64,000 bases of DNA from a gamma proteobacterium symbiont of Ctena orbiculata (lineage in GTDB: Bacteria; Pseudomonadota; Gammaproteobacteria; Chromatiales; Chromatiaceae). The position numbers were made by a program, and so were the translations under genes. The notes beneath the pieces were generated by a model that saw only the letters and a program-made list of their open reading frames with translations, was not told where the DNA came from and searched no databases. The stretch is taken from the NCBI GenBank assembly GCA_003058495.1, contig QBVC01000026.1, forward strand, positions 62,001-126,000. Direction: 5' to 3'. Shown here in pieces: positions 1 to 64,000 of the stretch (its first letter is position 1; each line of letters begins with the position of its first letter).

Positions 1-1377
1 AACAATCTTCAACTGGCCACGGAGAAGAATAAATACCTCACCCTGTTCGAAAGCCTCTCATCACCGGTGATCCTGTGCGATGAGAACGGTAAGGTGGACA
101 ACTATAACAACGCTGCCGGGCGGCTGTTGTTGGGCAGTGATACCCCTGGTAGCCGCTATTACGCGGAGCAGCGCAATGACCTGGAACCACCCGGATTGCA
201 TCATGAGCTCGGGAAAATGAAACAGAAGGGATTGGACCACTGGGAGCTGGAAAAGCGATACACCACGCCGGAGGGCGAGAGGACTTACGCGGTTCAAATC
301 GAACGGATGCTCGATGTGAGCCATAAGTTTGCCGGTTACACCATCCTCTTCAATGACATCACCGAGACCCTCGAATGGGGCGCGCAGCTGGCGCAGATCA
401 ACCGTGAGCAGAAGCAGCTGATCGAGGATCTGAACTCTACCCGGCAGCAGCTGGTGCAGTCGGAAAAGATGGCCGCAATCGGCCAGCTGGCATCGGGGGT
501 GGCCCACGAGATCAATACCCCGATCCAATACATCGGTGAGAATATCCAATTCATGCAAGAGGCCTTCGGGGAGCTGTTGGAAACAGCGAAGATGCAGCTG
601 AATCTGCTCTCCGCCGGGGAGGAGGGCAGCCTCCCCCGGGAACGGGTGGTGCAGGCGCGCAGCCAGTTGGAGGAGGTCGATCTTGACTATCTCCTCGAAG
701 AGATCCCGTTGGCGGTGAGCCAGTCCCTGGATGGGGTCGGGAAGGTCTCGGGCATCGTCTCGGCGATGAAGGATTTTGCCAGGCCGGGCACCAATGACAA
801 GGTCGATATCGACATCAACGCGGCTGTGATGAGTACCGTCGAGGTCTCCGCCAACGAGTGGAAGTACCATGCGGAGATGGAGACCGACCTCGACCCTCTA
901 TTACCCCTCGTTCCCGTGGTCCCGAGTGAGATCAATCAAGCCCTGCTGAATGTGATTGTCAATGCCGCCGCTGCGGTCAGGGAGTGCGCGGAGCGCAGGG
1001 CTTCCAAAGACAAGGGCAAGATAAAAATCTCGACCCGCCGGGATGGCGCTTGGGTGGTCATCGAAATCAGCGACACGGGTTGCGGTATCCCCCGGGAGAT
1101 ACACTCCAAGATCTTCGACCCCTTCTTCACCACCCGGGACGTGGGCCAGGCCACGGGGCAGGGGCTTACGGTCGCCTACCTGGCCGTCGTGAAGAAACAC
1201 GCCGGCGAGATCGCGTTGCTGCACAGCTCCGATGAGGGTACGACCTTCGAGATTCGCCTGCCCGTCAAAGCCGGAATCAATGAGGCGGCAGAGCGCAAGC
1301 TGTGGCGGCAGAGCGGTCGTTTTCAGATGGGCTATCCGGGTTCGAATGACCGGTCCATGAAAAAGGCGTCAGACTGA
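1..1377 (+). CDS. Sensor histidine kinase, 5' end cut by window
   Basis: The reading frame is open from base 1, so the first 458 visible residues are the C-terminal part of a longer protein; the GTG at 67 lies inside the PAS region and is unlikely to be the true start. Visible order: PAS-like fold (about residues 10-120), short coiled coil, HisKA with the phospho-acceptor His near residue 169 in the motif AHEINTPIQY, then a HATPase domain with an N-box (NVIVNAAAAV) and the G1 box DTGCGIP near residue 358, followed by FDPFFTTR and GQGL. It should autophosphorylate and pass phosphate to a response regulator outside the window. The H-box variant HEINTPIQ is typical of a large group of proteobacterial hybrid or two-component kinases. 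The signal sensed cannot be told from this fragment. Confidence 0.9.
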   Translation, partial: NNLQLATEKNKYLTLFESLSSPVILCDENGKVDNYNNAAGRLLLGSDTPGSRYYAEQRNDLEPPGLHHELGKMKQKGLDHWELEKRYTTPEGERTYAVQIERMLDVSHKFAGYTILFNDITETLEWGAQLAQINREQKQLIEDLNSTRQQLVQSEKMAAIGQLASGVAHEINTPIQYIGENIQFMQEAFGELLETAKMQLNLLSAGEEGSLPRERVVQARSQLEEVDLDYLLEEIPLAVSQSLDGVGKVSGIVSAMKDFARPGTNDKVDIDINAAVMSTVEVSANEWKYHAEMETDLDPLLPLVPVVPSEINQALLNVIVNAAAAVRECAERRASKDKGKIKISTRRDGAWVVIEISDTGCGIPREIHSKIFDPFFTTRDVGQATGQGLTVAYLAVVKKHAGEIALLHSSDEGTTFEIRLPVKAGINEAAERKLWRQSGRFQMGYPGSNDRSMKKASD

Positions 1378-1604
1378 CAGCCGGCCCCGGCATCCCTTTC
1401 TGTTCCCCGCCACACCGACCCCTGCTGAACGGCCGGCCGGGGTCTTGTCGAGTCTCCGAGAGATCGGGCAAGGGGATTGGAGGCTGGCCTCCAACCTTGT
1501 GACCGTCGTCGAATTCAACCCTCCAGATTGAGGGGTATGGTTGAAAAATCCTGACGAGACATTAATATAAGAGAAATCTAATATACTTATCGGAGTCCTT
1601 AACA

Positions 1605-2654
1605 ATGAGGCGCTTACTGGTTCCATTCATCCTCAGCCTTGGGCTGATCCCCGCTCTCACGACGGCGGAGACAGGGGAACTCGATACCGTCGCCGTGGTG
1701 AAGCGGGAGGCGGTCAGGGAGTTCTGGCTCGACGGGGTGGTCGAGGCGATCAACCAGACCACCCTCTCGGCCCAGACCCGGGGCCAGGTGGAGGCGATCC
1801 TCTTCGACGTGGATGACTATGTCGAAAAGGGTCAGGTCGTGGTGCAACTGAAAGATACCGAGCAGCAGGCCGGATTGGACCAGGCCCGGGCGGACCTGAA
1901 GGAGGCCGCGGCCCGTCTCCAGGAGTCCCAGGACAATTTCAAGCGCAGCAAGGATCTGTTCGGGCGCAAGCTGGCGTCCCAGTCGCAGCTGGATAAGGCC
2001 ACCGCGGCGCTGAAATCGGCGAAGGCGCGCAGGGAGGCGGCGGATGCCCGTCTGGCCCAGGCCAACGAGCAGTTTGAATACACCCGCGTCAAGGCCCCCT
2101 ACAGCGGCATCGTGACCCATCGCCACGTGGAGGTGGGCGAGATCGCCTCCCCCGGCCAGAAGCTGATGAGCGGCATCTCCCTGGATCAGCTGCGGGTCAC
2201 CGTCGAATTGCCCCAGAGCCTGATTCCGGTGATCCGCAAGCAGGGCAAGGCGCGGGTGCTGCTGTCCAGCGGCGAGGCGATCGAGGGCCAGGGACTCACC
2301 ATCTTTCCGTTTGCGGACCAGAGCAGCAATACCTTCAAGGTTCGGGTCGATCTGCCCCAGGGCGTGGCCGACCTGTTCCCGGGGATGTTTGTGAAAACCG
2401 CCTTTGTCACCGGGGTGAAAAAGGAGTTGGTGGTGCCGGCGGGGGCGGTTGTCTATCGCTCCGAGGTGACCGCGGTCTATGTGGTGGACAAGCAGGGCCG
2501 GGTCCATTTCCGGCATATCCGCGCCGGCCATCCGTTGGCGGGGGAGATGCTCTCGGTGATCGCGGGCCTTTCCCAGGGCGAGCGGGTGGCAACCGACCCG
2601 GTGGCCGCCGCCAAGTTATTGAAGCAGCAGCTGGCGGAGGACCGGGATGGATAA
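1605..2654 (+). CDS. RND efflux periplasmic adaptor (membrane fusion protein, HlyD/AcrA family)
   Basis: 349 residues. The N-terminus MRRLLVPFILSLGLIPALTTA is a signal peptide. It is followed by a lipoyl/beta-barrel half (SAQTRGQVEAILFDVDDYVEKG), an alpha-helical hairpin rich in A, K, Q and E (about residues 85-150) and the second lipoyl half (VKAPYSGIVTHRHVEVGE), then beta-barrel and membrane-proximal domains. This is the usual order of adaptors that bridge an inner-membrane RND pump and an outer-membrane channel. The stop overlaps the start of the pump gene by 8 bp, so the two are translationally coupled. No outer-membrane TolC-like gene is next to it; the channel must be encoded elsewhere. 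Substrate unknown. Confidence 0.93.
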   Translation: MRRLLVPFILSLGLIPALTTAETGELDTVAVVKREAVREFWLDGVVEAINQTTLSAQTRGQVEAILFDVDDYVEKGQVVVQLKDTEQQAGLDQARADLKEAAARLQESQDNFKRSKDLFGRKLASQSQLDKATAALKSAKARREAADARLAQANEQFEYTRVKAPYSGIVTHRHVEVGEIASPGQKLMSGISLDQLRVTVELPQSLIPVIRKQGKARVLLSSGEAIEGQGLTIFPFADQSSNTFKVRVDLPQGVADLFPGMFVKTAFVTGVKKELVVPAGAVVYRSEVTAVYVVDKQGRVHFRHIRAGHPLAGEMLSVIAGLSQGERVATDPVAAAKLLKQQLAEDRDG

Positions 2655-5600
2655 GTTGGGCCTCTCCGGGGGGGTTGCAAAACGCTTCCTGATTACCGAA
2701 ATCACGCCGCTGCTCGCCCTGGTGGGCCTGCTGCTGGGCGTCTTCGCGGTGCTGGTGACCCCCCGTGAAGAGGAGCCCCAGATCAACGTCACCTTCGCCA
2801 ATGTCTTCATCCCCTTTCCCGGCGCCACCGCCACCGAGATCGAGAACCTGGTGGCGACGCCGGCGGAGCAGGTGTTGTCGGAGATCGACGGCATCAAGCA
2901 TGTCTACTCCACCTCCCGCCCCGGCATGGCGGTGCTGACGGTGCAGTTCCTGGTGGGGGAGGACCGGGAGGACGCCATCGTGCGCCTCTTCAGCAAGGTC
3001 TATGCGAATCAGGACTGGCTGCCCCGGGGGCTGGGTGTGGGACAGCCGATCATCAAGCCGAAGGGCATCGATGACGTGCCTATCGTCACCGCCACCCTCT
3101 GGTCGGAAAATCCCGATGTGGGCGCCTACGAGCTGGGCCAGGTGGCCCATGCCATCGAGTCCGAACTGAAGCGGGTGCCGGGCACCCGGGACATCTATAC
3201 CATCGGCAACCCGGACCGGGTGGTGCATGTGCTGCTCGATCCCCAGGCGCTCTCCGGATACGGCATCGATCTCAGCGATCTGCGCAACGCCCTGCAGGCG
3301 GGCAACCATATCCGCGACAACATCAGCGTCACCGCCGACAACCGGGAGCTGCTGGTGCAGGCCGGCACCTTTCTCACCTCCGCGGAGGAGATCGAGGCCC
3401 TGGTGGTGGGGGTGCACGAGGGGAAGGCGGTCTATCTGCGCGACGTGGCCAGGGTGAGCCACCGGCCCGATATCCCCCAGCAATATGTCTGGATGGGTGT
3501 GGGCCCCCAGGGTGAGGTCAAGGATCTCCCCCCCGGGGGCAAGTTTCCGGCGGTGACCATCGCGGTGGCGAAAAAGGCGGGCACCAATGCGGTGGATATC
3601 GCCAAGGCGGTGATCGATCGCTTCGGACAGCTCGAGGGGGTGTTTATCCCGGAGGGGGTCAATGCAACCATCACCCGTAACTACGGGGAGACGGCGGAGG
3701 CCAAGGCCAACAAGCTGATCACCAAGCTCGTCTTCGCCACCCTCTCGGTGGTGGTGCTGGTGCTCTTCACCATCGGCTGGCGCGAGGCCTTCATCGTCGG
3801 CGCCGCGGTGGTGGTGACCCTGGCGATCACCCTGTTCGCCTCCTGGGCCTGGGGCTTCACCCTCAACCGGGTCTCCCTGTTCGCCCTGATCTTCTCCATC
3901 GGCATCCTGGTGGATGACGCCATCGTGGTGGTGGAGAATATCCATCGCCATCTGCAGCTGGGGGCCAAGCATCTGCTGGAGGCGATCCCCAGGGCGGTGG
4001 ACGAGGTGGGCGGTCCCACCATCCTCGCCACCTTCACCGTGATCGCCGCGCTGCTGCCGATGGCCTTCGTCACCGGGCTGATGGGGCCCTACATGAGCCC
4101 GATCCCGATCAACGCCAGTACCGGCATGCTGATCTCCCTGATCGTCGCCTTCGTCTTCACCCCCTGGTTGACCAACCGCATCCTCGCCAGCCAGGCGGAG
4201 CAGATCGCCGGCCACGCCCATGACGAGAACCAGGAGACGGCGCTGAGCCGTTTCTTCAGCCGGGTGATGACCCCCTTCCTCGCCGGCAGCCGGGGCAACC
4301 GCATGCGCTGGCTGCTGCTGGGCACGATCATGCTGCTGATCGCCGCCTCGCTCTCCCTGGTTGTGACCAAGTCGGTGGTGATGAAGATGCTCCCCTTCGA
4401 CAACAAGTCGGAGTTCCAGGTGGTGCTCGACATGCCGGAGGGGACCAGCCTGGAGCAGACCGCCCGGGTGCTCGATGAGCTGGGTGACTACCTGGGCAGG
4501 GTGGCGGAGGTGACCGACTACCAGGTCTACGCCGGCACCGCTTCGCCGATCGGTTTCAACGGCCTGGTGCGCCAGTACTACCTCCGCGAGGGGGCCCATC
4601 TGGGTGACATCCAGGTCAACCTGGTGGACAAACAGTTCAGGGATCGCAAGAGCCATGAGATCGCCCTCTCGGTGCGTGAACCGCTGCAGGCGATCGCGAG
4701 GGAGTACCAGGGCAACGTCAAGATTGTCGAGGTGCCGCCGGGCCCGCCGGTGATGTCACCCCTGGTGGCGGAGATCTACGGTCTCGACTATGAGGGACAG
4801 ACCGAGGCCGCGTGGGAGGTGCGCAAGGTGTTCGAGAACACCCCGGACATCATCGATGTCGATGACAGCGTGGAGTACCCCTCGGCCAAGTTTGTGGTGA
4901 TGGTCGACCGGGCCAAGGCGGCGAGACTGGGTGTGGCCCAGAGCAGGGTGGCCGAGGCCCTGGCGACGGTGTTGCACGGCGAGGACGCCAGCTACCTGCA
5001 TGGGGAGAACCTGAAATACGCGGTGCCGATCCGCATCGAATATGCCGAGGCGGACAAGGCCGATCTCGATCAGGTGCTCTCCCTGCGGGTGCGCTCCATG
5101 AACGGCGAGCTGGTGCCCCTGTCGGAGATCGTGCAGGTGATCCCACGGGTGCGGGAGTACTCCATCTACCACAAGGACCTGCTGCCTGTGGTCTATGTCA
5201 CCGGCGACATGGCCGGTGAGACCGACAGTCCCCTCTACGGCCTGTTCGGCATCTCCGGCCAGCTGGGTGACGGCGGCATCGAGCAGTGGTTCCTGCAGCA
5301 GCCGGAGAACCCCTACGCCTACAGCCTGAAGTGGGACGGCGAGTGGCAGATCACCTACGAGACCTTCCGCGACATGGGCATCGCCTACTCGGTGGGGCTG
5401 CTGATGATCTACCTGCTGGTGGTGGCCCAGTTCCGCTCCTACCTGGTGCCGCTGGTGATCATGGCCCCCATACCCCTCACCGTGATCGGCATCATGCCGG
5501 GACACGCCCTGCTCGGGGCCCAGTTCACCGCCACCTCGATGATCGGCATGATCGCCCTGGCGGGGATCATCGTGCGCAACTCGATCCTGCTGGTCGATTT

Positions 5601-5865
5601 CGTCAACCAGCAGGTGCGTGAGGGGATGGCCCTGGAACAGGCGGTGGTCAACTCGGCGGCGGTGCGGGCCAAGCCCATCGCGCTTACCGCGATTGCCGCC
5701 ATGGCCGGCGGATTCTTCATCCTCGACGACCCGATCTTCAGCGGCCTCGCGGTATCGCTGATCTTCGGCCTCTTCGTATCCACGGTGCTGACCCTGGTGG
5801 TGATCCCGGTGGTCTACTACGCGGCGATGCGCAAGCGCATCGACTTCATCCGCGCCGGGGAGTGA
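2647..5865 (+). CDS. RND efflux transporter, inner-membrane permease subunit
   Basis: 1072 residues, the normal length for a complete AcrB-type pump. The N-terminus has the first membrane helix followed by the long periplasmic loop, repeated in the second half. TM4 carries the proton-relay aspartate pair (Asp423-Asp424 in GILVDDAIVVVENI), which marks the drug/proton (HAE) lineage rather than the heavy-metal (CusA) lineage. The second half contains GMIALAGIIVRNSILLVDF, the matching conserved helix. The start ATG lies inside the end of the adaptor gene. It belongs to a subgroup with PREEEPQI after the first helix, common in environmental gammaproteobacteria; the substrate is not known. No local regulator is seen except the upstream kinase, which need not be related. 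Confidence 0.93.
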   Translation: MDKLGLSGGVAKRFLITEITPLLALVGLLLGVFAVLVTPREEEPQINVTFANVFIPFPGATATEIENLVATPAEQVLSEIDGIKHVYSTSRPGMAVLTVQFLVGEDREDAIVRLFSKVYANQDWLPRGLGVGQPIIKPKGIDDVPIVTATLWSENPDVGAYELGQVAHAIESELKRVPGTRDIYTIGNPDRVVHVLLDPQALSGYGIDLSDLRNALQAGNHIRDNISVTADNRELLVQAGTFLTSAEEIEALVVGVHEGKAVYLRDVARVSHRPDIPQQYVWMGVGPQGEVKDLPPGGKFPAVTIAVAKKAGTNAVDIAKAVIDRFGQLEGVFIPEGVNATITRNYGETAEAKANKLITKLVFATLSVVVLVLFTIGWREAFIVGAAVVVTLAITLFASWAWGFTLNRVSLFALIFSIGILVDDAIVVVENIHRHLQLGAKHLLEAIPRAVDEVGGPTILATFTVIAALLPMAFVTGLMGPYMSPIPINASTGMLISLIVAFVFTPWLTNRILASQAEQIAGHAHDENQETALSRFFSRVMTPFLAGSRGNRMRWLLLGTIMLLIAASLSLVVTKSVVMKMLPFDNKSEFQVVLDMPEGTSLEQTARVLDELGDYLGRVAEVTDYQVYAGTASPIGFNGLVRQYYLREGAHLGDIQVNLVDKQFRDRKSHEIALSVREPLQAIAREYQGNVKIVEVPPGPPVMSPLVAEIYGLDYEGQTEAAWEVRKVFENTPDIIDVDDSVEYPSAKFVVMVDRAKAARLGVAQSRVAEALATVLHGEDASYLHGENLKYAVPIRIEYAEADKADLDQVLSLRVRSMNGELVPLSEIVQVIPRVREYSIYHKDLLPVVYVTGDMAGETDSPLYGLFGISGQLGDGGIEQWFLQQPENPYAYSLKWDGEWQITYETFRDMGIAYSVGLLMIYLLVVAQFRSYLVPLVIMAPIPLTVIGIMPGHALLGAQFTATSMIGMIALAGIIVRNSILLVDFVNQQVREGMALEQAVVNSAAVRAKPIALTAIAAMAGGFFILDDPIFSGLAVSLIFGLFVSTVLTLVVIPVVYYAAMRKRIDFIRAGE

Positions 5866-5903
5866 TGGGTGATTGAGGTTCTTCCTATTTAGGATTTATT
5901 CAG

Positions 5904-6002
5904 GCCGCGAATGAACGCAAATCACCACTAATAGACGCGAATGGTTTTCGCTATGGTGAAAATTTTTTGCGGGCACTGGCGGTGATTTGCGTTATTTGCG
6001 GC
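5904..6002. repeat. Short inverted repeat of the CGCGAAT/CGCAAAT family
   Basis: Left arm at 5904-5926 and right arm at 5981-6002 are inverted copies (GCCGC at the outer end, ATCACC at the inner end). The left arm continues inward in 10-base steps, CGCGAATGAA, CGCAAATCAC, CACTAATAGA, CGCGAATGGT. It is the smallest member of the family described in the findings. A single half-copy (AATTTGCGG) follows near 6199. It lies between the 3' ends of the convergent RND pump and acetyltransferase genes. Confidence 0.75.
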
Positions 6003-6030
6003 TTTTCAATTTACTTACGTTAAGCTGTAG

Positions 6031-6176
6031 GGTGGGGCCCTGCCCCACCGTGTTATTTCAAATTCGGGTTGTATGGATTGAACAGCCGTAGGGTGCGGCT
6101 AGCCGCACCAATTCGTATGATCAGCATGGTACAGACCTATCCTGAAAGTTGAACGGTGCGGTAAACCGCACCCTAC
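6031..6176. repeat. Cluster of GTAGGGTGCGG-type hairpins
   Basis: Three small palindromic units follow one another: a GGTGGGG/CCCCACC stem at 6031-6049, GTAGGGTGCGG...CCGCACC at 6088-6109, and GGTGCGG...CCGCACCCTAC at 6155-6176. The last two are inverted relative to each other. With the repeat at 5904-6002 they fill the gap between two convergent genes; no coding potential is seen in it. Confidence 0.7.
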
Positions 6177-6213
6177 GCATGAAAGAAGATTTGTATTAAT
6201 TTGCGGTTTTGAT

Positions 6214-6708
6214 TCACCAGCTCCTTGCATCCAATCGCATATGCAGCAGTGCGGCGCTGTCGCCATTCGGCGGGGTGCGCCGTTCGATGTCATAGGGCTT
6301 GAAGCCGAGAGCGGTGTAGAGCAGCAATGCCGCTGTGTTGGATGCGAACACGGATATGTAGACGGTGGAGGCGTAGTGATCGAAGATCAGGTCGCACATG
6401 TGGCGGACCAGACGTCTGCCGATGCCCTGGCCCCGGTAGGCGTCGGAGACGACGATATTGCCGATGAAATAGCGGTCACCGGCGGTATTTGTGTAGAGAT
6501 TGGCAAAGCCGATCACCCGTTGCTTGTCCAGCACTACGGTAAAATCGCTCCGTTCCTTGCTGACTCTTTCGAGCTGCGCCCTGTCAAAAGGCCAGCTCCC
6601 GGACGGATAGATCAAGAACAACTCCTCGGGGGTGGTGAATAGTGCGGCTATCTCATCGTAATGGGAGCCGTCTGCCGCCGTGATGACATATTTTTCTGCA
6701 ATGCTCAT
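6214..6708 (-). CDS. GNAT family N-acetyltransferase
   Basis: 164 residues. The acetyl-CoA binding motif A is clear: IVVSDAYRGQGIGRRLVRHM contains the R/Q-x-x-G-x-G/A signature. It is followed by VYISVFASNTAALLLYTALGF, the usual beta5-alpha4 section of GNAT folds. The N-terminal half (EIAALFTTPEELFLIYPSG) fits the substrate-binding part. The acceptor is unknown; close families include both ribosomal-protein and small-molecule acetylases. It ends next to a repeat cluster and is followed upstream by an unrelated secreted protein gene. Confidence 0.88.
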   Translation of the reverse strand: MSIAEKYVITAADGSHYDEIAALFTTPEELFLIYPSGSWPFDRAQLERVSKERSDFTVVLDKQRVIGFANLYTNTAGDRYFIGNIVVSDAYRGQGIGRRLVRHMCDLIFDHYASTVYISVFASNTAALLLYTALGFKPYDIERRTPPNGDSAALLHMRLDARSW

Positions 6709-6814
6709 TTCGAATAAGAGGCCCGCGACCCAAACAGAGGGTGATCATCTTATATCAATCATTGCATAGTTGGCTCGTTTACCGGATGGGCGCGGGGATG
6801 TTTACCTAAGCTGA

Positions 6815-7240
6815 TCACTCTTCCACACGGGAGAGATGTTTGAGCTCAATCCACTCCTCCGGCTGCATATTGCTGATGCGGGCCCAGTCGTTGTAGGTTT
6901 CGTAGACAAAGACCCGTTGCCCCAGTTTATAGCGCGGGCCGGTATGCCCGGTCGGATTGGGTGAAGCGGAAGCCGCGACGGATGCGGCAGTGATCCTGTG
7001 TACCCTTGGCAGCCGATGTACCGTCCTGTGGATGATGACGCCTGCCTGGCTGCCGGGATCGTATCTGAAGGTATTGTCGCTACTGCCGGGGCTCGAATCG
7101 ATGCGGCAGGTTTTGTCGACTGCGATGCACCCCTTGCCGCAGGGCTTTCCCTTGATGCAGTTTCGGGCGTGGGTTGTTGACGGAATGCTGAGGGTCAGAC
7201 TCGAGATAAGGGTGAGGGCAAGCGCCTGTTTGATATCCAT
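6815..7240 (-). CDS. Small secreted protein with SH3-like C-terminus, function unknown
   Basis: 141 residues if started at the ATG at 7238-7240, which puts a good signal peptide (MDIKQALALTLISSLTLS, cleavage near THA-RN) at the very N-terminus; in-frame ATGs at 7250 and 7268 would add a charged extension. After cleavage comes a cysteine cluster, CIKGKPCGKGCIAVDKTCR, a motif shared by several small exported proteins, then a low-complexity linker, then YKLGQRVFVYETYNDWARIS, which resembles a bacterial SH3-like fold ending in WIELKHL. It probably acts in the periplasm or at the cell surface; no catalytic residues are seen. Confidence 0.7.
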   Translation of the reverse strand: MDIKQALALTLISSLTLSIPSTTHARNCIKGKPCGKGCIAVDKTCRIDSSPGSSDNTFRYDPGSQAGVIIHRTVHRLPRVHRITAASVAASASPNPTGHTGPRYKLGQRVFVYETYNDWARISNMQPEEWIELKHLSRVEE

Positions 7241-7445
7241 GTTTGAATCCATTCGCTGTTGTGGGGCCAAGGCGATCCGGCGATGGCGGGTTGTTGTGCC
7301 GACTCCATGTCGGAGTGAAAATCAGCCAGCCCACGATAGCCGTTGACTGAATCACGATCAAATCCTGAAATGTATTGGCGTTTATTTAATCTGGGCGATA
7401 AAACAATCGACGCAGAATTTAAAAAAAAAGTGGTGCGCTGACCTC

Positions 7446-8198
7446 TCATGCCTTTAGTTTTCGTCTCTGAAGCATAATCAAAATTGCGTAGCAGCTGGCA
7501 GCGGCCAGGAGATGTTTAATGGTGTGTCCGCTCACTGCCTCGCCGGTAATCTGGAATACCGCCCTATCGTATGCCTCCGACCCTTTTGCAACGGCGTACA
7601 AAGCAAGTGCAGACAAGAGTAGCCACTGGTGGGTAAAGCGGCTTCTGAACAGCGCCATGAGGAAGGGTATCATCAGCAGAGGGAAGAACTGTACCCACGC
7701 GTATAGGCGCAGATCATCGAAGAAGTGCCAATAGAGGACACTGCCAATGCCCAAAATGATCAACGGGACCAGGAGACTGGACAAGCGACTGTCTATGTAT
7801 TCGCTCAGGAGAGCCGTGAGAAGACCCATGAATCCAATACTCATCGGCAACCGGTCCCAGACGAGGGTCTCATTGCTCGGGCTCCAATGGTAATAGATCG
7901 AGCCAAAACTCACTAGGCTTACAGCGACAAATAGTACGAGCCACGCGCTGTGGCTGGGTCCGGAATGATTTTTCAGGCAGAAGGCGATGCCGGCAGCACC
8001 GACGAGTAGAAAAGCCAGATTGGATATCACGTCGAAAAAATTTGGGACGCCCAGGTGGCGGCCGGCATCGACAAAATGGTGATAAGCCAGATCTTGAGGA
8101 ATCGGGTCCAGGGTCAGTAGCAGGACGAGCGGAAAGATCATGAGTAACACAAGTACAGCATGCCTCCAACTGAAATTGCGTGTCGGGCTGGTGCTCAT
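7446..8198 (-). CDS. Ceramidase-like seven-helix membrane protein (CREST superfamily)
   Basis: 250 residues with about seven hydrophobic helices. The segments FGSIYYHWSPSNETLVWDRL and SGHTIKHLLAAAS hold the Ser, Asp and His positions that define the alkaline ceramidase/PAQR/Per1 (CREST) group of metal-dependent membrane hydrolases. Bacterial members are common but mostly uncharacterised; hydrolysis of an amide-linked lipid is family inference. It is followed (downstream on the same strand, 200 bp away) by the SH3-like protein gene and preceded by a small conserved gene that ends 12 bp before its start, so the last two probably share a transcript. Confidence 0.78.
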   Translation of the reverse strand: MSTSPTRNFSWRHAVLVLLMIFPLVLLLTLDPIPQDLAYHHFVDAGRHLGVPNFFDVISNLAFLLVGAAGIAFCLKNHSGPSHSAWLVLFVAVSLVSFGSIYYHWSPSNETLVWDRLPMSIGFMGLLTALLSEYIDSRLSSLLVPLIILGIGSVLYWHFFDDLRLYAWVQFFPLLMIPFLMALFRSRFTHQWLLLSALALYAVAKGSEAYDRAVFQITGEAVSGHTIKHLLAAASCYAILIMLQRRKLKA

Positions 8199-8210
8199 CC
8201 GAACCTCATT

Positions 8211-8525
8211 TTATCCCTCTCTGCGATTCTCTATGAACGACCAGAATGAATCGCCCTCGATTTCAACCCGTTCCTCAACAAGCACGGTTTCGATATCAGT
8301 GAGGTAGTTGTCGTAAACCGTCTCTCGCTCGTGTTTCAAAGGCGTCGGACAGTAGCAGGTTTCGAACCACTCGATTGTATTGGGAGCGGTGATTTTGGCC
8401 TGTTTCATCGATGCCACGATCTCTGCTCCATCGGGTTTTTGCTTTGCAACCGTGCCGTCGACCAAAGCCTGATGGAAGGCCGGAAGCCTTTTGAATACGA
8501 ATTTTGCTCTTACTCGATATTCCAC
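8211..8525 (-). CDS. Conserved hypothetical protein, about 104 residues
   Basis: Starts at GTG with an AAGG element five bases upstream. The protein begins EYRVRAKFVFKRLPAFHQAL, then GTVAKQKPDGAEIVASMKQA, and has a central FETCYCPTPLKHERETVYD. I recall similar small proteins in other proteobacteria and cyanobacteria without a known role. No membrane segment or signal peptide. It is 12 bp upstream of the ceramidase-like gene on the same strand, suggesting co-transcription. Confidence 0.65.
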   Translation of the reverse strand: MEYRVRAKFVFKRLPAFHQALVDGTVAKQKPDGAEIVASMKQAKITAPNTIEWFETCYCPTPLKHERETVYDNYLTDIETVLVEERVEIEGDSFWSFIENRREG

Positions 8526-8752
8526 GATTGCCTTAAGACCTTTTATCTCAGCCGATCCTATGGCGTGGTATGGACGAGTGTCAACCCAACCATGGCAGTT
8601 GCCTCAAAGCCCGGTGGGGTGGCAGCTTCATGGCTCGCATCGATGTGTATGCCGACTGTCTGTATTGATCCGGGTCAGAGAGGTATTAACACTACTATTT
8701 GAAATTATATGTTCTCTGATCAGAATGCCACTTACTTTGACCAAGTACCAAT

Positions 8753-8829
8753 GTCATCCCGGCGCAGGCCGGGATCCGGAATGGCTGATGGTGACGGTAA
8801 TCCTGGATTCCGGCCTGCGCCGGGATGAC
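8753..8829. repeat. GTCATCCCGGC palindromic repeat
   Basis: Left arm GTCATCCCGGCGCAGGCCGG starts at 8753; the right arm ends at 8829 with CCGGGATGAC. This hairpin type is found again at 18196-18265 and 43418-43484, and is a widespread class of intergenic repeat in proteobacteria. Confidence 0.85.
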
Positions 8830-8856
8830 GATAATCCCTAAATTCGTCATAAGGCA

Positions 8857-8878
8857 TAGGGTGCGGCCTGCCGCACCG
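8857..8878. repeat. GTAGGGTGCGG-type hairpin
   Basis: A short palindrome TAGGGTGCGGCCTGCCGCAC, the same family as those at 6088, 35230, 36586 and 43515. Confidence 0.7.
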
Positions 8879-9112
8879 GATTCCGCTGGCCATTGGTCCC
8901 CTGGTTCTACTGACAGGGGAGCCGTTTGGCTTAAGTAAGTGGTATTCTTCTCCGATCCCTTTTTTCCTTCCGCCGGGTGACCGATCGACCAGTCGGCTGA
9001 AGCGAATATGATCGGCCTGTTGTTGAAAACCAGGTCTATTGGCAAGGGCGCCGCATCGCTTGTTGCATCGCCGCCTGCGATCCGGGCGATAGGGTTATCG
9101 GATGATTACCTA

Positions 9113-10324
9113 TCAGGTGTTGAACCTCAGGACGTGAATCCCTTCGCCACGCTCGTGAACATAGGCCAGGCGATTGACGGCATCGAATCCGAGGGTACGC
9201 ACCTGGTCCAGTTCGCTGATCCAGGTAATGTCTGTGTTGCGCAGGCAGAAGTCCATGTCGAAGGTCGCATAGGGGCGGATGTTGTTCAGCGGGCTCTGGT
9301 TGCCGTCGAAGGCCTGCTTGAGATCGCGGGCATCGTAGAGGTAGAACCTGTCATTCATGGTGCCCCCCGTTGCGTAGGTGCCCTGCCAGCTGCCTGTGAT
9401 CGCCCCGCCCGTGTCATAGAAGGCGTCACTACCACCACAACCGTATGCCATGAAGGTGCGCGTCTCGGGCAGCACGATGGTGCCTCGATGGGTGCTCATG
9501 CCGTTCCACACATCGCTCTCGAATCCGGGGGTGAAGGGATAGCCGCTGCCGGCAATGTCGGTGTAATAGCAGGCATTCACCCCGGGGACCGTCTGACCGG
9601 TGCTCCCCTGCACATCGTCGGGATTGAAAAAGTGAAAGCCGGGGCCGTAGCAGGCGTTGTTCATCAGGGAAAGGTTTCCACCGCCGCCGACGATGGCCCG
9701 GTAACCGCCGAACAGGCTCTGCCACGCCGGCGGGAGCTCGCAGCCCATGCCGTTGCCGACGATGCGCTGGTTCACCTCTGTGATCCGATAGGGCCCCAGC
9801 ACGTTGTCGCTTGAAAGGTCGAGGCTCGGCCGAACGAACATGCAGGAGGATGTGGGATCGTTGATGTAGAGGCCCGCCACGGTGATCAGCAGCCGGCCGT
9901 TGGAGACCAGCATGCCCGAAACGGGCGCGCCGTTGCCGAACTGCCCGTCGTTGACCGAGGCCTGGCGGTTCAAGCCACAGGCCAAGGTAAATCCCTGCAG
10001 CAGGCCGGCCGTGTTATACGGCGCGGAGAGGCTGGGTGTGGGGATGGATATCTCCGCGAGCACCGTGTTCACACGATCGTTGTTGGTGGTCGATCCGGTG
10101 ACGAACAGGGAGTTGTTCGCGGGGTTGTAGGCAATGCCGCCACCGCCCTGGTCCGGCGAGCCGTGGAAGCCGTCGTGGGCCTGCCCGCCGATCGTTCCCC
10201 CGCCGGCGGGCAGCGCAAAGCCCCCAAGGTATTCTATCTTCGAGGTGTCGTACAGCGGCAGATCGAGCTGGTCACCGAGGGCGGGTAAGACGCGTATCGT
10301 GAAGCTCTGTGATGAACTTGCCAT
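9113..10324 (-). CDS. Large beta-rich protein, C-terminal part of a split exported protein
   Basis: 403 residues. No known enzyme motif is recognised; the sequence is rich in G, N and aromatic residues and repeats short beta-like segments (YLGGFALPAGG, NPANNSLFVTGST, GNGRLLITVAG-like, TLGFDAVNRLAYVHERGEG), which suggests a beta-propeller or similar secreted fold. It has six or more cysteines. There is no signal peptide, yet composition is that of an exported protein. It is in the same frame as the gene at 10358-10774, separated by one TAG and 11 codons; its first residues SSSQSFTIRV look like the last strand of the Ig/cadherin-like domain that begins in that gene. An AGGAG element seven bases before its ATG could allow separate translation. 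Confidence 0.75.
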   Translation of the reverse strand: MASSSQSFTIRVLPALGDQLDLPLYDTSKIEYLGGFALPAGGGTIGGQAHDGFHGSPDQGGGGIAYNPANNSLFVTGSTTNNDRVNTVLAEISIPTPSLSAPYNTAGLLQGFTLACGLNRQASVNDGQFGNGAPVSGMLVSNGRLLITVAGLYINDPTSSCMFVRPSLDLSSDNVLGPYRITEVNQRIVGNGMGCELPPAWQSLFGGYRAIVGGGGNLSLMNNACYGPGFHFFNPDDVQGSTGQTVPGVNACYYTDIAGSGYPFTPGFESDVWNGMSTHRGTIVLPETRTFMAYGCGGSDAFYDTGGAITGSWQGTYATGGTMNDRFYLYDARDLKQAFDGNQSPLNNIRPYATFDMDFCLRNTDITWISELDQVRTLGFDAVNRLAYVHERGEGIHVLRFNT

Positions 10325-10357
10325 AGGGTAACTCCTGTATGCTCTGTCTGGCGTCCT

Positions 10358-10774
10358 CTAGCCATTCCCGTCATCGGCGGTAACCAGGTAGGTTGCCGAG
10401 GCGGTCTCCGTGGTGGGGGTGCCACTGATCACCCCGTCGTTGAGGGTGACGCCGTCAGGCAGGGCCAGATCGAGGGAAAGGGTCAGCGCATCCCCATCCG
10501 CATCGGTGACATAGTCGTTGAGATCGAGATAGACGGGAACGCCAAGGGTCCAGGTCTGTGCCGGAATCGTGCGCCAAACAGGCGCCGCGTTAGCGGTCGT
10601 TCCATCGTCGGACGTGCCGTCATCGGATGTCCCGTCATCAGGCGTTCCGTCATCAGGCGTTCCGTCATCGCTCGGTGGATCGGTATCCTCGGAGTCGCAT
10701 CCCATGAAGGCGATGCCCATGGCGACGTAGCCGGTGTTGCGTATGAATTCCCGGCGGGTTTGCAGCTTTTTCAT
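10358..10774 (-). CDS. Tat-type lipoprotein N-terminal part with Ig/cadherin-like domain, ends at in-frame TAG
   Basis: 138 residues. The N-terminus has a twin-arginine motif (TRREFIR) followed by a hydrophobic stretch and a lipobox-like AFMGC, so the product is probably a Tat-exported lipoprotein. Next come five 15-bp tandem units coding DDGTP/DDGTS, a flexible linker, then an Ig-like/dystroglycan-type domain (APVWRTIPAQTWTLGVPVYL ... YLVTADDGNG) that lacks its final strand. The missing strand appears to be at the start of the next reading frame, see 9113-10324. I see the pair as one gene interrupted by a nonsense codon, or recently divided. Confidence 0.72.
   Translation of the reverse strand: MKKLQTRREFIRNTGYVAMGIAFMGCDSEDTDPPSDDGTPDDGTPDDGTSDDGTSDDGTTANAAPVWRTIPAQTWTLGVPVYLDLNDYVTDADGDALTLSLDLALPDGVTLNDGVISGTPTTETASATYLVTADDGNG
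10601..10675 (-). repeat. Five 15-bp tandem units in a linker
   Basis: Units of the type CCGTCATCAGGCGTT on the + strand, coding DDGTP or DDGTS on the - strand. The two central units are nearly identical; outer ones have diverged. Slippage here could change linker length without changing frame. Confidence 0.85.
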
Positions 10775-11000
10775 GGCCGTCGTCCTTGTGCGCGTATGGT
10801 CATCAGGCTTCTTGAGATTATCAGTTGCGTCCGGCTAAAGGAAGGGTGGGACGGGACGCCCATCGGGCAAAACGTGACAGGTATCGCGGCTAGAAGGAGA
10901 CAGCGATCATTAATTTCCTAAAATCGATTCAATGACAGCAAGCCAAGGCAGATACTCATCATTTATTTACAGCTGCGTTGGTTGTTTGTATCGGTTCTGT

Positions 11001-11288
11001 CTAATAAATTGACCAATCGAAAACAATGAATGCACAGGCAACAAGATATAGCAGCCAGAAAAAGAAGGCATAAGGCCCTGGGCGGTTTTCAGACTTGAAA
11101 TCTCTGGCGAAATACTCAGGAAAGCCGAATCCCGAGAAAAAGGCAACGATTCGATAGAACAGCAGCGGCACTAAAAAGGCGGCGAGAATGATACTCTGTG
11201 CCAGGGCCTTGTCGTACCCATGGCGCAGGCGGGAAAAGGCGATTACGAGGACGAACAGCACCAGGGCATACTTATGATGTGTCTCCAT
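11001..11288 (-). CDS. Small membrane protein, unknown
   Basis: 95 residues with three likely membrane helices: KYALVLFVLVIAFSRL, SIILAAFLVPLLFYRIVAFF and YAFFFWLLYLVACAFIVFDW. No known family recognised. The ribosome-binding site is weak. The region is less GC-rich than its surroundings. Divergently arranged to the gene at 11478. Confidence 0.55.
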   Translation of the reverse strand: METHHKYALVLFVLVIAFSRLRHGYDKALAQSIILAAFLVPLLFYRIVAFFSGFGFPEYFARDFKSENRPGPYAFFFWLLYLVACAFIVFDWSIY

Positions 11289-11477
11289 GATTCTGTCTAT
11301 ACTATATGTCTGTTATTTGATGCCCGGCAAGGTGACTGTGCCGATCAGGATGGAAGGTGAGTTCAGCCTTTTCTCTACCGATAGTTTATACGATTGGATA
11401 TGGCTGTCCCACACTGAATTCAGATTCCAAAGTGAAATGTTCGAGCAATACTAGTCAGCAAGCTGAATCATATTGAG

Positions 11478-12233
11478 GTGATTGAAGAACAAAAAACCAG
11501 TTGGCATAGTCGCCTCGCCGCGGGGGTTGTCCTGCTGACAACCAACCTCGCGGCCGGTGCTGCGCTCGGTCTGTTATGGGTCAAGCTGTTTGTCCAGGTC
11601 GATATGGGTCTTGGTGGCGTTGCTGACATGCTGGGCGGTGCCATGGCGGGTATGCTGCTGGCGTTGCTGGTCAGTCTCTTTTTAATATACCGGACGTCTG
11701 TGCCTGCACAGTGGAAAGGGTCGGCTATCTCGGTGGTGATTGCCATGTTGATATTTGCGGGTCTTGCGTTGACAGCGCCCGAACGCAAACGGTCGTCGGA
11801 ACCGGTAATGAAAGAGAAGTTCAGACCCGCCTTCGTCTTGAGATTGAAGGTTTACCAGGCAGGGAAGATGGCGGCAACTCAGCCTGATACACGGCTCATC
11901 CCGTTTACCGAGGCCGAGATATGGACGGGCAGTGGCAAGCTGATACGCACCGGATGGGGAGCGGATTCCGAGCGCTGCGTGGCACCTGCCACAAATGCTG
12001 ATTTCAAGACGCTGCTGCCGCTGCTGCAGGCAGTTGTCGAAACCGGGTCAAACTGCCGTACGCCTGAGGAAGACCCAGGCCTGAGTGTCAGATGGAATAT
12101 CGAAAACAATCGGGGCAACCTGAACCTGGATCTTGGTTGTCTCAAAGCCAGGCCAAAAGTCGCTATCCTTGTCAATGCAGTTGATCGGCTGGCAATGGGT
12201 TTGTGCGCGAGGGTAAAGGGAGCGATGAAGTAG
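11478..12233 (+). CDS. Membrane-anchored hypothetical protein
   Basis: 251 residues, GTG start. Three hydrophobic stretches in the first 105 residues (about 12-37, 45-68 and 80-98), then a soluble domain of about 150 residues with three cysteines (ERCVAP, SNCRTPE, DLGCLK) and no recognised motif. The soluble part probably faces the periplasm. It is convergent with the FadL-type gene, 56 bp away, with no obvious terminator hairpin between them. Confidence 0.6.
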   Translation: MIEEQKTSWHSRLAAGVVLLTTNLAAGAALGLLWVKLFVQVDMGLGGVADMLGGAMAGMLLALLVSLFLIYRTSVPAQWKGSAISVVIAMLIFAGLALTAPERKRSSEPVMKEKFRPAFVLRLKVYQAGKMAATQPDTRLIPFTEAEIWTGSGKLIRTGWGADSERCVAPATNADFKTLLPLLQAVVETGSNCRTPEEDPGLSVRWNIENNRGNLNLDLGCLKARPKVAILVNAVDRLAMGLCARVKGAMK

Positions 12234-12289
12234 AACGGGGTGAATGGGGGGCAGATGCAGATCTGTTGTCGGTCAGCTGCCGTTGCCTC

Positions 12290-13537
12290 TCAGAATAACC
12301 ATGCATAGCTTATTTCAAGCTCTGTCTGCTCCATATAGAGCGTGCCGGTCTGCCCGCTGGTGTTCGGATTGCTGCCCTTGACCTCTTCCCTGGGTGAATA
12401 CATCAGCGACAGTGAGATCTCATGTGCCTTCGAGAGCTGTCGGGTGAGGCCGATGCTATAGTGATCCCGCCCCACGGCCGGTGCCAGAATATTCAGCAAT
12501 GCCTGGTTAGGCGGAATGATCTGGTTGCCATGGCTGTAGCCTGCGCGCAGCACGGTTTGGGGGTCGTACCGCCAGCGGATGCCGGCTTTGAACACCTTCG
12601 CATCCCGCCAACCGCCGCCGATGCCGTCGTCGGCGCCGAGGATCGGAGTCATCAATGGGATATCGTTCGGATTGCCGACTGAGGCAATGTTGCTGTAGTA
12701 GATGCGTTGGTAGTCGAGCGCCAGCTCCAGATCGTCTCGGAGCCGGAACGACGCGCCCGCCTGGAAACTGGCGGGTATATCGAAATCGCCCTGTTCCGCG
12801 AACAGCCCGCGGTAGTCGTCGAACTCCGTCATCCTCAATCTGGACTGAACGCTCAGACCCAGGGTGAGCCCATCGGCAGGCCGGAAGTTGACGCCGAGAT
12901 TGATTCCGAAACCGTGCGCGTAGTCAAAGCCGTTGTTGGTCAGTTCGTCCGGATATAGGGAGACCGCGCCAAAGGGGTTCAATCCATTTGCCCTGAATGC
13001 CTGCAACGCTACGATCGGTGCGATGCCCAACGCCAGGCTGTCGGAGACCCGGTGCGAATAGGGTAGGTGCAGCGCCATTTGATAGAGATCTACGCCGGTG
13101 GGCGCTGTCGCCTCCCAGCCCGGGCGTTCGAAATATCTGAATACCTCATCATCGTATTCCGTATTGAGCCCGTTCATGACAAGCGCGACACCGATCGCAT
13201 TGGCTTCATCCAACTGCCGGCTATAGGCGAATTGTGGAATGAGAAAGAGGCTGTTTTCGCTGTCGTAGGTCATGGGTGCGATCTGTACAGGCCCGGTCGC
13301 GTCGTCATTGGCACGGAAGCCCCGGTCTGGCAGAAACAGTGAGCCGCCCAACTCCAATCGCTCGCCCACCAGAACCAGATTGGCAGGATTCAGCGCCCCG
13401 CTTGCCGCATCCTCTCCAAGGGATACCCCTGCACCTGCCATGCCCTTGCTTTTGGTGCCGATGCCGTGGGAGAAGTAGCCGTTGGTGGCATGGAGGTTTG
13501 CACTGAACAGCAGCAAAAGAATGAGTGCTTTTTTCAT
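12290..13537 (-). CDS. FadL/TodX/OmpP1-type outer-membrane transporter
   Basis: 415 residues from the ATG at 13535-13537, which has AGGA six bases upstream and begins a clean signal peptide MKKALILLLLFSANLHA; an earlier in-frame start would add eight residues. The mature N-terminus NGYFSHGIGTKSKGMAGAG with SLGEDAASGALNPAN is the classic hatch motif of FadL-family channels for hydrophobic compounds (long-chain fatty acids, hydrocarbons). The C-terminus ends ELEISYAWLF with the terminal phenylalanine needed for barrel assembly. Substrate not known. Confidence 0.93.
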   Translation of the reverse strand: MKKALILLLLFSANLHATNGYFSHGIGTKSKGMAGAGVSLGEDAASGALNPANLVLVGERLELGGSLFLPDRGFRANDDATGPVQIAPMTYDSENSLFLIPQFAYSRQLDEANAIGVALVMNGLNTEYDDEVFRYFERPGWEATAPTGVDLYQMALHLPYSHRVSDSLALGIAPIVALQAFRANGLNPFGAVSLYPDELTNNGFDYAHGFGINLGVNFRPADGLTLGLSVQSRLRMTEFDDYRGLFAEQGDFDIPASFQAGASFRLRDDLELALDYQRIYYSNIASVGNPNDIPLMTPILGADDGIGGGWRDAKVFKAGIRWRYDPQTVLRAGYSHGNQIIPPNQALLNILAPAVGRDHYSIGLTRQLSKAHEISLSLMYSPREEVKGSNPNTSGQTGTLYMEQTELEISYAWLF

Positions 13538-13696
13538 GATTATTCCTGGAGGGGCGTACATCAGGTAGATCCGAGCCCAATATTACCGGATCTCAAAAAC
13601 AAAGACACATAGGCTCAGCATTCTATTGGGTGTCCACGGGCGCCCCTTGTTCTGCCCCACGCTTTTCGTCAGGGAGCAGGTGCGTTTCGCGGATAA

Positions 13697-14053
13697 TTAC
13701 TGAAGCCACAGCAATACCAGGCCCACTGCCGCAGGCATGGCTTGAACATAGAGAATCTTTCGACTGGCAGTAAACGCCCCGAAAAGCCCGGCTATGAGCA
13801 CGCAGCACAAAAAGAAAGTCAGGACTCCGAGACCGGAGTTGCCGAGGGATAGTCCCCAGATCAGTCCCGCGGCAAGAAATCCGTTGTACAGGCCCATATT
13901 TGCCGCCAACACCTTAGTGGACCGGGCTTGCTCGAGTGATTGATTGAAGACCTTCAAACCCACAGGTCTATGCCACAAGAACATCTCGAGCACGAGAAAA
14001 CTAAAATGGAGCGCAGCCACCAAGGCTATCGTGATGTTGGTAACGATGGTCAT
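13697..14053 (-). CDS. DUF1304 family membrane protein
   Basis: 118 residues, four membrane helices. The family signature is visible: ALHFSFLVLEMFLWHRPVG, then AANMGLYNGFLAAGLIWGL. GGAGG is eight bases before the ATG. Function of the family is unknown. It is a single-gene unit; an upstream 176-bp gap separates it from the divergent gene at 14230. Confidence 0.88.
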   Translation of the reverse strand: MTIVTNITIALVAALHFSFLVLEMFLWHRPVGLKVFNQSLEQARSTKVLAANMGLYNGFLAAGLIWGLSLGNSGLGVLTFFLCCVLIAGLFGAFTASRKILYVQAMPAAVGLVLLWLQ

Positions 14054-14229
14054 GGTTCATGCCTCCCTTTGTTCCAGTGCGACATTAACGGTGGACTATG
14101 TAGAAGATGAATGGGGCATGACCCCTGTCTTTCACGCCCGGGTCAACAGACGGATTTGAAATATTCTATAATTTTTCACACCCGTTCAAATTCTATGCTT
14201 TTCATCCTAGGACATTTTTTACAACCGGC

Positions 14230-15132
14230 ATGAATGACGAGATACCGCAAAACGGCAGCCTGAGCATCATAGACGGCGTGGAGCGCATTTTTTACGACGG
14301 TTACTGGATCAAGCGCTACCATGCGCCGGTCGACAGCCTGACTGATAAAAAACGGCTGATCCAATCCCTCACCCGCCGCCTGTTCAACCACATGGAGCAC
14401 GGCATCAACATCCCGGGACGCCTGCTGGACGAGGTCCGGGCGGATTACCGGGCTGAAACCGATCCCGGTAAAAAGCGGGTCAGGGGCGCGATGCTGGCAG
14501 GGGCGTTGTTCAACCGTGCAGCGGATATCTTCAACCAGCTGGTCGAGCTGGAGGCCTGCGGTGTGCAGATAAAACCCGACAATGACCTGATGCGCACCTG
14601 CGGACAGTGCCTGCAGGAGGCATTGGAACTCGGCAAGCTGGTCCGTCACCGTAACGGCAGCGCCGGAATCGACGAACTATGGGGTGAGCCGTTCAAGGCC
14701 TTCGTCATGTCGATCGAGGATTTCTACCAGTCGCGCTACGTCAAGATTGCGATGACCATGCGCAATATCGACGAGGTTGCCGGGCACATGGTCGGATGCG
14801 TGCGCAGCAACCAGGGGCCCGAGGCGTTGGAGGCACTGATCAAACACTACGCCTGCATGGCCCGGCGCAAGTGCGAAATTCTCAGGACCGATCCGGATAT
14901 CTTCGACGCCTGGGTCGAGTTTGTCGTGGCGGGCGAGGCGATTACCGGGTATACGGCAGCGCAGGCGGAAGCTGAAGCCGGCAAGGGGATCCTCGATGAA
15001 TTCGATAGCCGCTACATGCTCGAACGGGGTGTCGAGCTGATCGCGGACATCACCCGGGCGAGGACTTCAATGCCGAGCAGTACCGAGGAGTATCTGGGGT
15101 TGTGCGAGCAGTTCAAGCGAAGGAAAGTATAA
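14230..15132 (+). CDS. Conserved hypothetical cytoplasmic protein, 300 residues
   Basis: Mainly alpha-helical, soluble, no signal peptide. N-terminus GVERIFYDGYWIKRYHAPVD, then several amphipathic helices; cysteines occur in MRTCGQCLQEAL and HYACMARRKCEIL. I do not recognise the family. The ribosome-binding site is weak. It is convergent with the regulator gene at 15258-16301. Confidence 0.65.
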   Translation: MNDEIPQNGSLSIIDGVERIFYDGYWIKRYHAPVDSLTDKKRLIQSLTRRLFNHMEHGINIPGRLLDEVRADYRAETDPGKKRVRGAMLAGALFNRAADIFNQLVELEACGVQIKPDNDLMRTCGQCLQEALELGKLVRHRNGSAGIDELWGEPFKAFVMSIEDFYQSRYVKIAMTMRNIDEVAGHMVGCVRSNQGPEALEALIKHYACMARRKCEILRTDPDIFDAWVEFVVAGEAITGYTAAQAEAEAGKGILDEFDSRYMLERGVELIADITRARTSMPSSTEEYLGLCEQFKRRKV

Positions 15133-15257
15133 GCAGATAAAGAACCGGTTGGTGCAACAGGGTCGCCTTGCGTGATCAATACAGACCCATTCCTGGCCTT
15201 GTCATATTTTATTGGATGTCTCCTTTTTAATTTGCCCTCCTGGAGATTCTGTCTGCG

Positions 15258-16301
15258 TTATTTAGGTGCCTTTGACGAAATTGCCCGCTTAACCATTTTC
15301 TCTACATTCGGAACCATGTTCTCAGGTATTAACACAATGTCCGGGTGGTGCTGTGCATACACACGGAATATTTCGTCCGCAAAGGCCTGGCCTATTGCTG
15401 ATACGCCCCCGAAGTCGAAGATGACATATTGAAATCTCTCGATATGGGCCATTAGTCGCTTGGCTTGAGATCTTGAGACCAGCTTTTCATCGCCATACTG
15501 CGCCAGCCGAACCGGTATCACGGTTTTATTGAATTGATAGGCATCCGGCCCGGCGAAATCATCGAATACGCTTTGAATATCCCGCTCGGAATCGCGCTCG
15601 ATCAGCATGTGGACGGCGGTGCCCACTTCACCGCTGGTGATATTCGTCTCCTGGATATAGTCAAATTCAAAGCTGTCATCGTGGCTGAATCTTATGCCCC
15701 GTGATTCGATCTCGAATTGATCGAATACCCGGGAAGTAAAGAAGATGCCCTCACCGGTATGGTTGTTAGGGTCTGTGGTCAGTTTACCTTTTGACAACTC
15801 GAGCAGGGCCTGGCGCTCGTCGTTCAATTGGCAAAGCCGTTTGATTTTTCTGAATATCCCTTCACCATCATCCATTATGTAAATCATGATCTTTTCTTGA
15901 TCTCTCGTGGCGGAGATATAGATCTGCTTGCCACTGGAATGGTCGATCACATTGTTGACCATCTCGGTAAAGCCGTAGTGGCAGATATCGAGGATGTTCT
16001 CCGGCAGGCCATCGAAGACGTAGGCGAAATGGTCTCGCCAAACGCCATCTTCAGTGAATGTTTCTGTGAGCGGGAAGAGGGACTGATACTCCCTCGAATC
16101 GCCGAGAAAATAGCGTTTTCCCTTGCCGCTGCCCGTCGAGGTTAGCCAGCCCTCTTTTTCCAGACGTTGAATATGGGCGTTTACGGCCTGGGGGGTGATT
16201 GCGAAAAGAGTGGAGATATGTTTCGAGATATCAGAAGGATGGTCTCTCACATCCCTCACGATTTGACGCCGGATTTGTTCGCCTCTCTCTTTGTTGTTCA
16301 C
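15258..16301 (-). CDS. Winged-helix / HATPase / STAS-like (DUF4325) regulator
   Basis: 347 residues, GTG start. Three modules: an N-terminal winged helix (FAITPQAVNAHIQRLEKEGW, residues about 20-70); a GHKL ATPase of the anti-sigma type (FTEMVNNVIDHSS as N-box near residue 112, DDGEGIF as G1 box, HTGEGIFFTSR as the lid/G2 region); and a C-terminal STAS-like domain (ERFQYVIFDFGGVSAIGQAF). No HisKA domain or phospho-acceptor is present, so it is not a normal kinase. The architecture is known in scattered bacteria; it looks like a partner-switching pair fused to a DNA-binding domain. A 29-bp palindrome covers the region just upstream of the start codon and includes the likely Shine-Dalgarno AAGGA, which suggests autoregulation. 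Confidence 0.82.
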   Translation of the reverse strand: MNNKERGEQIRRQIVRDVRDHPSDISKHISTLFAITPQAVNAHIQRLEKEGWLTSTGSGKGKRYFLGDSREYQSLFPLTETFTEDGVWRDHFAYVFDGLPENILDICHYGFTEMVNNVIDHSSGKQIYISATRDQEKIMIYIMDDGEGIFRKIKRLCQLNDERQALLELSKGKLTTDPNNHTGEGIFFTSRVFDQFEIESRGIRFSHDDSFEFDYIQETNITSGEVGTAVHMLIERDSERDIQSVFDDFAGPDAYQFNKTVIPVRLAQYGDEKLVSRSQAKRLMAHIERFQYVIFDFGGVSAIGQAFADEIFRVYAQHHPDIVLIPENMVPNVEKMVKRAISSKAPK

Positions 16302-16307
16302 GCTGCA

Positions 16308-16380
16308 TCCTTTAAGAAAATCATTTTCTTAAAGGATAGACTGCATGTTCTTAAAGGACAAGAGGTTCTTTATAAAGGAT
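16308..16380 (-). promoter_or_regulatory. Operator-like palindrome and two further half-site copies
   Basis: 16308-16336 is an almost perfect 29-bp palindrome with 14-bp arms, TCCTTTAAGAAAAT and its complement around one central base. A direct copy of TTCTTAAAGGA follows at 16348-16358 and a palindromic variant TTCTTTATAAAGGAT at 16366-16380. On the - strand the arm closest to the gene provides AAAGGA six bases before the GTG start of the regulator. Likely binding site of that gene's own winged helix; an RNA hairpin hiding the ribosome-binding site is the alternative. Confidence 0.75.
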
Positions 16381-16390
16381 AAGTTTGGCT

Positions 16391-17179
16391 TTATTCGTCT
16401 TTGCGTAACCGCCGCCAAGGCAGACTGGTCGGTTTTAACGCACTCCCATTCGCTTTGGTCAACTCAATCTCATAAGCATCCGCCAGATTCTTCTCATTGA
16501 GCACCTCTTCCGCAGAACCTTCCGCGAGTGTCATCCCCTGATGCAAAAGCTGCAACCGATGGCAGTAGTGCGCCGCCAGACTGAGATCGTGCAGAACAAC
16601 AATCACCGAATGGCCGGTTTCGCAGTGTTGTCTCAGCAGGTTCATGACATCGAGTTGATGGGCGGGGTCCAGGGCGGAGACAGGCTCGTCGGCGAGCAGG
16701 ATATCGGGTTCGGTGACCATGGCGCGGGCAAGCAGCACCCGGGCCTGTTCACCGCCGGAGAGGGTGTTGAAGCTGCGATCACGCAAGGCCAGCAGATCGG
16801 TCTGCCGGATGACCTTGCCGATGATCTCCCGGTCCTCGTCTCCCACGGATTGCCAGGGCTCCAGGTGGGGTGTGCGGCCCAGTTCGATGATCCGCTCCAC
16901 GCACATGGGCCAGGCGATCTCGCTAAGTTGGGGGAGGTAGGCGATGCGTCGTGCCCGTTCGGTCTGGGGGATGGGTGCCATGGCGGTCTCATCGAGACTG
17001 AGCTCACCGGTGTCGGCTGGCATCACACCGGCGAGGATGCGCAACAGGGTGCTCTTGCCCGCGCCGTTGGGGCCGATCAGGCCCAGCATCTCGCCCGGTT
17101 GCAGGACGATGTCGACGCCTTTGAGGATCGGCCGCTGCCCGCGGGAGACGCAGAGGCCTTTGCCGCTGAGCAGACTCAT
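16391..17179 (-). CDS. btuD: B12 (corrinoid) ABC transporter, ATP-binding protein
   Basis: 262 residues from the ATG at 17177-17179. Walker A LIGPNGAGKSTLLRILAG, Q-loop AYLPQ, signature LSGGEQARVLLARAM, Walker B DILLADEPVSALDP and the switch His in VIVVLHDLSLAAH are all present and intact. The start overlaps the permease stop as ATGA, so the two are coupled. The frame is open further upstream but that part runs inside the permease gene and is not coding. Assignment to B12 rests on the cobalamin riboswitch that leads the operon; by sequence alone the family also includes haem and siderophore transporters. Confidence 0.9.
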   Translation of the reverse strand: MSLLSGKGLCVSRGQRPILKGVDIVLQPGEMLGLIGPNGAGKSTLLRILAGVMPADTGELSLDETAMAPIPQTERARRIAYLPQLSEIAWPMCVERIIELGRTPHLEPWQSVGDEDREIIGKVIRQTDLLALRDRSFNTLSGGEQARVLLARAMVTEPDILLADEPVSALDPAHQLDVMNLLRQHCETGHSVIVVLHDLSLAAHYCHRLQLLHQGMTLAEGSAEEVLNEKNLADAYEIELTKANGSALKPTSLPWRRLRKDE

Positions 17180-18177
17180 ACGCCCCTCCTTCGGTTGTGC
17201 AGGATCAGCCAGAGAAAGAAGGGCGCGCCGATCAGCGAGGTGACCACACCGACCTTGATCTCCCCCTGCACCGGCAGCAGGCGCACACCCATGTCGGCCA
17301 GCATCAGCAACAGGGCCCCGCCCATGGCGCTGGGGACCAGCAGGCGGCTCGGCTGGTAGCCCACCAGGGGACGCAGCAGATGGGGCACCACCAGGCCGAT
17401 AAAGCCGATGGCGCCGGTGACCGAGATGGCCGATCCCACCGCCAGGGCGATGGCGAGGAAGAGGCGCCTTCTCAGGTTCGGCAGATCGGCGCCCATGGAG
17501 CCGGCGGTCTCCTCCCCCAGGGTGAGCAGATCCAGGGGGCGGCCCTGGCGCCACACCAGCAGCCAGCCCAGCAGGGTGCCGGGGAGGAGTATCCACAGCT
17601 CGTTGCGGCTGACATTGGCCAGGGAGCCGAGCATCCAGAGGGCGATCTCCTGCACCGCGTAGGGGCTGGGGGCGAGGTTGAGCAGCAGGGAGACCAGGGC
17701 CAGGGCGAAGGCGTTGACCGCCACCCCCGCGAGGATCAGGGTGAGGGTGCCCCCCTCCCGCCCGGCCAGGAGATAGACGGTTAGCGTCGCCAGCAGGGCG
17801 CCCGCCATGCCGCCTATAGGGAGTGCATAGGCGAAGAGACCGGCGATGCCGAAGTAGAGGGTGACGACCGCCCCCAGGGCGGCACCGCTGGCGCTGCCGA
17901 CCAGGCCGGGACTGGCCAGAGGATTGCGCAGCAGGGATTGCATCACCGCGCCGCAGAGGCCGAGGGAGGCCCCGGCCAGCAGGGCCACCAGGGTCCTCGG
18001 GATGCGCAGCTCGGTGAGGATCAGGCTGTAGACGCCGGGTTGTTGGTTGAAGCTCTCCTGCACCGCTTTGATCAGCGGCAGGGGTTGGTTACCGATGATC
18101 AGGGAGAGTAGGGCGGTGATCAGGATGGCGGCGGCGAGGGAGAGGATCAGCCGGTGTTGTTGCATGGCGGTGATCAT
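17176..18177 (-). CDS. btuC: B12 (corrinoid) ABC transporter, FecCD-type permease
   Basis: 333 residues from the ATG at 18175-18177, chosen because GAGAGGG lies about eight bases upstream and because any earlier start (to 18252) would translate the palindromic repeat at 18196-18265. About ten membrane helices. The family motifs ELRIPRTLVALLAGASLGL and NPLASPGLVGSASGAALGAV (the NPLAxPxxLGxSxGA signature) and GLVVPHLLRPLVG, the coupling-helix region that contacts the ATPase, are present. Third gene of the operon btuB-btuF-btuC-btuD. Confidence 0.9.
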   Translation of the reverse strand: MITAMQQHRLILSLAAAILITALLSLIIGNQPLPLIKAVQESFNQQPGVYSLILTELRIPRTLVALLAGASLGLCGAVMQSLLRNPLASPGLVGSASGAALGAVVTLYFGIAGLFAYALPIGGMAGALLATLTVYLLAGREGGTLTLILAGVAVNAFALALVSLLLNLAPSPYAVQEIALWMLGSLANVSRNELWILLPGTLLGWLLVWRQGRPLDLLTLGEETAGSMGADLPNLRRRLFLAIALAVGSAISVTGAIGFIGLVVPHLLRPLVGYQPSRLLVPSAMGGALLLMLADMGVRLLPVQGEIKVGVVTSLIGAPFFLWLILHNRRRGV

Positions 18178-18195
18178 GTCCGACACCCTCTCATC

Positions 18196-18265
18196 GTCAT
18201 CCCGGCGGATGCCGGGATCCAGTCTTTGCCGGTAGCCTCTGGATCCCGGCATTCGCCGGGATGAC
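18196..18265. repeat. GTCATCCCGGC palindromic repeat inside the B12 operon
   Basis: Left arm starts GTCATCCCGGCGGATGCCGG at 18196; the right arm ends CGCCGGGATGAC at 18265. It fills the gap between the binding-protein and permease genes, the only non-overlapping junction in the operon. In RNA it would form a strong hairpin just upstream of the permease ribosome-binding site. Confidence 0.85.
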
Positions 18266-18322
18266 GGGGTGGTAGGGATTCGGGCGGGTGAGATGTGGCG
18301 AGTGTAGCAAGGTTATTAGTCT

Positions 18323-19162
18323 TCATCGGTCTGCGCCCTCTCTCGCCTCACGCAACAACGCCACCGCTTCGACCAGCATCGGGCCGGGGCAGATCCAGTA
18401 CTTGTAGGGTATCTCCCGCAGGGGTCGCTGCGCCAGCAGGCGCTTGAGCGCCGGGTGTCTCAGCTGTCTTTCCGCCAGGGAGTCACCCGTCGGGGCATAG
18501 CTGGAGGTGAAGAGGGTCTCGGGCTGCCAGAGGAGGAGCTCTTCCAGCGGCACAGGGGCATATCCCTCGACCCCATGGCGCGCGGCCAGGTTGTTCCAAC
18601 CCGCGAGCCTCAGGGCCTCGTCCTGCAGGGTGCCGCTGCCGCTGGTGTAGCCCCGGGGCTGGTAGAAGATCGCCGTGGGGGATGGTTTCCCACTGTCTGG
18701 TAGAGCGGGCTGCAGACGACGCTGCATCCGTGCGATCAGTGACTCTCCCCTCGAAACCTGTCCCAACCGGGCCGCCAGCTTCCGAATATCGCTGATGATA
18801 TCCTCGAGGCGATTGCCGAGGGAGAGCCGGTGCAGCGGGTAGCCCAGCTGCTCAAGGGTGGTGCGCAGGCGTGGGTTGGTATGGGGCGTGATCAGGATCA
18901 GATCGGGCTGGAGGCGAATGATCTCCTCGGCCCGGGCCCGGTTCAACGGGTATCGGGCGGCCTGTTCGGCGACGAAGGAGCTTGCCGGTTGTGTAGCTAG
19001 GTGGCTGACCGACGCCACCTGCGGGGGGTCGGCCAGCAACAGCAGCAGCTGATCGCTGCAGAGGTTGACCGAAACCACACGCCGAGGGGCCGTCTCTGTC
19101 GCTGCCGCCAGCGAGGTCAGCAGCAACAGCATCGTTCCGATCGCCGTGGGTCTCATGCTCAC
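18323..19162 (-). CDS. btuF: B12 (corrinoid) periplasmic binding protein
   Basis: 279 residues with a signal peptide (RPTAIGTMLLLLTSLAAATE). The mature start PRRVVSVNLCSDQLLLLLA matches the class III binding-protein fold (RVVSLxxxxTE/D). The two-lobed protein is joined by a long helix around IISDIRKLAARLGQV. The conserved second-lobe section WNNLAARHGVEGYAPVPLEE is the usual end pattern. The start ATG overlaps the receptor stop by four bases. Homologues bind B12, haem or siderophores; the riboswitch points to a corrinoid. Confidence 0.87.
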   Translation of the reverse strand: MSMRPTAIGTMLLLLTSLAAATETAPRRVVSVNLCSDQLLLLLADPPQVASVSHLATQPASSFVAEQAARYPLNRARAEEIIRLQPDLILITPHTNPRLRTTLEQLGYPLHRLSLGNRLEDIISDIRKLAARLGQVSRGESLIARMQRRLQPALPDSGKPSPTAIFYQPRGYTSGSGTLQDEALRLAGWNNLAARHGVEGYAPVPLEELLLWQPETLFTSSYAPTGDSLAERQLRHPALKRLLAQRPLREIPYKYWICPGPMLVEAVALLREAREGADR

Positions 19163-21120
19163 TCGAATTGATAGTTGAGGGCCAGCCAGAGGTTTCTCTC
19201 CGGCGCGGGGAAGAAGGCGGCCTGTTGGTTGAAGCTGGCGTCGAAGCCGGCGCTGCCGGAGTTGGCGTACTCCTTGTCAAAGAGATTGTCTATCCGCAGG
19301 CTGAGATGCCAGGGTCCACGGCGATAGTGAGCGCTGACATTGGTCACCCCGAACCCGGCAAGGCGCGCCAGTGCGTTGTTGAAATCGCCCCCGACAATGC
19401 GCTCACTGGTGAAAACCGTCTCACCCACCAGGCTCCATTGAGGTGAAAACCGCCAGTCACCGCTGAGGCGGGCCGAGCGTGCCGCCACAAGGGGGATGCG
19501 ATTGCCCTTGAAGGCGCCGTCGGTGATGGTCGGGTCGGTATAGCTTAGACTGCCGTTGAGGCCCAGGGCGGGATGGACCTGCCAGCTGCCCTCCAGGGTG
19601 ACCCCCTTGCGCCGGGTCTCATCCAGGTTGGTGTTGACGAATCCAGAGGCGTCGAAGCTGATCTCGTCCTCCAGGTCGAGGCGGTAGAGCAGCAGCAGGG
19701 CGCGTATGGCGGGCCGCTTCCACTCGACACCCGCCTCATAGGAGGTGCCTGTCTGATTCTCGATGCCCACGGGCTGGCCGAAGAGCACATTGGTATGCTC
19801 ATCCACAGTGGCGAAGCGGTAGTTCTGATCGAGTCTGACAAAGAGGCGCAGATCCTCGGCGGGGGTGAAGTTGAAGCCGAGGGCGGCGGTGCCGGTGCTG
19901 TCGTCCAGTCTGTCGACCCCGCTGCCGCTGTCGATTTCGTTCTCGACCTCAGCATGGCGATACCCCACCGTGGTCGTGGCCCAGCCGGTGATGGGCGCCA
20001 TCAATTGCAGATAGTAGGCGTCCACCGACTGGTCCAGCAGCTGCGGGCCGAAGCTGGTCTGCAGTGCGTAGTCGGTACGCTCCAGGTCGGCGCCGCCGAT
20101 GAAGGTCGCCTCCCCCGCGGCGAAGGGGAAGATAGCGATCAGCCGCGGGTTGAATCCCAGGACCTCCCGATCCTGGGTGGAAACCGAATCCGGCGTGGTG
20201 CGGAAGCTGGTTTGAAAACTACGTTGGTCGTCGCGCCGGGTGACTTCCCCCTCGAAGGACCAGTGGCTGCCGAGTGCCTGCTGCAGACCGATTCGGCTGA
20301 TATCCGATTCCAGCTCGCTGAAGTCTCCGCTATAGGCGGCAACCGATTGCCTGCGATCCTCCTCAATCTCCGATAGAAAGAGTGAGCCCGGTAGCTGCTG
20401 GTAGTCATCCACCCGTTGATGCTCTAAAAAGACCTCGCCCTGCTGGTGTCGGTAGACGAGGCGCAGGTTATAGTCGTCCCGCTCGGTTTGATTGTTCTCA
20501 CGGTAGTTGTCGCTCTCCCGGTGCCTGGCGGAGAGATTGTAGGCCAATCCGTTCTCCAGCCGGTTGCCGAGATCGGCGTAGAGATCGTATCCATCATAGC
20601 TGCCGACACCGGCGGCAAGTCCGGCGCTGAACGCTTCCGCCCGGCGGGTGATGATGTTGACCATTCCGCCTACCGCCTGGTTGCCATAGAGGGTACCGGC
20701 ACTGCCCTGAACGATTTCGATGCGTTCGACACGGCGCAGGTCGATGCTGTTGAGGTCGGGCGCGGCCCGGTCGCCGCTGTTGTTGAGGCGCCGGCCATCC
20801 ACCAGGATCAGGGTATTGGCCCCTGCATTGGGACCGAAGCCGCGCATATCGATGGTTGCCTTGCTGCCGTCGCCGTAGAGGCTGGTGAGCTGGATGCCGC
20901 TATGGCCGCTCAGCAGTTGCAACAGGTTGTGGGCCCCGCTCTGCTCGATCTCCTCGCGGGTGATTGCGCTGATAACCGCGCTGGTCGAAGGATTCGTCTG
21001 GACGGTCCGCGAAGCACTGACCAGGATCGAGGGGAGCTCGGTCGCTTCGGCCAAACGGGGAGGAGTTAGTAAGAGGGGAATACCGGCGCATGCCAGCAGT
21101 GGTATTGCTACAAGTTTCAT
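19159..21120 (-). CDS. btuB: TonB-dependent outer-membrane B12 receptor
   Basis: 653 residues, preceded by GGAGATACA directly before ATG. Signal peptide (MKLVAIPLLACAGIPLLLTP), then a TonB-box region (SILVSASRTVQTNPST), plug domain (EEIEQSGAHNLLQLLSG, MRGFGPNAGANTLILVDGRR, ERIEIVQGSAGTLYGNQAV) and a 22-strand barrel that ends in WLALNYQFE with a near-terminal aromatic. The gene follows a cobalamin riboswitch, which supports BtuB rather than a siderophore receptor. Length is close to BtuB-type receptors (about 600-650). Confidence 0.92.
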   Translation of the reverse strand: MKLVAIPLLACAGIPLLLTPPRLAEATELPSILVSASRTVQTNPSTSAVISAITREEIEQSGAHNLLQLLSGHSGIQLTSLYGDGSKATIDMRGFGPNAGANTLILVDGRRLNNSGDRAAPDLNSIDLRRVERIEIVQGSAGTLYGNQAVGGMVNIITRRAEAFSAGLAAGVGSYDGYDLYADLGNRLENGLAYNLSARHRESDNYRENNQTERDDYNLRLVYRHQQGEVFLEHQRVDDYQQLPGSLFLSEIEEDRRQSVAAYSGDFSELESDISRIGLQQALGSHWSFEGEVTRRDDQRSFQTSFRTTPDSVSTQDREVLGFNPRLIAIFPFAAGEATFIGGADLERTDYALQTSFGPQLLDQSVDAYYLQLMAPITGWATTTVGYRHAEVENEIDSGSGVDRLDDSTGTAALGFNFTPAEDLRLFVRLDQNYRFATVDEHTNVLFGQPVGIENQTGTSYEAGVEWKRPAIRALLLLYRLDLEDEISFDASGFVNTNLDETRRKGVTLEGSWQVHPALGLNGSLSYTDPTITDGAFKGNRIPLVAARSARLSGDWRFSPQWSLVGETVFTSERIVGGDFNNALARLAGFGVTNVSAHYRRGPWHLSLRIDNLFDKEYANSGSAGFDASFNQQAAFFPAPERNLWLALNYQFE

Positions 21121-21170
21121 TGTATCTCCATGGGACGCACACCCGCGTCGTCGAGGTGGATGGGGTGCGA

Positions 21171-21395
21171 AGGCCGGTATCCGGACTCACAGACTGGTGG
21201 GTTCACCCGACACCGGCGCCTTCCCATGAAGATGTGTGATCACAGTGGCATGTTGCGGTGTCTTGATCTGCTTACCGTTGCGGGGGCAGTGCAGGTTTCT
21301 CACCTGCTTCCCGTTTACCCCGTTACGCGGCTATGCCGCAGCGGGGCTGTCCCGTCATGCTCGACGGGCACCTTCAGCAGGCGGGAAACTACAGG
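21171..21395 (-). ncRNA. Cobalamin riboswitch
   Basis: Read on the - strand the conserved blocks come in order: GAAGGTGCCCG near 21371-21380; GGGAAGCAGGTGAGAAACC and CTGCCCCCGCAACGGTAA around 21280-21330; the B12 box GCCACTGTG near 21240; GGGAAGGCGCC; and the closing AGTCCGGATACCGGCC ending at 21171. These match the class of RNA that binds adenosylcobalamin and usually represses transport genes. The btuB start is about 50 bases downstream, leaving space for an expression platform. Confidence 0.95.
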
Positions 21396-21616
21396 GATGT
21401 TGTATAAAAATCAAGGTTGTCGGCAGATCAGTACGCCTTGTTCCCTATTCACGGACTGTTGTGGATTCCGCTGTTCCGCCTTTCGGATAGTGGCTCTGAA
21501 GGATGCTTGCCACAGGGATATCCCAGGACAATCCCCCATCGGGGTTGCCGGTTTTTCTTGCCAGTACGGCGATACTCAGATTTACCGGCACCAGGTGTAT
21601 TCCCGATGTGGTGGCG

Positions 21617-21937
21617 TCATGGGACAGGGAGAGGATGCGACCGGGTGTCCCTTCCTCCGATTGCTACGCTGGGCCGGAAGACGTTTCGCCAGACCACCCC
21701 GGTTACATTTCTCGATCCGATCTCAAGCAGCGTGGCCTGCGGCATCTCGTTGACAGAAGTGATGAAGCGATTGAAAACCCGGTAGAAGGGGTCGGTGTCG
21801 GTCTTTTTCTTGAACGGGACCAGCAGCCAATTCACGCTGGTGAGCAGTGTCGTGGTGATCAGGTAGACGAGAAAGTTTGCAAAGCCGTTTTCGCGAATAT
21901 AATGGGGTATCTTTTTAAGCTGACTTGATATTCTCAT
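21617..21937 (-). pseudogene. Remnant of a methyltransferase-like gene, N-terminal part
   Basis: From the ATG at 21935-21937 the frame codes RISSQLKKIPHYIRENGFA, a hydrophobic stretch, and MPQATLLEIGSRNVTG, which looks like motif I (LLEIG) of SAM-dependent methyltransferases. The frame then loses similarity and stops after about 106 codons; a second frame stays open further towards the riboswitch but I cannot link it to the fold. A complete enzyme would need about 100-150 more residues. Considered a truncated gene; a small real protein is possible. Confidence 0.4.
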
Positions 21938-22003
21938 GTCCCTGTCATGCCGCGTGATGGGGCGCGGCGAGTGATCCCTAGATTTGAATAGTTTGAATAT
22001 ATC

Positions 22004-22621
22004 ATGATTGTCTATCTCCATGGACTCAACAGCGCGGGCAGTTCCGGCAAGGCCGCGGTGTTGCGGGCGTCGCTTCCGGAACTGCAGATCATCAGCCCCA
22101 CCTATCCCGCCCATACCGCGGCGAAGGCGGTGGAGACACTCACGGACAGCCTGCAGCCGCTGCTTGAAGAGGATCGCCACGTGGACGAGCCCCGCCTCAT
22201 GGTGGGGAGTTCCATGGGGGGGTTCTATGGCGCCTGGCTGGCGCAGCGTTTGCGCTTCCAGCATCTGGTGATGATCAATCCCGCCCTGGTGCCCTGGGAG
22301 CTTTTGCTGCAGGTGGCGGGCTGGCAGTACAACCAGGCCCAGGACGAGCGCTACTACCTATCGCGGGAGATGGTTGCCGCGACCCGGGAATTTGCCATCG
22401 AGCCGAGTCCGGACGGAGTGCCCACGACTCTGCTGCTCGACAAGGGGGATGAGCTGATCGACTACCGCATCGCCGAAGGGATCTATCAGGGGATCGGTGA
22501 TATCCACTGCTTCGAGGGGGGGAGCCACACCTTCGACCACATGGAGGAGGCGGTGGGGATCATTGGCGGGATTCACCAGAGGCTGGTTGAGGAAATCCAG
22601 TCCGCAAATGAACGCGAATAG
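22004..22621 (+). CDS. YqiA/YcfP-type alpha/beta-hydrolase (esterase)
   Basis: 205 residues. MIVYLHGLNSAG is the oxyanion-hole section; MVGSSMGGFYGAW has the nucleophile Ser in GxSxGG; LLLDKGDELIDY supplies the acid and EGGSHTFDHM the His. This is the pattern of the YqiA family of small esterases. The last six codons and stop (S-A-N-E-R-E-stop) come from the end of a composite repeat that begins at 22599, so the natural C-terminus may have been replaced. Convergent with topA. Confidence 0.88.
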   Translation: MIVYLHGLNSAGSSGKAAVLRASLPELQIISPTYPAHTAAKAVETLTDSLQPLLEEDRHVDEPRLMVGSSMGGFYGAWLAQRLRFQHLVMINPALVPWELLLQVAGWQYNQAQDERYYLSREMVAATREFAIEPSPDGVPTTLLLDKGDELIDYRIAEGIYQGIGDIHCFEGGSHTFDHMEEAVGIIGGIHQRLVEEIQSANERE

Positions 22622-22902
22622 ATGCAAATGTTGTTTTTCTCGGCATGAACTATAAGGAGTCACGGTGGCTGGCGTAGCTCTTTCTCCGCCGCCCCAACAG
22701 CACGTCCATGTGCTGACGGGGCTATCGCGGCATCCATGCCGCTGCAACGAAAGAGCTACGCCAGCCACCTCCGTTCTGCAAGTTGTGGCTTGCCGCACCG
22801 ATACACAACCATCAGAGTGGCAAGGTGAATCCGGTTGGTTTAGTGATGCGGCAAGCCACACCCTACGATAAATTTGCGTTTATTCGCGTTAATTCGCGGA
22901 CT
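22599..22902. repeat. Composite inverted-repeat element, copy 1
   Basis: 304 bp. Terminal inverted repeats at 22599-22629 (starts AGTCCGCAAATGAACG) and 22871-22902. Inside: a 106-bp unit at 22664-22769 with arms GGTGGCTGGCGTAGC and complement, and an inverted pair of GTGGCTTGCCGCACC units at 22785-22800 and 22845-22867. No open frame of note. Lies between the 3' ends of the esterase gene and topA. Confidence 0.88.
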
Positions 22903-22912
22903 GAATTCCGAG

Positions 22913-25192
22913 TCAGCCATCGACCACAGGCTCGCTGAAGGAGCAATCCTTCTGCGGACAGACCTTCTCGGTGCCCTTGCGCTTGGTGGTCTTGATGGTC
23001 AGCACAGGCCAGCCGCAGTTGGGGCAGGGTTCGGCCACCGGCTCGTTCCATACCGCGTAGTCGCAATCCGGATAGGTGGAGCAGGAGTAGAAGATCTTGC
23101 CGCGGCGTGATTTCCGCTTCAACAGGGTCCCCTTGTGGCACTTGGGACAGCTGACGCCGGTATCCTCGGGTTTCTCCAGCGGTTCGATATATTTACATGT
23201 GGGATAGCTGGAGCAGCCGATGAACTTGCCGTAGCGGCCGCGCTTGATCACCAGTTCGGAACCGCACTCGGGGCAGTTGCGCCCCTCTACCACCTCCGGC
23301 TCCTCCTTTTCTGTCGTGTCGGCGTTCAGATCCCGGGTGTAGTCGCAGGTGGGGTAGTTGGTGCAGCCGATGAAGCGGCCGTGGCGTCCCAGGCGGATCG
23401 AGAGCTGTTCCCCGCACTTGGGGCAGGCCTCGTCCAGCGCCTCGTGGGTGACGTCGCTGCGCTTGACGTTCTCCTGGGTGTGGTCGATCCGATCCTTGAA
23501 CGGCCCCCAGAATTTACTCAGCAGGGGTATCCAATCCTCCTCGCCGCGGGATACCGCGTCGAGCTCATCCTCCAGATTGGCGGTGAAGTCGTAGTCAACG
23601 TAGCGGGTGAAATACTCGGTGAGGAATTTGTTCACCACCCGGCCCACATCGGTGGGTTGGAAGCGTTTCTTCTCCAGCACCACGTACTCCCGGTCCTGCA
23701 GGGTGGAGATGATCGAGGCGTAGGTCGAGGGGCGGCCGATGCCGTACTCCTCGAGGGCCTTCACCAGGCTCGCCTCGCTGTAGCGGGGCGGCGGCTCGGT
23801 GAAGTGCTGCTCGGGGCGGATCGCCTTCAGCGGCAGGGTTTCACCCTCGGTGAGCGGCGGCAGCAGCTTCTCGTCGCTGTCGCTCTTGGCGCCGTCGTCG
23901 AGGCCCTCCTGGTAGACCGCGATGAAGCCGGGCTTGGCGATCACCGAGCCGTTGGCGCGGAACAGGTTGCCCTCGCCACAGGCGAGGTCGGCGGCAACCG
24001 TGTGGATGGTGGCGTGGATCATCTGGCAGGCGACCGATCTTTTCCAGATCAGCTCATACAGCTTGGCCTGGTCCTTGGTCAGGCTGTCCCTGATCTCATC
24101 GGGGATGCGCATCACCGAGGTGGGCCTGATCGCCTCGTGGGCCTCCTGGGCATTCTTCGACTTGGTCTTGAAGTGACGCACCGTGGGGGGAACCTGGTCG
24201 GCGCCGTAGCGCTTGCTGATGAGATCGCGGATCTCATCCAGCGCCTCGTCCGCCAGGTGGACCGAGTCGGTTCGCATGTAGGTGATCAGGCCGACGGTGC
24301 CCTGGCCCACATCGACGCCTTCGTAGAGCTGCTGTGCGGTGCGCATGGTGCGCTGGGCGGTAAAGCCGAGCTTGCGTGCCGCCTCCTGTTGCAGGGTGGA
24401 GGTGGTGAAGGGCGGCGCCGGATTGCGCTTGCGCTGCTTCTTCTCGACCTTGACTACCTGAAGGCCCTCTTTTCCGGCCTCCAGCAGCAGTTTTTCTGCC
24501 GCCTTGGCGCCAGTCTCGTCGGTGATGCTGAATTTTTCGAGCTTTTCGCCCTGGTAGTGGGTGAGTCTTGCCGAGAAACGCTGTTTCTCTTTCTCCGTGT
24601 CGGCCTCTATGGTCCAGAACTCTTCCGCCTTGAAGGCCTCGATCTCCTCCTCCCGTTCCACGATCATACGCAGCGCGGGGCTCTGTACCCGTCCCGCGGA
24701 GAGGCCTCTGCGAACCTTTTTCCACAGCAGGGGCGAGAGGTTGAAGCCCACCAGATAGTCCAGGGCCCGGCGCGCCTGCTGCGCATCGACCAGGTCGTGG
24801 GAGAGGTCGCGGGGGTTGGCGATGGCGTCGTTGACCGCCTTTTTGGTGATCTCGTTGAAGACCACGCGATAGACCTGCTTGTCCTTGAGCTTGCCCCGCT
24901 CCCGCAGCAGTTCGGAGAGATGCCAGGAGATGGCCTCGCCTTCGCGGTCGGGGTCGGTCGCCAGGTAGAGGGCCTCCGATTTTTTCAATGCCTTGGTGAT
25001 TGCCTGGACATGACGATCGTTACGCTCGATGACCTGGTACTTCATGGCGAAACCCTGGTCCGGATCAACCGCGCCCTCCTTGGGGACCAGGTCCCTTACA
25101 TGGCCATAGGAGGCCATTACCTCGAAGTTTCCGCCGAGATATTTCTTGATTGTTTTTGCCTTTGCGGGCGATTCAACAATAACCAGATTCAT
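22913..25192 (-). CDS. topA: DNA topoisomerase I
   Basis: 759 residues. TOPRIM domain at the N-terminus (VIVESPAKAKTI; Asp80, Asp82 and Glu84 in DPDREGEAI). Active-site Tyr305 in LITYMRTDS. Four C-terminal zinc-ribbon modules follow: CPKCGEQL...CTNYPTC, CPECGSEL...CSSYPTC, CPKCHKGT...CSTYPDC and CPNCGWP...CPQKDC; E. coli TopA has three such ribbons plus two degenerate ones. It relaxes negative supercoils. Last gene of the leftward run LysM-dprA-smg-topA, 87 bp after smg. Confidence 0.97.
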   Translation of the reverse strand: MNLVIVESPAKAKTIKKYLGGNFEVMASYGHVRDLVPKEGAVDPDQGFAMKYQVIERNDRHVQAITKALKKSEALYLATDPDREGEAISWHLSELLRERGKLKDKQVYRVVFNEITKKAVNDAIANPRDLSHDLVDAQQARRALDYLVGFNLSPLLWKKVRRGLSAGRVQSPALRMIVEREEEIEAFKAEEFWTIEADTEKEKQRFSARLTHYQGEKLEKFSITDETGAKAAEKLLLEAGKEGLQVVKVEKKQRKRNPAPPFTTSTLQQEAARKLGFTAQRTMRTAQQLYEGVDVGQGTVGLITYMRTDSVHLADEALDEIRDLISKRYGADQVPPTVRHFKTKSKNAQEAHEAIRPTSVMRIPDEIRDSLTKDQAKLYELIWKRSVACQMIHATIHTVAADLACGEGNLFRANGSVIAKPGFIAVYQEGLDDGAKSDSDEKLLPPLTEGETLPLKAIRPEQHFTEPPPRYSEASLVKALEEYGIGRPSTYASIISTLQDREYVVLEKKRFQPTDVGRVVNKFLTEYFTRYVDYDFTANLEDELDAVSRGEEDWIPLLSKFWGPFKDRIDHTQENVKRSDVTHEALDEACPKCGEQLSIRLGRHGRFIGCTNYPTCDYTRDLNADTTEKEEPEVVEGRNCPECGSELVIKRGRYGKFIGCSSYPTCKYIEPLEKPEDTGVSCPKCHKGTLLKRKSRRGKIFYSCSTYPDCDYAVWNEPVAEPCPNCGWPVLTIKTTKRKGTEKVCPQKDCSFSEPVVDG

Positions 25193-25279
25193 CGATGTAG
25201 GGTCGTTCCAGGGGGAAAATGCGGGACAGTGAACCCTCCCGCAAAAAAGAAATCAAGAATTTTTTGTTGTCAGTGTTGG

Positions 25280-25756
25280 CTAATGCAGGAAAACAGGGAT
25301 GTCGTTATAGACCATGTCCTCCATGCGCGCGAAGGCCGCTTCCTGTCCAGGCTGATTCATCAATACCAGGAGAATAATCCATTTCAACTCCTCTTCTGTA
25401 ATGATTGCGGTGTCGAGGGCCAGGGCGCGTTCGATCACCAGCTCACGGGCATTCGCCGTGAGGATGTCATTCTGCTCCAGAAACATCAGCAGGCCGCGGG
25501 AGTCCACATCCAGCCTTGCCGTTTCCTCCTCGGTGAAGATGCGCAGCGAGTGAGTGGGATCGCTTTCGCCGTGCGGGGACTGATCGCTGTTGGCTAGCTC
25601 GTCCAACCAATCAAAGGCCTTGTTGATCTCTCCAGAGGGAAAGCCTGCCTGAATCAACTCATCACGCAGTTCGTGTTGATCCGAGGGTGGGGCCTGTTCG
25701 CCGTCCATGTAGTTTTCGTAGAGGTAGATCAGGATATCGACCACGTTTTCGTTCAT
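25280..25756 (-). CDS. smg: Smg family protein (DUF494)
   Basis: 158 residues. N-terminus MNENVVDILIYLYENYMDGE is the family hallmark, followed by a helix-rich section (LIQAGFPSGEINKAFDWLDEL) and a C-terminal part with EELKWIILLVLMNQPGQE. Its biochemical role is not established; it is almost always located between dprA and topA in gammaproteobacteria, as here. Its start overlaps the dprA stop by four bases. Confidence 0.93.
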   Translation of the reverse strand: MNENVVDILIYLYENYMDGEQAPPSDQHELRDELIQAGFPSGEINKAFDWLDELANSDQSPHGESDPTHSLRIFTEEETARLDVDSRGLLMFLEQNDILTANARELVIERALALDTAIITEEELKWIILLVLMNQPGQEAAFARMEDMVYNDIPVFLH

Positions 25757-26925
25757 ATGCTCTCTCTCCCGCTGGGGCGGGATGTCAATCTGTCAATGCG
25801 GCAGTAGTAGCCGCCGGGAGCCGATGATACATGACCTTCGAGCTCGAGCAAAAGCAGCATGGACGAAACTGCCTCCGCGGTCAAACCCGTACGCGCAATT
25901 AATTCGTCAACTGAAACCGGATCATAGCCAAGGGCCTGGTCCAGCAGCTGATAATCGGCGTCCGCCTCGAAGTCCAATGAGGTCTGCCGGGCCGCCCCGG
26001 GCTCTCCCCGTGTCTCCAGGGTTGCGAACAGGGAACCCAATTCCTCGATGATGTCCTGGGCCGATTCGACCAGTTTGGCGCCCTGCCTGATCAGTGCATG
26101 GCAGCCGTGGGCCTGGGGATTGTGGATCGAGCCGGGAATGGCAAAGACCTCGCGGCCCTGTTCGCTCGACAGCCTGGCGGTGATCAGCGATCCGCTCTGC
26201 AGCGTGGCCTCGACCACCAGGGCGCCGAGGGAGAGGCCGCTGATGATGCGGTTGCGGCGGGGGAAATTCTCCGCTTTTGCCGGAATGCCGGGCGGAAACT
26301 CGGTGATCAGCAGTGCCTGTTCGGCAATCCTGTGGGCAAGATCCTTGTGAACCGCGGGATAGATCCGGTCCGGTCCCGTGCCCATCACCGCAATGGTCGA
26401 GCCGCCCCTGAGCGCACCCTCGTGGGCGGCGCCATCGATGCCCTGGGCCAGGCCGCTGGTGATGCAGAAACCGGCGGCGGCCAGGCAGCGGGCGAATTCG
26501 CGGGCGTTGTCGAGGCCGGTGGTGGTCGGATTGCGGCTGCCGACGATGGCCAGCTGAGGCTGCAGCAGCAGCGCCTCGTCGCCCATCAGATAGAGCAGGG
26601 GAGGCGGATCGTCGATCTGCCGCAACAGCGGGGGATAGGCCTCGTCACCCAGGGTGAGCAGCTGATGATCGGGCTGCGCCAGCCAGGCCAGTGAGGATTC
26701 GATCCGGCCGCGATCCTGTCGCAGCAGGTTGTCTATCGCCCCGTGCGGTATGCCGAGTTCGGCGAGCTCCCTGCGGCTGGCGCCGAGGATCGCCTGGGGA
26801 TCGCCGTAGTGGTCCAGCAGGCGCTGGAAGTAGCGGCTGCCGATACCCGAGGCGAGGCCGACCAGCAGCCAGGCCTCGGTGTCGGAAGGTGGGGTGCCGG
26901 ATATGCGATCCATGCTATTCGGCAT
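25753..26925 (-). CDS. dprA: DNA-processing protein DprA
   Basis: 390 residues. Rossmann-like core with LAIVGSRNPTTTGLDNAREF, ITSGLAQGIDGAAHEGAL, GSTIAVMGTGPDRIYPAVHK, FPPGIPAKAENFPRRNRIIS and EATLQSGSLITARL. Additional N-terminal helix-hairpin region and a C-terminal winged-helix module (LDQALGYDPVSVDELIARTG). It loads RecA on incoming single-stranded DNA in natural transformation. Coupled to smg downstream and only 11 bp from the LysM gene upstream. Confidence 0.95.
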   Translation of the reverse strand: MPNSMDRISGTPPSDTEAWLLVGLASGIGSRYFQRLLDHYGDPQAILGASRRELAELGIPHGAIDNLLRQDRGRIESSLAWLAQPDHQLLTLGDEAYPPLLRQIDDPPPLLYLMGDEALLLQPQLAIVGSRNPTTTGLDNAREFARCLAAAGFCITSGLAQGIDGAAHEGALRGGSTIAVMGTGPDRIYPAVHKDLAHRIAEQALLITEFPPGIPAKAENFPRRNRIISGLSLGALVVEATLQSGSLITARLSSEQGREVFAIPGSIHNPQAHGCHALIRQGAKLVESAQDIIEELGSLFATLETRGEPGAARQTSLDFEADADYQLLDQALGYDPVSVDELIARTGLTAEAVSSMLLLLELEGHVSSAPGGYYCRIDRLTSRPSGRESI

Positions 26926-26936
26926 GTGCGGAGTTT

Positions 26937-27971
26937 CTAGCTTCCCGGTGTGCGTACCCAGTCCAGTACGTGGAGCGGTTTGGTGGCATCCATGACCAGG
27001 GCGAAACTGACCTTCTCGAAGGTGCGGAAGACCATCAGGTGGCCGGCCTCTTCCAGGGGCAGTCTGACCGTTTCACCACGGCCCTTGACGATATCGCGAA
27101 TATCCTCGCCCCCCTGCAGGATGCGCAATACATGGCCCGCCTCCAGGCCCACGTTGCTGCCCTTGTTGAGCACCACCACATGATACTGGCCGATCTGGGT
27201 CACCCCGTTGAGAACGGAGATGATGCGGCCCTCGATGGCGCTCTCCGGCACCCTGGGCTGAAAGTCGATCAGCGGCTCCTCCTCCATGGCCTTGATCAGT
27301 CGATCGCCGATGAGCGCCTCGATCTCCGACGAGGTAAGCAGCAGCTTGGCGGGATCGCCGGTCCTTTTCAGCTCCGAGTTGCCGACATAGAGGGCTTCGT
27401 AGCCGAGAATCTCGCCGGTATCAGGATCTTTATAGGGCTTTTCAGGTCTAACAACCGCGTACTGAATCGGCCGCTCCTCCATGATGCTGCGTGCGTAGTA
27501 GCTGATACCCGCGCCGCCGACGATGTGGTCATCCAGGAAATGGACGATATAGGGGGCCTTCTCCAACTCATTCTCGTCGACCACGTAGGGACGGGTGAGG
27601 AAGGGAGCGATGGCATCGATCGGAATGGTCGGGATGGCCTGGTCCAGGGGGGTGGCCCTTACACGTGGGGAAAGCCTGTCCTTTCGGCTCAGCTGCAGCA
27701 TCGGTCGACCGTCGCGGTAGGTGAGCTCGATCACGTCACCGGGAAAGATCAGATGGGGGTTTTCAATCTGCGGATTGACATACCAGACCTCCGGCCAGAG
27801 CCAGGGATCGCGCAGAAACATCGATGAGATGTCCCACAGGGTATCGCCCTTGACCACGGTGTAGCGTTCCGGGTGCGAAGGGTTGAGCGCGACATGCTCG
27901 GTAGCAAGTACGCAAAAGGAGAGCAGCAGGCCGCTGATGACTCCGATGAGTTTGTTGTTAAGATATGACAT
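26937..27971 (-). CDS. LysM domain exported protein
   Basis: 344 residues. A signal peptide (NNKLIGVISGLLLSFCVLA) is followed by one LysM motif (YTVVKGDTLWDISSMFLRD ... NPHLIFPGDVIELTY), which binds peptidoglycan. The remaining 230 residues form a conserved domain of unknown role (PYVVDENELEKAPYIVHFLD, VLNKGSNVGLEAGHVLRI). AAGGGA precedes the ATG. This gene is found next to dprA and def in Pseudomonas and relatives as well, so it is part of the conserved local order. Divergent from def across a 185-bp AT-rich promoter region. Confidence 0.9.
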   Translation of the reverse strand: MSYLNNKLIGVISGLLLSFCVLATEHVALNPSHPERYTVVKGDTLWDISSMFLRDPWLWPEVWYVNPQIENPHLIFPGDVIELTYRDGRPMLQLSRKDRLSPRVRATPLDQAIPTIPIDAIAPFLTRPYVVDENELEKAPYIVHFLDDHIVGGAGISYYARSIMEERPIQYAVVRPEKPYKDPDTGEILGYEALYVGNSELKRTGDPAKLLLTSSEIEALIGDRLIKAMEEEPLIDFQPRVPESAIEGRIISVLNGVTQIGQYHVVVLNKGSNVGLEAGHVLRILQGGEDIRDIVKGRGETVRLPLEEAGHLMVFRTFEKVSFALVMDATKPLHVLDWVRTPGS

Positions 27972-28156
27972 AACTATTCCCTTGGGTGCGTAGCGGAAAT
28001 TCTAGCGATCTACTGCGGAGATTCTCCCATGTGTTGTGTTCTATAATCGATGACGATTTTAATGAAAAAACAGTCTGTGACACTACACTAGTTTCCAGTA
28101 TGATCATAATGTTAGCGCAATTTCTTGCATTTGTACTATAGATTTTGGAAAAACAG

Positions 28157-28690
28157 ATGGCGATTCTTGACATACTCCACTTTCCCGATCCACGACTGCG
28201 CAACAAGGCCAAACCAGTGGCGCAGGTTGACGACTCTATACGTCGGCTGATTGACGATATGCTTGAGACCATGTATCAGGCGCCGGGAATCGGACTCGCC
28301 GCGACCCAGGTGAATGTGGCCAAGCGGGTGGTCGTTATCGACCTCTCCGAAGAGAAAAACCGGCCCCTCTGCCTGGTAAATCCGGAGATTCTGACCAAGG
28401 ATGGCGAGGAGCAGATGGAAGAGGGGTGTCTTTCGGTTCCCGGTATCTACGAGCTGGTGAAACGGGCGAATCAGATTCGTCTCCGGGCCCTCGATCGGGA
28501 GGGGCGGGCTTTCGAAATGGAGGCCGAAGGTTTGCTGGCGGTCTGTATACAGCATGAATTGGATCACCTGGAAGGTAAACTGTTTGTCGACTATCTCTCC
28601 AGCCTGAAGCGTCAACGTATTCGCAAGCGGCTGGAAAAGGAGAGTCGACAGCAAGAAACACCCAGTACGAAGGCCCAGCAGGTCATCTGA
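28157..28690 (+). CDS. def: Peptide deformylase
   Basis: 177 residues from the ATG at 28157 (a TTG twelve bases earlier is in frame but less likely; GGAAAAAC precedes the ATG). All three signature motifs are present: GIGLAATQ (44-51), EEGCLS with metal ligand Cys91, and QHELDHLEG with His133, Glu134 and His137. It removes the formyl group from nascent proteins, together with fmt downstream, which adds it to initiator tRNA. Confidence 0.97.
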
Positions 28691-28807
28691 GCGCCCCGTG
28701 GAGCATTCTCTTGAAACAATCTTCATTCGTCACTCCGGGTTTGTCTGAGACGCCGTTCCCAATATCAACGCTCGCTTCCCATCCTGGCAGCAGCCGGATG
28801 ACAATCC

Positions 28808-29746
28808 ATGGCTGACGCTTTGAAAATCATCTTCGCCGGTACCCCGGACTTCGCCGCCACCGCCCTCGAGGCCCTGTTGACCACCCAGCACCGGATCCTG
28901 GCGGTCTATACCCAGCCCGATCGGCCGGCCGGCCGCGGCAGAAAGCTGCAGTTCAGTCCGGTCAAGGCGCTGGCCCTGGAGCGGGGCCTGGAGGTCAGGC
29001 AGCCGGCCTCGCTGAAGGATGAAACCGCGCAGCATGAGCTGGCGGAGATGGATGCGGATCTGATGGTGGTGGCGGCCTACGGGCTGTTGTTGCCCCAGGC
29101 TGTGCTGGATATACCCAGGCTGGGATGCGTCAATATCCATGCCTCCCTGCTGCCGCGCTGGCGGGGGGCCGCACCGATCCAGCGCGCCCTGTTGGCGGGG
29201 GATCGGGAGAGCGGGGTCACGATCATGCAGATGGAGGCCGGCCTCGATACCGGCCCGATGCTCTATGCGCTGAAGACCCCCATACACAATCACGATACCG
29301 GCGGCAGCCTGCATGACCGGCTGGCCGAGCTGGGTGCCGAGGCGTTGCTGGCGTCTCTCCCTGCTCTCGCGGAGGGCAGGCTGGAGGGAGAACCCCAGGA
29401 CGAGGCAGAGGCCAACTACGCCAAGAAGCTGGAGAAACAGGAGGGCATGATCGACTGGAGTGACTCGGCCGAGACGATCGACCGCAAGGTGCGGGCCTTC
29501 AATCCCTGGCCCGTGGCCCAGTGCCGCTACGCCGACAAGATGATGCGGATCTGGCAGTCCGAGCCGCTGGCCGAGGCGTGCGCCGGGAAACCGGGGGAGG
29601 TGCTGCGCAGCGGCAAGCCCGGCATCGATGTCGCCACCGGTGATGGTGTGTTGCGCATACTCCAGCTGCAGATGCCGGGAAAACGGGCCCTGTCCGCAGC
29701 CGATTTCCTCAATGCCCACTCGATGGATGGTGTGGTGCTGGGATAA
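28808..29746 (+). CDS. fmt: Methionyl-tRNA formyltransferase
   Basis: 312 residues. KIIFAGTPDFAATALEALL at the N-terminus, catalytic core NIHASLLPRWRGAAPIQRAL with the Asn-His pair, and GLDTGPML with the conserved Asp. C-terminal OB-like tRNA-binding domain includes RKVRAFNPWPVAQCRYADK. Stop overlaps the rsmB start as TAATG, so the two are coupled. Confidence 0.97.
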   Translation: MADALKIIFAGTPDFAATALEALLTTQHRILAVYTQPDRPAGRGRKLQFSPVKALALERGLEVRQPASLKDETAQHELAEMDADLMVVAAYGLLLPQAVLDIPRLGCVNIHASLLPRWRGAAPIQRALLAGDRESGVTIMQMEAGLDTGPMLYALKTPIHNHDTGGSLHDRLAELGAEALLASLPALAEGRLEGEPQDEAEANYAKKLEKQEGMIDWSDSAETIDRKVRAFNPWPVAQCRYADKMMRIWQSEPLAEACAGKPGEVLRSGKPGIDVATGDGVLRILQLQMPGKRALSAADFLNAHSMDGVVLG

Positions 29747-31074
29747 TGCCCGCTGCAGCCAGGAAATTGACCTCGGGTGATCCGCGTTCGGTCGCCGCGC
29801 GGCTCCTGCAACAGGTGCTGGCCGGCCGTTCCCTCTCCGAGCAGCTGCCCCATTTCCTTCCGCAGCTTGAAGATGGCCGTGACCGCGGACTGGTGCAGGC
29901 GATCAGTTTCGGTGTGATGCGGACTTATCACCGGCTGCACCACCTGGAACACCAGCTGCTCTCGAAACCCCTGAAGGCGAGGGACCGGGATATCGAGGCC
30001 CTGATCCTGATGGGGCTCTATCAACTTCTCTATCTCAGGGTCGGTGACCACGCCGCCGTGCATGAGACCGCCGGCGCGGCGAACAAGCTCGGCAAGCGAT
30101 GGGCGGTTGGGCTCATAAACGGTGTCTTGCGTAGTTTTCTGCGTCGGCGCGAAGGCCTGTTGGCGGATCTGGAGCGGCACCCGGAGGCCCTTCATGCCAT
30201 GCCGGCCTGGCTGCTGCGGGCAGTGCAGACCCAATGGCCGGACGGCTGGCAGAAACCTGTCGAGGCGCTCAACAGCCATCCTCCCATGAGCCTAAGGGTC
30301 AATCGCCAGGTTCAGTCGCGCGAGGCCTATCTGCAACTGCTGCGCGACAGCGGCATCGGGGCCGAGCCCATTCCCCATACCGAAAGCGGCATCAATCTGA
30401 TCCAGGCGGTCGACGTGGCGGATCTGCCCGGATTTGCCCAGGGCCATGTCTCGGTGCAGGACGGCGCCGCGCAACTGGCGGCGGGAGTGATGGATCTGGC
30501 GCCGGGCCAGCAGGTGTTGGATGCCTGCGCCGCCCCCGGCGGCAAGAGCTGCCACATGCTGGAGCTGGAACCGGGGATCAGACTGACCGCGCTGGACAGC
30601 GATCCCGAGCGCCTGCAGCAGGTCTGGGAGAATCTCACCCGGATCGGTCTCCAGGCGGTCCTGGAGCGGGGAGATGCCGCCGATCCCGCTGGATCCTGGG
30701 CGGAGCGGTGCTATGATCGAATCCTGCTCGATGTTCCCTGCTCGGCAACGGGTGTCATACGCCGCCATCCGGACATCAAATATCTGCGCAGGGAGAGCGA
30801 TATCGGGGATCTGGCCAAGCTTCAGGGGGCAATCCTGGATAGGGTGTGGCGGTTGTTAAAGCCCGGCGGCAGGATGCTCTACGCCACCTGTTCGCTGCTG
30901 CCCCGGGAGAATGAGCTGCAGCTCGAGCGGTTTCTCCGGCGGCAGAGGGATGCACAGGAGGATCCCATGGATGTGGCCTGGGGAGAGAGTAGACCGGTGG
31001 GGCGTCAGATCGCCCCCGGCGAGGGGAATATGGACGGATTTTACTATGCGCGACTGGTAAAAAGGGCCTCATGA
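29746..31074 (+). CDS. rsmB: 16S rRNA m5C967 methyltransferase
   Basis: 442 residues. N-terminal NusB-like RNA-binding domain (RSVAARLLQQVLAGRSLSEQ, DHAAVHETAGAANKLGK) followed by a SAM-dependent methyltransferase domain with motif I DACAAPGGKSCHMLEL, motif IV LDVPCSATGVIRRHPD and motif VI YATCSLLPRENELQ; the last two each give one of the paired catalytic cysteines. Normal length for RsmB. Confidence 0.96.
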   Translation: MPAAARKLTSGDPRSVAARLLQQVLAGRSLSEQLPHFLPQLEDGRDRGLVQAISFGVMRTYHRLHHLEHQLLSKPLKARDRDIEALILMGLYQLLYLRVGDHAAVHETAGAANKLGKRWAVGLINGVLRSFLRRREGLLADLERHPEALHAMPAWLLRAVQTQWPDGWQKPVEALNSHPPMSLRVNRQVQSREAYLQLLRDSGIGAEPIPHTESGINLIQAVDVADLPGFAQGHVSVQDGAAQLAAGVMDLAPGQQVLDACAAPGGKSCHMLELEPGIRLTALDSDPERLQQVWENLTRIGLQAVLERGDAADPAGSWAERCYDRILLDVPCSATGVIRRHPDIKYLRRESDIGDLAKLQGAILDRVWRLLKPGGRMLYATCSLLPRENELQLERFLRRQRDAQEDPMDVAWGESRPVGRQIAPGEGNMDGFYYARLVKRAS

Positions 31075-31619
31075 AGAGCGGACCCTCCTGGCTGCTGCCC
31101 ATCCTGCTTCTGCTCCCCCTGGCGGAGGCGGCCGCCTTCAGCATCAAGGAGGTGCAGATAAAACAGGCCGATAGTGAATACCGGCTGAATGCCCGCATTG
31201 AGTATCACTTGAGCGAGCAGGCCCACGAGGCGTTGAGCAATGGGGTGCCCCTGACCCTCAAGGTCCAGCTTTTCGTGGAGAAGGTATGGCGCGGTTTCTG
31301 GGAGCCGAGCCCGTTCGCGGCGACCCTGAGCTTTCAGATTCGCTACCATGCCCTGACCGAGCTCTACCGGGTGGTGGACAGACAGACGGGGGATGAGCAG
31401 AACTTCGTCACCCAGGAGGCGGCGCTGCATGCCCTGGGCGAGATCACCGATCTTCCCCTGGTCAAGCTGGCCAAGCTGACGGCCGGTGAGACCTACCAGC
31501 TGCGGTTGCGCGCCGACCTGGATATCGAATCCCTGCCCCTGCCCCTGCAGCCGCTGGCCTATCTGGGCCGGGGTTGGAAACTGACAACAGGATGGTCCCA
31601 ATGGCCCCTTCAACCCTGA
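31071..31619 (+). CDS. DUF4390 domain exported protein
   Basis: 182 residues. Signal peptide (KSGPSWLLPILLLLPLAEAA), then a beta-rich domain: SIKEVQIKQADSEYRLNARI, SNGVPLTLKVQLFVEK, LTELYRVVDRQTGDEQNFV. The family is found between rsmB and ntrY in many beta- and gammaproteobacteria; function unknown. It overlaps rsmB by four bases and ntrY by about 19, so all three are likely translated together. Confidence 0.88.
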   Translation: MKSGPSWLLPILLLLPLAEAAAFSIKEVQIKQADSEYRLNARIEYHLSEQAHEALSNGVPLTLKVQLFVEKVWRGFWEPSPFAATLSFQIRYHALTELYRVVDRQTGDEQNFVTQEAALHALGEITDLPLVKLAKLTAGETYQLRLRADLDIESLPLPLQPLAYLGRGWKLTTGWSQWPLQP

Positions 31620-33790
31620 GCCGGCTACGTATCGGAGGACTCTCGGTCGGCCTGCTGCTGATTCTGCTGCTGGTGAGTCTGCACCTGATGAGCAGCGCGG
31701 TGCAGAACTCCGCCGAACTGAGCCGCTATTTTGTCCCCCTGCTGATCTTCAACCTGGCGGGCATGTTCGTGTTGTTCGTGCTGATCACCTACAACTCGAT
31801 CCGCCTGATCCGCCAATACCTCAGGCACAGCGCCGGTTCCAGGCTGACCCTGCGCATGGTGTTGATCTTCACCCTGATCGCCCTGCTCCCGGTGGGCGTG
31901 GTCTACTACTATTCGTTCAGCTTTCTCCAGGGGGGCATAGACAGCTGGTTCGATGTGCAGATCGACCAGGCGATGCAGGACGCGCGGGATCTGGCCCAGG
32001 CCTCGCTGTCGCTCAATCAGCGGGTCTGGTTGAAGTATACCGAGCAGCAGCTGCTCACCATCGAGGATACCTCCGAGTCGGCGCTCTCGCTGACCATCGC
32101 CAAACTGCGCCAGCAGTCGGGGGCGCTGGAGCTCTCCCTCAGCGATCCGGCGGGACAGATCATCGCCTACTCCAATGCGGTGGCGGATGAGCTGGCGCCG
32201 GCGAAGCCGGACGACTACATCATGCAGCGCCTGCGCGAAGGCAACAGCTATGTGGGTCTGGCGCGGGAGAAGGATGAGCTGATGATTCGCGTTGCGATGG
32301 CGGATCCCCTGGGCCGCCCCTACATCATCCAGGGGCTCTACCCCGCATCGGAGCGGGTCAGCGCCCTCTCGGAGAAGCTGGAAGTGGCCTATAACCGCTA
32401 TAACGAGCTCTCGTTCCTGCGCCAATCGCTGAAGCGCAACTTCTCCCTGACCCTGTTTCTGGTGCTGATGTTCGCCATGCTCTCCGCGGTCTGGGCCGCC
32501 TTCTTCTCCGCCCGGCGCATGGTGGCGCCGATTGCGAATATCGCGGCGGGTACCAAGGCGGTGGCGGAGGGCGACTACGACCGCCGCCTGCCGGTGCCGC
32601 GGCGGGCCGATGAGCTGGCCTTTCTGGTCGCCTCGTTCAACACCATGACCCGGCGTATCCGCCAGGCCAGGGATCAGGCCGCGGAGAGCCAGCGCGAGGT
32701 CGAGGGACAGCGCGCCTATCTGGAAACCGTGCTGGCCCGCCTCTCCTCCGGTGTCCTGACATTTAACGCGCAACACAAGTTGCGCACCGCGAATCCGGCC
32801 GCCGAAAAGATACTTGGCACCAACTTGAACCGCCTGATCGACCTGCCTGTGCAGGCGTTGGCCCTGGAGTCGCCCATTCTCAGACAGTTTGCCGAGGGGC
32901 TGGAGGCGCCGCTGCGCCAGGTAGACAAGGAGTGGCGCGGTGAATTGACCCTCTACGGCGGCGAGGGGCGCAAGGTGCTGATCTGCAGGAGCACCCCCTT
33001 CGCCCAGCCCAACGGACGGGTGGGCCATATCGTGCTGTTCGATGATGTCACGGCGCTGATCCGCGCGCAGCGGGATGCCGCCTGGGGCGAGGTCGCGCGG
33101 CGCCTGGCCCATGAGATCAAGAATCCGCTCACCCCGATCCAGCTTTCGGCCGAGCGCCTGCGCCACAAATACCTCAAGGATATGCCGGAAAAGGATGCGG
33201 AGGTGCTCGACCGGGCAACCCATACCATCGTGCAGCAGGTCGAGGCCATGAAGAGCATGGTCAACGATTTTTCCGAGTATGCCCGTCCGCCGCAGATGGA
33301 GCTCAAGCCGATCAAGCCCGACACCCTGATCGGTGAAATCGTCGACCTCTACCGGGCGACCAAAGGGGTGAAATTCGAGATCGAGCTTTCAGCCGGCGAC
33401 GCCAGGATAGAGGCCGATCCCCTGCGCGTCCGTCAAGTCGTGCACAACCTGGTGAAAAACGCGGTGGAGGCGCTGGAGGGCTCCCGGAAAGGGAGGGTCT
33501 CCCTGGTCTCCAGGGTCCTGAGCAGGGACGATCACCCTTTCTACGAACTGCGTGTAGAGGACAATGGTCCCGGATTTGCGGAGGCGATGATTCAGCAGCT
33601 GTTCGAGCCCTATGTCACCAGCAAGCCGAAGGGGACGGGCCTGGGTCTGGCGATTGTAAAGAAGATTGTTGAGGAACATGGCGGTATCATTTGGGCGGAG
33701 AACTGTGATAAAGGGGCCTGTATGGTTATGCAATTGCCGATGTTGCTGGACCTGACACGAGAAACTGCAGCGGAGGAGAGTGAGGTATGA
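31601..33790 (+). CDS. ntrY: NtrY-type membrane sensor histidine kinase
   Basis: 729 residues from the ATG at 31601, with AGGA about eight bases before it; in-frame starts at 31574 (TTG) and 31592 are poorer. Order: four membrane helices (two close together at the N-terminus, one after residue 85, and one near residue 290), a periplasmic sensor section, HAMP (ARRMVAPIANIAAGTKAVAEG), PAS (ARLSSGVLTFNAQHKLRTAN), HisKA with LAHEIKNPLTPIQLSAERLR, and HATPase (HNLVKNAVEAL, EDNGPGF, KGTGLGLAIVKKIVEE). This is the standard NtrY arrangement; it phosphorylates NtrX, whose gene overlaps it by four bases. Likely signals are nitrogen status or redox. Confidence 0.92.
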   Translation: MAPSTLSRLRIGGLSVGLLLILLLVSLHLMSSAVQNSAELSRYFVPLLIFNLAGMFVLFVLITYNSIRLIRQYLRHSAGSRLTLRMVLIFTLIALLPVGVVYYYSFSFLQGGIDSWFDVQIDQAMQDARDLAQASLSLNQRVWLKYTEQQLLTIEDTSESALSLTIAKLRQQSGALELSLSDPAGQIIAYSNAVADELAPAKPDDYIMQRLREGNSYVGLAREKDELMIRVAMADPLGRPYIIQGLYPASERVSALSEKLEVAYNRYNELSFLRQSLKRNFSLTLFLVLMFAMLSAVWAAFFSARRMVAPIANIAAGTKAVAEGDYDRRLPVPRRADELAFLVASFNTMTRRIRQARDQAAESQREVEGQRAYLETVLARLSSGVLTFNAQHKLRTANPAAEKILGTNLNRLIDLPVQALALESPILRQFAEGLEAPLRQVDKEWRGELTLYGGEGRKVLICRSTPFAQPNGRVGHIVLFDDVTALIRAQRDAAWGEVARRLAHEIKNPLTPIQLSAERLRHKYLKDMPEKDAEVLDRATHTIVQQVEAMKSMVNDFSEYARPPQMELKPIKPDTLIGEIVDLYRATKGVKFEIELSAGDARIEADPLRVRQVVHNLVKNAVEALEGSRKGRVSLVSRVLSRDDHPFYELRVEDNGPGFAEAMIQQLFEPYVTSKPKGTGLGLAIVKKIVEEHGGIIWAENCDKGACMVMQLPMLLDLTRETAAEESEV

Positions 33791-35157
33791 GTCGCGCCTA
33801 TATCCTGGTTGTGGATGACGAGCCGGATATCCGTAACCTGGTAAAAGAGATTCTGCAGGATGAATCCTACGAGGTGGCGATGGCGGAGGATGGTAAATCT
33901 GCGCGTCAGGCACTGCGGGACCGCCGGCCGGAATTGATCCTGCTCGACATCTGGATGCCCGACGTGGATGGCATCACCCTGTTGAAGGAGTGGGGTGATA
34001 ACGAGGGTCTGCCCTGCCCGGTGATCATGATGTCGGGCCACGGTACCGTGGAGACCGCCGTCGAGGCCACCCGGTTGGGCGCCTACGACTTCCTGGAGAA
34101 GCCGCTCTCCCTGGCCAAGCTGCTGCTGACGGTCAACCGCGCCCTGGAGGCGGAGCAGCTGAAGCAGGAGAATGTCGGCCTCAAGCGCCATGTGCACGCG
34201 GTGCATGAACCGACGGGCAGAAGCCCGGTGATGCAGCGCCTGCGGGAACAGGTGAAGCGGATCGCCCAGCACGATACCTGGGTTCTCGTCACCGGCGAGC
34301 CGGGGAGCGGCCGAGAAACCCTGGCGCGCTATCTCCACTCCCAGAGCGTGAGAAGAGACCGGCCCTTCGTGGAGGTCAACGTCAGCGCCATCGTCAAGGG
34401 CAATGCGGCCCAGGAGCTGTTCGGCAGCGAAAGCGAAGGCCGTATTCACTACGGCAGGCTCGAACAGGCCGCCGGCGGGACCCTGTTCCTGGATGAAGTG
34501 GCCGACATGGATCTGGAGGCCCAGTCGCAGCTGGTGGGGGCGCTGGACACCGGCAGCTTTCTGCGCGTCGGCGGCACCGAGCCGGTGAGTATCGACGTGC
34601 GCATCATCGCCGCCACCCAGCACAACCTGGAGGAGGCGGTGCAGGAGGGGACCTTTCGCGAAGACCTCTTCTACCATCTCAACGTGGTGCCGCTGCATGT
34701 GCCGCCGCTGCGCGAGCATGCGGAGGATGTACCCGAGCTCCTCAACTTCTATGTCGACTGGTATGTGACCCACGAGAAGCTGCCCTACCGCCACTTTGTC
34801 GTGGGGGCGCAGAACACCCTGCGCAACCACCCCTGGCACGGCAACGTGCGGGAGCTGAAGAACCTGGTGCAGCGCCTGCTGATCCTGGGCGCCGGCAACG
34901 AGATCTCCCAGGAGGAGGTGGATGCGGCGCTGGGGGCGCCCGACGTGGGGAGCTCCCTGGGCGGACTGGAGTCCCTGGTCACCTTCGACCAGCCCCTGCG
35001 GCAGGCCCGGGAGGAGTTCGAAAAGGTCTACCTGGAGTACCAGCTGCGCCAGCACGAGGGCAACATCTCGCGTATGGCCAAGGAGGTGGGGATGGAGCGG
35101 ACCCATCTCTATCGCAAGCTGAAATCCCTGGAGATCGAGTTCAAGGACAAGCGGTGA
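33787..35157 (+). CDS. ntrX: NtrX-type response regulator with degenerate sigma-54 motifs
   Basis: 456 residues. Receiver domain (VDDEPDIRNLVKEIL, LILLDIWMPDVDGITLL, MSGHGTVETAV), AAA+ domain, and Fis-type HTH at the C-terminus (GNISRMAKEVGMERTHLYRK). Two key elements are altered: Walker A reads GEPGSGRE with Arg176 where Lys is expected, and the GAFTGA loop that contacts sigma-54 is missing (ELFGSESEGRIHYGRLEQ around residues 209-226). Walker B LFLDEVADMD is kept. It probably binds DNA and responds to phosphorylation without activating sigma-54. Such variants are known from NtrX of other proteobacteria. Confidence 0.9.
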   Translation: MSRAYILVVDDEPDIRNLVKEILQDESYEVAMAEDGKSARQALRDRRPELILLDIWMPDVDGITLLKEWGDNEGLPCPVIMMSGHGTVETAVEATRLGAYDFLEKPLSLAKLLLTVNRALEAEQLKQENVGLKRHVHAVHEPTGRSPVMQRLREQVKRIAQHDTWVLVTGEPGSGRETLARYLHSQSVRRDRPFVEVNVSAIVKGNAAQELFGSESEGRIHYGRLEQAAGGTLFLDEVADMDLEAQSQLVGALDTGSFLRVGGTEPVSIDVRIIAATQHNLEEAVQEGTFREDLFYHLNVVPLHVPPLREHAEDVPELLNFYVDWYVTHEKLPYRHFVVGAQNTLRNHPWHGNVRELKNLVQRLLILGAGNEISQEEVDAALGAPDVGSSLGGLESLVTFDQPLRQAREEFEKVYLEYQLRQHEGNISRMAKEVGMERTHLYRKLKSLEIEFKDKR

Positions 35158-35164
35158 TTTGAGA

Positions 35165-35251
35165 AGTCCGCAAATGAACGCGAATCAACGCAATTTTTTT
35201 CTTCAACGTTTCTGAATTACTGCCATCGTGTAGGGTGCTGTTTGCCGCACC
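35165..35251. repeat. Left half of a composite inverted-repeat element
   Basis: 35165-35195 starts AGTCCGCAAATGAACGCG and continues to CAACGCAA; 35230-35251 is a GTAGGGTGCTG...GCCGCACC hairpin. There is no right end nearby; the matching right end is at 36626-36653, beyond the ATPase gene. The copy starts seven bases after the ntrX stop. Confidence 0.8.
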
Positions 35252-35302
35252 GCTATACTTTCTGGATAGTTTGCGAGCTATGTTTTAACTCTATTTTTTC
35301 AG

Positions 35303-36469
35303 TTAAAGGCTCAGTCTTTGCATAAGCATTGACAAAGAAATCACACTCACATCATTACCCAAAGGAAATTCATCGTCTCCACCGTAAACAACGTATTTGT
35401 GCGTCGCACCTACATCATTACAGGTTTGGCTATAGTGTTTGCCGACTTTGGGAGCAATGCCGTACTTGATCTCTATGGCCCAGATTTCAGCTGACGGCAT
35501 CTTGATAACCAGATCGATCTCTGCTCCGGCGGCTGTACGGTAAAAGTAGCTTTCGGCACGACTGGGCAGTACAGAAAGGATATTTTCAACGGCAAAGCCT
35601 TCCCAGCTCTTTCCCAAAACCGGATTCGACAACAATGTATCTTGGCTGTTGATACCCAACAAACGATGCAGAATGCCGCTGTCGCGTACGTAGTAACGGG
35701 GCGATTTCACCACCCGCTTCTTGACGTTGGCATGCCAGGGCTCAAGGCGTCTGAGCAGCAGGAGATCGGTCAGAATATCGATGTAGTGACTGACCGTCTT
35801 GGCATCAACTTCCAGGTTTGATGCCAGCTTGGAATAGTTTATGGTCTCGCCTTGTAAATGTGCCAGCATCGTCCACAAACGGCGCAACCTTACCGCGGGA
35901 ACGCGAAAGCCCAGTTGAGGGGTGTCACGCTCAAGATAGGTGCGAATCAGATTTTCAAGCCAGTCCAAAGCCGCATCTTCATCGGATGCAAGGTAGCTGT
36001 CCGGAAAACCTCCCCGCAGCCAAAGGGTTTGTCGATCCTCTGGGTTATCATCAATCTCCATCAGGTTCAGGCCGCCCATCTCGATATAACTGATCCGACC
36101 GGTCAGGCTTTCTGAAGATTGACGCATCAATTCCATCGATGCCGATCCAAGCAACAAAAACCGACCTGCCCTATGATCCTGCTCCCGGCCTTTATCTATC
36201 AAGCCGCGTAGTACGGGGAACAAGTTCGGGATTCGCTGTATTTCATCAAGGATAACCAGCTTACCGGCATGAGCGCTCAAAAAACTGGTGGGGTCGCTGA
36301 GCTTCAGTAAATCCTCGGGGGCTTCCAGATCGAGGTATATTGAGTCGATCTCTTTTGCAATGATTTTTGCAAGTGTCGTCTTGCCAACCTGGCGTGCGCC
36401 AAGCAACACCACAGCGGGGACTCGTGCGATCGTTGCTTGTAGCCTCTGTGTGAGTTGGCGTTTCAGCAT
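35303..36469 (-). CDS. AAA ATPase with DUF4143 nuclease-like domain
   Basis: 388 residues. Walker A LLGARQVGKTTLAKII and Walker B GKLVILDEIQRIPNLFPVLR at the N-terminus, sensor region RFLLLGSASMELMRQS, a winged-helix section (NYSKLASNLEVDAKTVSHYI) and a C-terminal PD-(D/E)xK-like region (AGAEIDLVIKMP, IWAIEIKYG). This is the common DUF4143 AAA family, spread by horizontal transfer and without a firm role; links to toxin-antitoxin-like or mobile functions have been proposed. It lies between the two halves of a repeat element, and a 10-bp inverted repeat straddles its start codon. Confidence 0.9.
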   Translation of the reverse strand: MLKRQLTQRLQATIARVPAVVLLGARQVGKTTLAKIIAKEIDSIYLDLEAPEDLLKLSDPTSFLSAHAGKLVILDEIQRIPNLFPVLRGLIDKGREQDHRAGRFLLLGSASMELMRQSSESLTGRISYIEMGGLNLMEIDDNPEDRQTLWLRGGFPDSYLASDEDAALDWLENLIRTYLERDTPQLGFRVPAVRLRRLWTMLAHLQGETINYSKLASNLEVDAKTVSHYIDILTDLLLLRRLEPWHANVKKRVVKSPRYYVRDSGILHRLLGINSQDTLLSNPVLGKSWEGFAVENILSVLPSRAESYFYRTAAGAEIDLVIKMPSAEIWAIEIKYGIAPKVGKHYSQTCNDVGATHKYVVYGGDDEFPLGNDVSVISLSMLMQRLSL

Positions 36470-36509
36470 ACCTTGTATTTTCGTAGCTGTGCTCCGAATT
36501 TACAAGGTA
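36468..36509 (-). promoter_or_regulatory. Inverted repeat straddling the ATPase start codon
   Basis: ATACCTTGTA at 36468-36477 and its exact complement TACAAGGTAT at 36500-36509, 22 bases apart. The first arm overlaps the start codon and ribosome-binding site of the ATPase gene. It may be an operator or an RNA hairpin that controls translation. Confidence 0.65.
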
Positions 36510-36541
36510 TTTGACAATAATCACTGTAGCCCAGTCATAGA

Positions 36542-36653
36542 GCCACGCCAGCCACCTCCGTTCTGCCGGTTTTATACGACAGCCTGTAGGGTGCGGCTTG
36601 CCGCACCCTACAGGTTATAAAACACTTGCGTTCATTCGCGTTTGTTTGCGGAC
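36542..36653. repeat. Right half of a composite inverted-repeat element
   Basis: Starts with a partial GGTGGCTGGCGTAGC arm (GCCACGCCAGCCACC at 36542-36556) and its usual flank TCCGTTCTGC, then a perfect GTAGGGTGCGG/CCGCACCCTAC palindrome at 36586-36611, then the terminal repeat ending CGTTTGTTTGCGGAC at 36653. It ends seven bases before the stop codon of the cytochrome-like gene. Confidence 0.8.
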
Positions 36654-36660
36654 ATTTTAT

Positions 36661-38301
36661 CTACCAGGCCAGGCGGATATCCCAATCGTACTGACGCTCC
36701 GCCGGCAGTACCGGCGCGGTCTCCGGATCCACCGCATCATAGACGTTGACCGCCGGCGTCACGTTGGCGTCGCGACCGTGAATGAAGTCCTGATCCCGTA
36801 CGATCGCCATGTAGGCCTTGTTGAGGGTCAATGCCCGCTCCGGGCTCGGGGTGATCAGTTCATAGACGTCCGCGGCCGAGACCTTCGCCTCGTTGACGCT
36901 GCCGTCTTCATTGAACCACTTTTCGATGATCTCGTCGTTTTCACGGAATTCGTTGCCGCCGCCGACAACCTTCAGATAGTTGAGGATCTCACCTTCGGTC
37001 TCGCCGACACTGGGGGCGTCCTCCATGCCGCGCAGGTTGATGTAGCCCCAGCCCGCGGCACCGGTCACCTTGCGGGGAAAGGCGAAGGTCTGGTCGATGG
37101 TGCTGCCGATGGAGGTATGACAGCCCATGCAGAAGGTGGTCTCCTCCTCGCTCTGTTTGCGCAGATGGCCGTCGGCGGCCTCGATGAAGCCGAGGATCAA
37201 CCAGCCGAACCCGTTATCCAGGCCGCTGTCGCCCCGGGATACGAAGTTCGGCAGGATGCCGTCGATCTTCTCCTGCTTTTCGTTGCCATAGAGAGAGAGC
37301 AGTTCCGGGGGGGTGTAGAAGGTATGCTTGCGCATGTAGCGCACCTCCTTCATACGCGCCGGGATGGTGATCGAGAGCGCCTCGTCGAGTCCGATATAAC
37401 GCACCGTATGCAGGAACTCGGTACCCTCGGGGTAGAGCATCGGGACGACGCTGACATCCGCTGCGTCGCCGACATAGAAGTCGGGGCGGATGATCTCGCC
37501 GATGACCCCGAGCTGTCCATCCCCGTTGAGGTCGGCACAGAAGCTGTTTTCATCCACTTCAGGCAGGCTGACCTGCTGCAGGTCCTGGATCGCCGCTTCC
37601 AGTATCGCCAGGTTGGCGATGTAGGTGTCCCGGGAGTAGCCGCTGCCGTTGCAGCTCTGTTCGCGAAAGGCCGCGGGAAGGCGGACCATGACGTCGTCGG
37701 TGGAGCCGTTGGTGGGCCAGAAGGTGCTGGGCAGGGGTTTGTAGTTGAACGCCACCCAGTGGCTGCCATCGAGGGCGAACCCCTGCGGGTCAAAGGCGCC
37801 GGCGCCGAGATGGAGATCCTCGATGACCGGTACCGGCCCATCCCAGGACTCGTTCCGCAGCTGCTCGATCAGGGTCGAGTAGTTGTCGGTGTAGATATAG
37901 TCGATGACCTCCTGGTCGCTGATCCGGGAGACCGCCTCGGAACGGTCTTCGAAGAGGTTCCGCCAATGATTGGTCACGCCGATGTCCGAGAAGGAGTACT
38001 CTGCCTGCAGCGCCTTGTCATCCATGTAGTTCGGGCGGCTGCCAAAGGTGTAGGTCTGGTGGCAGATCAAACAGGGGTTGTAGGTCGCCTCGTGCCTGGT
38101 ATAGCACTGGGGGGGGACAATCGCCTCCAGGTTGTAGACCAGACCGCTCTCCTCGGGCCGCAATGCGCCGGCAGGTGAACTTTCGTAGCCTGTGGGAAAC
38201 ACCAGTGACTGGGTTTGGGGATCAGAGTCGCTGCTGGAACTGCCGCATGCCGAGAGGATTGCAAGCACAACGGGCATCAACAAGATGATGGTATGTTTCA
38301 T
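36661..38301 (-). CDS. Di-haem c-type cytochrome lipoprotein
   Basis: 546 residues. Signal peptide with a lipobox (VVLAILSAC) followed by a Ser/Asp linker. Two CxxCH haem-binding motifs: NPCLICHQTY (Cys77, Cys80, His81) and TFCMGCHTS near residue 392. No other known domain is recognised; the bulk is probably beta/alpha and surface exposed on the outer membrane. The gene is downstream of, and likely co-transcribed with, the PhoX-like lipoprotein. It could deliver or accept electrons at the cell surface, but the partner is unknown. Confidence 0.8.
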   Translation of the reverse strand: MKHTIILLMPVVLAILSACGSSSSDSDPQTQSLVFPTGYESSPAGALRPEESGLVYNLEAIVPPQCYTRHEATYNPCLICHQTYTFGSRPNYMDDKALQAEYSFSDIGVTNHWRNLFEDRSEAVSRISDQEVIDYIYTDNYSTLIEQLRNESWDGPVPVIEDLHLGAGAFDPQGFALDGSHWVAFNYKPLPSTFWPTNGSTDDVMVRLPAAFREQSCNGSGYSRDTYIANLAILEAAIQDLQQVSLPEVDENSFCADLNGDGQLGVIGEIIRPDFYVGDAADVSVVPMLYPEGTEFLHTVRYIGLDEALSITIPARMKEVRYMRKHTFYTPPELLSLYGNEKQEKIDGILPNFVSRGDSGLDNGFGWLILGFIEAADGHLRKQSEEETTFCMGCHTSIGSTIDQTFAFPRKVTGAAGWGYINLRGMEDAPSVGETEGEILNYLKVVGGGNEFRENDEIIEKWFNEDGSVNEAKVSAADVYELITPSPERALTLNKAYMAIVRDQDFIHGRDANVTPAVNVYDAVDPETAPVLPAERQYDWDIRLAW

Positions 38302-38324
38302 TTGAATACCTCCTGAAACACAAA

Positions 38325-38346
38325 GGGGGTGGCACAGGCCACCCCC
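38325..38346 (-). terminator. GC-rich hairpin between two lipoprotein genes
   Basis: GGGGGTGGC and GCCACCCCC form a perfect 9-bp stem around four bases. On the - strand the following sequence TTTGTG has only a short U-run, so it may act as a partial terminator or an RNA-stabilising structure after the PhoX-like gene. Confidence 0.55.
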
Positions 38347-38380
38347 ATTTCCCTGATTGGACTAATAACCTGAGAGGTTT

Positions 38381-40210
38381 TTAGATCGCGGGATCATCGA
38401 ATACCCAGACCACATTGTTCTCGTGGTTGCCGGTATCCTCGCCGATGAGCACGCGACCATCGTCCATGATCAGCAGGTTGTCGGGGTTGGAGATGTTGTT
38501 GATGCTGCATTCGTTGACTGAACGGTCGGCGTAGTAGGGTCCGCCGACAATGGCCGGAACCATGGTCGTTACATCGACCTCGCCCTGGGCATTGCGCATC
38601 AGCTTCATGCGGTAGACAACGCCGCACTTGCCGCTGGCGCCGTTGAGCTGGATGTCGCCTTCGCCGTCGCTCATGGTGGCGTCGAAGCTGGACATGGCCA
38701 TGTACATGTAGGCCTGTTCACCGTCGGCGGCACCGCCGTTCCACCAGGCTGAAGCCAGGCCGTAGTTGATGTTCACGCCTTCCATCTTGCGGAACTCGCC
38801 GGTGGCGCCCAGGGCGACAGCCGCCTTGCGGCTCTCGAGGAAGGCAACACGGTCATCGCTGAAGGGATTGGCGTCGACAGTGGCGTCTTCGTCACAGCTC
38901 AGGTCGGTGCCGGTCTTGGACTCGGCCCAGTCACAGACCTGCTCGTCGGTGATGTAGTTGGCGTCGGCAAAGCTGCCGTCGAAGGAGGCGATTGCCGCTT
39001 CGATGTCCGTTTCGCTCATGCTGGCAAGCTCGACCCACTCGATACCGAGGGCGGCCTCCGCGGGATCGTCAACGCTGGCGGCCTGGGTGACCTGCGCGGC
39101 ATACAGGGTGCCTGCGCTCATGTCACCGGCCACATCGGCGACGAACTTGAAGAAGACCACACCGGTGCCGTCGTCACTGAGGAAGACAGTGCGCTGGTCG
39201 GGCATGACGACCGAATTCTCGTGCGAGAAGCGGCCCATGGTCTCCAGCTTGTTGACCGTGACGTTGGCGACCGCTGCATCGGCGGCATTGCCAAGCTCGA
39301 CAATGTAGCCGTAGCGGTAGGGATTCGGCCAGTCGCCGCTGCCATCGGTGGGATAGCCGAAATAGGTGGCCAGGGATTGCGGGTTGCTGAAGTACTCGTA
39401 GTCCGGGTTGAACCAATCCGCGGTGTCATCGAAATAGAGCTCTTCAGATGAGAGCGGGGTGTCCCAGGGGCTGACGGTACCGAAGCAGTTGACCCAGGTG
39501 CCGCCGACGCTGGAGAAGTCGATCATGCCTTCCTGGACGATGGTGGCGTAGCCGGCGTCGGTGAGGCCGCTGACATGGATGCGGCTCATGCTGCCCGGGC
39601 GATCCTCCCAGTTGCTGTAGACGTAATAGCCAGTGTCACCGTCGGAGATGACGCCGTTGAAGTCAGGATCGTTGGAGCTCTTGATCAGGGTGGTGCCGTC
39701 GAGGGCGATGATGTCACCCATGGCGTTACCGTCATCGAGGGCGTCGCCCTGCTGGGTCAGTACCTGGTAGGAACCGACGGCGGTCATGACCACCTCTTTC
39801 TCCGCAGTGGTGACCGGCAGGTCGAGGGCGCCGAAGTTCTCAGCCAGCGCCGAGAAGTCCTGACCGACGATGACGCCCACGGTGCCTTTGTCGAATATCT
39901 TGCCGGCGCTGTCCGCGGTCGTATTGCTGCTGCTGGGATGCTGGACATTGAGGAACAGGGTGTTGTCGCTGTTCAGGTACATGCCGGTGAATTCGGCACC
40001 CAGGGGGGCGGTCGCGAGACGCTTCAGGCCTAAGGGGACATAATTGGTAATGCCGTCCACACCGTCGACACCGTCTTGACCGTCGACACCATCGACACCG
40101 TCGTCACCGTCATCACCGCTGCATCCCGCTAACAGCAGGGATGAACAAAAAATGGCTGCCGCTATGGAAGCAGGCAGGGTTTGTAGACGAAATGATTTCT
40201 TTTTCAACAT
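38381..40210 (-). CDS. PhoX-like (DUF839) lipoprotein with collagen-like linker
   Basis: 609 residues from the ATG at 40208-40210 (GGGGAG upstream); an in-frame extension to 40429 is unlikely to be used. The signal peptide ends in a lipobox (SSLLLAGCSG), then a Gly-x-y repeat of the type GVDGQDGVDG, then a large domain that starts GLKRLATAPLGAEFTGMYLN and includes FLNVQHPSSSNTTAD, EDTGNHENNVVWVFD and other features of the PhoX/DUF839 family. PhoX enzymes are calcium/iron-dependent phosphatases; whether the metal ligands are all kept cannot be shown here. A phosphatase or related phosphoester role on the outer surface is plausible. Upstream of the cytochrome gene on the same strand. Confidence 0.8.
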   Translation of the reverse strand: MLKKKSFRLQTLPASIAAAIFCSSLLLAGCSGDDGDDGVDGVDGQDGVDGVDGITNYVPLGLKRLATAPLGAEFTGMYLNSDNTLFLNVQHPSSSNTTADSAGKIFDKGTVGVIVGQDFSALAENFGALDLPVTTAEKEVVMTAVGSYQVLTQQGDALDDGNAMGDIIALDGTTLIKSSNDPDFNGVISDGDTGYYVYSNWEDRPGSMSRIHVSGLTDAGYATIVQEGMIDFSSVGGTWVNCFGTVSPWDTPLSSEELYFDDTADWFNPDYEYFSNPQSLATYFGYPTDGSGDWPNPYRYGYIVELGNAADAAVANVTVNKLETMGRFSHENSVVMPDQRTVFLSDDGTGVVFFKFVADVAGDMSAGTLYAAQVTQAASVDDPAEAALGIEWVELASMSETDIEAAIASFDGSFADANYITDEQVCDWAESKTGTDLSCDEDATVDANPFSDDRVAFLESRKAAVALGATGEFRKMEGVNINYGLASAWWNGGAADGEQAYMYMAMSSFDATMSDGEGDIQLNGASGKCGVVYRMKLMRNAQGEVDVTTMVPAIVGGPYYADRSVNECSINNISNPDNLLIMDDGRVLIGEDTGNHENNVVWVFDDPAI

Positions 40211-40493
40211 AGAATATGCTCCCCTTGAAGGCGTAATACTTATTAGCCGGAAGCATTCTAGGTAGCCATTATTTCGAAACGGTGTCGTATCTATTTCGCT
40301 TCGATGAATGCTATATTTCAAACAGATATAATGCTCGCCGTCTGTGCCGATATGCGGCTTCGATGGGGTTGGACTTGATGTTGGTATGATCCTGCCCCAG
40401 GATTGAGGCAGTGCGGCTTTACTAATCAAGGTGGACAGATCCTGTCTGATCTGTGTGCCGGAAGGTCACAAAACAGATAGACCCGATGAAACA

Positions 40494-41867
40494 ATGAAAA
40501 TAATCATCCTCGGTGCCGGTCAGGTGGGGCGTTCGGTAGCCAATGCGCTGGTAAGCGAGGCCAACGATATCACCGTGGTCGACCAGGACGAGCAGCTGTT
40601 GACGGAACTGCAGAATCGGCTCGATCTCGGTACCGTCAGAGGCCACGCGGGCCATCCCGATGTGCTGCGCAAAGCGGGGGCCGAGGACGCGGATATGATC
40701 CTCGCCGTGACCAACAGCGACGAGACCAACATGGTCGCCTGCCAGGTCGCCTACACGGTGTTCCATACCCCGACCAAGATCGCCCGGGTGCGCGCCCAGG
40801 GCTATCTCGACTATAGCCAGCTGTTCGAGCAGAGCGCGGTGCCGGTGGATGTACTGATCAGCCCCGAGCAGCTGGTGACCGACTACATCCTCAAACTGAT
40901 CGAGTATCCGGGGGCGCTGCAGGTGCTCGACTTCGCGGATGGCCGGGTCAGGCTGGTGGCGGTGAAGGCCTACCATGGCGGCCCCCTGGTGGGCAATGCC
41001 CTCAGTGCGCTCTATGATCACATGCCCAACGTGGATGCCCGGGTCGCGGCGATCTATCGCGAGGGTGAGGTGATCATCCCCAGGGGCGACACGGTGATCG
41101 AGGCGGAGGACGAGGTCTTCTTCATCGCCGCCGCGGAGAATATCCGCTCCGTGATGAGTGAGCTGCGCAAGATGGAAAAGCCCTACAAGCGCATAATCGT
41201 CGCCGGAGGCGGCAACATCGGCAGGCGTCTCGCCGCCGAGCTGGAGCAGAAATACCGGGTCAAGCTCATCGAAACCGACAAGGTGCGGGCGAGGGAGATC
41301 GCGGAACGCCTCGAGATGACCATCGTGCTCCACGGCGATGCGGCGGATGAGAACCTGCTGCTGGAGGAGAACATCGAGAACACGGATGTCTATTGTGCCG
41401 TGACCAACGACGATGAGGACAATATCCTCTCCGCGATGCTTGCCAAACGGCTCGGTGCCGCCAGGGTGATGGCATTGATCAACCGGCCCTCCTACGTGGA
41501 CCTGGTGCAGAGTGAAATCATCGATATCGCCATCTCCCCCCAGCAGGCCACCATCGGCACCCTGCTGACCCATGTGCGTCGGGGCGACGTGGTGCAGGTA
41601 CACTCGCTGCGGCGCGGCGCCGCGGAGGCCATCGAGGCGGTGGCCCACGGCGACAGAAGTTCGTCAAAGGTGGTTGGACGCGCAGTGGAGGAGATCAAGC
41701 TTCCGGCGGGCACCACCATCGGCGCGGTGGTCAGGGGGGACGAGGTGCTGATCGCCCACCACGATACCATGATCGAGAGTGGCGACCATGTGATTCTGTT
41801 CCTGGTGGACAAGCGCAAGATCCGCGATGTGGAAAAGCTCTTCCAGGTCGGTGTGACCTTCCTGTAG
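40494..41867 (+). CDS. trkA: Trk potassium uptake protein TrkA
   Basis: 457 residues from ATG 40494; earlier in-frame codons lack a ribosome-binding site. Two RCK modules, each with an NAD-binding fold ([18 protein letters not shown] at residue 1 and [19 protein letters not shown] near residue 232) and a TrkA-C domain. It gates the membrane protein TrkH encoded 16 bp downstream. In many relatives trkA follows rsmB or ntrX directly; here a 5.3-kb insertion separates them. Confidence 0.97.
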
Positions 41868-41883
41868 ATCAGGAATATCGACT

Positions 41884-43335
41884 ATGCATCTGTTTGTGGT
41901 CCAACGAATCCTGGGTGTTCTGCTGATGGTCTTCAGCCTCACCATGCTGCCTCCCCTTGGTCTTTCGTTATTCGCCGATGATGGCGCCCTGGTCGGGTTT
42001 ACCGATGCCTTTGTTCTCACCCTGGGGCTCGGCCTGGCGTTCTGGGCTCCGGTGCGCAACCGGCGGCAGGATCTGCGGGTCCGTGACGGCTTCCTGGTGG
42101 TGGTGATGTTCTGGGGTGTGTTGGGCCTCACCGGCGCATTGCCTTTTCTGTTTGCGGAAAGTCACCATATGAATGTCACCGATGCGGTGTTCGAGTCGAT
42201 CTCCGGCCTGACCACCACCGGGGCGACGGTGATCGTCGGCATCGACGAGCTGCCGGTATCGATTCTCTACTACCGCCAGCAGCTGCAGTGGCTCGGCGGC
42301 ATGGGGATCATCGTCCTGGCGGTGGCGGTTCTGCCGATGCTGGGGATCGGTGGTATGCAGCTCTATCGTGCCGAGACCCCGGGGCCGGTGAAAGACAATA
42401 AGCTGACCCCGAGGATAACCGAGACCGCCAAGGCGCTCTGGTATATCTACCTGGGCCTGACCCTCAGCTGCATGCTCGCCTACTGGCTGGCCGGCATGAA
42501 GCCCTTCGACGCCATGGGGCACGCCTTCTCCACCGTGGCGATCGGCGGTTTCTCCACCCATGACGAGAGCATCGGCTACTACGACAGCACATTGATCGAG
42601 ATGATCGCGGTGATCTTCATGCTGCTCTCCGGGGCCAACTTCGCCCTTCACTTCCTCGCCCTGCGGCGGCGATCCCTGCGCACCTATTTCGAAGACCCGG
42701 AGTTCCGCGGCTATGTCATTACCCTGGCGGTGGTGATCTGTATCGTCTCCGTGGCACTCTTCTTCATGGGGGTCTACGGTAACTGGAGCGAGGCGATTAC
42801 CCGCGGCCTGTTCCAGGCCGTATCGATTGGAACCACGACCGGTTTTACCACCGCCGACTACTCGCTCTGGCCGGGGTTCATATCGATCCTCCTGCTCTTC
42901 GCCAGCTTCATCGGCGGCTGTGCCGGTTCCACCGGCGGAGGGATCAAGGTGATTCGCTTTCTGCTCCTCATCAAGCAGGGTGTGCGCGAGATCAATCGCC
43001 TGATCCATCCCAACGCCGAGATCCCGATCCGCATCGGCACCAAGACCATACCCTGGCGGGTGGTGGAGGCGGTGTGGGGATTCTTCGCCCTCTACGTGGC
43101 CAGCTTCGGGGTCATGTACCTGGCGCTTGCCTCCACCGGGCTCGACCTGATGACCTCCTTCTCGGCGGTGGCGGCCAGTATCAACAACCTGGGACCGGGC
43201 CTGGCGGATGTGGGCGCCCACTACGCCAACCTCAACGACCCCGCCAAGTGGATCCTCTGTTTCGCCATGCTCCTGGGCCGCCTTGAGATCTTCACCCTGC
43301 TGGTGCTGCTGACCCCGGCCTTCTGGCGCAAGTAG
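41884..43335 (+). CDS. trkH: Trk potassium uptake channel TrkH
   Basis: 483 residues with about ten membrane helices. The four pore loops are visible: ISGLTTTGATVIVG, AFSTVAIGGFSTHD, SIGTTTGFTTADYS and AASINNLGPGLADV; the glycine-centred filter is characteristic of SKT-family channels. Potassium uptake depends on TrkA. Confidence 0.96.
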   Translation: MHLFVVQRILGVLLMVFSLTMLPPLGLSLFADDGALVGFTDAFVLTLGLGLAFWAPVRNRRQDLRVRDGFLVVVMFWGVLGLTGALPFLFAESHHMNVTDAVFESISGLTTTGATVIVGIDELPVSILYYRQQLQWLGGMGIIVLAVAVLPMLGIGGMQLYRAETPGPVKDNKLTPRITETAKALWYIYLGLTLSCMLAYWLAGMKPFDAMGHAFSTVAIGGFSTHDESIGYYDSTLIEMIAVIFMLLSGANFALHFLALRRRSLRTYFEDPEFRGYVITLAVVICIVSVALFFMGVYGNWSEAITRGLFQAVSIGTTTGFTTADYSLWPGFISILLLFASFIGGCAGSTGGGIKVIRFLLLIKQGVREINRLIHPNAEIPIRIGTKTIPWRVVEAVWGFFALYVASFGVMYLALASTGLDLMTSFSAVAASINNLGPGLADVGAHYANLNDPAKWILCFAMLLGRLEIFTLLVLLTPAFWRK

Positions 43336-43359
43336 TTATTTATTTATAAAAAAGAATTC

Positions 43360-43640
43360 ACCGCAAATGAACGCGAATAAACGCAAATATTATTTTTAAG
43401 GACACGCTGATTAACCCGTCATTCCGGCGAAGGCCGGAATCTATCTGTTTGATATTACTGGATCCCGGCATGCGCCGGGATGACGAATAACTAATTAATC
43501 AGATCTTCCCTAATGTGTAGGGTGCGGGATGCCGCACCGAAAGCTATGCTCACTAAAGTACCAAAGTGGTTCATTGGTGCGGCATCCCGCACTCTACACG
43601 TTAATTGACATTTGCGTTTATTCGCGTTCATTTGCGGACT
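43360..43640. repeat. Composite inverted-repeat element, copy 2
   Basis: 281 bp. Terminal repeats at 43360-43388 (ACCGCAAATGAACGCG...) and 43610-43640 (ends CGTTCATTTGCGGACT). Nested inside: a GTCATTCCGGC/GCCGGGATGAC hairpin at 43418-43484 and an inverted pair of GTAGGGTGCGG units at 43515-43538 and 43576-43599. Sits between the 3' ends of trkH and the YqaA-like gene. Confidence 0.88.
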
Positions 43641-43675
43641 TTTTTCTTGTTTAAAACGCTTCAGGAATTGAGCTG

Positions 43676-44128
43676 CTATGCAAGACTCCCGAAGGCCCCC
43701 ACCAGCACCCCGTAACGCATGGCCTTTCCAAGGCCGATGTAGAGGGTGGCCGGCAGCAGCCTGATGCCGCTCCAGCCGGTGGCGAGACAGAGAGGATCGC
43801 CGATCAGCGGCAGCCAGGAGAGGAGCAGTACCGGTGCACCGTGGTGGGCCACCCGCTGTAAAGCCTGCCGCTGACGCTCCTGACGCAGTCCTCTGTGGGG
43901 AAAGCGGCGAGCCAGCCACCAGCCGATGAGCCAGCTACTGAGCCCGCCCAGGGTGTTGCCGAGGGTGGCTACACCCCATAGCAGTCCACCCCGCTCCGGG
44001 GTCTGCTGGAGTTCCCACAACAGCATCGCTTCGGAACCCCCCGGCAGCAGCGTGGAGGCTAGAAAACTCCCGATAAAGAGCCCGAGGGGACCCCCCGATA
44101 GGTTCAGGCTTGACGGAATATCCAGCAT
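43676..44128 (-). CDS. YqaA family (SNARE-associated/DedA-like) membrane protein
   Basis: 150 residues from the ATG at 44126-44128. Helices include PLGLFIGSFLASTLLPGGSE and LLWGVATLGNTLGGLSSWLIGWW, the two re-entrant sections of the VTT/DedA fold; the motif PGGSEAMLL and GNTLGG fit the YqaA subgroup. Role in membrane homeostasis is family inference. It overlaps the preceding methyltransferase gene by about 25 bp, the two in different frames. Confidence 0.88.
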   Translation of the reverse strand: MLDIPSSLNLSGGPLGLFIGSFLASTLLPGGSEAMLLWELQQTPERGGLLWGVATLGNTLGGLSSWLIGWWLARRFPHRGLRQERQRQALQRVAHHGAPVLLLSWLPLIGDPLCLATGWSGIRLLPATLYIGLGKAMRYGVLVGAFGSLA

Positions 44129-45039
44129 CGGTGGGCGGGGTGGCGCTTGAAATCGTCGGGCAGCGTCTGATCGGTGATCTCCTCGCAACCGGGCAGAGAC
44201 GCCAGTGCGGGGTCGAGTTTGAAACGGCGTTTGTTGGTGGAGAAGTAGAGCTCGCCGCCCGGGGTCAGCAGCCCCAGGGAGGCCTCGATCAGGCGCCGGT
44301 GATCCCGCTGCAGGTCGAGGGTCGCCTGCATCTTCTTGGAGTTGGAAAAACTGGGCGGGTCGAGCAGGATGAGGCCATAGACCCTGCGTTCAATTCCCGC
44401 CCGCTGGAGGAACTCGAACACATCGGAGCGTACGAGTTGGTGGTTCTCCTCGGCGAAACCGTTGAGGGTCAGGTTGCGCCGGGTCCAGTTCAGATAGGTG
44501 TTGGAGAGGTCGACGCTGGTGGTGGCCAGGGCACCCCCAGCCGCGGCATAGACCGAAAAGCTGCCGGTATAGGCGAAGAGATTGAGCATGCGTCTGCCCT
44601 CGATCCGGCGGCGGATCAGGGCGCGGGTCTCCCGGTGGTCGAGAAACAGGCCGGTGTCGAGATAGCTGTGGAGATCGACCTCGAATTTCAGCCCGGCCTC
44701 GCTGATCACGCGCCGCCTGCCTGGATTTCCGGTCTTTTCGTACTGGGCCGGTCCGCGCTGCCGTTGCCGGGTCTTGAAGGCAAGCGCCGCGGCGGGTATC
44801 TCCAACGCCTCACAGATCGCATCGCCGACGCTCTTCTCCTCGGACAGCTCCAGGGGATCCCGGCCCTGGCGGGCGAAGAGCTGGGCATGGACCTCCCCCT
44901 CATACCAGTCGACGGCCAGGGGGAACTCGGGCATGTCCCGGTCATAGAGGCGGTAGCAGCTTATGTCGCGGCGACCTGCCCATTTGCGCCAATGGCGCCG
45001 GTTCTTGCGCAGCCGGTTGGCAAAATCGGCAAGCGACAT
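44104..45039 (-). CDS. Class I SAM-dependent methyltransferase, RlmK/RlmI-like
   Basis: 311 residues from the ATG at 45037-45039 (TGATG overlap with the DUF423 gene); a longer frame upstream runs through that gene. Order: N-terminal part with NRRHWRKWAGRRDISCYRLY and VDWYEGEVHAQLF, then motif I LNLFAYTGSFSVYAAAGGA, SVDLSNTYLNWTRRNLTLN, motif IV LLDPPSFSNSKKM and STNKRRFKLD. This equals the C-terminal (m7G2069, RlmK) half of RlmKL; the free-standing form is known. No THUMP domain. Target is probably 23S rRNA guanine or cytosine. Confidence 0.87.
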   Translation of the reverse strand: MSLADFANRLRKNRRHWRKWAGRRDISCYRLYDRDMPEFPLAVDWYEGEVHAQLFARQGRDPLELSEEKSVGDAICEALEIPAAALAFKTRQRQRGPAQYEKTGNPGRRRVISEAGLKFEVDLHSYLDTGLFLDHRETRALIRRRIEGRRMLNLFAYTGSFSVYAAAGGALATTSVDLSNTYLNWTRRNLTLNGFAEENHQLVRSDVFEFLQRAGIERRVYGLILLDPPSFSNSKKMQATLDLQRDHRRLIEASLGLLTPGGELYFSTNKRRFKLDPALASLPGCEEITDQTLPDDFKRHPAHRCWIFRQA

Positions 45040-45413
45040 CAGCGAGGCAGGCGCCATGCGGCAATCGCCAGGGCGATCCAGCCGGCGATGAAGGCGGTGC
45101 CGCCAAAGGGTGTGACCGCCCCCAGAACGCGAAGATCGGTCAGGGCCATGGTGTAGAGGCTGCCGCAAAAGAGCAGGATGCCGCTGCCAAAGAGCCATCC
45201 GGCAATTCTCAGGCTAGGGCCAGGATGGTGGAGGGCGAGAAGCCCGGCGCCAAACAGGGCGAAGGTATGCAGGCCCTGATAGTGGACCGCCTTCTGCCAC
45301 CAGATCATGTGGCCGGGGGGCAGCCTGGCCTCCAGGGCATGGGCGCCAAAGGCGCCCAGCATGACCAGCAGCATGCCGCTGGCGGCGGCGAGAATCAGCA
45401 GGCAGCGCGCCAT
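45039..45413 (-). CDS. DUF423 family membrane protein
   Basis: 124 residues from the ATG at 45411-45413 (TGATG overlap with the upstream gene). Four helices; LGAFGAHALEARLPPGHMIWW is the family start signature and WQKAVHYQGLHTFALFGAG and GSILLFCGSLYTMALTD-like sections follow. Function unknown (YgdD/YwdK type). Confidence 0.92.
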   Translation of the reverse strand: MARCLLILAAASGMLLVMLGAFGAHALEARLPPGHMIWWQKAVHYQGLHTFALFGAGLLALHHPGPSLRIAGWLFGSGILLFCGSLYTMALTDLRVLGAVTPFGGTAFIAGWIALAIAAWRLPR

Positions 45414-45964
45414 CAGTCGCCGCCTTCCTCGAGCCGTTTGAGTTCGTCGAGAATGCCCAGGACCATCGATTCGGTATTGCTGTCCATGCGTTTGCACAGC
45501 AGATCGGGATCCCGTTCACCGTCGATCAGGGGGCGTATCACCGCAGCCAGGCGGGCCATGGGACCGCCAACCCGGCTCATCTGATCCGCCATCTCGGCAA
45601 TGATCTGCAGCGCCTGGGCATTGCCGCTGCCGGCGGCATGGATCATTGAGGCGAGCCCGGGCGCGGCCAGGGCCGGATCGGGTCTCTGGTTGGGATCGGG
45701 CAGGGTGGCGGGGTCCTGCAGCCCGCGCAGAATCGCCTCGGCAATCACCTGGTCCTCCTCGTCGAGGCTGTTCAGCAATTCGATGTCGCGGCGGCCTTGG
45801 TCGAAGATCAATCGAATCACCGCAACCAGTTCATCCCAGCCATGGGCTTTCGCCATCGCCATGAGCTGCTCAAACTCGCTGTTGCGATCGGGATCGCTAC
45901 CGCTGACTACCACCTGATTGATGAAGGCGGCATGCACCGCAAGAATCTGTGCACGCTTGTCCAT
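45413..45964 (-). CDS. Conserved hypothetical cytoplasmic protein
   Basis: 183 residues, helical, soluble. Begins MDKRAQILAVHAAFINQVV and contains LMAMAKAHGWDELVAVIRLI, DEEDQVIAEAILRGLQDP and MADQMSRVGGPMARLAAVI. No named family recognised. It touches its neighbours on both sides (start overlaps the stop of the HEAT gene, stop overlaps the DUF423 start), so the whole run is probably one coupled operon. Confidence 0.7.
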   Translation of the reverse strand: MDKRAQILAVHAAFINQVVVSGSDPDRNSEFEQLMAMAKAHGWDELVAVIRLIFDQGRRDIELLNSLDEEDQVIAEAILRGLQDPATLPDPNQRPDPALAAPGLASMIHAAGSGNAQALQIIAEMADQMSRVGGPMARLAAVIRPLIDGERDPDLLCKRMDSNTESMVLGILDELKRLEEGGD

Positions 45965-46614
45965 CAGCGCTCCTCCCCGTGAAGCAGACCTAGCGATTCG
46001 CCGGCGATCTCTCTGACATCGGGGTGGCTGTCGTCGATCATGCCCCGCAGGGCATCGGCGGCGGCGCTGGAACGGGTCAGTCCCAGGTAGTGCGCGGCGT
46101 CGGCGCGCAGCGCGGGATCAGCGGATTGCGCCAGACGGAGCAGGTCCTCGAGCGCCGACTGCCACAGCGGTGTGCCCTGCAGCTCCTCGGCCACCACGCC
46201 GATGCCGATGCGCACGGCGATGGGGGTCTCGGGGAGTTCAAGCAGGCTCAGCAGATCGTGGATGGTCTCTGGATCTTGCTGCAACCTGGCGATGACCCGT
46301 TGTGGGCGCTGGGTCTCCAGGAGGTGGCTGAGGTAGCTGGCATTGCCCGCTTCCTCGCCAGCGAGTTCGGTCCAATGTTCGAGTTCCCCGGGGGAGAGGA
46401 TCCCCTCCAGCTCAAACCCGCCGATCCGTGTCCAGGGCACGCTTCTGACGCCAAGGCGCTGGGCGGCTTCCGGGTGTTCGACGATATTGATTGCCTCGAG
46501 ACGGCCGATTTTCCCCTGTTTCAGGAGATTGTTCAGACCCTGCAGTACCACGGGACAGTGTGCACAGCCGGTGGCCAGCAGTAACAGGGCGTCTGGGGCT
46601 TCGCTTTTACTCAT
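45964..46614 (-). CDS. Thioredoxin-fold/HEAT-repeat fusion protein
   Basis: 216 residues. The N-terminal 85 residues form a thioredoxin-like domain with a CxxC motif (LLATGCAHCPVVLQGLNNLL, then RSVPWTRIGGFELEG with the cis-Pro region). The rest (about residues 100-216) consists of HEAT-like helical repeats (IAVRIGIGVVAEELQ, PALRADAAHYLGLT, DVREIAGESLGLL). No signal peptide. It could act as a redox sensor or scaffold. First gene of the run that leads to YqaA, and divergent from aprB across 542 bp. Confidence 0.8.
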   Translation of the reverse strand: MSKSEAPDALLLLATGCAHCPVVLQGLNNLLKQGKIGRLEAINIVEHPEAAQRLGVRSVPWTRIGGFELEGILSPGELEHWTELAGEEAGNASYLSHLLETQRPQRVIARLQQDPETIHDLLSLLELPETPIAVRIGIGVVAEELQGTPLWQSALEDLLRLAQSADPALRADAAHYLGLTRSSAAADALRGMIDDSHPDVREIAGESLGLLHGEER

Positions 46615-47156
46615 GTGCGCAAGTCGAAATGCGTCACTTTAGCGGAATGGGGCCGTTGTGCAAGCCTTGGTCCGGATCCGGAGGGTCCCGTTCAGCCCCA
46701 AAAATAGCGGCAGAGGCGGAAAGTGCATATCTCCCTTGGGATAGACCCCTCTATTCAGGAGGGGTGGAGGGGAGAGTGGATAAAATGACCTTATTCACTA
46801 TATTGGTATTTTTTTAAGTATAAATAGAGGCTTAGTAAACCAACAAAAACAGTCGGTTTTTCAAGGCGCTAAGTCAATAAGCGTATTTTATGCGCCCTCA
46901 TAAAAAGACTGTTTGGCTAAAGGGATTGTAAGGCATTAATGTTTGTCGCCCTGATTCCAGCTTGCGCGCGTGCGTGCCAGGGAGTGCCTAGCGATGCGGC
47001 CTCGCTGAATCGGGTTCGAATCAAGGTTCGGACGCCGTCGGGCACGGACCGGGATAGAGAATAATGAAAGACACCGGATGATACCGGTTGTGTTTCAAAT
47101 GTCGCGGCATCGCGCGGCGACTGAATCACTGCAGTGAAACCTAGGAGATAAACACC
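46615..47156. other. Intergenic region upstream of aprBA
   Basis: 542 bp between two divergent genes. The middle (about 46790-46920) is AT-rich. There is a 7-bp stem at 46745-46765 (ACCCCTC/GAGGGGT). No credible gene is present; open frames lack start signals. Promoters for aprB and the opposite gene must lie here. AGGAG eight bases before the aprB start is the only clear signal. Confidence 0.55.
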
Positions 47157-47630
47157 ATGCCTACATTTGTGCGTACTGAGAAGTGCGATGGCTGTAAAGG
47201 CCAGGACAGGACAGCTTGCATGTATATCTGTCCTCATGACCTGATGAAGCTGGATAAAGACGGCTCTGAGACCGGTCATGCCATGAAGTCGTTCAACCAA
47301 GAGCCTGAGCAGTGCTGGGAGTGCTACTCCTGCATCAAGATCTGCCCGCAGCAGGCCATCGAAGCGCGTCCCTACGCCGATATCGTACCTCTGGGTGCAT
47401 CTGTACAGCCTCTGCGCGGTACCGACTCCATCATGTGGACCATCAAGTTCCGGAACGGCACCATGAAGCGCTTCAAGTTTCCGATCCGTACCACCCCTGA
47501 GGGTTCCATCGATCCCTACGGTGGCAAGCCCGCCGCTGATATCGCGAAGATCGGTGAGCCCGGTTTCTTCAATCACAATGAGCAGAACGGCTACCGCGCC
47601 GGTGATGCCAGCGAGCTGATCCGCAAATAA
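47157..47630 (+). CDS. aprB: Adenylylsulfate reductase, beta (iron-sulfur) subunit
   Basis: 157 residues. Two [4Fe-4S] clusters: CDGCKGQDRTACMYICPHD at residues 10-28 and CWECYSCIKICPQQAIEA at 53-70. The C-terminal tail (MWTIKFRNGTMKRFKFPI ...) wraps around AprA in known structures. Electron-transfer subunit of the enzyme that interconverts APS with sulfite plus AMP; in an oxidiser it runs towards APS. Strong AGGAG signal and biased codon use fit high expression. 48 bp before aprA. Confidence 0.97.
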   Translation: MPTFVRTEKCDGCKGQDRTACMYICPHDLMKLDKDGSETGHAMKSFNQEPEQCWECYSCIKICPQQAIEARPYADIVPLGASVQPLRGTDSIMWTIKFRNGTMKRFKFPIRTTPEGSIDPYGGKPAADIAKIGEPGFFNHNEQNGYRAGDASELIRK

Positions 47631-47678
47631 GCGGTTTCAGACAGATTTAGAAACTAATCATATTTTGAGGAATAGAAA

Positions 47679-49664
47679 ATGGCTGAATTCGGAAATCCGG
47701 AAGTCGTCCAAGAAGAGGTAGACATCCTCCTGATCGGCGGTGGCATGGCTTGTAGTGGTGCCGCTTATGAGATCGGACCCTGGGTGCAGGCTGCCGGTGG
47801 CGACATCAAAGTTAAGCTGGTCGACAAGGCCGCTATGGATCGGTCCGGTGCTGTGGCACAGGGCCTCTCCGCTATCAACACCTACATCGGTTCGGAGCAG
47901 GATCCCGCCGATTACGCACGCATGGTCTCCAACGACCTGATGGGTATCACCCGCGACGACCTGGCCTACGACCTGGGCCGTCACGTCGATGAATCCGTCC
48001 ACCTGTTCGAAGAGTGGGGTCTGCCGATCTGGAAGACCGACGAGAACGGTGAGCGTCACGACGGCTCCAAGGGCATGACCCCGCTGAAGGACGGCGGCAA
48101 GCCCGTACGCTCCGGTAAGTGGCAGATCATGATCAACGGTGAGTCCTACAAGTGGATCGTCGCCGAGGCCGCGAAGAAGGCGCTGGGCATGGATAACATC
48201 CAGGAGCGTATCTTCATCGTCAAGCTGGTCAACGACAAGAACGACAGCAACCGTATCGCCGGTGCCGTTGGTTTCTCCGTGCGTGAGCACAAGCTCTATG
48301 TCTTCAAGGCAAAGGCCATCCTGTTGGCCGCCGGTGGTTGTGTAAACATCTTCCGTCCCCGCTCCGTGGGTGAGGGTCAGGGCCGTGCCTGGTACCCGGT
48401 ATGGAACGCCGGTTCCACCTACGCCATGGCTGCAGAGGCCGGTGCTGAGCTGACCATGATGGAAAACCGCTTCGTACCCACCCGTTTCAAAGACGGTTAC
48501 GGTCCTGTCGGTGCCTGGTTCCTGCTCTTCAAATCGAAGGCCACCAACGCCTTCGGCGAGGTCTACATGGACCGCAACAAGGAGATGCTGGACGACTATC
48601 CTCCCTATGGCCAGGCTGCGGTTCCCGCATCCTGCCTGCGTAACCACCTGATGCTCAAAGAGATGAAGGAAGGCCGCGGTCCCATCTGGATGGACACCGT
48701 CACCGCCCTTGCCAACCTGCGTGAGACCCTGTCTCCCCGTGAGGTCAAGCATCTGGAAGCGGAAGCCTGGGAAGACTTCCTGGATATGTGTATCGGCCAG
48801 TGCGGCATCTGGGCCGGTGAGAACATCGAGCCTGAGAAGAAGAACTCAGAGCTGATGCCCACCGAACCCTACCTGTTGGGCTCTCACTCCGGTTGCTGCG
48901 GCATCTGGACCTCCGGTCCCGATGATGTCGGCGCGCCTACCGATGAGACCGAGGCCGGCGTTCCGGATCACCTGCCCAAGGGCTGGAACTGGGGCTACCG
49001 TGGCATGACCACCGTCTCCGGTCTGTTCACCGCCGGTGACGGCGTGGGCGCTTCCGGACACAAGTTCTCTTCCGGTTCCCATGCCGAAGGCCGTATGGCC
49101 GCCAAGGCGATGGTCAAATACGTCATGGACAACAAGGACCTCAGCCCCGAGCTGGATACCGATGTTGATTCCCTGATCGAAGAGATCTACCGTCCGGTCC
49201 GCAACTACCTTGAGCACAAGGACTACAGCACCGCGATCGATGTGAATCCCAACTACATCACCCCGCGCATGCTGCAGTTCCGTCTGCAGAAGGTCATGGA
49301 TGAGTACGTTGCCGGTGTTGCCACCTACTACACCACCAACGAGCACATGCTGGACCTGGCTGAGCAGAAGCTGGAGATGCTGAAGGAAGATGCGCTGAAG
49401 ATGCGCGCCAAAGACCTCCACGAGCTGCTGCGTGCCTGGGAGAACTACCACCGCATCCTCACCGCTGAAGCCCACATGAAACACATTCAGTTCCGTCAGG
49501 AGTCCCGTTATCCCGGTTTCTACTACCGCATGGATAAGAACTTCGTCGACGAAGAGAACTGGAAGTGCTTCGTGAACTCCGTCTACGATAAAGAGACCAA
49601 GACCTACAAGTGCTTCAAGCGGGCACACGTAGATATCGTAGATAAGGCTAAGCTGTTCAAGTAA
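47679..49664 (+). CDS. aprA: Adenylylsulfate reductase, alpha (FAD) subunit
   Basis: 661 residues. FAD-binding N-terminus (VDILLIGGGMACSGAAYEI), substrate region with WGLPIWKTDENGERHDGSKG, and sections such as MMENRFVPTRFKDGYGPVGAWFLL that are near-invariant in AprA. Length matches. GAGGAATAG precedes the ATG. The gene pair has a strong terminator downstream; the membrane subunit AprM found beside aprBA in some sulfur oxidisers is not present. AprA is a phylogenetic marker and could place the organism. Confidence 0.98.
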   Translation: MAEFGNPEVVQEEVDILLIGGGMACSGAAYEIGPWVQAAGGDIKVKLVDKAAMDRSGAVAQGLSAINTYIGSEQDPADYARMVSNDLMGITRDDLAYDLGRHVDESVHLFEEWGLPIWKTDENGERHDGSKGMTPLKDGGKPVRSGKWQIMINGESYKWIVAEAAKKALGMDNIQERIFIVKLVNDKNDSNRIAGAVGFSVREHKLYVFKAKAILLAAGGCVNIFRPRSVGEGQGRAWYPVWNAGSTYAMAAEAGAELTMMENRFVPTRFKDGYGPVGAWFLLFKSKATNAFGEVYMDRNKEMLDDYPPYGQAAVPASCLRNHLMLKEMKEGRGPIWMDTVTALANLRETLSPREVKHLEAEAWEDFLDMCIGQCGIWAGENIEPEKKNSELMPTEPYLLGSHSGCCGIWTSGPDDVGAPTDETEAGVPDHLPKGWNWGYRGMTTVSGLFTAGDGVGASGHKFSSGSHAEGRMAAKAMVKYVMDNKDLSPELDTDVDSLIEEIYRPVRNYLEHKDYSTAIDVNPNYITPRMLQFRLQKVMDEYVAGVATYYTTNEHMLDLAEQKLEMLKEDALKMRAKDLHELLRAWENYHRILTAEAHMKHIQFRQESRYPGFYYRMDKNFVDEENWKCFVNSVYDKETKTYKCFKRAHVDIVDKAKLFK

Positions 49665-49691
49665 TCCTTGACCGCCTAGTGACTTAGGAAG

Positions 49692-49724
49692 GTCCGGGTA
49701 CCGCAAGGTGCCCGGACTTTTCCG
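49692..49724 (+). terminator. Rho-independent terminator after aprBA
   Basis: GTCCGGGTACC at 49692-49702 pairs with GGTGCCCGGAC at 49707-49717 around a GCAA tetraloop, followed by TTTTCCGTCTTT. Confidence 0.92.
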
Positions 49725-49844
49725 TCTTTAAAGCATGCCGTTTGTGCGGTTTTTAAATGAACACGGGCGTATGGCTATACTCTATATGCTGTGCCCATTT
49801 GCAAATTGTTAACCACAGGCCGATCCCTATATCGGAGACAGACC

Positions 49845-50735
49845 ATGAGCGAAAAATTCGATATTCCCTTCAAGAGCAGTTTCGTCCCCTCGGTGCTCGA
49901 GCCGGGCGCCAGGATCAAGTTCAACTGCCACAAGGGGATCTCCTGTTTCAACGCCTGCTGTAAACATGCCGACATCCAGCTGACGCCCTACGACATCCTG
50001 CGCCTGAAGGATAACCTGGGCGTCAGCGTCACCGACTTTCTGAAGAACCATACCGTCCCCTTTGAGATGGACAAGGATGGACTGCCCGGGGTGAAGCTGC
50101 GTACCGACAACGAGGGCGCCTGCCTGTTTGTCGACGAGGAGGGCTGCAGCGTCTACAAGGACCGTCCCACGGCCTGCCGCTACTACCCCATCGGCCACAT
50201 GGCGATGCGCGAGGCGGGGGCCAGCGACGACGAGGCGCGCTATTTCCTGATCCAGGAGGATCACTGCAAGGGACACGAAGAGGAGCGGGAGATCAGCGTG
50301 GACGACTACCGCAAGGAGCAGGAGGTCGAGGCCTACGATCAGATCAACCGGGAATGGCTGCAGCTGATGCTGAAGAAGAAATCGGCCGGCCCGACCATCG
50401 GCCGCCCCTCGGATACCAGCCTGCAGTTCTTTTTCATGTGCTCCTATGATACCGATCGCCTGCGCCGCTTCGTCCTGAGCGACTCCTTCAAGGCCTCATA
50501 TGATATGGATGACTCCTTTTACGAGACCATGGAAAAAGAGGATCTCGCACTGATGCAGTTCGGCGTCCGGCTGCTGAAACAGGTGCTGTTCGGCGATGTC
50601 ACCATTCCGGTCAAGGAGAATGCCGCGGAGCAACGTGTAGAGGAGCGCAAAGAGATCCTGGAGATGCGCAGAAAGGCGGAGGCGGAGCTCCATCAGCAGA
50701 AGCAGGAGCAGCAGATGAAGGATGCCATGTCCTGA
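49845..50735 (+). CDS. YkgJ family cysteine cluster protein
   Basis: 296 residues from the ATG at 49845 (GGAGACAGACC upstream; longer frame unlikely). Cysteines CHKGISCFNACCKH near the N-terminus and CLFVDEEGCSVYKDRPTACR further on make the YkgJ zinc/iron-chelating module (CxxxCC...C...CxxYxxRPxxCR). A long charged C-terminal tail follows. The role of the family is not known; metal-centre handling is suspected. It lies just after aprBA but the terminator between them suggests separate transcription. Confidence 0.85.
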   Translation: MSEKFDIPFKSSFVPSVLEPGARIKFNCHKGISCFNACCKHADIQLTPYDILRLKDNLGVSVTDFLKNHTVPFEMDKDGLPGVKLRTDNEGACLFVDEEGCSVYKDRPTACRYYPIGHMAMREAGASDDEARYFLIQEDHCKGHEEEREISVDDYRKEQEVEAYDQINREWLQLMLKKKSAGPTIGRPSDTSLQFFFMCSYDTDRLRRFVLSDSFKASYDMDDSFYETMEKEDLALMQFGVRLLKQVLFGDVTIPVKENAAEQRVEERKEILEMRRKAEAELHQQKQEQQMKDAMS

Positions 50736-50750
50736 TTTGTTTAAGAATCG

Positions 50751-51084
50751 AGTCCGCAAATGAACGCCAATAAACGCAAATCATTTTGTTTTCGTTCCCA
50801 CGCTTCTGTGTGGGAATAAGTCAAGGATTGGTGTTGCGTTGATTGATTGGTGGGGTAGTGTCCCACCCCGCAGCTATCGTATCAAAATAGCAGACCGGAG
50901 GTGGCTGGCGTAGCGCTTTCGCTGCAGCGGCAGGGATGCCGCGGTAGCCCCGTCAGAACAAGGACGTGCTGTTGGGGCGGCGGAGAAAGCGCTACGCCAG
51001 CCACCGTGACTTTCCCTGGTTCGTACCAAGAACACCGGAATGAGAAAAACGGCCTTTGCGATTATTGGCGTTCATTTGCGGACT
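50751..51084. repeat. Composite inverted-repeat element, copy 3
   Basis: 334 bp. Terminal repeats at 50751-50781 and 51055-51084. Inside: a GTTCCCACGC/GTGTGGGAA hairpin at 50794-50816, a GGTGGGG/CCCCACC-type hairpin at 50849-50870, and the 106-bp GGTGGCTGGCGTAGC unit at 50900-51005, whose middle is in the opposite orientation to copy 1. Between the convergent YkgJ-like and pterin dehydratase genes. Confidence 0.88.
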
Positions 51085-51093
51085 TTCTTTCTT

Positions 51094-51435
51094 TTACCCG
51101 CCATACAGCCGGTCGGTCTTCGCCGCCATGATGAAATCGTTGCGGTGGAGCCCCTTTATCTTGTGTGACCACCAGGTGACGGTGGTCTTGCCCCACTCCG
51201 TGAGCAGGGCGGGGTGGTGCCCCTCATCCTCGGCAAGCGCACCGACCCTGTTGGTGAACGCCAGGCTCTCGACGAAGTTCTTGAACGGGTAGATCTTCTC
51301 CAGCTGCATGATGCCGTCGCGCACCTCGATGTTCCAGTCGGGGATGATACGTATCAGCTCGGCAAGCTCATCATCGCTGACTTTTGGCGCATCAGCGCGA
51401 CAGGCCTCACACTTTTCTTCGGTCAGTGCTGCCAT
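51094..51435 (-). CDS. phhB: Pterin-4a-carbinolamine dehydratase
   Basis: 113 residues from the ATG at 51433-51435; a longer frame upstream has no support. The family core is plain: [20 protein letters not shown], then [24 protein letters not shown] (the EDEGHHP metal/pterin motif) and [21 protein letters not shown]. It recycles 4a-hydroxytetrahydropterin; in bacteria without phenylalanine hydroxylase it is often tied to molybdopterin or folate metabolism. An N-terminal CEACRA is usual in this group. Confidence 0.95.
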
Positions 51436-51597
51436 ATGGGTATTTCCTCTCTTCCAATATCTCGGATATAGTAGGCTTAGGTGGGCGTTCGATACTTCGT
51501 ATGGATCTCCACACACAGGGATTATCATTCAGATTGCCGTGATAGCATACACAGAATCAATAGGGGAAAGCGGCACTTCGGTGCGGCCTCAAGATCA

Positions 51598-52992
51598 GTG
51601 ACTAAACGCGCGCTCATTGTTGATGATTCGAAGACCGCCCGGCAGGTCCTGTCGGGTAAACTCTCCAATTACGGTATCTCCGTGGTGGCGCTGGAGTCGG
51701 CAGCAGCGGCAATCGACTATCTCTATGAAAATGCGCCGGACGCCATCTTCCTGGATTACGAGATGCCGGGCATGGACGGCTTCCAGGCATTGAAGGTTAT
51801 CAAGTCCAATCCCCATACCGCCGTGATACCTGTCATGATGTACACCTCGAAGGCGGGCGGATTGGAGGTTAGTCAGGCGAGGGCGCTGGGCGCGGTCGGC
51901 GTTTTGCCGAAACAGCTGGAGGCGCAGGACCTCGAGGATGTGCTCCACTCGCTGCACCTGATGCCTGACCAGGAATCCCTGGTGCACGGTTTCGAGGATA
52001 GCGAGCTGGATGGGGTCACCCCGATCCGCCGCCAGACCAATATCCACTCCATCCATGAGCACGAGCGCCGCAAGTCCGCGCCGGTCGGGCCGATCAGTCT
52101 GCCCCTGGATGATTTTCAGGGTTCCCTTTCGGCAGGCGCGGACTCATTGAAGCGCTTCATTCGCAAGGAGCAGTATCAGAGCGAGAATCGCCTGCAGGAG
52201 AAGCTGGAGAAACACTTTGCCGAGACCCAGAGCGAGCTGTATGAACTCGAGGCCATGCAGGAGGCCTCGCGGTCCCAGGCCAGGCGGGCGGCGCTTCTGG
52301 GCATATTGAGCCTGTTCATACTCTTTATCGGCTTTGCCTTCATCTACTATTTTCTCGTGCTCTCACCAACACGGCAGAACACCGCTGCAACGTTTGAAGA
52401 TGGCAGCGAGGAGCTGTTGCAGTTGATCGGCATCCAAGGCGAGAAGTTGGAGCTGTTGTCGCAGAAAATCGATGAAGCCGGGTATGGCGACGAGGCCAAC
52501 GCGGTTGCGCTATTGCCGCTCAAGCTGATCGAATGGGCCGCGAATCAGGGCACAGAGTTTGCCTATGGCGAAAGACCGTTCAATGACCAGCGGGCGTTGT
52601 GGCTGTCGGAACTGGTGGATCAGCTCAAGGAGGCGGGGTTTCGCGGTACCATCGAATTGCGTGCCTCCCACGGTAACTTCTGTCTGCAGAAGAATCCCGA
52701 CGACGAACTGATTCTGGCCAAGGAGGGGCTGGCTGTCGGCGACTGCCTGTTTGCCGCAGATCACCGTGGCAGCAACGATTGGCTGAATGATCAATCCGTC
52801 GCCTTTGCCAACTACATAAACGTGGAGCTGGCAAGAAGCGGCGGCGAACTGGAGATTCTGCTCTTCAGCAGCGGCTACAACGATCCCGTCATACCCTATC
52901 CATCGATCTACGAAGTGAAGACGGTAGCGGAGTGGAACCGGATCGCGGCGCAGAATCAGCGGGTGAGAGTCAGTCTATACAACACCCCCTGA
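51598..52992 (+). CDS. Receiver domain anchored in the membrane, with periplasmic C-terminal domain
   Basis: 464 residues from the GTG at 51598; the frame is open from 51481 but that part is not receiver-like. N-terminal receiver domain with Asp9, Asp10, phospho-acceptor Asp53 (FLDYEMPGMDG), Thr83 and Lys105 (GVLPKQ). A linker and coiled coil (about 185-228) follow, then one membrane helix (LLGILSLFILFIGFAFIYYF, residues 233-252), then about 200 periplasmic residues of an unknown, probably OmpA-like/beta-alpha fold (GTIELRASHGNFCLQK, ANYINVELARSGGELEILL). No output domain is seen on the cytoplasmic side, so phosphorylation may act across the membrane. Confidence 0.85.
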   Translation: MTKRALIVDDSKTARQVLSGKLSNYGISVVALESAAAAIDYLYENAPDAIFLDYEMPGMDGFQALKVIKSNPHTAVIPVMMYTSKAGGLEVSQARALGAVGVLPKQLEAQDLEDVLHSLHLMPDQESLVHGFEDSELDGVTPIRRQTNIHSIHEHERRKSAPVGPISLPLDDFQGSLSAGADSLKRFIRKEQYQSENRLQEKLEKHFAETQSELYELEAMQEASRSQARRAALLGILSLFILFIGFAFIYYFLVLSPTRQNTAATFEDGSEELLQLIGIQGEKLELLSQKIDEAGYGDEANAVALLPLKLIEWAANQGTEFAYGERPFNDQRALWLSELVDQLKEAGFRGTIELRASHGNFCLQKNPDDELILAKEGLAVGDCLFAADHRGSNDWLNDQSVAFANYINVELARSGGELEILLFSSGYNDPVIPYPSIYEVKTVAEWNRIAAQNQRVRVSLYNTP

Positions 52993-53111
52993 CCTTGTAT
53001 TCACTGCCCGCCCATACCGGGTCGATACACCGTTGCTGGGACTATTCCTGACTTGGTCCGAGTGTCACTGCAGCGATCTTCTATGACCCAGGCCGGTGGC
53101 GCGGAATTTGA

Positions 53112-54575
53112 TTAGGCGGTGACGGTCCGGCTGGAGGCCCAGCTTCGTAAACGGGCGATCTTCTCGGCCATCAACACCGAAAGCGGCCTGGTCTGTTCGA
53201 TCTCGCCAAGGATATGCGCGGTATCGAGGGGCTCCTTGGACGCATGGGACGCGTAGAGGGCTGAGACAATCGCCTGTTCTATCTCGGCGCCGGAGAAACC
53301 CTCGCTGGATTGCTGTAATCTTTGTATATCGAAGGCGGCGGGATCCTGCTCGCGCTTGCCGAGGTGGATATGGAAGATCGCCTCCCGTACCTCGGCGTCC
53401 GGAAGATCGACGAAGAAGACCTCGTCGAATCGCCCCTTGCGCAGCAGCTCGGGTGGCAGCATCTCGATATCGTTGGCGGTGGCCACCAGAAAGACCCGGG
53501 AGTCGCGCTCCGCCATCCAGGTAAGCAGGGTGCCTAGGATGCGCTTCGAGGGACCGCCGTCATCGTCCGTGGCGAGTCCCTTCTCGATCTCGTCGATCCA
53601 GAGTACGCAGGGCGCCATCGACTCGGCTGTCTTCAGGGAGGCGCGCAGATTGCGTTCGGTTTCACCATAGTACTTGTTGTAGAGGGTGGCGAAGTCGAGG
53701 CGCAGCAGGGGCAGGTGCCAACTGCCGGCGACCGATTTCGCCGCCAGGCTCTTGCCGCCGCCCTGTACGCCCAGCAGGAGTATCCCCTTGGGCAGGTCGA
53801 GTCCGCGCGGAGGTCGATCGGCGACAAAGATCCTGCGGCGCTGCTCCAGCCAGCGTTTCAGGTTGGCAAGTCCGGCCACCTGACTGAATTTCGCGCTGTC
53901 GAGTTCGAGGGAGAGTACCCCGGTATTGTCGAGCAGGCGGTATTTCGTCTTCGCCAGCTCGTCGAGGTCGGTCTCGGTGAGCATGCCGTCGTCATAGATG
54001 GCGTTGCGGATCAGCTGCCTGGCGTCCTTCAGGCTGAGGCCGGAGAGATTGCCCAGCATGGGCTCGATCACTTCGCGGCTTGCCTTGACGTTGCGGTTGT
54101 TCCTGCGTCCCCAATCCCGGATCTCTGCCTGGAGCAGGTTTTTCAAGGCGTTGCGATCGGGCAGTGACAGCTCGAACCTGGCTGCAAGGGATCGCAGCTC
54201 GTCAGGTATCTCCGCGTTGTGACTGACCAGGACGAGGGTCTGTGACGGACTGCCAAGGGCGATCTCCTTGAGTTGGCGCAGGGTCAGGGGATCGTCCAGC
54301 CAGTGGTGGACATCCATCAGCATGTAGATGGCCGGCGCGGTGCGGCCGGCAAGTTCAGCGAGAATCCTGGAGGGCTCTTTGATCGCCAGGTGGCTGGTCT
54401 GATTGGTATGCAGATTGGTCAGCCCGCTGGCCACGGTCCAACGCAGCAACTGACGTCCCAGTTGGTTGGCGAGGCGTTCGAAGAGGGTTTCGACCTGCTT
54501 TTCATCATCGCTTTCGATGAAGAGTATGGAGGTGCCGGATGTGATGATGAGTTCGAGGTCTTGGAGGTCGCTCAT
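53112..54575 (-). CDS. Ycf46-like AAA ATPase
   Basis: 487 residues. An N-terminal domain of about 210 residues resembling an inactive AAA module (TSILFIESDDEKQVETLFER, AIYMLMDVHHWLDD, TLVLVSHNAEIPDELRSLA) precedes a full AAA domain: Walker A GILLLGVQGGGKSLAAKS, Walker B PCVLWIDEIEKGLA, second region of homology with LLRKGRFDEVFFVDLP. This is the organisation of the cyanobacterial and plastid Ycf46 family. Role uncertain, possibly remodelling of complexes linked to inorganic carbon or photosynthesis in cyanobacteria. Single-gene unit here, convergent with the membrane receiver gene. Confidence 0.88.
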   Translation of the reverse strand: MSDLQDLELIITSGTSILFIESDDEKQVETLFERLANQLGRQLLRWTVASGLTNLHTNQTSHLAIKEPSRILAELAGRTAPAIYMLMDVHHWLDDPLTLRQLKEIALGSPSQTLVLVSHNAEIPDELRSLAARFELSLPDRNALKNLLQAEIRDWGRRNNRNVKASREVIEPMLGNLSGLSLKDARQLIRNAIYDDGMLTETDLDELAKTKYRLLDNTGVLSLELDSAKFSQVAGLANLKRWLEQRRRIFVADRPPRGLDLPKGILLLGVQGGGKSLAAKSVAGSWHLPLLRLDFATLYNKYYGETERNLRASLKTAESMAPCVLWIDEIEKGLATDDDGGPSKRILGTLLTWMAERDSRVFLVATANDIEMLPPELLRKGRFDEVFFVDLPDAEVREAIFHIHLGKREQDPAAFDIQRLQQSSEGFSGAEIEQAIVSALYASHASKEPLDTAHILGEIEQTRPLSVLMAEKIARLRSWASSRTVTA

Positions 54576-54658
54576 TCCGTCTGCGAATGGTCTATTGCCT
54601 GAATCTGCTGTCTGTCATGCTATATGTTAGTCATCGTGGGTTCAACCTTGACGCCTGA

Positions 54659-55201
54659 TTATCGGTTTATGACATTGATGATCTTGTCCGTATAATTTTC
54701 GACATTGCTGGAACAGTTGATTTCAGCGCCTCGGCTTCTGTTGATGATAGTGTTATTGTGCTCGTCATATATGACATCGATCCCATCCAGGCTGGCTTTT
54801 GCAGATATATGTTGTACTAGATAGCTGAGAAGATAGCGATTGTAAGAGGATGTCGCCGCTTTCAAATCTTTCTCCAACTCGGACTTTTGTCGGAATAAAA
54901 CCTTATCTAAAGTCGCCAGCTCACTTGCGAGCCCCTGCTTGGATGATTTTGAAAGCGCAGGCTCGGAATGGAGTCTAGATTCCAGTTGTTGCTTTTTCTC
55001 GATCGTTGCGCGTATGCGATCTCTCTTGGGTTTGAGTTGTTGCGCTATTTTTTGCTTCGCGGCTGCGACTTCGCTGGAGCGTGACGCAATGACCTGTATG
55101 TCGACGACAGCACAAGTCTGCTGTGCTGAAATTGTGCTTTCTTGTGAACTGCATGCTGATAGCAGGAGAGCAGCGCACAGCAAAACGGCTTTATTGTTCA
55201 T
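54659..55201 (-). CDS. OmpH/Skp-like lipoprotein
   Basis: 180 residues. Signal peptide with lipobox LLLSAC, then VVDIQVIASRSSEVAAAKQK and a long coiled coil (IRATIEKKQQLESRL to FRQKSELEKDLKAA), ending in a small domain with LDGIDVIYDEHNNTIIN. The general plan is that of Skp/OmpH periplasmic chaperones, but it is a lipoprotein and diverged. GC content is lower than in the rest of the window. Confidence 0.72.
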   Translation of the reverse strand: MNNKAVLLCAALLLSACSSQESTISAQQTCAVVDIQVIASRSSEVAAAKQKIAQQLKPKRDRIRATIEKKQQLESRLHSEPALSKSSKQGLASELATLDKVLFRQKSELEKDLKAATSSYNRYLLSYLVQHISAKASLDGIDVIYDEHNNTIINRSRGAEINCSSNVENYTDKIINVINR

Positions 55202-55831
55202 TGTAGTGGTTCAATCCTTTGTCCAATTTGGCAGGGTTGATAAATTTATCTCATCAGATATTGATGTACATAGAATATTTTATCGTACCCGGGACTTATA
55301 ACATGACCGGACTCGAGTCCGTTCAAAGAAGTAATGTTTAAAATGATTCTAATTTTCAATCCAACATGGTGTAAAGGCCGTATTTGTTGGTTGATTGCCG
55401 TGCAAGTGGAAAGGAAACAGATCTGATCTCGAGATGGATCTGTGATTTCAGGCTTGGCAGTTAAATATTGGAATTGGTCGCTGGCGGGATTTAAATGACT
55501 ATCTGGAGCTTGAGCATGTATAGAAGTTAGACAGTGACATGGTATTGGCATGGTCTGGTGGCGGTGTTAGTTCGGTGATGGAAATAAACACTTAATTATT
55601 GATAGGGTTGGCCGTTAGTGTTATCTAAATGGGGAACCTGAACCTCGTCAATTCAGGCGATCGACTTTGGCTGTGTCGATTGGTTGTATGTTCGGCTGGA
55701 TAGGATATTTAGGAATAGTTGGTTAGCGGAACGCTGCCAAATCTTGACCTTGTGAGAGAGGTTTGACACGTAGCTTGCCGCTGTTGTTGGAAGTTTATTA
55801 GGAACAATTTCAGATAGACCGGGATTGATCT
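55202..55831. other. AT-rich intergenic region
   Basis: 630 bp between two divergent genes. Lower GC than the surroundings. A 101-codon frame (55246-55551, - strand) lacks a start signal, codon bias and any recognisable motif; no RNA gene or repeat of the window's families is seen. Confidence 0.5.
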
Positions 55832-57871
55832 GTGTTGAAGTCGAAGATGTTGAGCATGTGGAAATACGCCGCTGTATTGCTGTTAACCTGGCATGCGGTT
55901 CAGGCAGAGACGCTTAATAATGGGTATGTTGTGGATTCGACGCCCAACTGGGTGGTCGAAAGGCAGTATGATCTAGATCGGCCCCCGGAGGATGCCCTGG
56001 CAGTCCAGTATCTGCTGGTGGATCAGCAGCACAGGTTGCTATCAAAAGTCAGTACGGCAGCTTCCCGCTATTTCTACCGCTTTGCCATTCGCCTGCTCAA
56101 CAGGGCTGGATTGGCAGCGAATTCCCAACTGGAAATCAGCTTTAATCCAGCTTATCAAACCTTGCATCTCCATAGCTTGAAGGTGATTAGAAATGGTGTG
56201 GCCAGAGAGCTTGCCGGTTCTGTTTACGTACGCATGGTGCAGCAGGAAGAGCAGCTCGCATCGGATATTCACGACGGGGTGGTAACCGCGGTCTTGATTC
56301 CGGAAGACATCCGCGTAGGGGATGTGATCGACTACAGCTACACCATTGAGGGTAGAAACCCGATTTTTGGATCGAACCATTTTGGTACCAGTCGCTTGAA
56401 TTTCAGTGCGCCGATAGACAAGCTCGGGTTGAGGATCCTGACCGATTCCAGCCGCTTTAGATTTCGCAGCGTGGGCGTTGAGCTCGAGCCCGAGCGGCAT
56501 CGCGTCCAGGGTTTGAGAGAGTATGCGCTACTCCGTACAAACGTAGCGAACGTGATTGATGATGGTGAGACATCGCCTGAGTATTCGCCATTCGCCTGGA
56601 TTGATTTCAGCGAATACGACAGTTGGGAGGCGGTGAACAAGTGGGCAGCGGAACTCTATTCGGGGCTTGGAATGGACAGCGAGAAGGTTGTTGCGTTGGC
56701 GCGAAAACTCAGGCGCCAGAGCAGCAGCGACGCCGACTATATTACCCGGGCACTGTTTTTCGTACAGAACGAGATTCGCTATTTGGGGCTGGAGCTTGGA
56801 GAGAACTCCCACCGACCGCGTGAACCTCGTGAAGTATTGAACAAACGCTATGGCGACTGCAAGGACAAGTCGCTGCTTCTGGCGACGTTGTTGCGACAGC
56901 AGGGGATTCGAGCCTGGCCGGCGCTGGTCTCGACCAATTCCCGGTATGGGGTAGAGCGTGGTTTGCCCAGCCCCGGCGCGTTCGATCATGTGATTACAAT
57001 GGTGGAGTTCAAGGGCAAAAGCTACTGGCTCGATGGCACCCGGTTGTATCAGGCCGGAGGATTGGATGACCTTGGTTTCTCCGATTACGGTTTCGCCTTG
57101 GTGGTGGGGCATGGGAATGCAAGCCTGCAGCGTATGTATCCCGAACCTCCGCTAGCCTCGAGGGTTGATATCACTGAAGAGATTATCGCCTCCGATTTCA
57201 ACGAGCCGGTTATTTTAAAGGTTAAAACCGAGTACCATCGCAATGCCGCGGAGGTTCAACGTTTCCAGTTTCAAAACATGTCTCTTGAAAGTATAAAGCG
57301 TAACTTTCTTGAATATTATGGTCGATTCTATAGCGATATCAGCGTGGTTGGCGTGCCTGCCTATAAGGATGATATCCGTAGAAACCGTTTCACGGTGAGT
57401 GAGACTTATCGCATCGACAACTACTGGAAACAAAAGGACTCGCTGATCTACAACAAGATTTATAATCTGTCTTATCTGGAAACACTGAAAAAACCCCAGG
57501 TACGGCAGCGTACAACGCCTTACTATCTGGGTGCGCCGCGCAAGATCACTTCGGTCCTGCATTTGCGATATCCGAGAAATGTTATCTTAAAACTGGATGA
57601 GAACCCGGTCAGTATTGAAAATCCAACGCTGCGCTATGTGTACCAGGATCAGTATTCCGACGGCGTATACACGCACACCTCTTCGCTGTCTTTAAAGCAA
57701 AAGGACGTGGCTTTGGGTGATATGAGGAGCTACCTGGATTCGCTGGATGAGATCCGCAAGGACTGGGAATATACACTGACAGTCGCCAACCCGGATGTGG
57801 TACCGGGATATAGCGAACTGTTGGATCTGAAGGCGCGCCTGAAAGTACTGTCGGGTGGTTACCATGAATAG
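55832..57871 (+). CDS. DUF3857/transglutaminase-like exported protein
   Basis: 679 residues; GTG start at 55832 with GGGA seven bases upstream (ATGs at 55847 and 55856 are alternatives). Signal peptide (MWKYAAVLLLTWHAVQA), DUF3857 domain (about residues 60-230), then a transglutaminase-like core with the complete triad: Cys343 in YGDCKDKSLLLATLL, His386 in GAFDHVITMV and Asp401 in YWLDGTR. The C-terminal part is beta-rich. Exported enzymes of this kind are thought to modify or cleave envelope proteins or peptides. The stop overlaps the following lipoprotein gene. Confidence 0.88.
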   Translation: MLKSKMLSMWKYAAVLLLTWHAVQAETLNNGYVVDSTPNWVVERQYDLDRPPEDALAVQYLLVDQQHRLLSKVSTAASRYFYRFAIRLLNRAGLAANSQLEISFNPAYQTLHLHSLKVIRNGVARELAGSVYVRMVQQEEQLASDIHDGVVTAVLIPEDIRVGDVIDYSYTIEGRNPIFGSNHFGTSRLNFSAPIDKLGLRILTDSSRFRFRSVGVELEPERHRVQGLREYALLRTNVANVIDDGETSPEYSPFAWIDFSEYDSWEAVNKWAAELYSGLGMDSEKVVALARKLRRQSSSDADYITRALFFVQNEIRYLGLELGENSHRPREPREVLNKRYGDCKDKSLLLATLLRQQGIRAWPALVSTNSRYGVERGLPSPGAFDHVITMVEFKGKSYWLDGTRLYQAGGLDDLGFSDYGFALVVGHGNASLQRMYPEPPLASRVDITEEIIASDFNEPVILKVKTEYHRNAAEVQRFQFQNMSLESIKRNFLEYYGRFYSDISVVGVPAYKDDIRRNRFTVSETYRIDNYWKQKDSLIYNKIYNLSYLETLKKPQVRQRTTPYYLGAPRKITSVLHLRYPRNVILKLDENPVSIENPTLRYVYQDQYSDGVYTHTSSLSLKQKDVALGDMRSYLDSLDEIRKDWEYTLTVANPDVVPGYSELLDLKARLKVLSGGYHE

Positions 57872-59078
57872 CCGCTACCCTTTGATCAGGTTGCCTGTGA
57901 TCGCTCTATTGGGCATCGTCATCGTTGGCTGCAGCGCCAATAGGTCAACTGTTCAGGATATCGAGCAGAACGCCCAGGCGGACATAGTATCATCGTCACA
58001 GGACAACCTCCGCGATGGAGAAAGCGTCTGTAAGGCTATTGCCAGGGAGCTGAGTGTAGGCGACCGTCAAGCCCTGAATGATAGATTCGATACCCGTTTC
58101 GTCATCGCGCGTATCGAAAGCGAAATCGAAATTAATATCTATACGAAGAAGGACCTTCGCTCCTTTGCCCATGGACTGAATGCAATCATGCCCGGTATGA
58201 GCGTGGTCGGTGAGGAACAATTGCGTTGGGATATGCTCCATGGCAGCGGGGATGGTGAAAGCTATTCCTGCCTTGTGCGCACAAGCCTGCATGAAGAAGG
58301 CGTGAGTTATGTGGAGTTTGAGCTGCGAAAGGTCGACGGCGAACTGCGCGTAGTCGATTGGTATGATCTGCTTCGGGAAAGCCGGATATCCGATTTGTCC
58401 GTGATATTTCTGCGCGATATCAATGATATGGCGACGGCGCACCTCACCGCCATGCCATACCAGAGAAACAGGGTTCAACAGGAACAGAGACGGTTTCTGG
58501 AGTTTTTGAAGGCAACGAAAAGCGGGGACCCTAAACGGGTATTGGCCGCCTACGATGGTCTGCCGCCACGTTTCAAGCAGAAGCCGCTCTACATGCTGAT
58601 CGCATTGAATATGGCGTCGATGCTGGATAATGGCCACTATATGCGTGCCCTGCGCAATCTCGAACGGAGGTTTGGGGCCGAAAGCCGCTACGGAATGCTC
58701 CTGGTCGACTTGTATTATGAAGAAAAGCAATATCACAAGGTGGATCGGGTATTGCGTAAATTCAAGCAGCAAGTGGGTGAAGACCCACTACTCGACCTGC
58801 TTTTGGCAAGCCTCGAGCTTGAGCAGGGTAACATGGAGGCCTTCTACGCCTATTGTCTTCGAATAGTGGACGGTAATCCGAACTACCTGGATACTTACTG
58901 GGTGCTGTTCGATCAGTTTGTCGCCGACGGAAAGTACCCGGATGCGGTTCTGGTGCTCAATGTTCTCAAGAACATGTTCGAAATAACCTTGAATAAAGAT
59001 GTATTCGTGTCAGAGGAAAAGTACCGGGGGTTCCGTAAGTCCGCTGCATTCAGGGATTGGCGGGCGGGGTCATCCTGA
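57864..59078 (+). CDS. Exported lipoprotein, unknown
   Basis: 404 residues from ATG 57864 (MNSRYPLIRLPVIALLGIVI, lipobox VIVGC). Helical C-terminal half looks like tetratricopeptide-type repeats (ALNMASMLDNGHYMRALRNL, YGMLLVDLYYEEKQYHKVDR, LLDLLLASLELEQGNMEAF). The N-terminal half resembles no known family. Overlap with the transglutaminase gene suggests the two act together at the envelope. Confidence 0.78.
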   Translation: MNSRYPLIRLPVIALLGIVIVGCSANRSTVQDIEQNAQADIVSSSQDNLRDGESVCKAIARELSVGDRQALNDRFDTRFVIARIESEIEINIYTKKDLRSFAHGLNAIMPGMSVVGEEQLRWDMLHGSGDGESYSCLVRTSLHEEGVSYVEFELRKVDGELRVVDWYDLLRESRISDLSVIFLRDINDMATAHLTAMPYQRNRVQQEQRRFLEFLKATKSGDPKRVLAAYDGLPPRFKQKPLYMLIALNMASMLDNGHYMRALRNLERRFGAESRYGMLLVDLYYEEKQYHKVDRVLRKFKQQVGEDPLLDLLLASLELEQGNMEAFYAYCLRIVDGNPNYLDTYWVLFDQFVADGKYPDAVLVLNVLKNMFEITLNKDVFVSEEKYRGFRKSAAFRDWRAGSS

Positions 59079-59171
59079 TTAGGGGCGGGTACAACACTCC
59101 GGAATGGTTATTAGTCTCAGCGTCCCTATCGGTTTTGGGCGAAATGATGGATACGGTCTTGGCCATAGAGA

Positions 59172-59198
59172 TAAAAAAAGCCTGCCGAAGCAGGCTTT
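59172..59198 (-). terminator. Rho-independent terminator of the qmo-hdr operon
   Basis: On the - strand AAAGCCTGC and GCAGGCTTT pair around a TTCG loop, followed by a run of seven T. It lies 22 bp after the hdrB stop. Confidence 0.95.
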
Positions 59199-59219
59199 AA
59201 AGACCGAAGCTGGATCGCC

Positions 59220-60119
59220 TTATTTGCTGGCGATCTCCTCCAGTTTCTTGGCCGGGATCACCTGGCCGTCGAGGGCGGCGTCCTTGGCGCTGCGGCCGAA
59301 GGCGACGCTCATCAAGGTGGAGTAGTAGACCACCGGCATGTTGAACTTGGTGCCGTAGGTCTCGTTGATGTTGTCCTGGTAGATCTCCACGTTGGCCTGG
59401 CACAGGGGGCAGGGGGTGACGATCATGTCGGCGCCGTTGTCGTAGGCCGCCTCGATGATGCCCTTGATCATCTCCTGGGACTTCTCCGGCTCGGAGAAGG
59501 CCAGGGCGCCGCCGCAGCACTGCACTTTCTTTTCATAAGTCGGGATCGAATCGGCACCCACCGCTTCGACGATATTGTCCAGGTACTTGGGATTCTCGAA
59601 GGATTCGCCTGCAATGCCGAAGGGGCGGTTGGTCTGACAGCCCACGTAACCGGCGATCTTGAGGCCTTCCAGGGGCTTTTTGACCTTGGATTTGATGCCG
59701 TCGAAACCGATGTCTTCCACCAGCACTTCCACCATGTGGCGCACGTTGGCTTCGCCCTGGTATTTCAGACCGGCCTCGGAGAGGGCGGCGTTGGCGTCCT
59801 TGAACATCTGCTCGTCCTCGTGCAGGCGCTCCTTGGCCTCCCGGGTGGAGAGCCAGCAGGCGGCGCAGGTGGCGACGATCTCCTGGCCGGAGTTGTGCTC
59901 CTCGGACAGCGCGATGTTGCGGGCGGAGAGAGCCAGACGGGGCAGTTCGCCGCCACCGCCGTAGCCGATGGAGGCGCCGCAGCAGTTCCAGTCGGGGATC
60001 TCGTTGAGCTGGATGTCCAGCTCCTCGCACATGGTCTGCGCGGAGACTAAATAGTTGGATGAGGTGGCGCCCTTTTGTGAGGAGCAACCCGGGTAGAATG
60101 ATAGTTCTATCTTAGCCAT
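59220..60119 (-). CDS. HdrB-like CCG-domain subunit
   Basis: 299 residues. Two CCG domains: the first with YPGCSSQKGATSSNYLVSAQ, NCCGASIGYG and CAACWLST, the second with VGCQTNRPFG, VQCCGGALAF and TPCPLCQANV. Each CCG motif binds a non-cubane [4Fe-4S] cluster in HdrB of methanogens. Last gene of the operon after qmoA, qmoB and hdrC. In classical Qmo complexes this part is absent and QmoC takes its place; here HdrB and HdrC are separate polypeptides. Confidence 0.92.
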   Translation of the reverse strand: MAKIELSFYPGCSSQKGATSSNYLVSAQTMCEELDIQLNEIPDWNCCGASIGYGGGGELPRLALSARNIALSEEHNSGQEIVATCAACWLSTREAKERLHEDEQMFKDANAALSEAGLKYQGEANVRHMVEVLVEDIGFDGIKSKVKKPLEGLKIAGYVGCQTNRPFGIAGESFENPKYLDNIVEAVGADSIPTYEKKVQCCGGALAFSEPEKSQEMIKGIIEAAYDNGADMIVTPCPLCQANVEIYQDNINETYGTKFNMPVVYYSTLMSVAFGRSAKDAALDGQVIPAKKLEEIASK

Positions 60120-60131
60120 GTCGGTCGTTCC

Positions 60132-60755
60132 TCACTTCGCGTCTTTCAGGTTGCCTTCTTCGATCTCCTGGGCCTTCTTCACCATCTTCTGGAAGCCGGA
60201 GAGATCCTTCACGCTGTGTCCGCCAAAGAACTCCATGGCGTTCATGCGCTTGGCCTTCATCATGTTCTGACCCAGTTTCTGATTCGCCATGGCGTTCTTG
60301 ATGCCCTGGCCGAAACCGTCCTTGAAGTACATGGAGAGACCGAGTTTCAGTTCGTTGACGCGACCTTTTTTCATCAGGTTGTCCCAGAAGATCTGCGAGA
60401 ACTCAGCGGTGGGCTGTTTCTTCTGCACCAGGCCGAGGCGCTTCGAGTAGACCGCCAGGCCGTGCATGATGTGGGTGATCGGCAGGCCGCGGGGGCAGCG
60501 GGCGATGCAGTTGTAGCAGGAGGTGCACATCCACATGGAGTCGGTGCCCAGCACCTCGTCGCGCTTGTTGGCGCGGATCATCATGAAGAGCTCCTGGGGG
60601 GGATGATCCCAATGCTTACCCAGCGGGCAGGAGCCGGAGCAGACGCCGCATTGCATGCACATCTTGACCCATTCTCCCTCCTCCACATTCGCCTCAACCT
60701 CTTTCAAGAAGCTGCTGCGATACTTTTCGATCATTGCGGTATTCAAATCACTCAT
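60132..60755 (-). CDS. HdrC-like iron-sulfur subunit
   Basis: 207 residues. Two [4Fe-4S] motifs, CMQCGVCSGSCPLG (from residue 33) and CTSCYNCIARCPRG (near residue 77). The C-terminal 110 residues are helical and charged, with no membrane helix. So the protein corresponds to the soluble N-terminal part of QmoC without its haem b membrane anchor. 12 bp before the HdrB-like gene. Confidence 0.92.
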   Translation of the reverse strand: MSDLNTAMIEKYRSSFLKEVEANVEEGEWVKMCMQCGVCSGSCPLGKHWDHPPQELFMMIRANKRDEVLGTDSMWMCTSCYNCIARCPRGLPITHIMHGLAVYSKRLGLVQKKQPTAEFSQIFWDNLMKKGRVNELKLGLSMYFKDGFGQGIKNAMANQKLGQNMMKAKRMNAMEFFGGHSVKDLSGFQKMVKKAQEIEEGNLKDAK

Positions 60756-60766
60756 TTTCTATCCCC

Positions 60767-63016
60767 TTAGAACTTGAACGGGCTCAGGCCGATCTTCTCG
60801 ACGGTCTCCGCCATGTCGTTGATCAACTGCGGCGCACGCTCCACGTCGGTGATGGCAACCTCGTGCAGGATCACCCGCTCCGGTTCCAGGTTCAGCGTAT
60901 CCAGGGTGTCACCCACCTTGCTCATGCGCTCCGCCGCCATGGCCGAACCGCGTACAAAGTGGCATTGGTAGTCGTCATCACGACGACAGCCCATCATGAC
61001 GATGCCGTCATACCCGTTGTTCAAGGCGTCGGTTACCCAGGAGAGGCTCACGGAGCCGAGGCAGCGCACCGGTATGACCCGCGCCCAGGGATTGATCTCC
61101 ACGCCCGCCTGGGCGGCCTGGTCGAGAGCCGGATAGGCGTCGTTCTCACAGGCCAGTACCAGAATACGGGGTTTCTCGTCCCACTCTTCAGGGATCTCCA
61201 CGTTCTTGATCTGCTGGTTGACGGTCTCCACCGAGTAGTTCTCGAAGGAGATGACACGCACCGGGCAGGCGCCCATGCAGGTGCCGCAACGACGACAACG
61301 GGATTCGTTGTACATCGGATAGCCTTCCTCGTCCTCGTTGATGGCGCCGAAGGGGCACTCAACGGTACAGCGCTTACACTGGGTGCAACCCTCCTTGCGG
61401 AAGCTGGGGAAGGAGAGGTCGCCGGAGCGGGGGTGCGCGGCACGTCCCTTGCCCGCGTTCTCAGCCGCCTGGATCGCCTTCAAGGCTGCACCGGTGGCGT
61501 CGTCGCGGGCCTGCTGGGCGTCCATGGGACGGCGTACAGGGCCGGCGGCGTAGATGCCGGTACGGCGGCTCTCGTAGGGGAAACAGATGAAGTGGGAGTC
61601 GTTGAATCCGTTCTTCAGATGGGGCAGATCGGTGCCCTGACGATACTGCAGGTTGAGGATTGAAGGGGGGGCATTTTCCAGTGCCGCCTGAGCCTTCGCC
61701 TTTTCCTCTTCGTCCTCTGCCTCGTCCACCATCAACTGGGCGTAGGGATCGGGACCGGAGTTGGGCTCCATGCCGGTGGCCAGGACCACCAGGTCACAGA
61801 CCATCTCGGTCTCTTCGTTGAGGATCTTGTCCTCGAACTTGACTGTCAGGCTGTCGCCTGTGACGACCTCTGAGGCGATACCCTTGGAGAAGGTGACCAT
61901 CGCCTCTTGACCGGCGCGGTAGAAATCCTCACCGCCGGCACCGGGTGTGCGCAGGTTGTCGAACAGGATGGTGGTGTCGCAATCGCCGTTGAGCTCCTTG
62001 AAGTACATCGCCTGCTTGATGGAGACCAGATCGGTGACACCGGCAAAGTAGCTCAGGTGACCCTCTTTGTCGGAGCACTGTCCCGCGTTCTGGATAAAGC
62101 AGACCGACTGCACCTCTTTACCGTCGGAGGGCCGTTTGATGGGACCGCCGTTGGCGGCGACCGCCAGGGCCTCCAGCTCGTGGTTGGTCACAACGTCCGC
62201 CGATTTGTCGTAGGCGAACTCGGGAAGTTGGCCGGCATCGTAGGGCTTCCAGCCGGAGGCCTGGACGATGGCGCCGATGGTGAGGGTCTCGCTGCTGCCC
62301 GATTCGGTGGCGACTTCCACGTTGAAGCGGCCAGGAGCACCTTCGGTCTTGGCCAGGGTGCTGTTCAGGTGAACCGTGATCTTGTCATCGGCCTCGATGG
62401 CAGCGACCATGCCGGGCACCGGATTCTCGGCCGGGGCGTCATAGGGGGAACGGTTCGGGATGACCTTGTAGTAGCCGCCGATGGCGCCGCCCAGCTTGCC
62501 GCTCTTCTCCACCAGGTGGACCGGATAACCGGCGGCGGCAGCCTCGATGGCCGCGGTCATGCCGGTAACGCCGCCGCCCACCACCAGGATGTTCTTGTTC
62601 AGGGACTGCTCACCGGAAGCGGATGGCTTGGTCATGGACTTAAGCTCGGCACAGGCCATACGGATGTAGTCGTCGGCCATCTCCTGGGTGGTCTCGCTGT
62701 TCTCGTCCGTATCCGGACGAACCCAGATCACACCTTCACGCAGGTTGGCGCGGGTCAGGGCCACATCGGTAAAATTGAAGGCCTCCACCTTGGCGCGGCG
62801 GGAGCAGGCGGCGATCATGACATGGGTGACATCATCGTTGGCGATGTCGTCTTTGATCATCTGTACGCCTTCAGCGTTACACAGCATCTCGTGTTGCTTG
62901 CAGCTCTGCATCTTACCGTCACGGGTGGCGGTGGTTTCCAGCTGACCGGCGTCCAGGCGCTCGCCCAGGCCACAGCCGGTGCAGATATATCCAGCAAATT
63001 TCTTTTCCTCAGCCAC
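60767..63016 (-). CDS. qmoB: QmoB-like FAD/iron-sulfur flavoprotein
   Basis: 749 residues, GTG start with GGAGGGTTAA upstream. N-terminal HdrA-like domain with CTGCGLGERLDAGQLE, CKQHEMLCNAEG and ACSRRAKVEAFNF; FAD-binding Rossmann domain (ILVVGGGVTGMTAAIEAAAA); two [4Fe-4S] ferredoxin motifs (CTQCKRCTVECPFGAI and CRRCGTCMGACPVRV); C-terminal MvhD/HdrD-like domain (ILVLACENDAYPALDQAA). This is the known QmoB arrangement. Together with QmoA it takes electrons from AprBA. Confidence 0.94.
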   Translation of the reverse strand: MAEEKKFAGYICTGCGLGERLDAGQLETTATRDGKMQSCKQHEMLCNAEGVQMIKDDIANDDVTHVMIAACSRRAKVEAFNFTDVALTRANLREGVIWVRPDTDENSETTQEMADDYIRMACAELKSMTKPSASGEQSLNKNILVVGGGVTGMTAAIEAAAAGYPVHLVEKSGKLGGAIGGYYKVIPNRSPYDAPAENPVPGMVAAIEADDKITVHLNSTLAKTEGAPGRFNVEVATESGSSETLTIGAIVQASGWKPYDAGQLPEFAYDKSADVVTNHELEALAVAANGGPIKRPSDGKEVQSVCFIQNAGQCSDKEGHLSYFAGVTDLVSIKQAMYFKELNGDCDTTILFDNLRTPGAGGEDFYRAGQEAMVTFSKGIASEVVTGDSLTVKFEDKILNEETEMVCDLVVLATGMEPNSGPDPYAQLMVDEAEDEEEKAKAQAALENAPPSILNLQYRQGTDLPHLKNGFNDSHFICFPYESRRTGIYAAGPVRRPMDAQQARDDATGAALKAIQAAENAGKGRAAHPRSGDLSFPSFRKEGCTQCKRCTVECPFGAINEDEEGYPMYNESRCRRCGTCMGACPVRVISFENYSVETVNQQIKNVEIPEEWDEKPRILVLACENDAYPALDQAAQAGVEINPWARVIPVRCLGSVSLSWVTDALNNGYDGIVMMGCRRDDDYQCHFVRGSAMAAERMSKVGDTLDTLNLEPERVILHEVAITDVERAPQLINDMAETVEKIGLSPFKF

Positions 63017-63020
63017 TCTC

Positions 63021-64000
63021 TTAACCCTCCGTCGCTGCTACGCGATTGACCACTTGGATGGCGCGCAGGGCGGCACCAGTGGCGTGTTGAACGGCGCGGT
63101 TCACATCCAGCGCATCGGACGAGCAACCAGCAGCGAAGACGCCGCCGTTTTCCGGCGCGGGCTCGATAAAGCCCTCTTCGTTGATGACGATCTCCACCGG
63201 GAAACTGGCCTTGTCGACGCTGGGCTCCATGCCCACGGCCAGGACCACCAGGTCGTGCTCGTTGGCGTAGCGGTTGTAACCCTCGGTATCGACGCCGTGC
63301 AGGGTCGGATTGCCGTTCTCCTTGTTCTCCACGATGGAGGCAACCTTGGACTTGATGAAGCTGACGTTCTCCTTTGCCTTCACCGTCTGGTAGAAATCTT
63401 CAAAACGGTCGATGGCGCGGATGTCGATATAGTAGATGGAGATGTCCACCTCGTCCGCCGGGTAGGTGGCCTGCTTCAGGGAGGCCATGCAGCAGATGCG
63501 CGAGCAGTGCAGCAGGTGATTCTTGTCACGGGAGCCTGCGCACTGAATGAAGGCGACCGACTTGATCTCCTTGCCGTCGGAGGGGCGCTGCAGCTTGCCG
63601 CCGGTGGGGCCGTTGGGATCGGCCATGCGCTCGAACTCGACGCTGGTGATGACGTTGGCGATGCGGTCGTAGCCGTAGGGCTGGATCTTGTTCGCATCGT
63701 AGGGTTTCCAGCCGGTGGCCCAGATCACCGCGCCGGCCTTGAATTCGATGGTCTCCTCCTGCATGTCCAGGTCGATGGCGTTGACCTTGCACGCATCCTT
63801 GGCCTTCTGCGCGTCATCGCTGCCGATGATTGCCGGATCGAGGACATAGCGTTGCGGATGGGCCATGCGGTGGGGCAGGTAGGCGCCCTTGCGCTTGCCG
63901 ATGTTGTAGTTGAATTCGTCGTCGAATTCCGCCTCCACTGCCTTGGCGCAGTCGCCGCAGGCGGTGCAGTTCTCATTCACGTAACGGGGGCTGATCTTGA
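63021..64000 (-). CDS. qmoA: QmoA-like flavoprotein, 5' part beyond window
   Basis: Only the C-terminal 325 residues are present; the frame is open to the last base and the GTG at 63978-63980 is an internal Val. The visible part has an iron-sulfur motif NENCTACGDCAKAVE, then HdrA-type FAD region (AGAVIWATGWKPYDANKIQ, VAFIQCAGSRDKNHLLHCSR, LAVGMEPSVDKASFP, GVFAAGCSSDALDVNRAV). It overlaps no gene but ends four bases before qmoB start. First known gene of the operon. Confidence 0.92.
   Translation of the reverse strand, partial: KISPRYVNENCTACGDCAKAVEAEFDDEFNYNIGKRKGAYLPHRMAHPQRYVLDPAIIGSDDAQKAKDACKVNAIDLDMQEETIEFKAGAVIWATGWKPYDANKIQPYGYDRIANVITSVEFERMADPNGPTGGKLQRPSDGKEIKSVAFIQCAGSRDKNHLLHCSRICCMASLKQATYPADEVDISIYYIDIRAIDRFEDFYQTVKAKENVSFIKSKVASIVENKENGNPTLHGVDTEGYNRYANEHDLVVLAVGMEPSVDKASFPVEIVINEEGFIEPAPENGGVFAAGCSSDALDVNRAVQHATGAALRAIQVVNRVAATEG

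Follow-up and report, generated by a model that had tools for sequence, protein, structure and literature searches.

Repeats of the REP type are known to lie at the 3′ ends of genes, and dimers of GTAG-15 inside long palindromes of Anabaena give a precedent for a composite arrangement (available passages of PMC3733652). The same passages list NEMIS, ERIC and Nezha as MITEs. Paired repeats of Geobacter metallireducens were read as possible IHF/HU-type sites in the part of PMC2700814 that is accessible. The elements described here come from a window of 64,000 nucleotides (positions 62001–126000 of contig C50) in a genome of 4.53 Mb and 51 contigs, which is termed G000 in the following. Among named records, topA of the window has its best relative in a gammaproteobacterial MAG, at 72%.

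For this window, three complete elements with shared terminal inverted repeats, without an encoded transposase and with differing interiors had originally been predicted between convergent genes. Inverted arms of 31 bp were indeed present at 22599/22902, 43358/43640 and 50751/51084, which leaves the predicted coordinates of the first and the third element unchanged and moves the start of the second from 43360 to 43358. The gene caller, a codon-usage script, found no gene inside the three elements and placed all of them at convergent gene ends. Their interiors differ as wholes but share modules, as a GGTGGC hairpin module is common to the first and the third element and GTAG-type REPs are common to the first and the second. 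The smaller relative that had been noticed near 5904–6002 was recovered at a convergent junction as an arm pair at 5902–5995, belonging to a second subtype (B). The supposed left half at 35165 does contain an arm, but it is not alone, as a right arm follows at 36624–36654 beyond a DUF4143/AAA gene. A 28-bp arm core yielded seven matches in the window at three or fewer mismatches and none in 100 shuffles. The esterase-like gene on the 5′ side of the first element has its stop within the arm (...SANERE), likewise its orthologue in G007, a genome of the same genus (...SANEHE). The features of the window are listed below.

5902–5995, no strand: small B-type arm pair between convergent genes
6179–6206, minus strand: single weak arm adjoining the B-type pair
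22599–22902, no strand: complete A-type element at the convergent junction of the esterase-like gene and topA
22599–22629 and 22872–22902: left and right arm of this element
22664–22769, no strand: nested GGTGGCTGGCGTAGC hairpin module, missing from the G007 counterpart of the element
22778–22868, no strand: nested GTAG-type REP pair with degenerate left tag, also in G007 (family according to the available passages of PMC3733652)
35165–35195, plus strand: left arm of the split element, also in G007
35230–35251, plus strand: GTAG-type REP adjoining this left arm
35303–36412, minus strand: AAA_14/DUF4143 ATPase gene that separates the two half elements and is missing at the G007 junction
36586–36611, no strand: GTAG-type REP adjoining the right arm of the split element
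36624–36654, minus strand: right arm of the split element, partner of the left arm at 35165–35195
43358–43640, no strand: complete A-type element at the convergent junction of trkH and a VTT-domain gene; the G007 junction is without arms
43358–43388 and 43610–43640: arms of this element, the first with TCA instead of AGT as outermost bases
43417–43485, no strand: nested CGTC-tagged REP pair (family according to the available passages of PMC3733652)
43517–43597, no strand: nested GTAG-tagged REP pair inside the same element
50751–51084, no strand: complete A-type element at the convergent junction of a CxxCxxCC gene and a phhB-like gene
50751–50781 and 51054–51084: arms of this element, both present in G007, where the interior is partly replaced
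50794–50816, no strand: nested GTTCCCACGC hairpin, also in G007
50849–50869, no strand: nested GGTGGGGTAGTGTCCCACCCC hairpin inside the same element
50900–51005, no strand: nested GGTGGCTGGCGTAGC hairpin module inside the same element

The nested modules that bear a GTAG or CGTC tag and a short palindrome, often as inverted dimers, are REPs by the definition found in the available passages of PMC3733652. Their density inside the 48 arm pairs of G000 was 1.62 per kb for the GTAG type and 0.89 per kb for the CGTC type, compared to 0.21 and 0.12 in other intergenic DNA. For the GTTCCCACGC hairpin the respective densities were 1.62 and 0.07 per kb, and the GGTGGCTGGCGTAGC module occurred five times inside pairs and not once in other intergenic DNA. 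At E≤1e-4, 81 of 132 interiors had no relative. Interiors were more structured than their shuffles (mean z −1.9, and −5.4 for interiors of at least 170 bp). The idea that interior hairpins act as loop shorteners was dismissed, with the effective span being hardly reduced (15.3 vs 16.0). The G007 orthologue of the element at 22599–22902 has kept both arms and the REP pair and lacks the GGTGGC module, while that of the element at 50751–51084 has kept both arms and the GTTCCCACGC hairpin, its other modules being different. At the G007 counterpart of the 43358–43640 junction about 950 bp of other DNA take the place of the element, and at that of the split element only the left arm is present. As the counterparts in both genomes differ in their nested modules, the composite arises by gain and loss of modules within the arms. 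It is a set of small nested palindromes, in part known REPs, inside arms for which no description was found. The search for the arm letters as a described repeat covered the open literature, with subscription papers, preprints and supplements lying mostly outside its scope.

The consensus of the A-type arm is AGTCCGCAAATGAACGCNAATRAACGCAAAT (31 bp), an array of CGCNAAT heptamers with a period of 10 bp which, by inspection, is not self-complementary; the arm of subtype B reads approximately AAGCCGCAAATGRACGCNAATCACCGCAAAT. Among 70 arms from 35 pairs, positions 18 and 22 varied most, and at these positions the two arms of one element matched each other better than shuffled arms did. Some orthologous junctions carry A arms in one of the two species and B arms in the other. 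At 15 orthologous sites of G000 and G007 the identity of arms was 0.82 (left) and 0.78 (right), compared to 0.86 for random A arms of the two genomes. That orthologous arms are no more alike than random ones fits upkeep near a code, or replacement, and does not in itself show inheritance.

A genome-wide search of G000 with a 14-bp arm core gave 161 matches with at most one mismatch, and none with the reversed control. Across 398 sampled Pseudomonadota genomes, the pattern CRCNRAT, three times at a 10-bp period, was found in 48. Besides G000, 18 genomes had at least five matches, all of them from one family (f40); the reversed pattern was far rarer, though not absent (12 vs 44 matches in G081, 6 vs 19 in G073). 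The gene context was counted in G000 in the window and 51 arm-holding stretches (607 kb of the 4.53 Mb), and likewise in stretches of G007, G035 and G047. As these stretches were chosen for holding arms (C27 of G007 by synteny), occupancy rates are to be read as relative only. The G000 stretches contained 130 arms, namely 48 pairs in (+,−) order and 34 singlets, without any (−,+) pair within 700 bp; those of G007 contained 44 pairs and two (−,+) cases.

The expectation that all complete copies lie at convergent ends did not hold genome-wide, as the 48 pairs comprise 22 convergent, 23 tandem and 3 divergent ones. What stands is a preference for gene 3′ ends. By junction (22 convergent, 22 tandem, 3 divergent), and with arm-free junctions of at least 30 bp as control, convergent positions were enriched with an odds ratio of 4.7 over tandem (p=1.6e-5) and of 13.3 over divergent ones (p=2e-6). 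Of the 23 tandem pairs, 19 were closer to the 3′ end of the upstream gene. Divergent junctions were rarely occupied (3/75 in G000, 3/47 in G007, 0/22 in G035, 1/16 in G047). The original suggestion that the elements are tolerated at gene ends alone thus goes too far, with about half of the pairs being tandem, although most of these do lie nearer to a 3′ end.

The convergent enrichment recurred in G007 (odds ratio 5.9, p=5e-5), and together with the AT- and GC-rich blocks phased at 10 bp it would suit sites that serve chromosome structure, where gyrase, HU/IHF or another nucleoid protein binds the heptamers at supercoiled convergent junctions. The BIMEs of E. coli have been linked with gyrase (references listed in PMC1525189). 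This explanation appears very improbable, as no convergent-over-tandem enrichment was seen in the two more distant relatives, G035 (5 convergent junctions, odds ratio 0.95, p=1) and G047 (3 convergent junctions, odds ratio 1.6, p=0.68), small as these numbers are, and as the arm letters track an accessory nuclease gene (see below).

The original prediction also considered bidirectional terminators. In this case, a long hairpin formed by the transcribed arms would terminate or protect the transcripts that arrive from either of two convergent genes, and the elements would serve the host. Several observations agree with this: 15 of the 22 convergent pairs overlap both stop codons or lie within 40 bp of them, among 88 predicted folds, 98% show the arms paired over at least 15 bp (as expected of inverted repeats), and the two arms of an element match each other at the variable positions. 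In addition, a tract of about 10 nt outward of both arms is T-rich and G-poor (read outward, T 0.36–0.43 and G 0.08–0.11, with intergenic DNA free of elements being at about 0.24 and 0.27). Tracts of at least four T in eight positions occurred on both sides in 17 of the 139 elements examined and on a single side in 66, compared to a control rate of 0.12 per side. This tract, however, is found in every gene context, thus also where no termination is needed, and in tandem elements the bias on the upstream side is about as strong as on the downstream side. No more than 17 of the 139 elements have such T tracts on both sides, and 56 have none. Canonical terminators were about as frequent at occupied convergent ends (0.22) as at empty ones (0.17; shuffled 0.04 and 0.07). 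Furthermore, it is the sequence of the arms that is kept and not their pairing alone. Overall, a host-serving function as the reason for the elements seems unlikely, whereas a role in termination may be a by-product. A separate idea, that T tracts are selected locally where elements lie between tandem genes, was dropped as no clear difference was seen.

Considering the elements as non-autonomous mobile elements fits their copy number, the (+,−) order, the singlets, the patchy distribution and a copy that encloses a nuclease gene, although no movement was observed. Among the orthologous junctions that were aligned, no clean pair of an empty and a filled site was found. At least one G007 arm was present at 23 of 25 comparable G000 sites (of 82), which does not represent a rate as the stretches were selected for arms. 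Target-site duplications were not found with 55 AA and 28 BB pairs: matching flanks of 2–10 bp showed no consistent excess, the best value among nine AA tests being p=0.015 at k=6.

The nuclease-enclosing copy lies outside of the window, at 90712–91180 of contig C6 in G000. This A-type element of 469 bp contains as its sole ORF a GxxExxY protein (PF13366/TIGR04256) of the PD-(D/E)XK superfamily, with profile scores of 140.2 bits (cut-off 22) and 140.9 (cut-off 35). It is the one GxxExxY gene of G000 and sits between carA and carB, as identified by Pfam matches. In G007, G035 and G054 the carB side of the locus was confirmed, and the carA side was assigned by eye. All 15 aligned proteins have retained the catalytic-type residues E, D, (E/D)xK, Q and Y, with D68 and K80 being invariant. 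A search by sequence gave no relative in the PDB at E≤0.1, and a structure model from a two-sequence input was of poor confidence (mean pLDDT 42.7). No interior resembling a deleted GxxExxY gene was found. The GxxExxY domain is mentioned in passing, without a description of arms, in the available part of PMC8934634, and the open literature passages that were searched gave no description of arms at GxxExxY/PF13366 genes.

The enclosure by arms is not restricted to this locus. Inward arm-like units were present on both sides of 15 out of 29 PF13366 matches (13 of the 22 full-length ones). In contrast, among all genes in the stretches of four arm-bearing genomes only 1/476, 1/286, 0/179 and 1/133 were enclosed in this way, one being the GxxExxY gene itself, another that of a methionyl-tRNA synthetase and the third a 98-aa ORF of unknown kind. 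In a letter-blind test for inverted repeats at gene ends, 25 of 37 GxxExxY loci were positive, compared to 3 of 424 control genes; the Y1_Tnp loci gave 2/30 at the cut-off. The 37 loci comprise 27 of the 29 matches (the partial matches L410 and L418 being omitted), two from IMG/VR and eight from plasmids. The gene controls served as null, as a cross-locus null is unusable when loci share arm families. The 12 loci without an inverted repeat at the cut-off included six of the eight plasmid loci from other groups, those of Fusobacteria, Treponema, Persicobacter, Gemmatirosa, Sphingomonas and Prevotella, while those of Bacteroides finegoldii and Bernardetia passed. Viral scans with two further queries yielded no relatives. 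Among 20 chosen genomes PF13366 was present in 13 of 14 with arms and in none of the six without. The latter had been picked for zero arm matches and all belong to family f1, so that this count is confounded by family (8/14 arm-bearing genomes from f40, 6/6 arm-free ones from f1); within f1 alone, 5/6 arm-bearing genomes had PF13366 vs 0/6 arm-free ones. G047, which is 81% complete, has many arms and no PF13366 match.

The letters of the arms follow the subtype of the protein. Proteins of the VGxY type were accompanied by CRCNRAT units at 17/17 scorable loci and those of the GYR type by CRCNRAG units at 10/10. All 27 scorable loci thus agree (p=1.2e-7), whereby ten of the 37 loci were omitted for having no clear type or fewer than three units, the two types were defined after the proteins had been seen, and p values are too small as the loci share descent. 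In a protein tree of 25 of the 37 loci with hand-assigned arm labels, which contains long branches for L407, L419 and L400, one branch parts the two arm classes with a support of 100/99, and none of 500 shuffles was as low. Within the AT class, four proteins with CACAGAT arms group together (96/91). At the carA–carB locus, the proteins of G000 and G035, which are from different genera and both have A arms, form one group (96/93), and those of G007 and G054, with B arms, form another (90/86). This grouping by arm type crosses genus borders despite the identity of 98% between CarB of G000 and G007, with the other pairs being at 88–92%. The arm type of the resident nuclease is also the commoner one in the respective genome: G000 (68/15) and G007 (31/43) differ in the ratio of A to B arms with p=2e-7, and G035 has 32/5.

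A Y1 transposase of the RAYT kind was considered as helper and rejected, since none of 30 Y1 genes from nine genomes had arms within 200 bp. Phased units elsewhere in the roughly 3 kb of the locus were seen for two of the 30. G000 itself has one partial Y1_Tnp match (profile positions 35–84 of 121), whose 3-kb locus is without phased units.

The size and the inverted ends could also indicate MITEs of the ordinary kind, which depend on an unknown transposase of the DDE or HUH type and in which the GxxExxY gene is a frequent, settled passenger. Other genes do occur between arms: L066 has three and L172 two, and the window has that for DUF4143. Yet the lack of target-site duplications and of arms next to the Y1_Tnp genes speaks against such MITEs, and a Pfam scan of the arm-holding stretches of four genomes showed no transposase gene between consecutive arms at a distance of 300–5000 bp, with two small or unknown ORFs remaining without match. 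As a passenger should not covary with the letters of the arms, this reading is weakened further and we regard it as rather improbable.

It appears somewhat likely that the elements in the window belong, as non-autonomous members, to a two-part system which resembles REPINs and RAYTs but in which GxxExxY takes the place of the Y1 transposase. The association of arms with GxxExxY genes is shown, whereas mobilisation by the nuclease is inferred. Against this reading stand the missing target-site duplications and clean empty/filled sites, the lack of interiors that resemble a deleted GxxExxY gene, the arms of G047 without a PF13366 match, the 12 GxxExxY loci without inverted repeats, and the low likeness of orthologous arms. 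One part would be the inverted arm pair, with three to four heptamers per arm (here CGCNAAT) on one face of the helix and an unconserved interior. The other part would be the GxxExxY protein, a small PD-(D/E)XK nuclease, as possible helper. The phasing of the heptamers suggests a protein that binds one helix face in several copies, and the opposed orientation of the two arrays suggests either that both ends are brought together or that the substrate is a hairpin or cruciform. As the GxxExxY subtype covaries with the arms, this nuclease is the natural candidate. Its binding target might be the heptamer arrays of the two arms, or else the hairpin or cruciform into which these fold, and by nicking or cutting there it would spread or repair arm pairs in trans, as RAYTs do with REPINs. 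Candidate steps are cut-and-paste, single-strand transfer and break-induced conversion; the absence of duplications and the exchange of arm types at carA–carB make us lean towards conversion. Copies would persist where they are least harmful, at gene 3′ ends, and then gather REPs. Such a position is to be expected from selection against promoter damage.

In a broader sense, GxxExxY nucleases and phased arm pairs with a period of 9–10 bp could, with roughly even chances, constitute an unrecognised mobile or homing-like class with large numbers of arm-only derivatives at the 3′ ends of genes, in which arm code and protein co-evolve. With two plasmids from Bacteroidota, this class would reach past Pseudomonadota. 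If true, the REPIN–RAYT way of life would have been invented twice, independently, and the combination of a helper gene and numerous tiny passengers would have arisen on a second enzyme fold. The link to one uncharacterised, widespread nuclease family provides a testable partner and would make the diversity of arms explicable as a recognition code.

Among the known systems, MITEs such as NEMIS, ERIC and Nezha share with these elements the length of 70–300 bp, the inverted ends, the lack of coding capacity and the multiple copies, but differ from them with respect to target-site duplications, which were not found here, and to the interiors, most of which (81/132) are not shared among copies. 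The 'global regulator binding sites' of Geobacter metallireducens are likewise multicopy and consist of short tandem repeats in opposed arrays whose spacing varies; their units of 7–8 bp have other letters, and the available passages of PMC2700814 make no link to a nuclease. GTAG/CGTC REPs resemble the elements in lying near 3′ ends of convergent and unidirectional genes and rarely between divergent ones (available passages of PMC3733652), and two types of nested modules bear these very tags. The outer arms, however, have neither tag and are not self-complementary, and the GGTGGC and GTTCCCACGC modules are outside of the assignment of these families. In organisation the elements match REPIN–RAYT systems, which, as far as described in the accessible part of PMC8049555, also have two inverted units with a spacer of high diversity, occur both as doublets and as singlets, and combine many intergenic copies with one helper gene. 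In contrast to the GTAG-tagged palindromes of REPINs, the arms found here are helically phased arrays of heptamers, and while the RAYT is a Y1/HUH transposase, the candidate helper is a PD-(D/E)XK nuclease, predicted from a gene that arms of the same type enclose in what may be a related element with the same ends.

Arms (inverted ends of 31 bp, built of heptamers repeated every 10 bp) surround genes or hairpin modules at three of the following loci; the fourth is a pair of hairpin modules:

L066 (stretch outside the window) 11243-13926: arms 2.7 kb apart, with three genes between them, of which one has a VWA domain, one is PspA-like and the third is of unknown type
Window 35303-36412: AAA_14/DUF4143 ATPase gene, flanked by two half elements
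L090 (stretch outside the window) 4916-5665: arm pair of 750 bp, with two copies of the CCGGCGATCTTC hairpin module and GTTCCCACGC hairpins in its interior
Contig C7 of the congener genome G007, 96008-96347 (L095, L096): two inverted GGTGGC-type hairpin modules, about 190 bp apart

The interior at L090 seemingly represents a duplicated nest, and the inverted pair in G007 is perhaps a further composite, based on the GGTGGC module. A short array of CCGTCGACA-like units with a 9-bp step was observed at window 40053-40106, within the called gene 38381-40210. Repeats were also found near genes of the GYR form, the second subtype of the GxxExxY nuclease family (L390, L396, L399, L403, L404, L407). 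Their units end in AAG or GAG with a period of about 8-10 bp and constitute a parallel arm family.

The esterase-like gene at window 22004-22621 receives its final codons and its stop from the left arm of an element, and in G007 this gene likewise ends with arm-derived codons and stop. All three L066 genes are covered by alignable G007 DNA; in this alignment no arm is visible at the 11243 end. The orthologous G007 junction lacks the ATPase gene, whose top PADLOC matches were the PDC-S01 candidate defence models.
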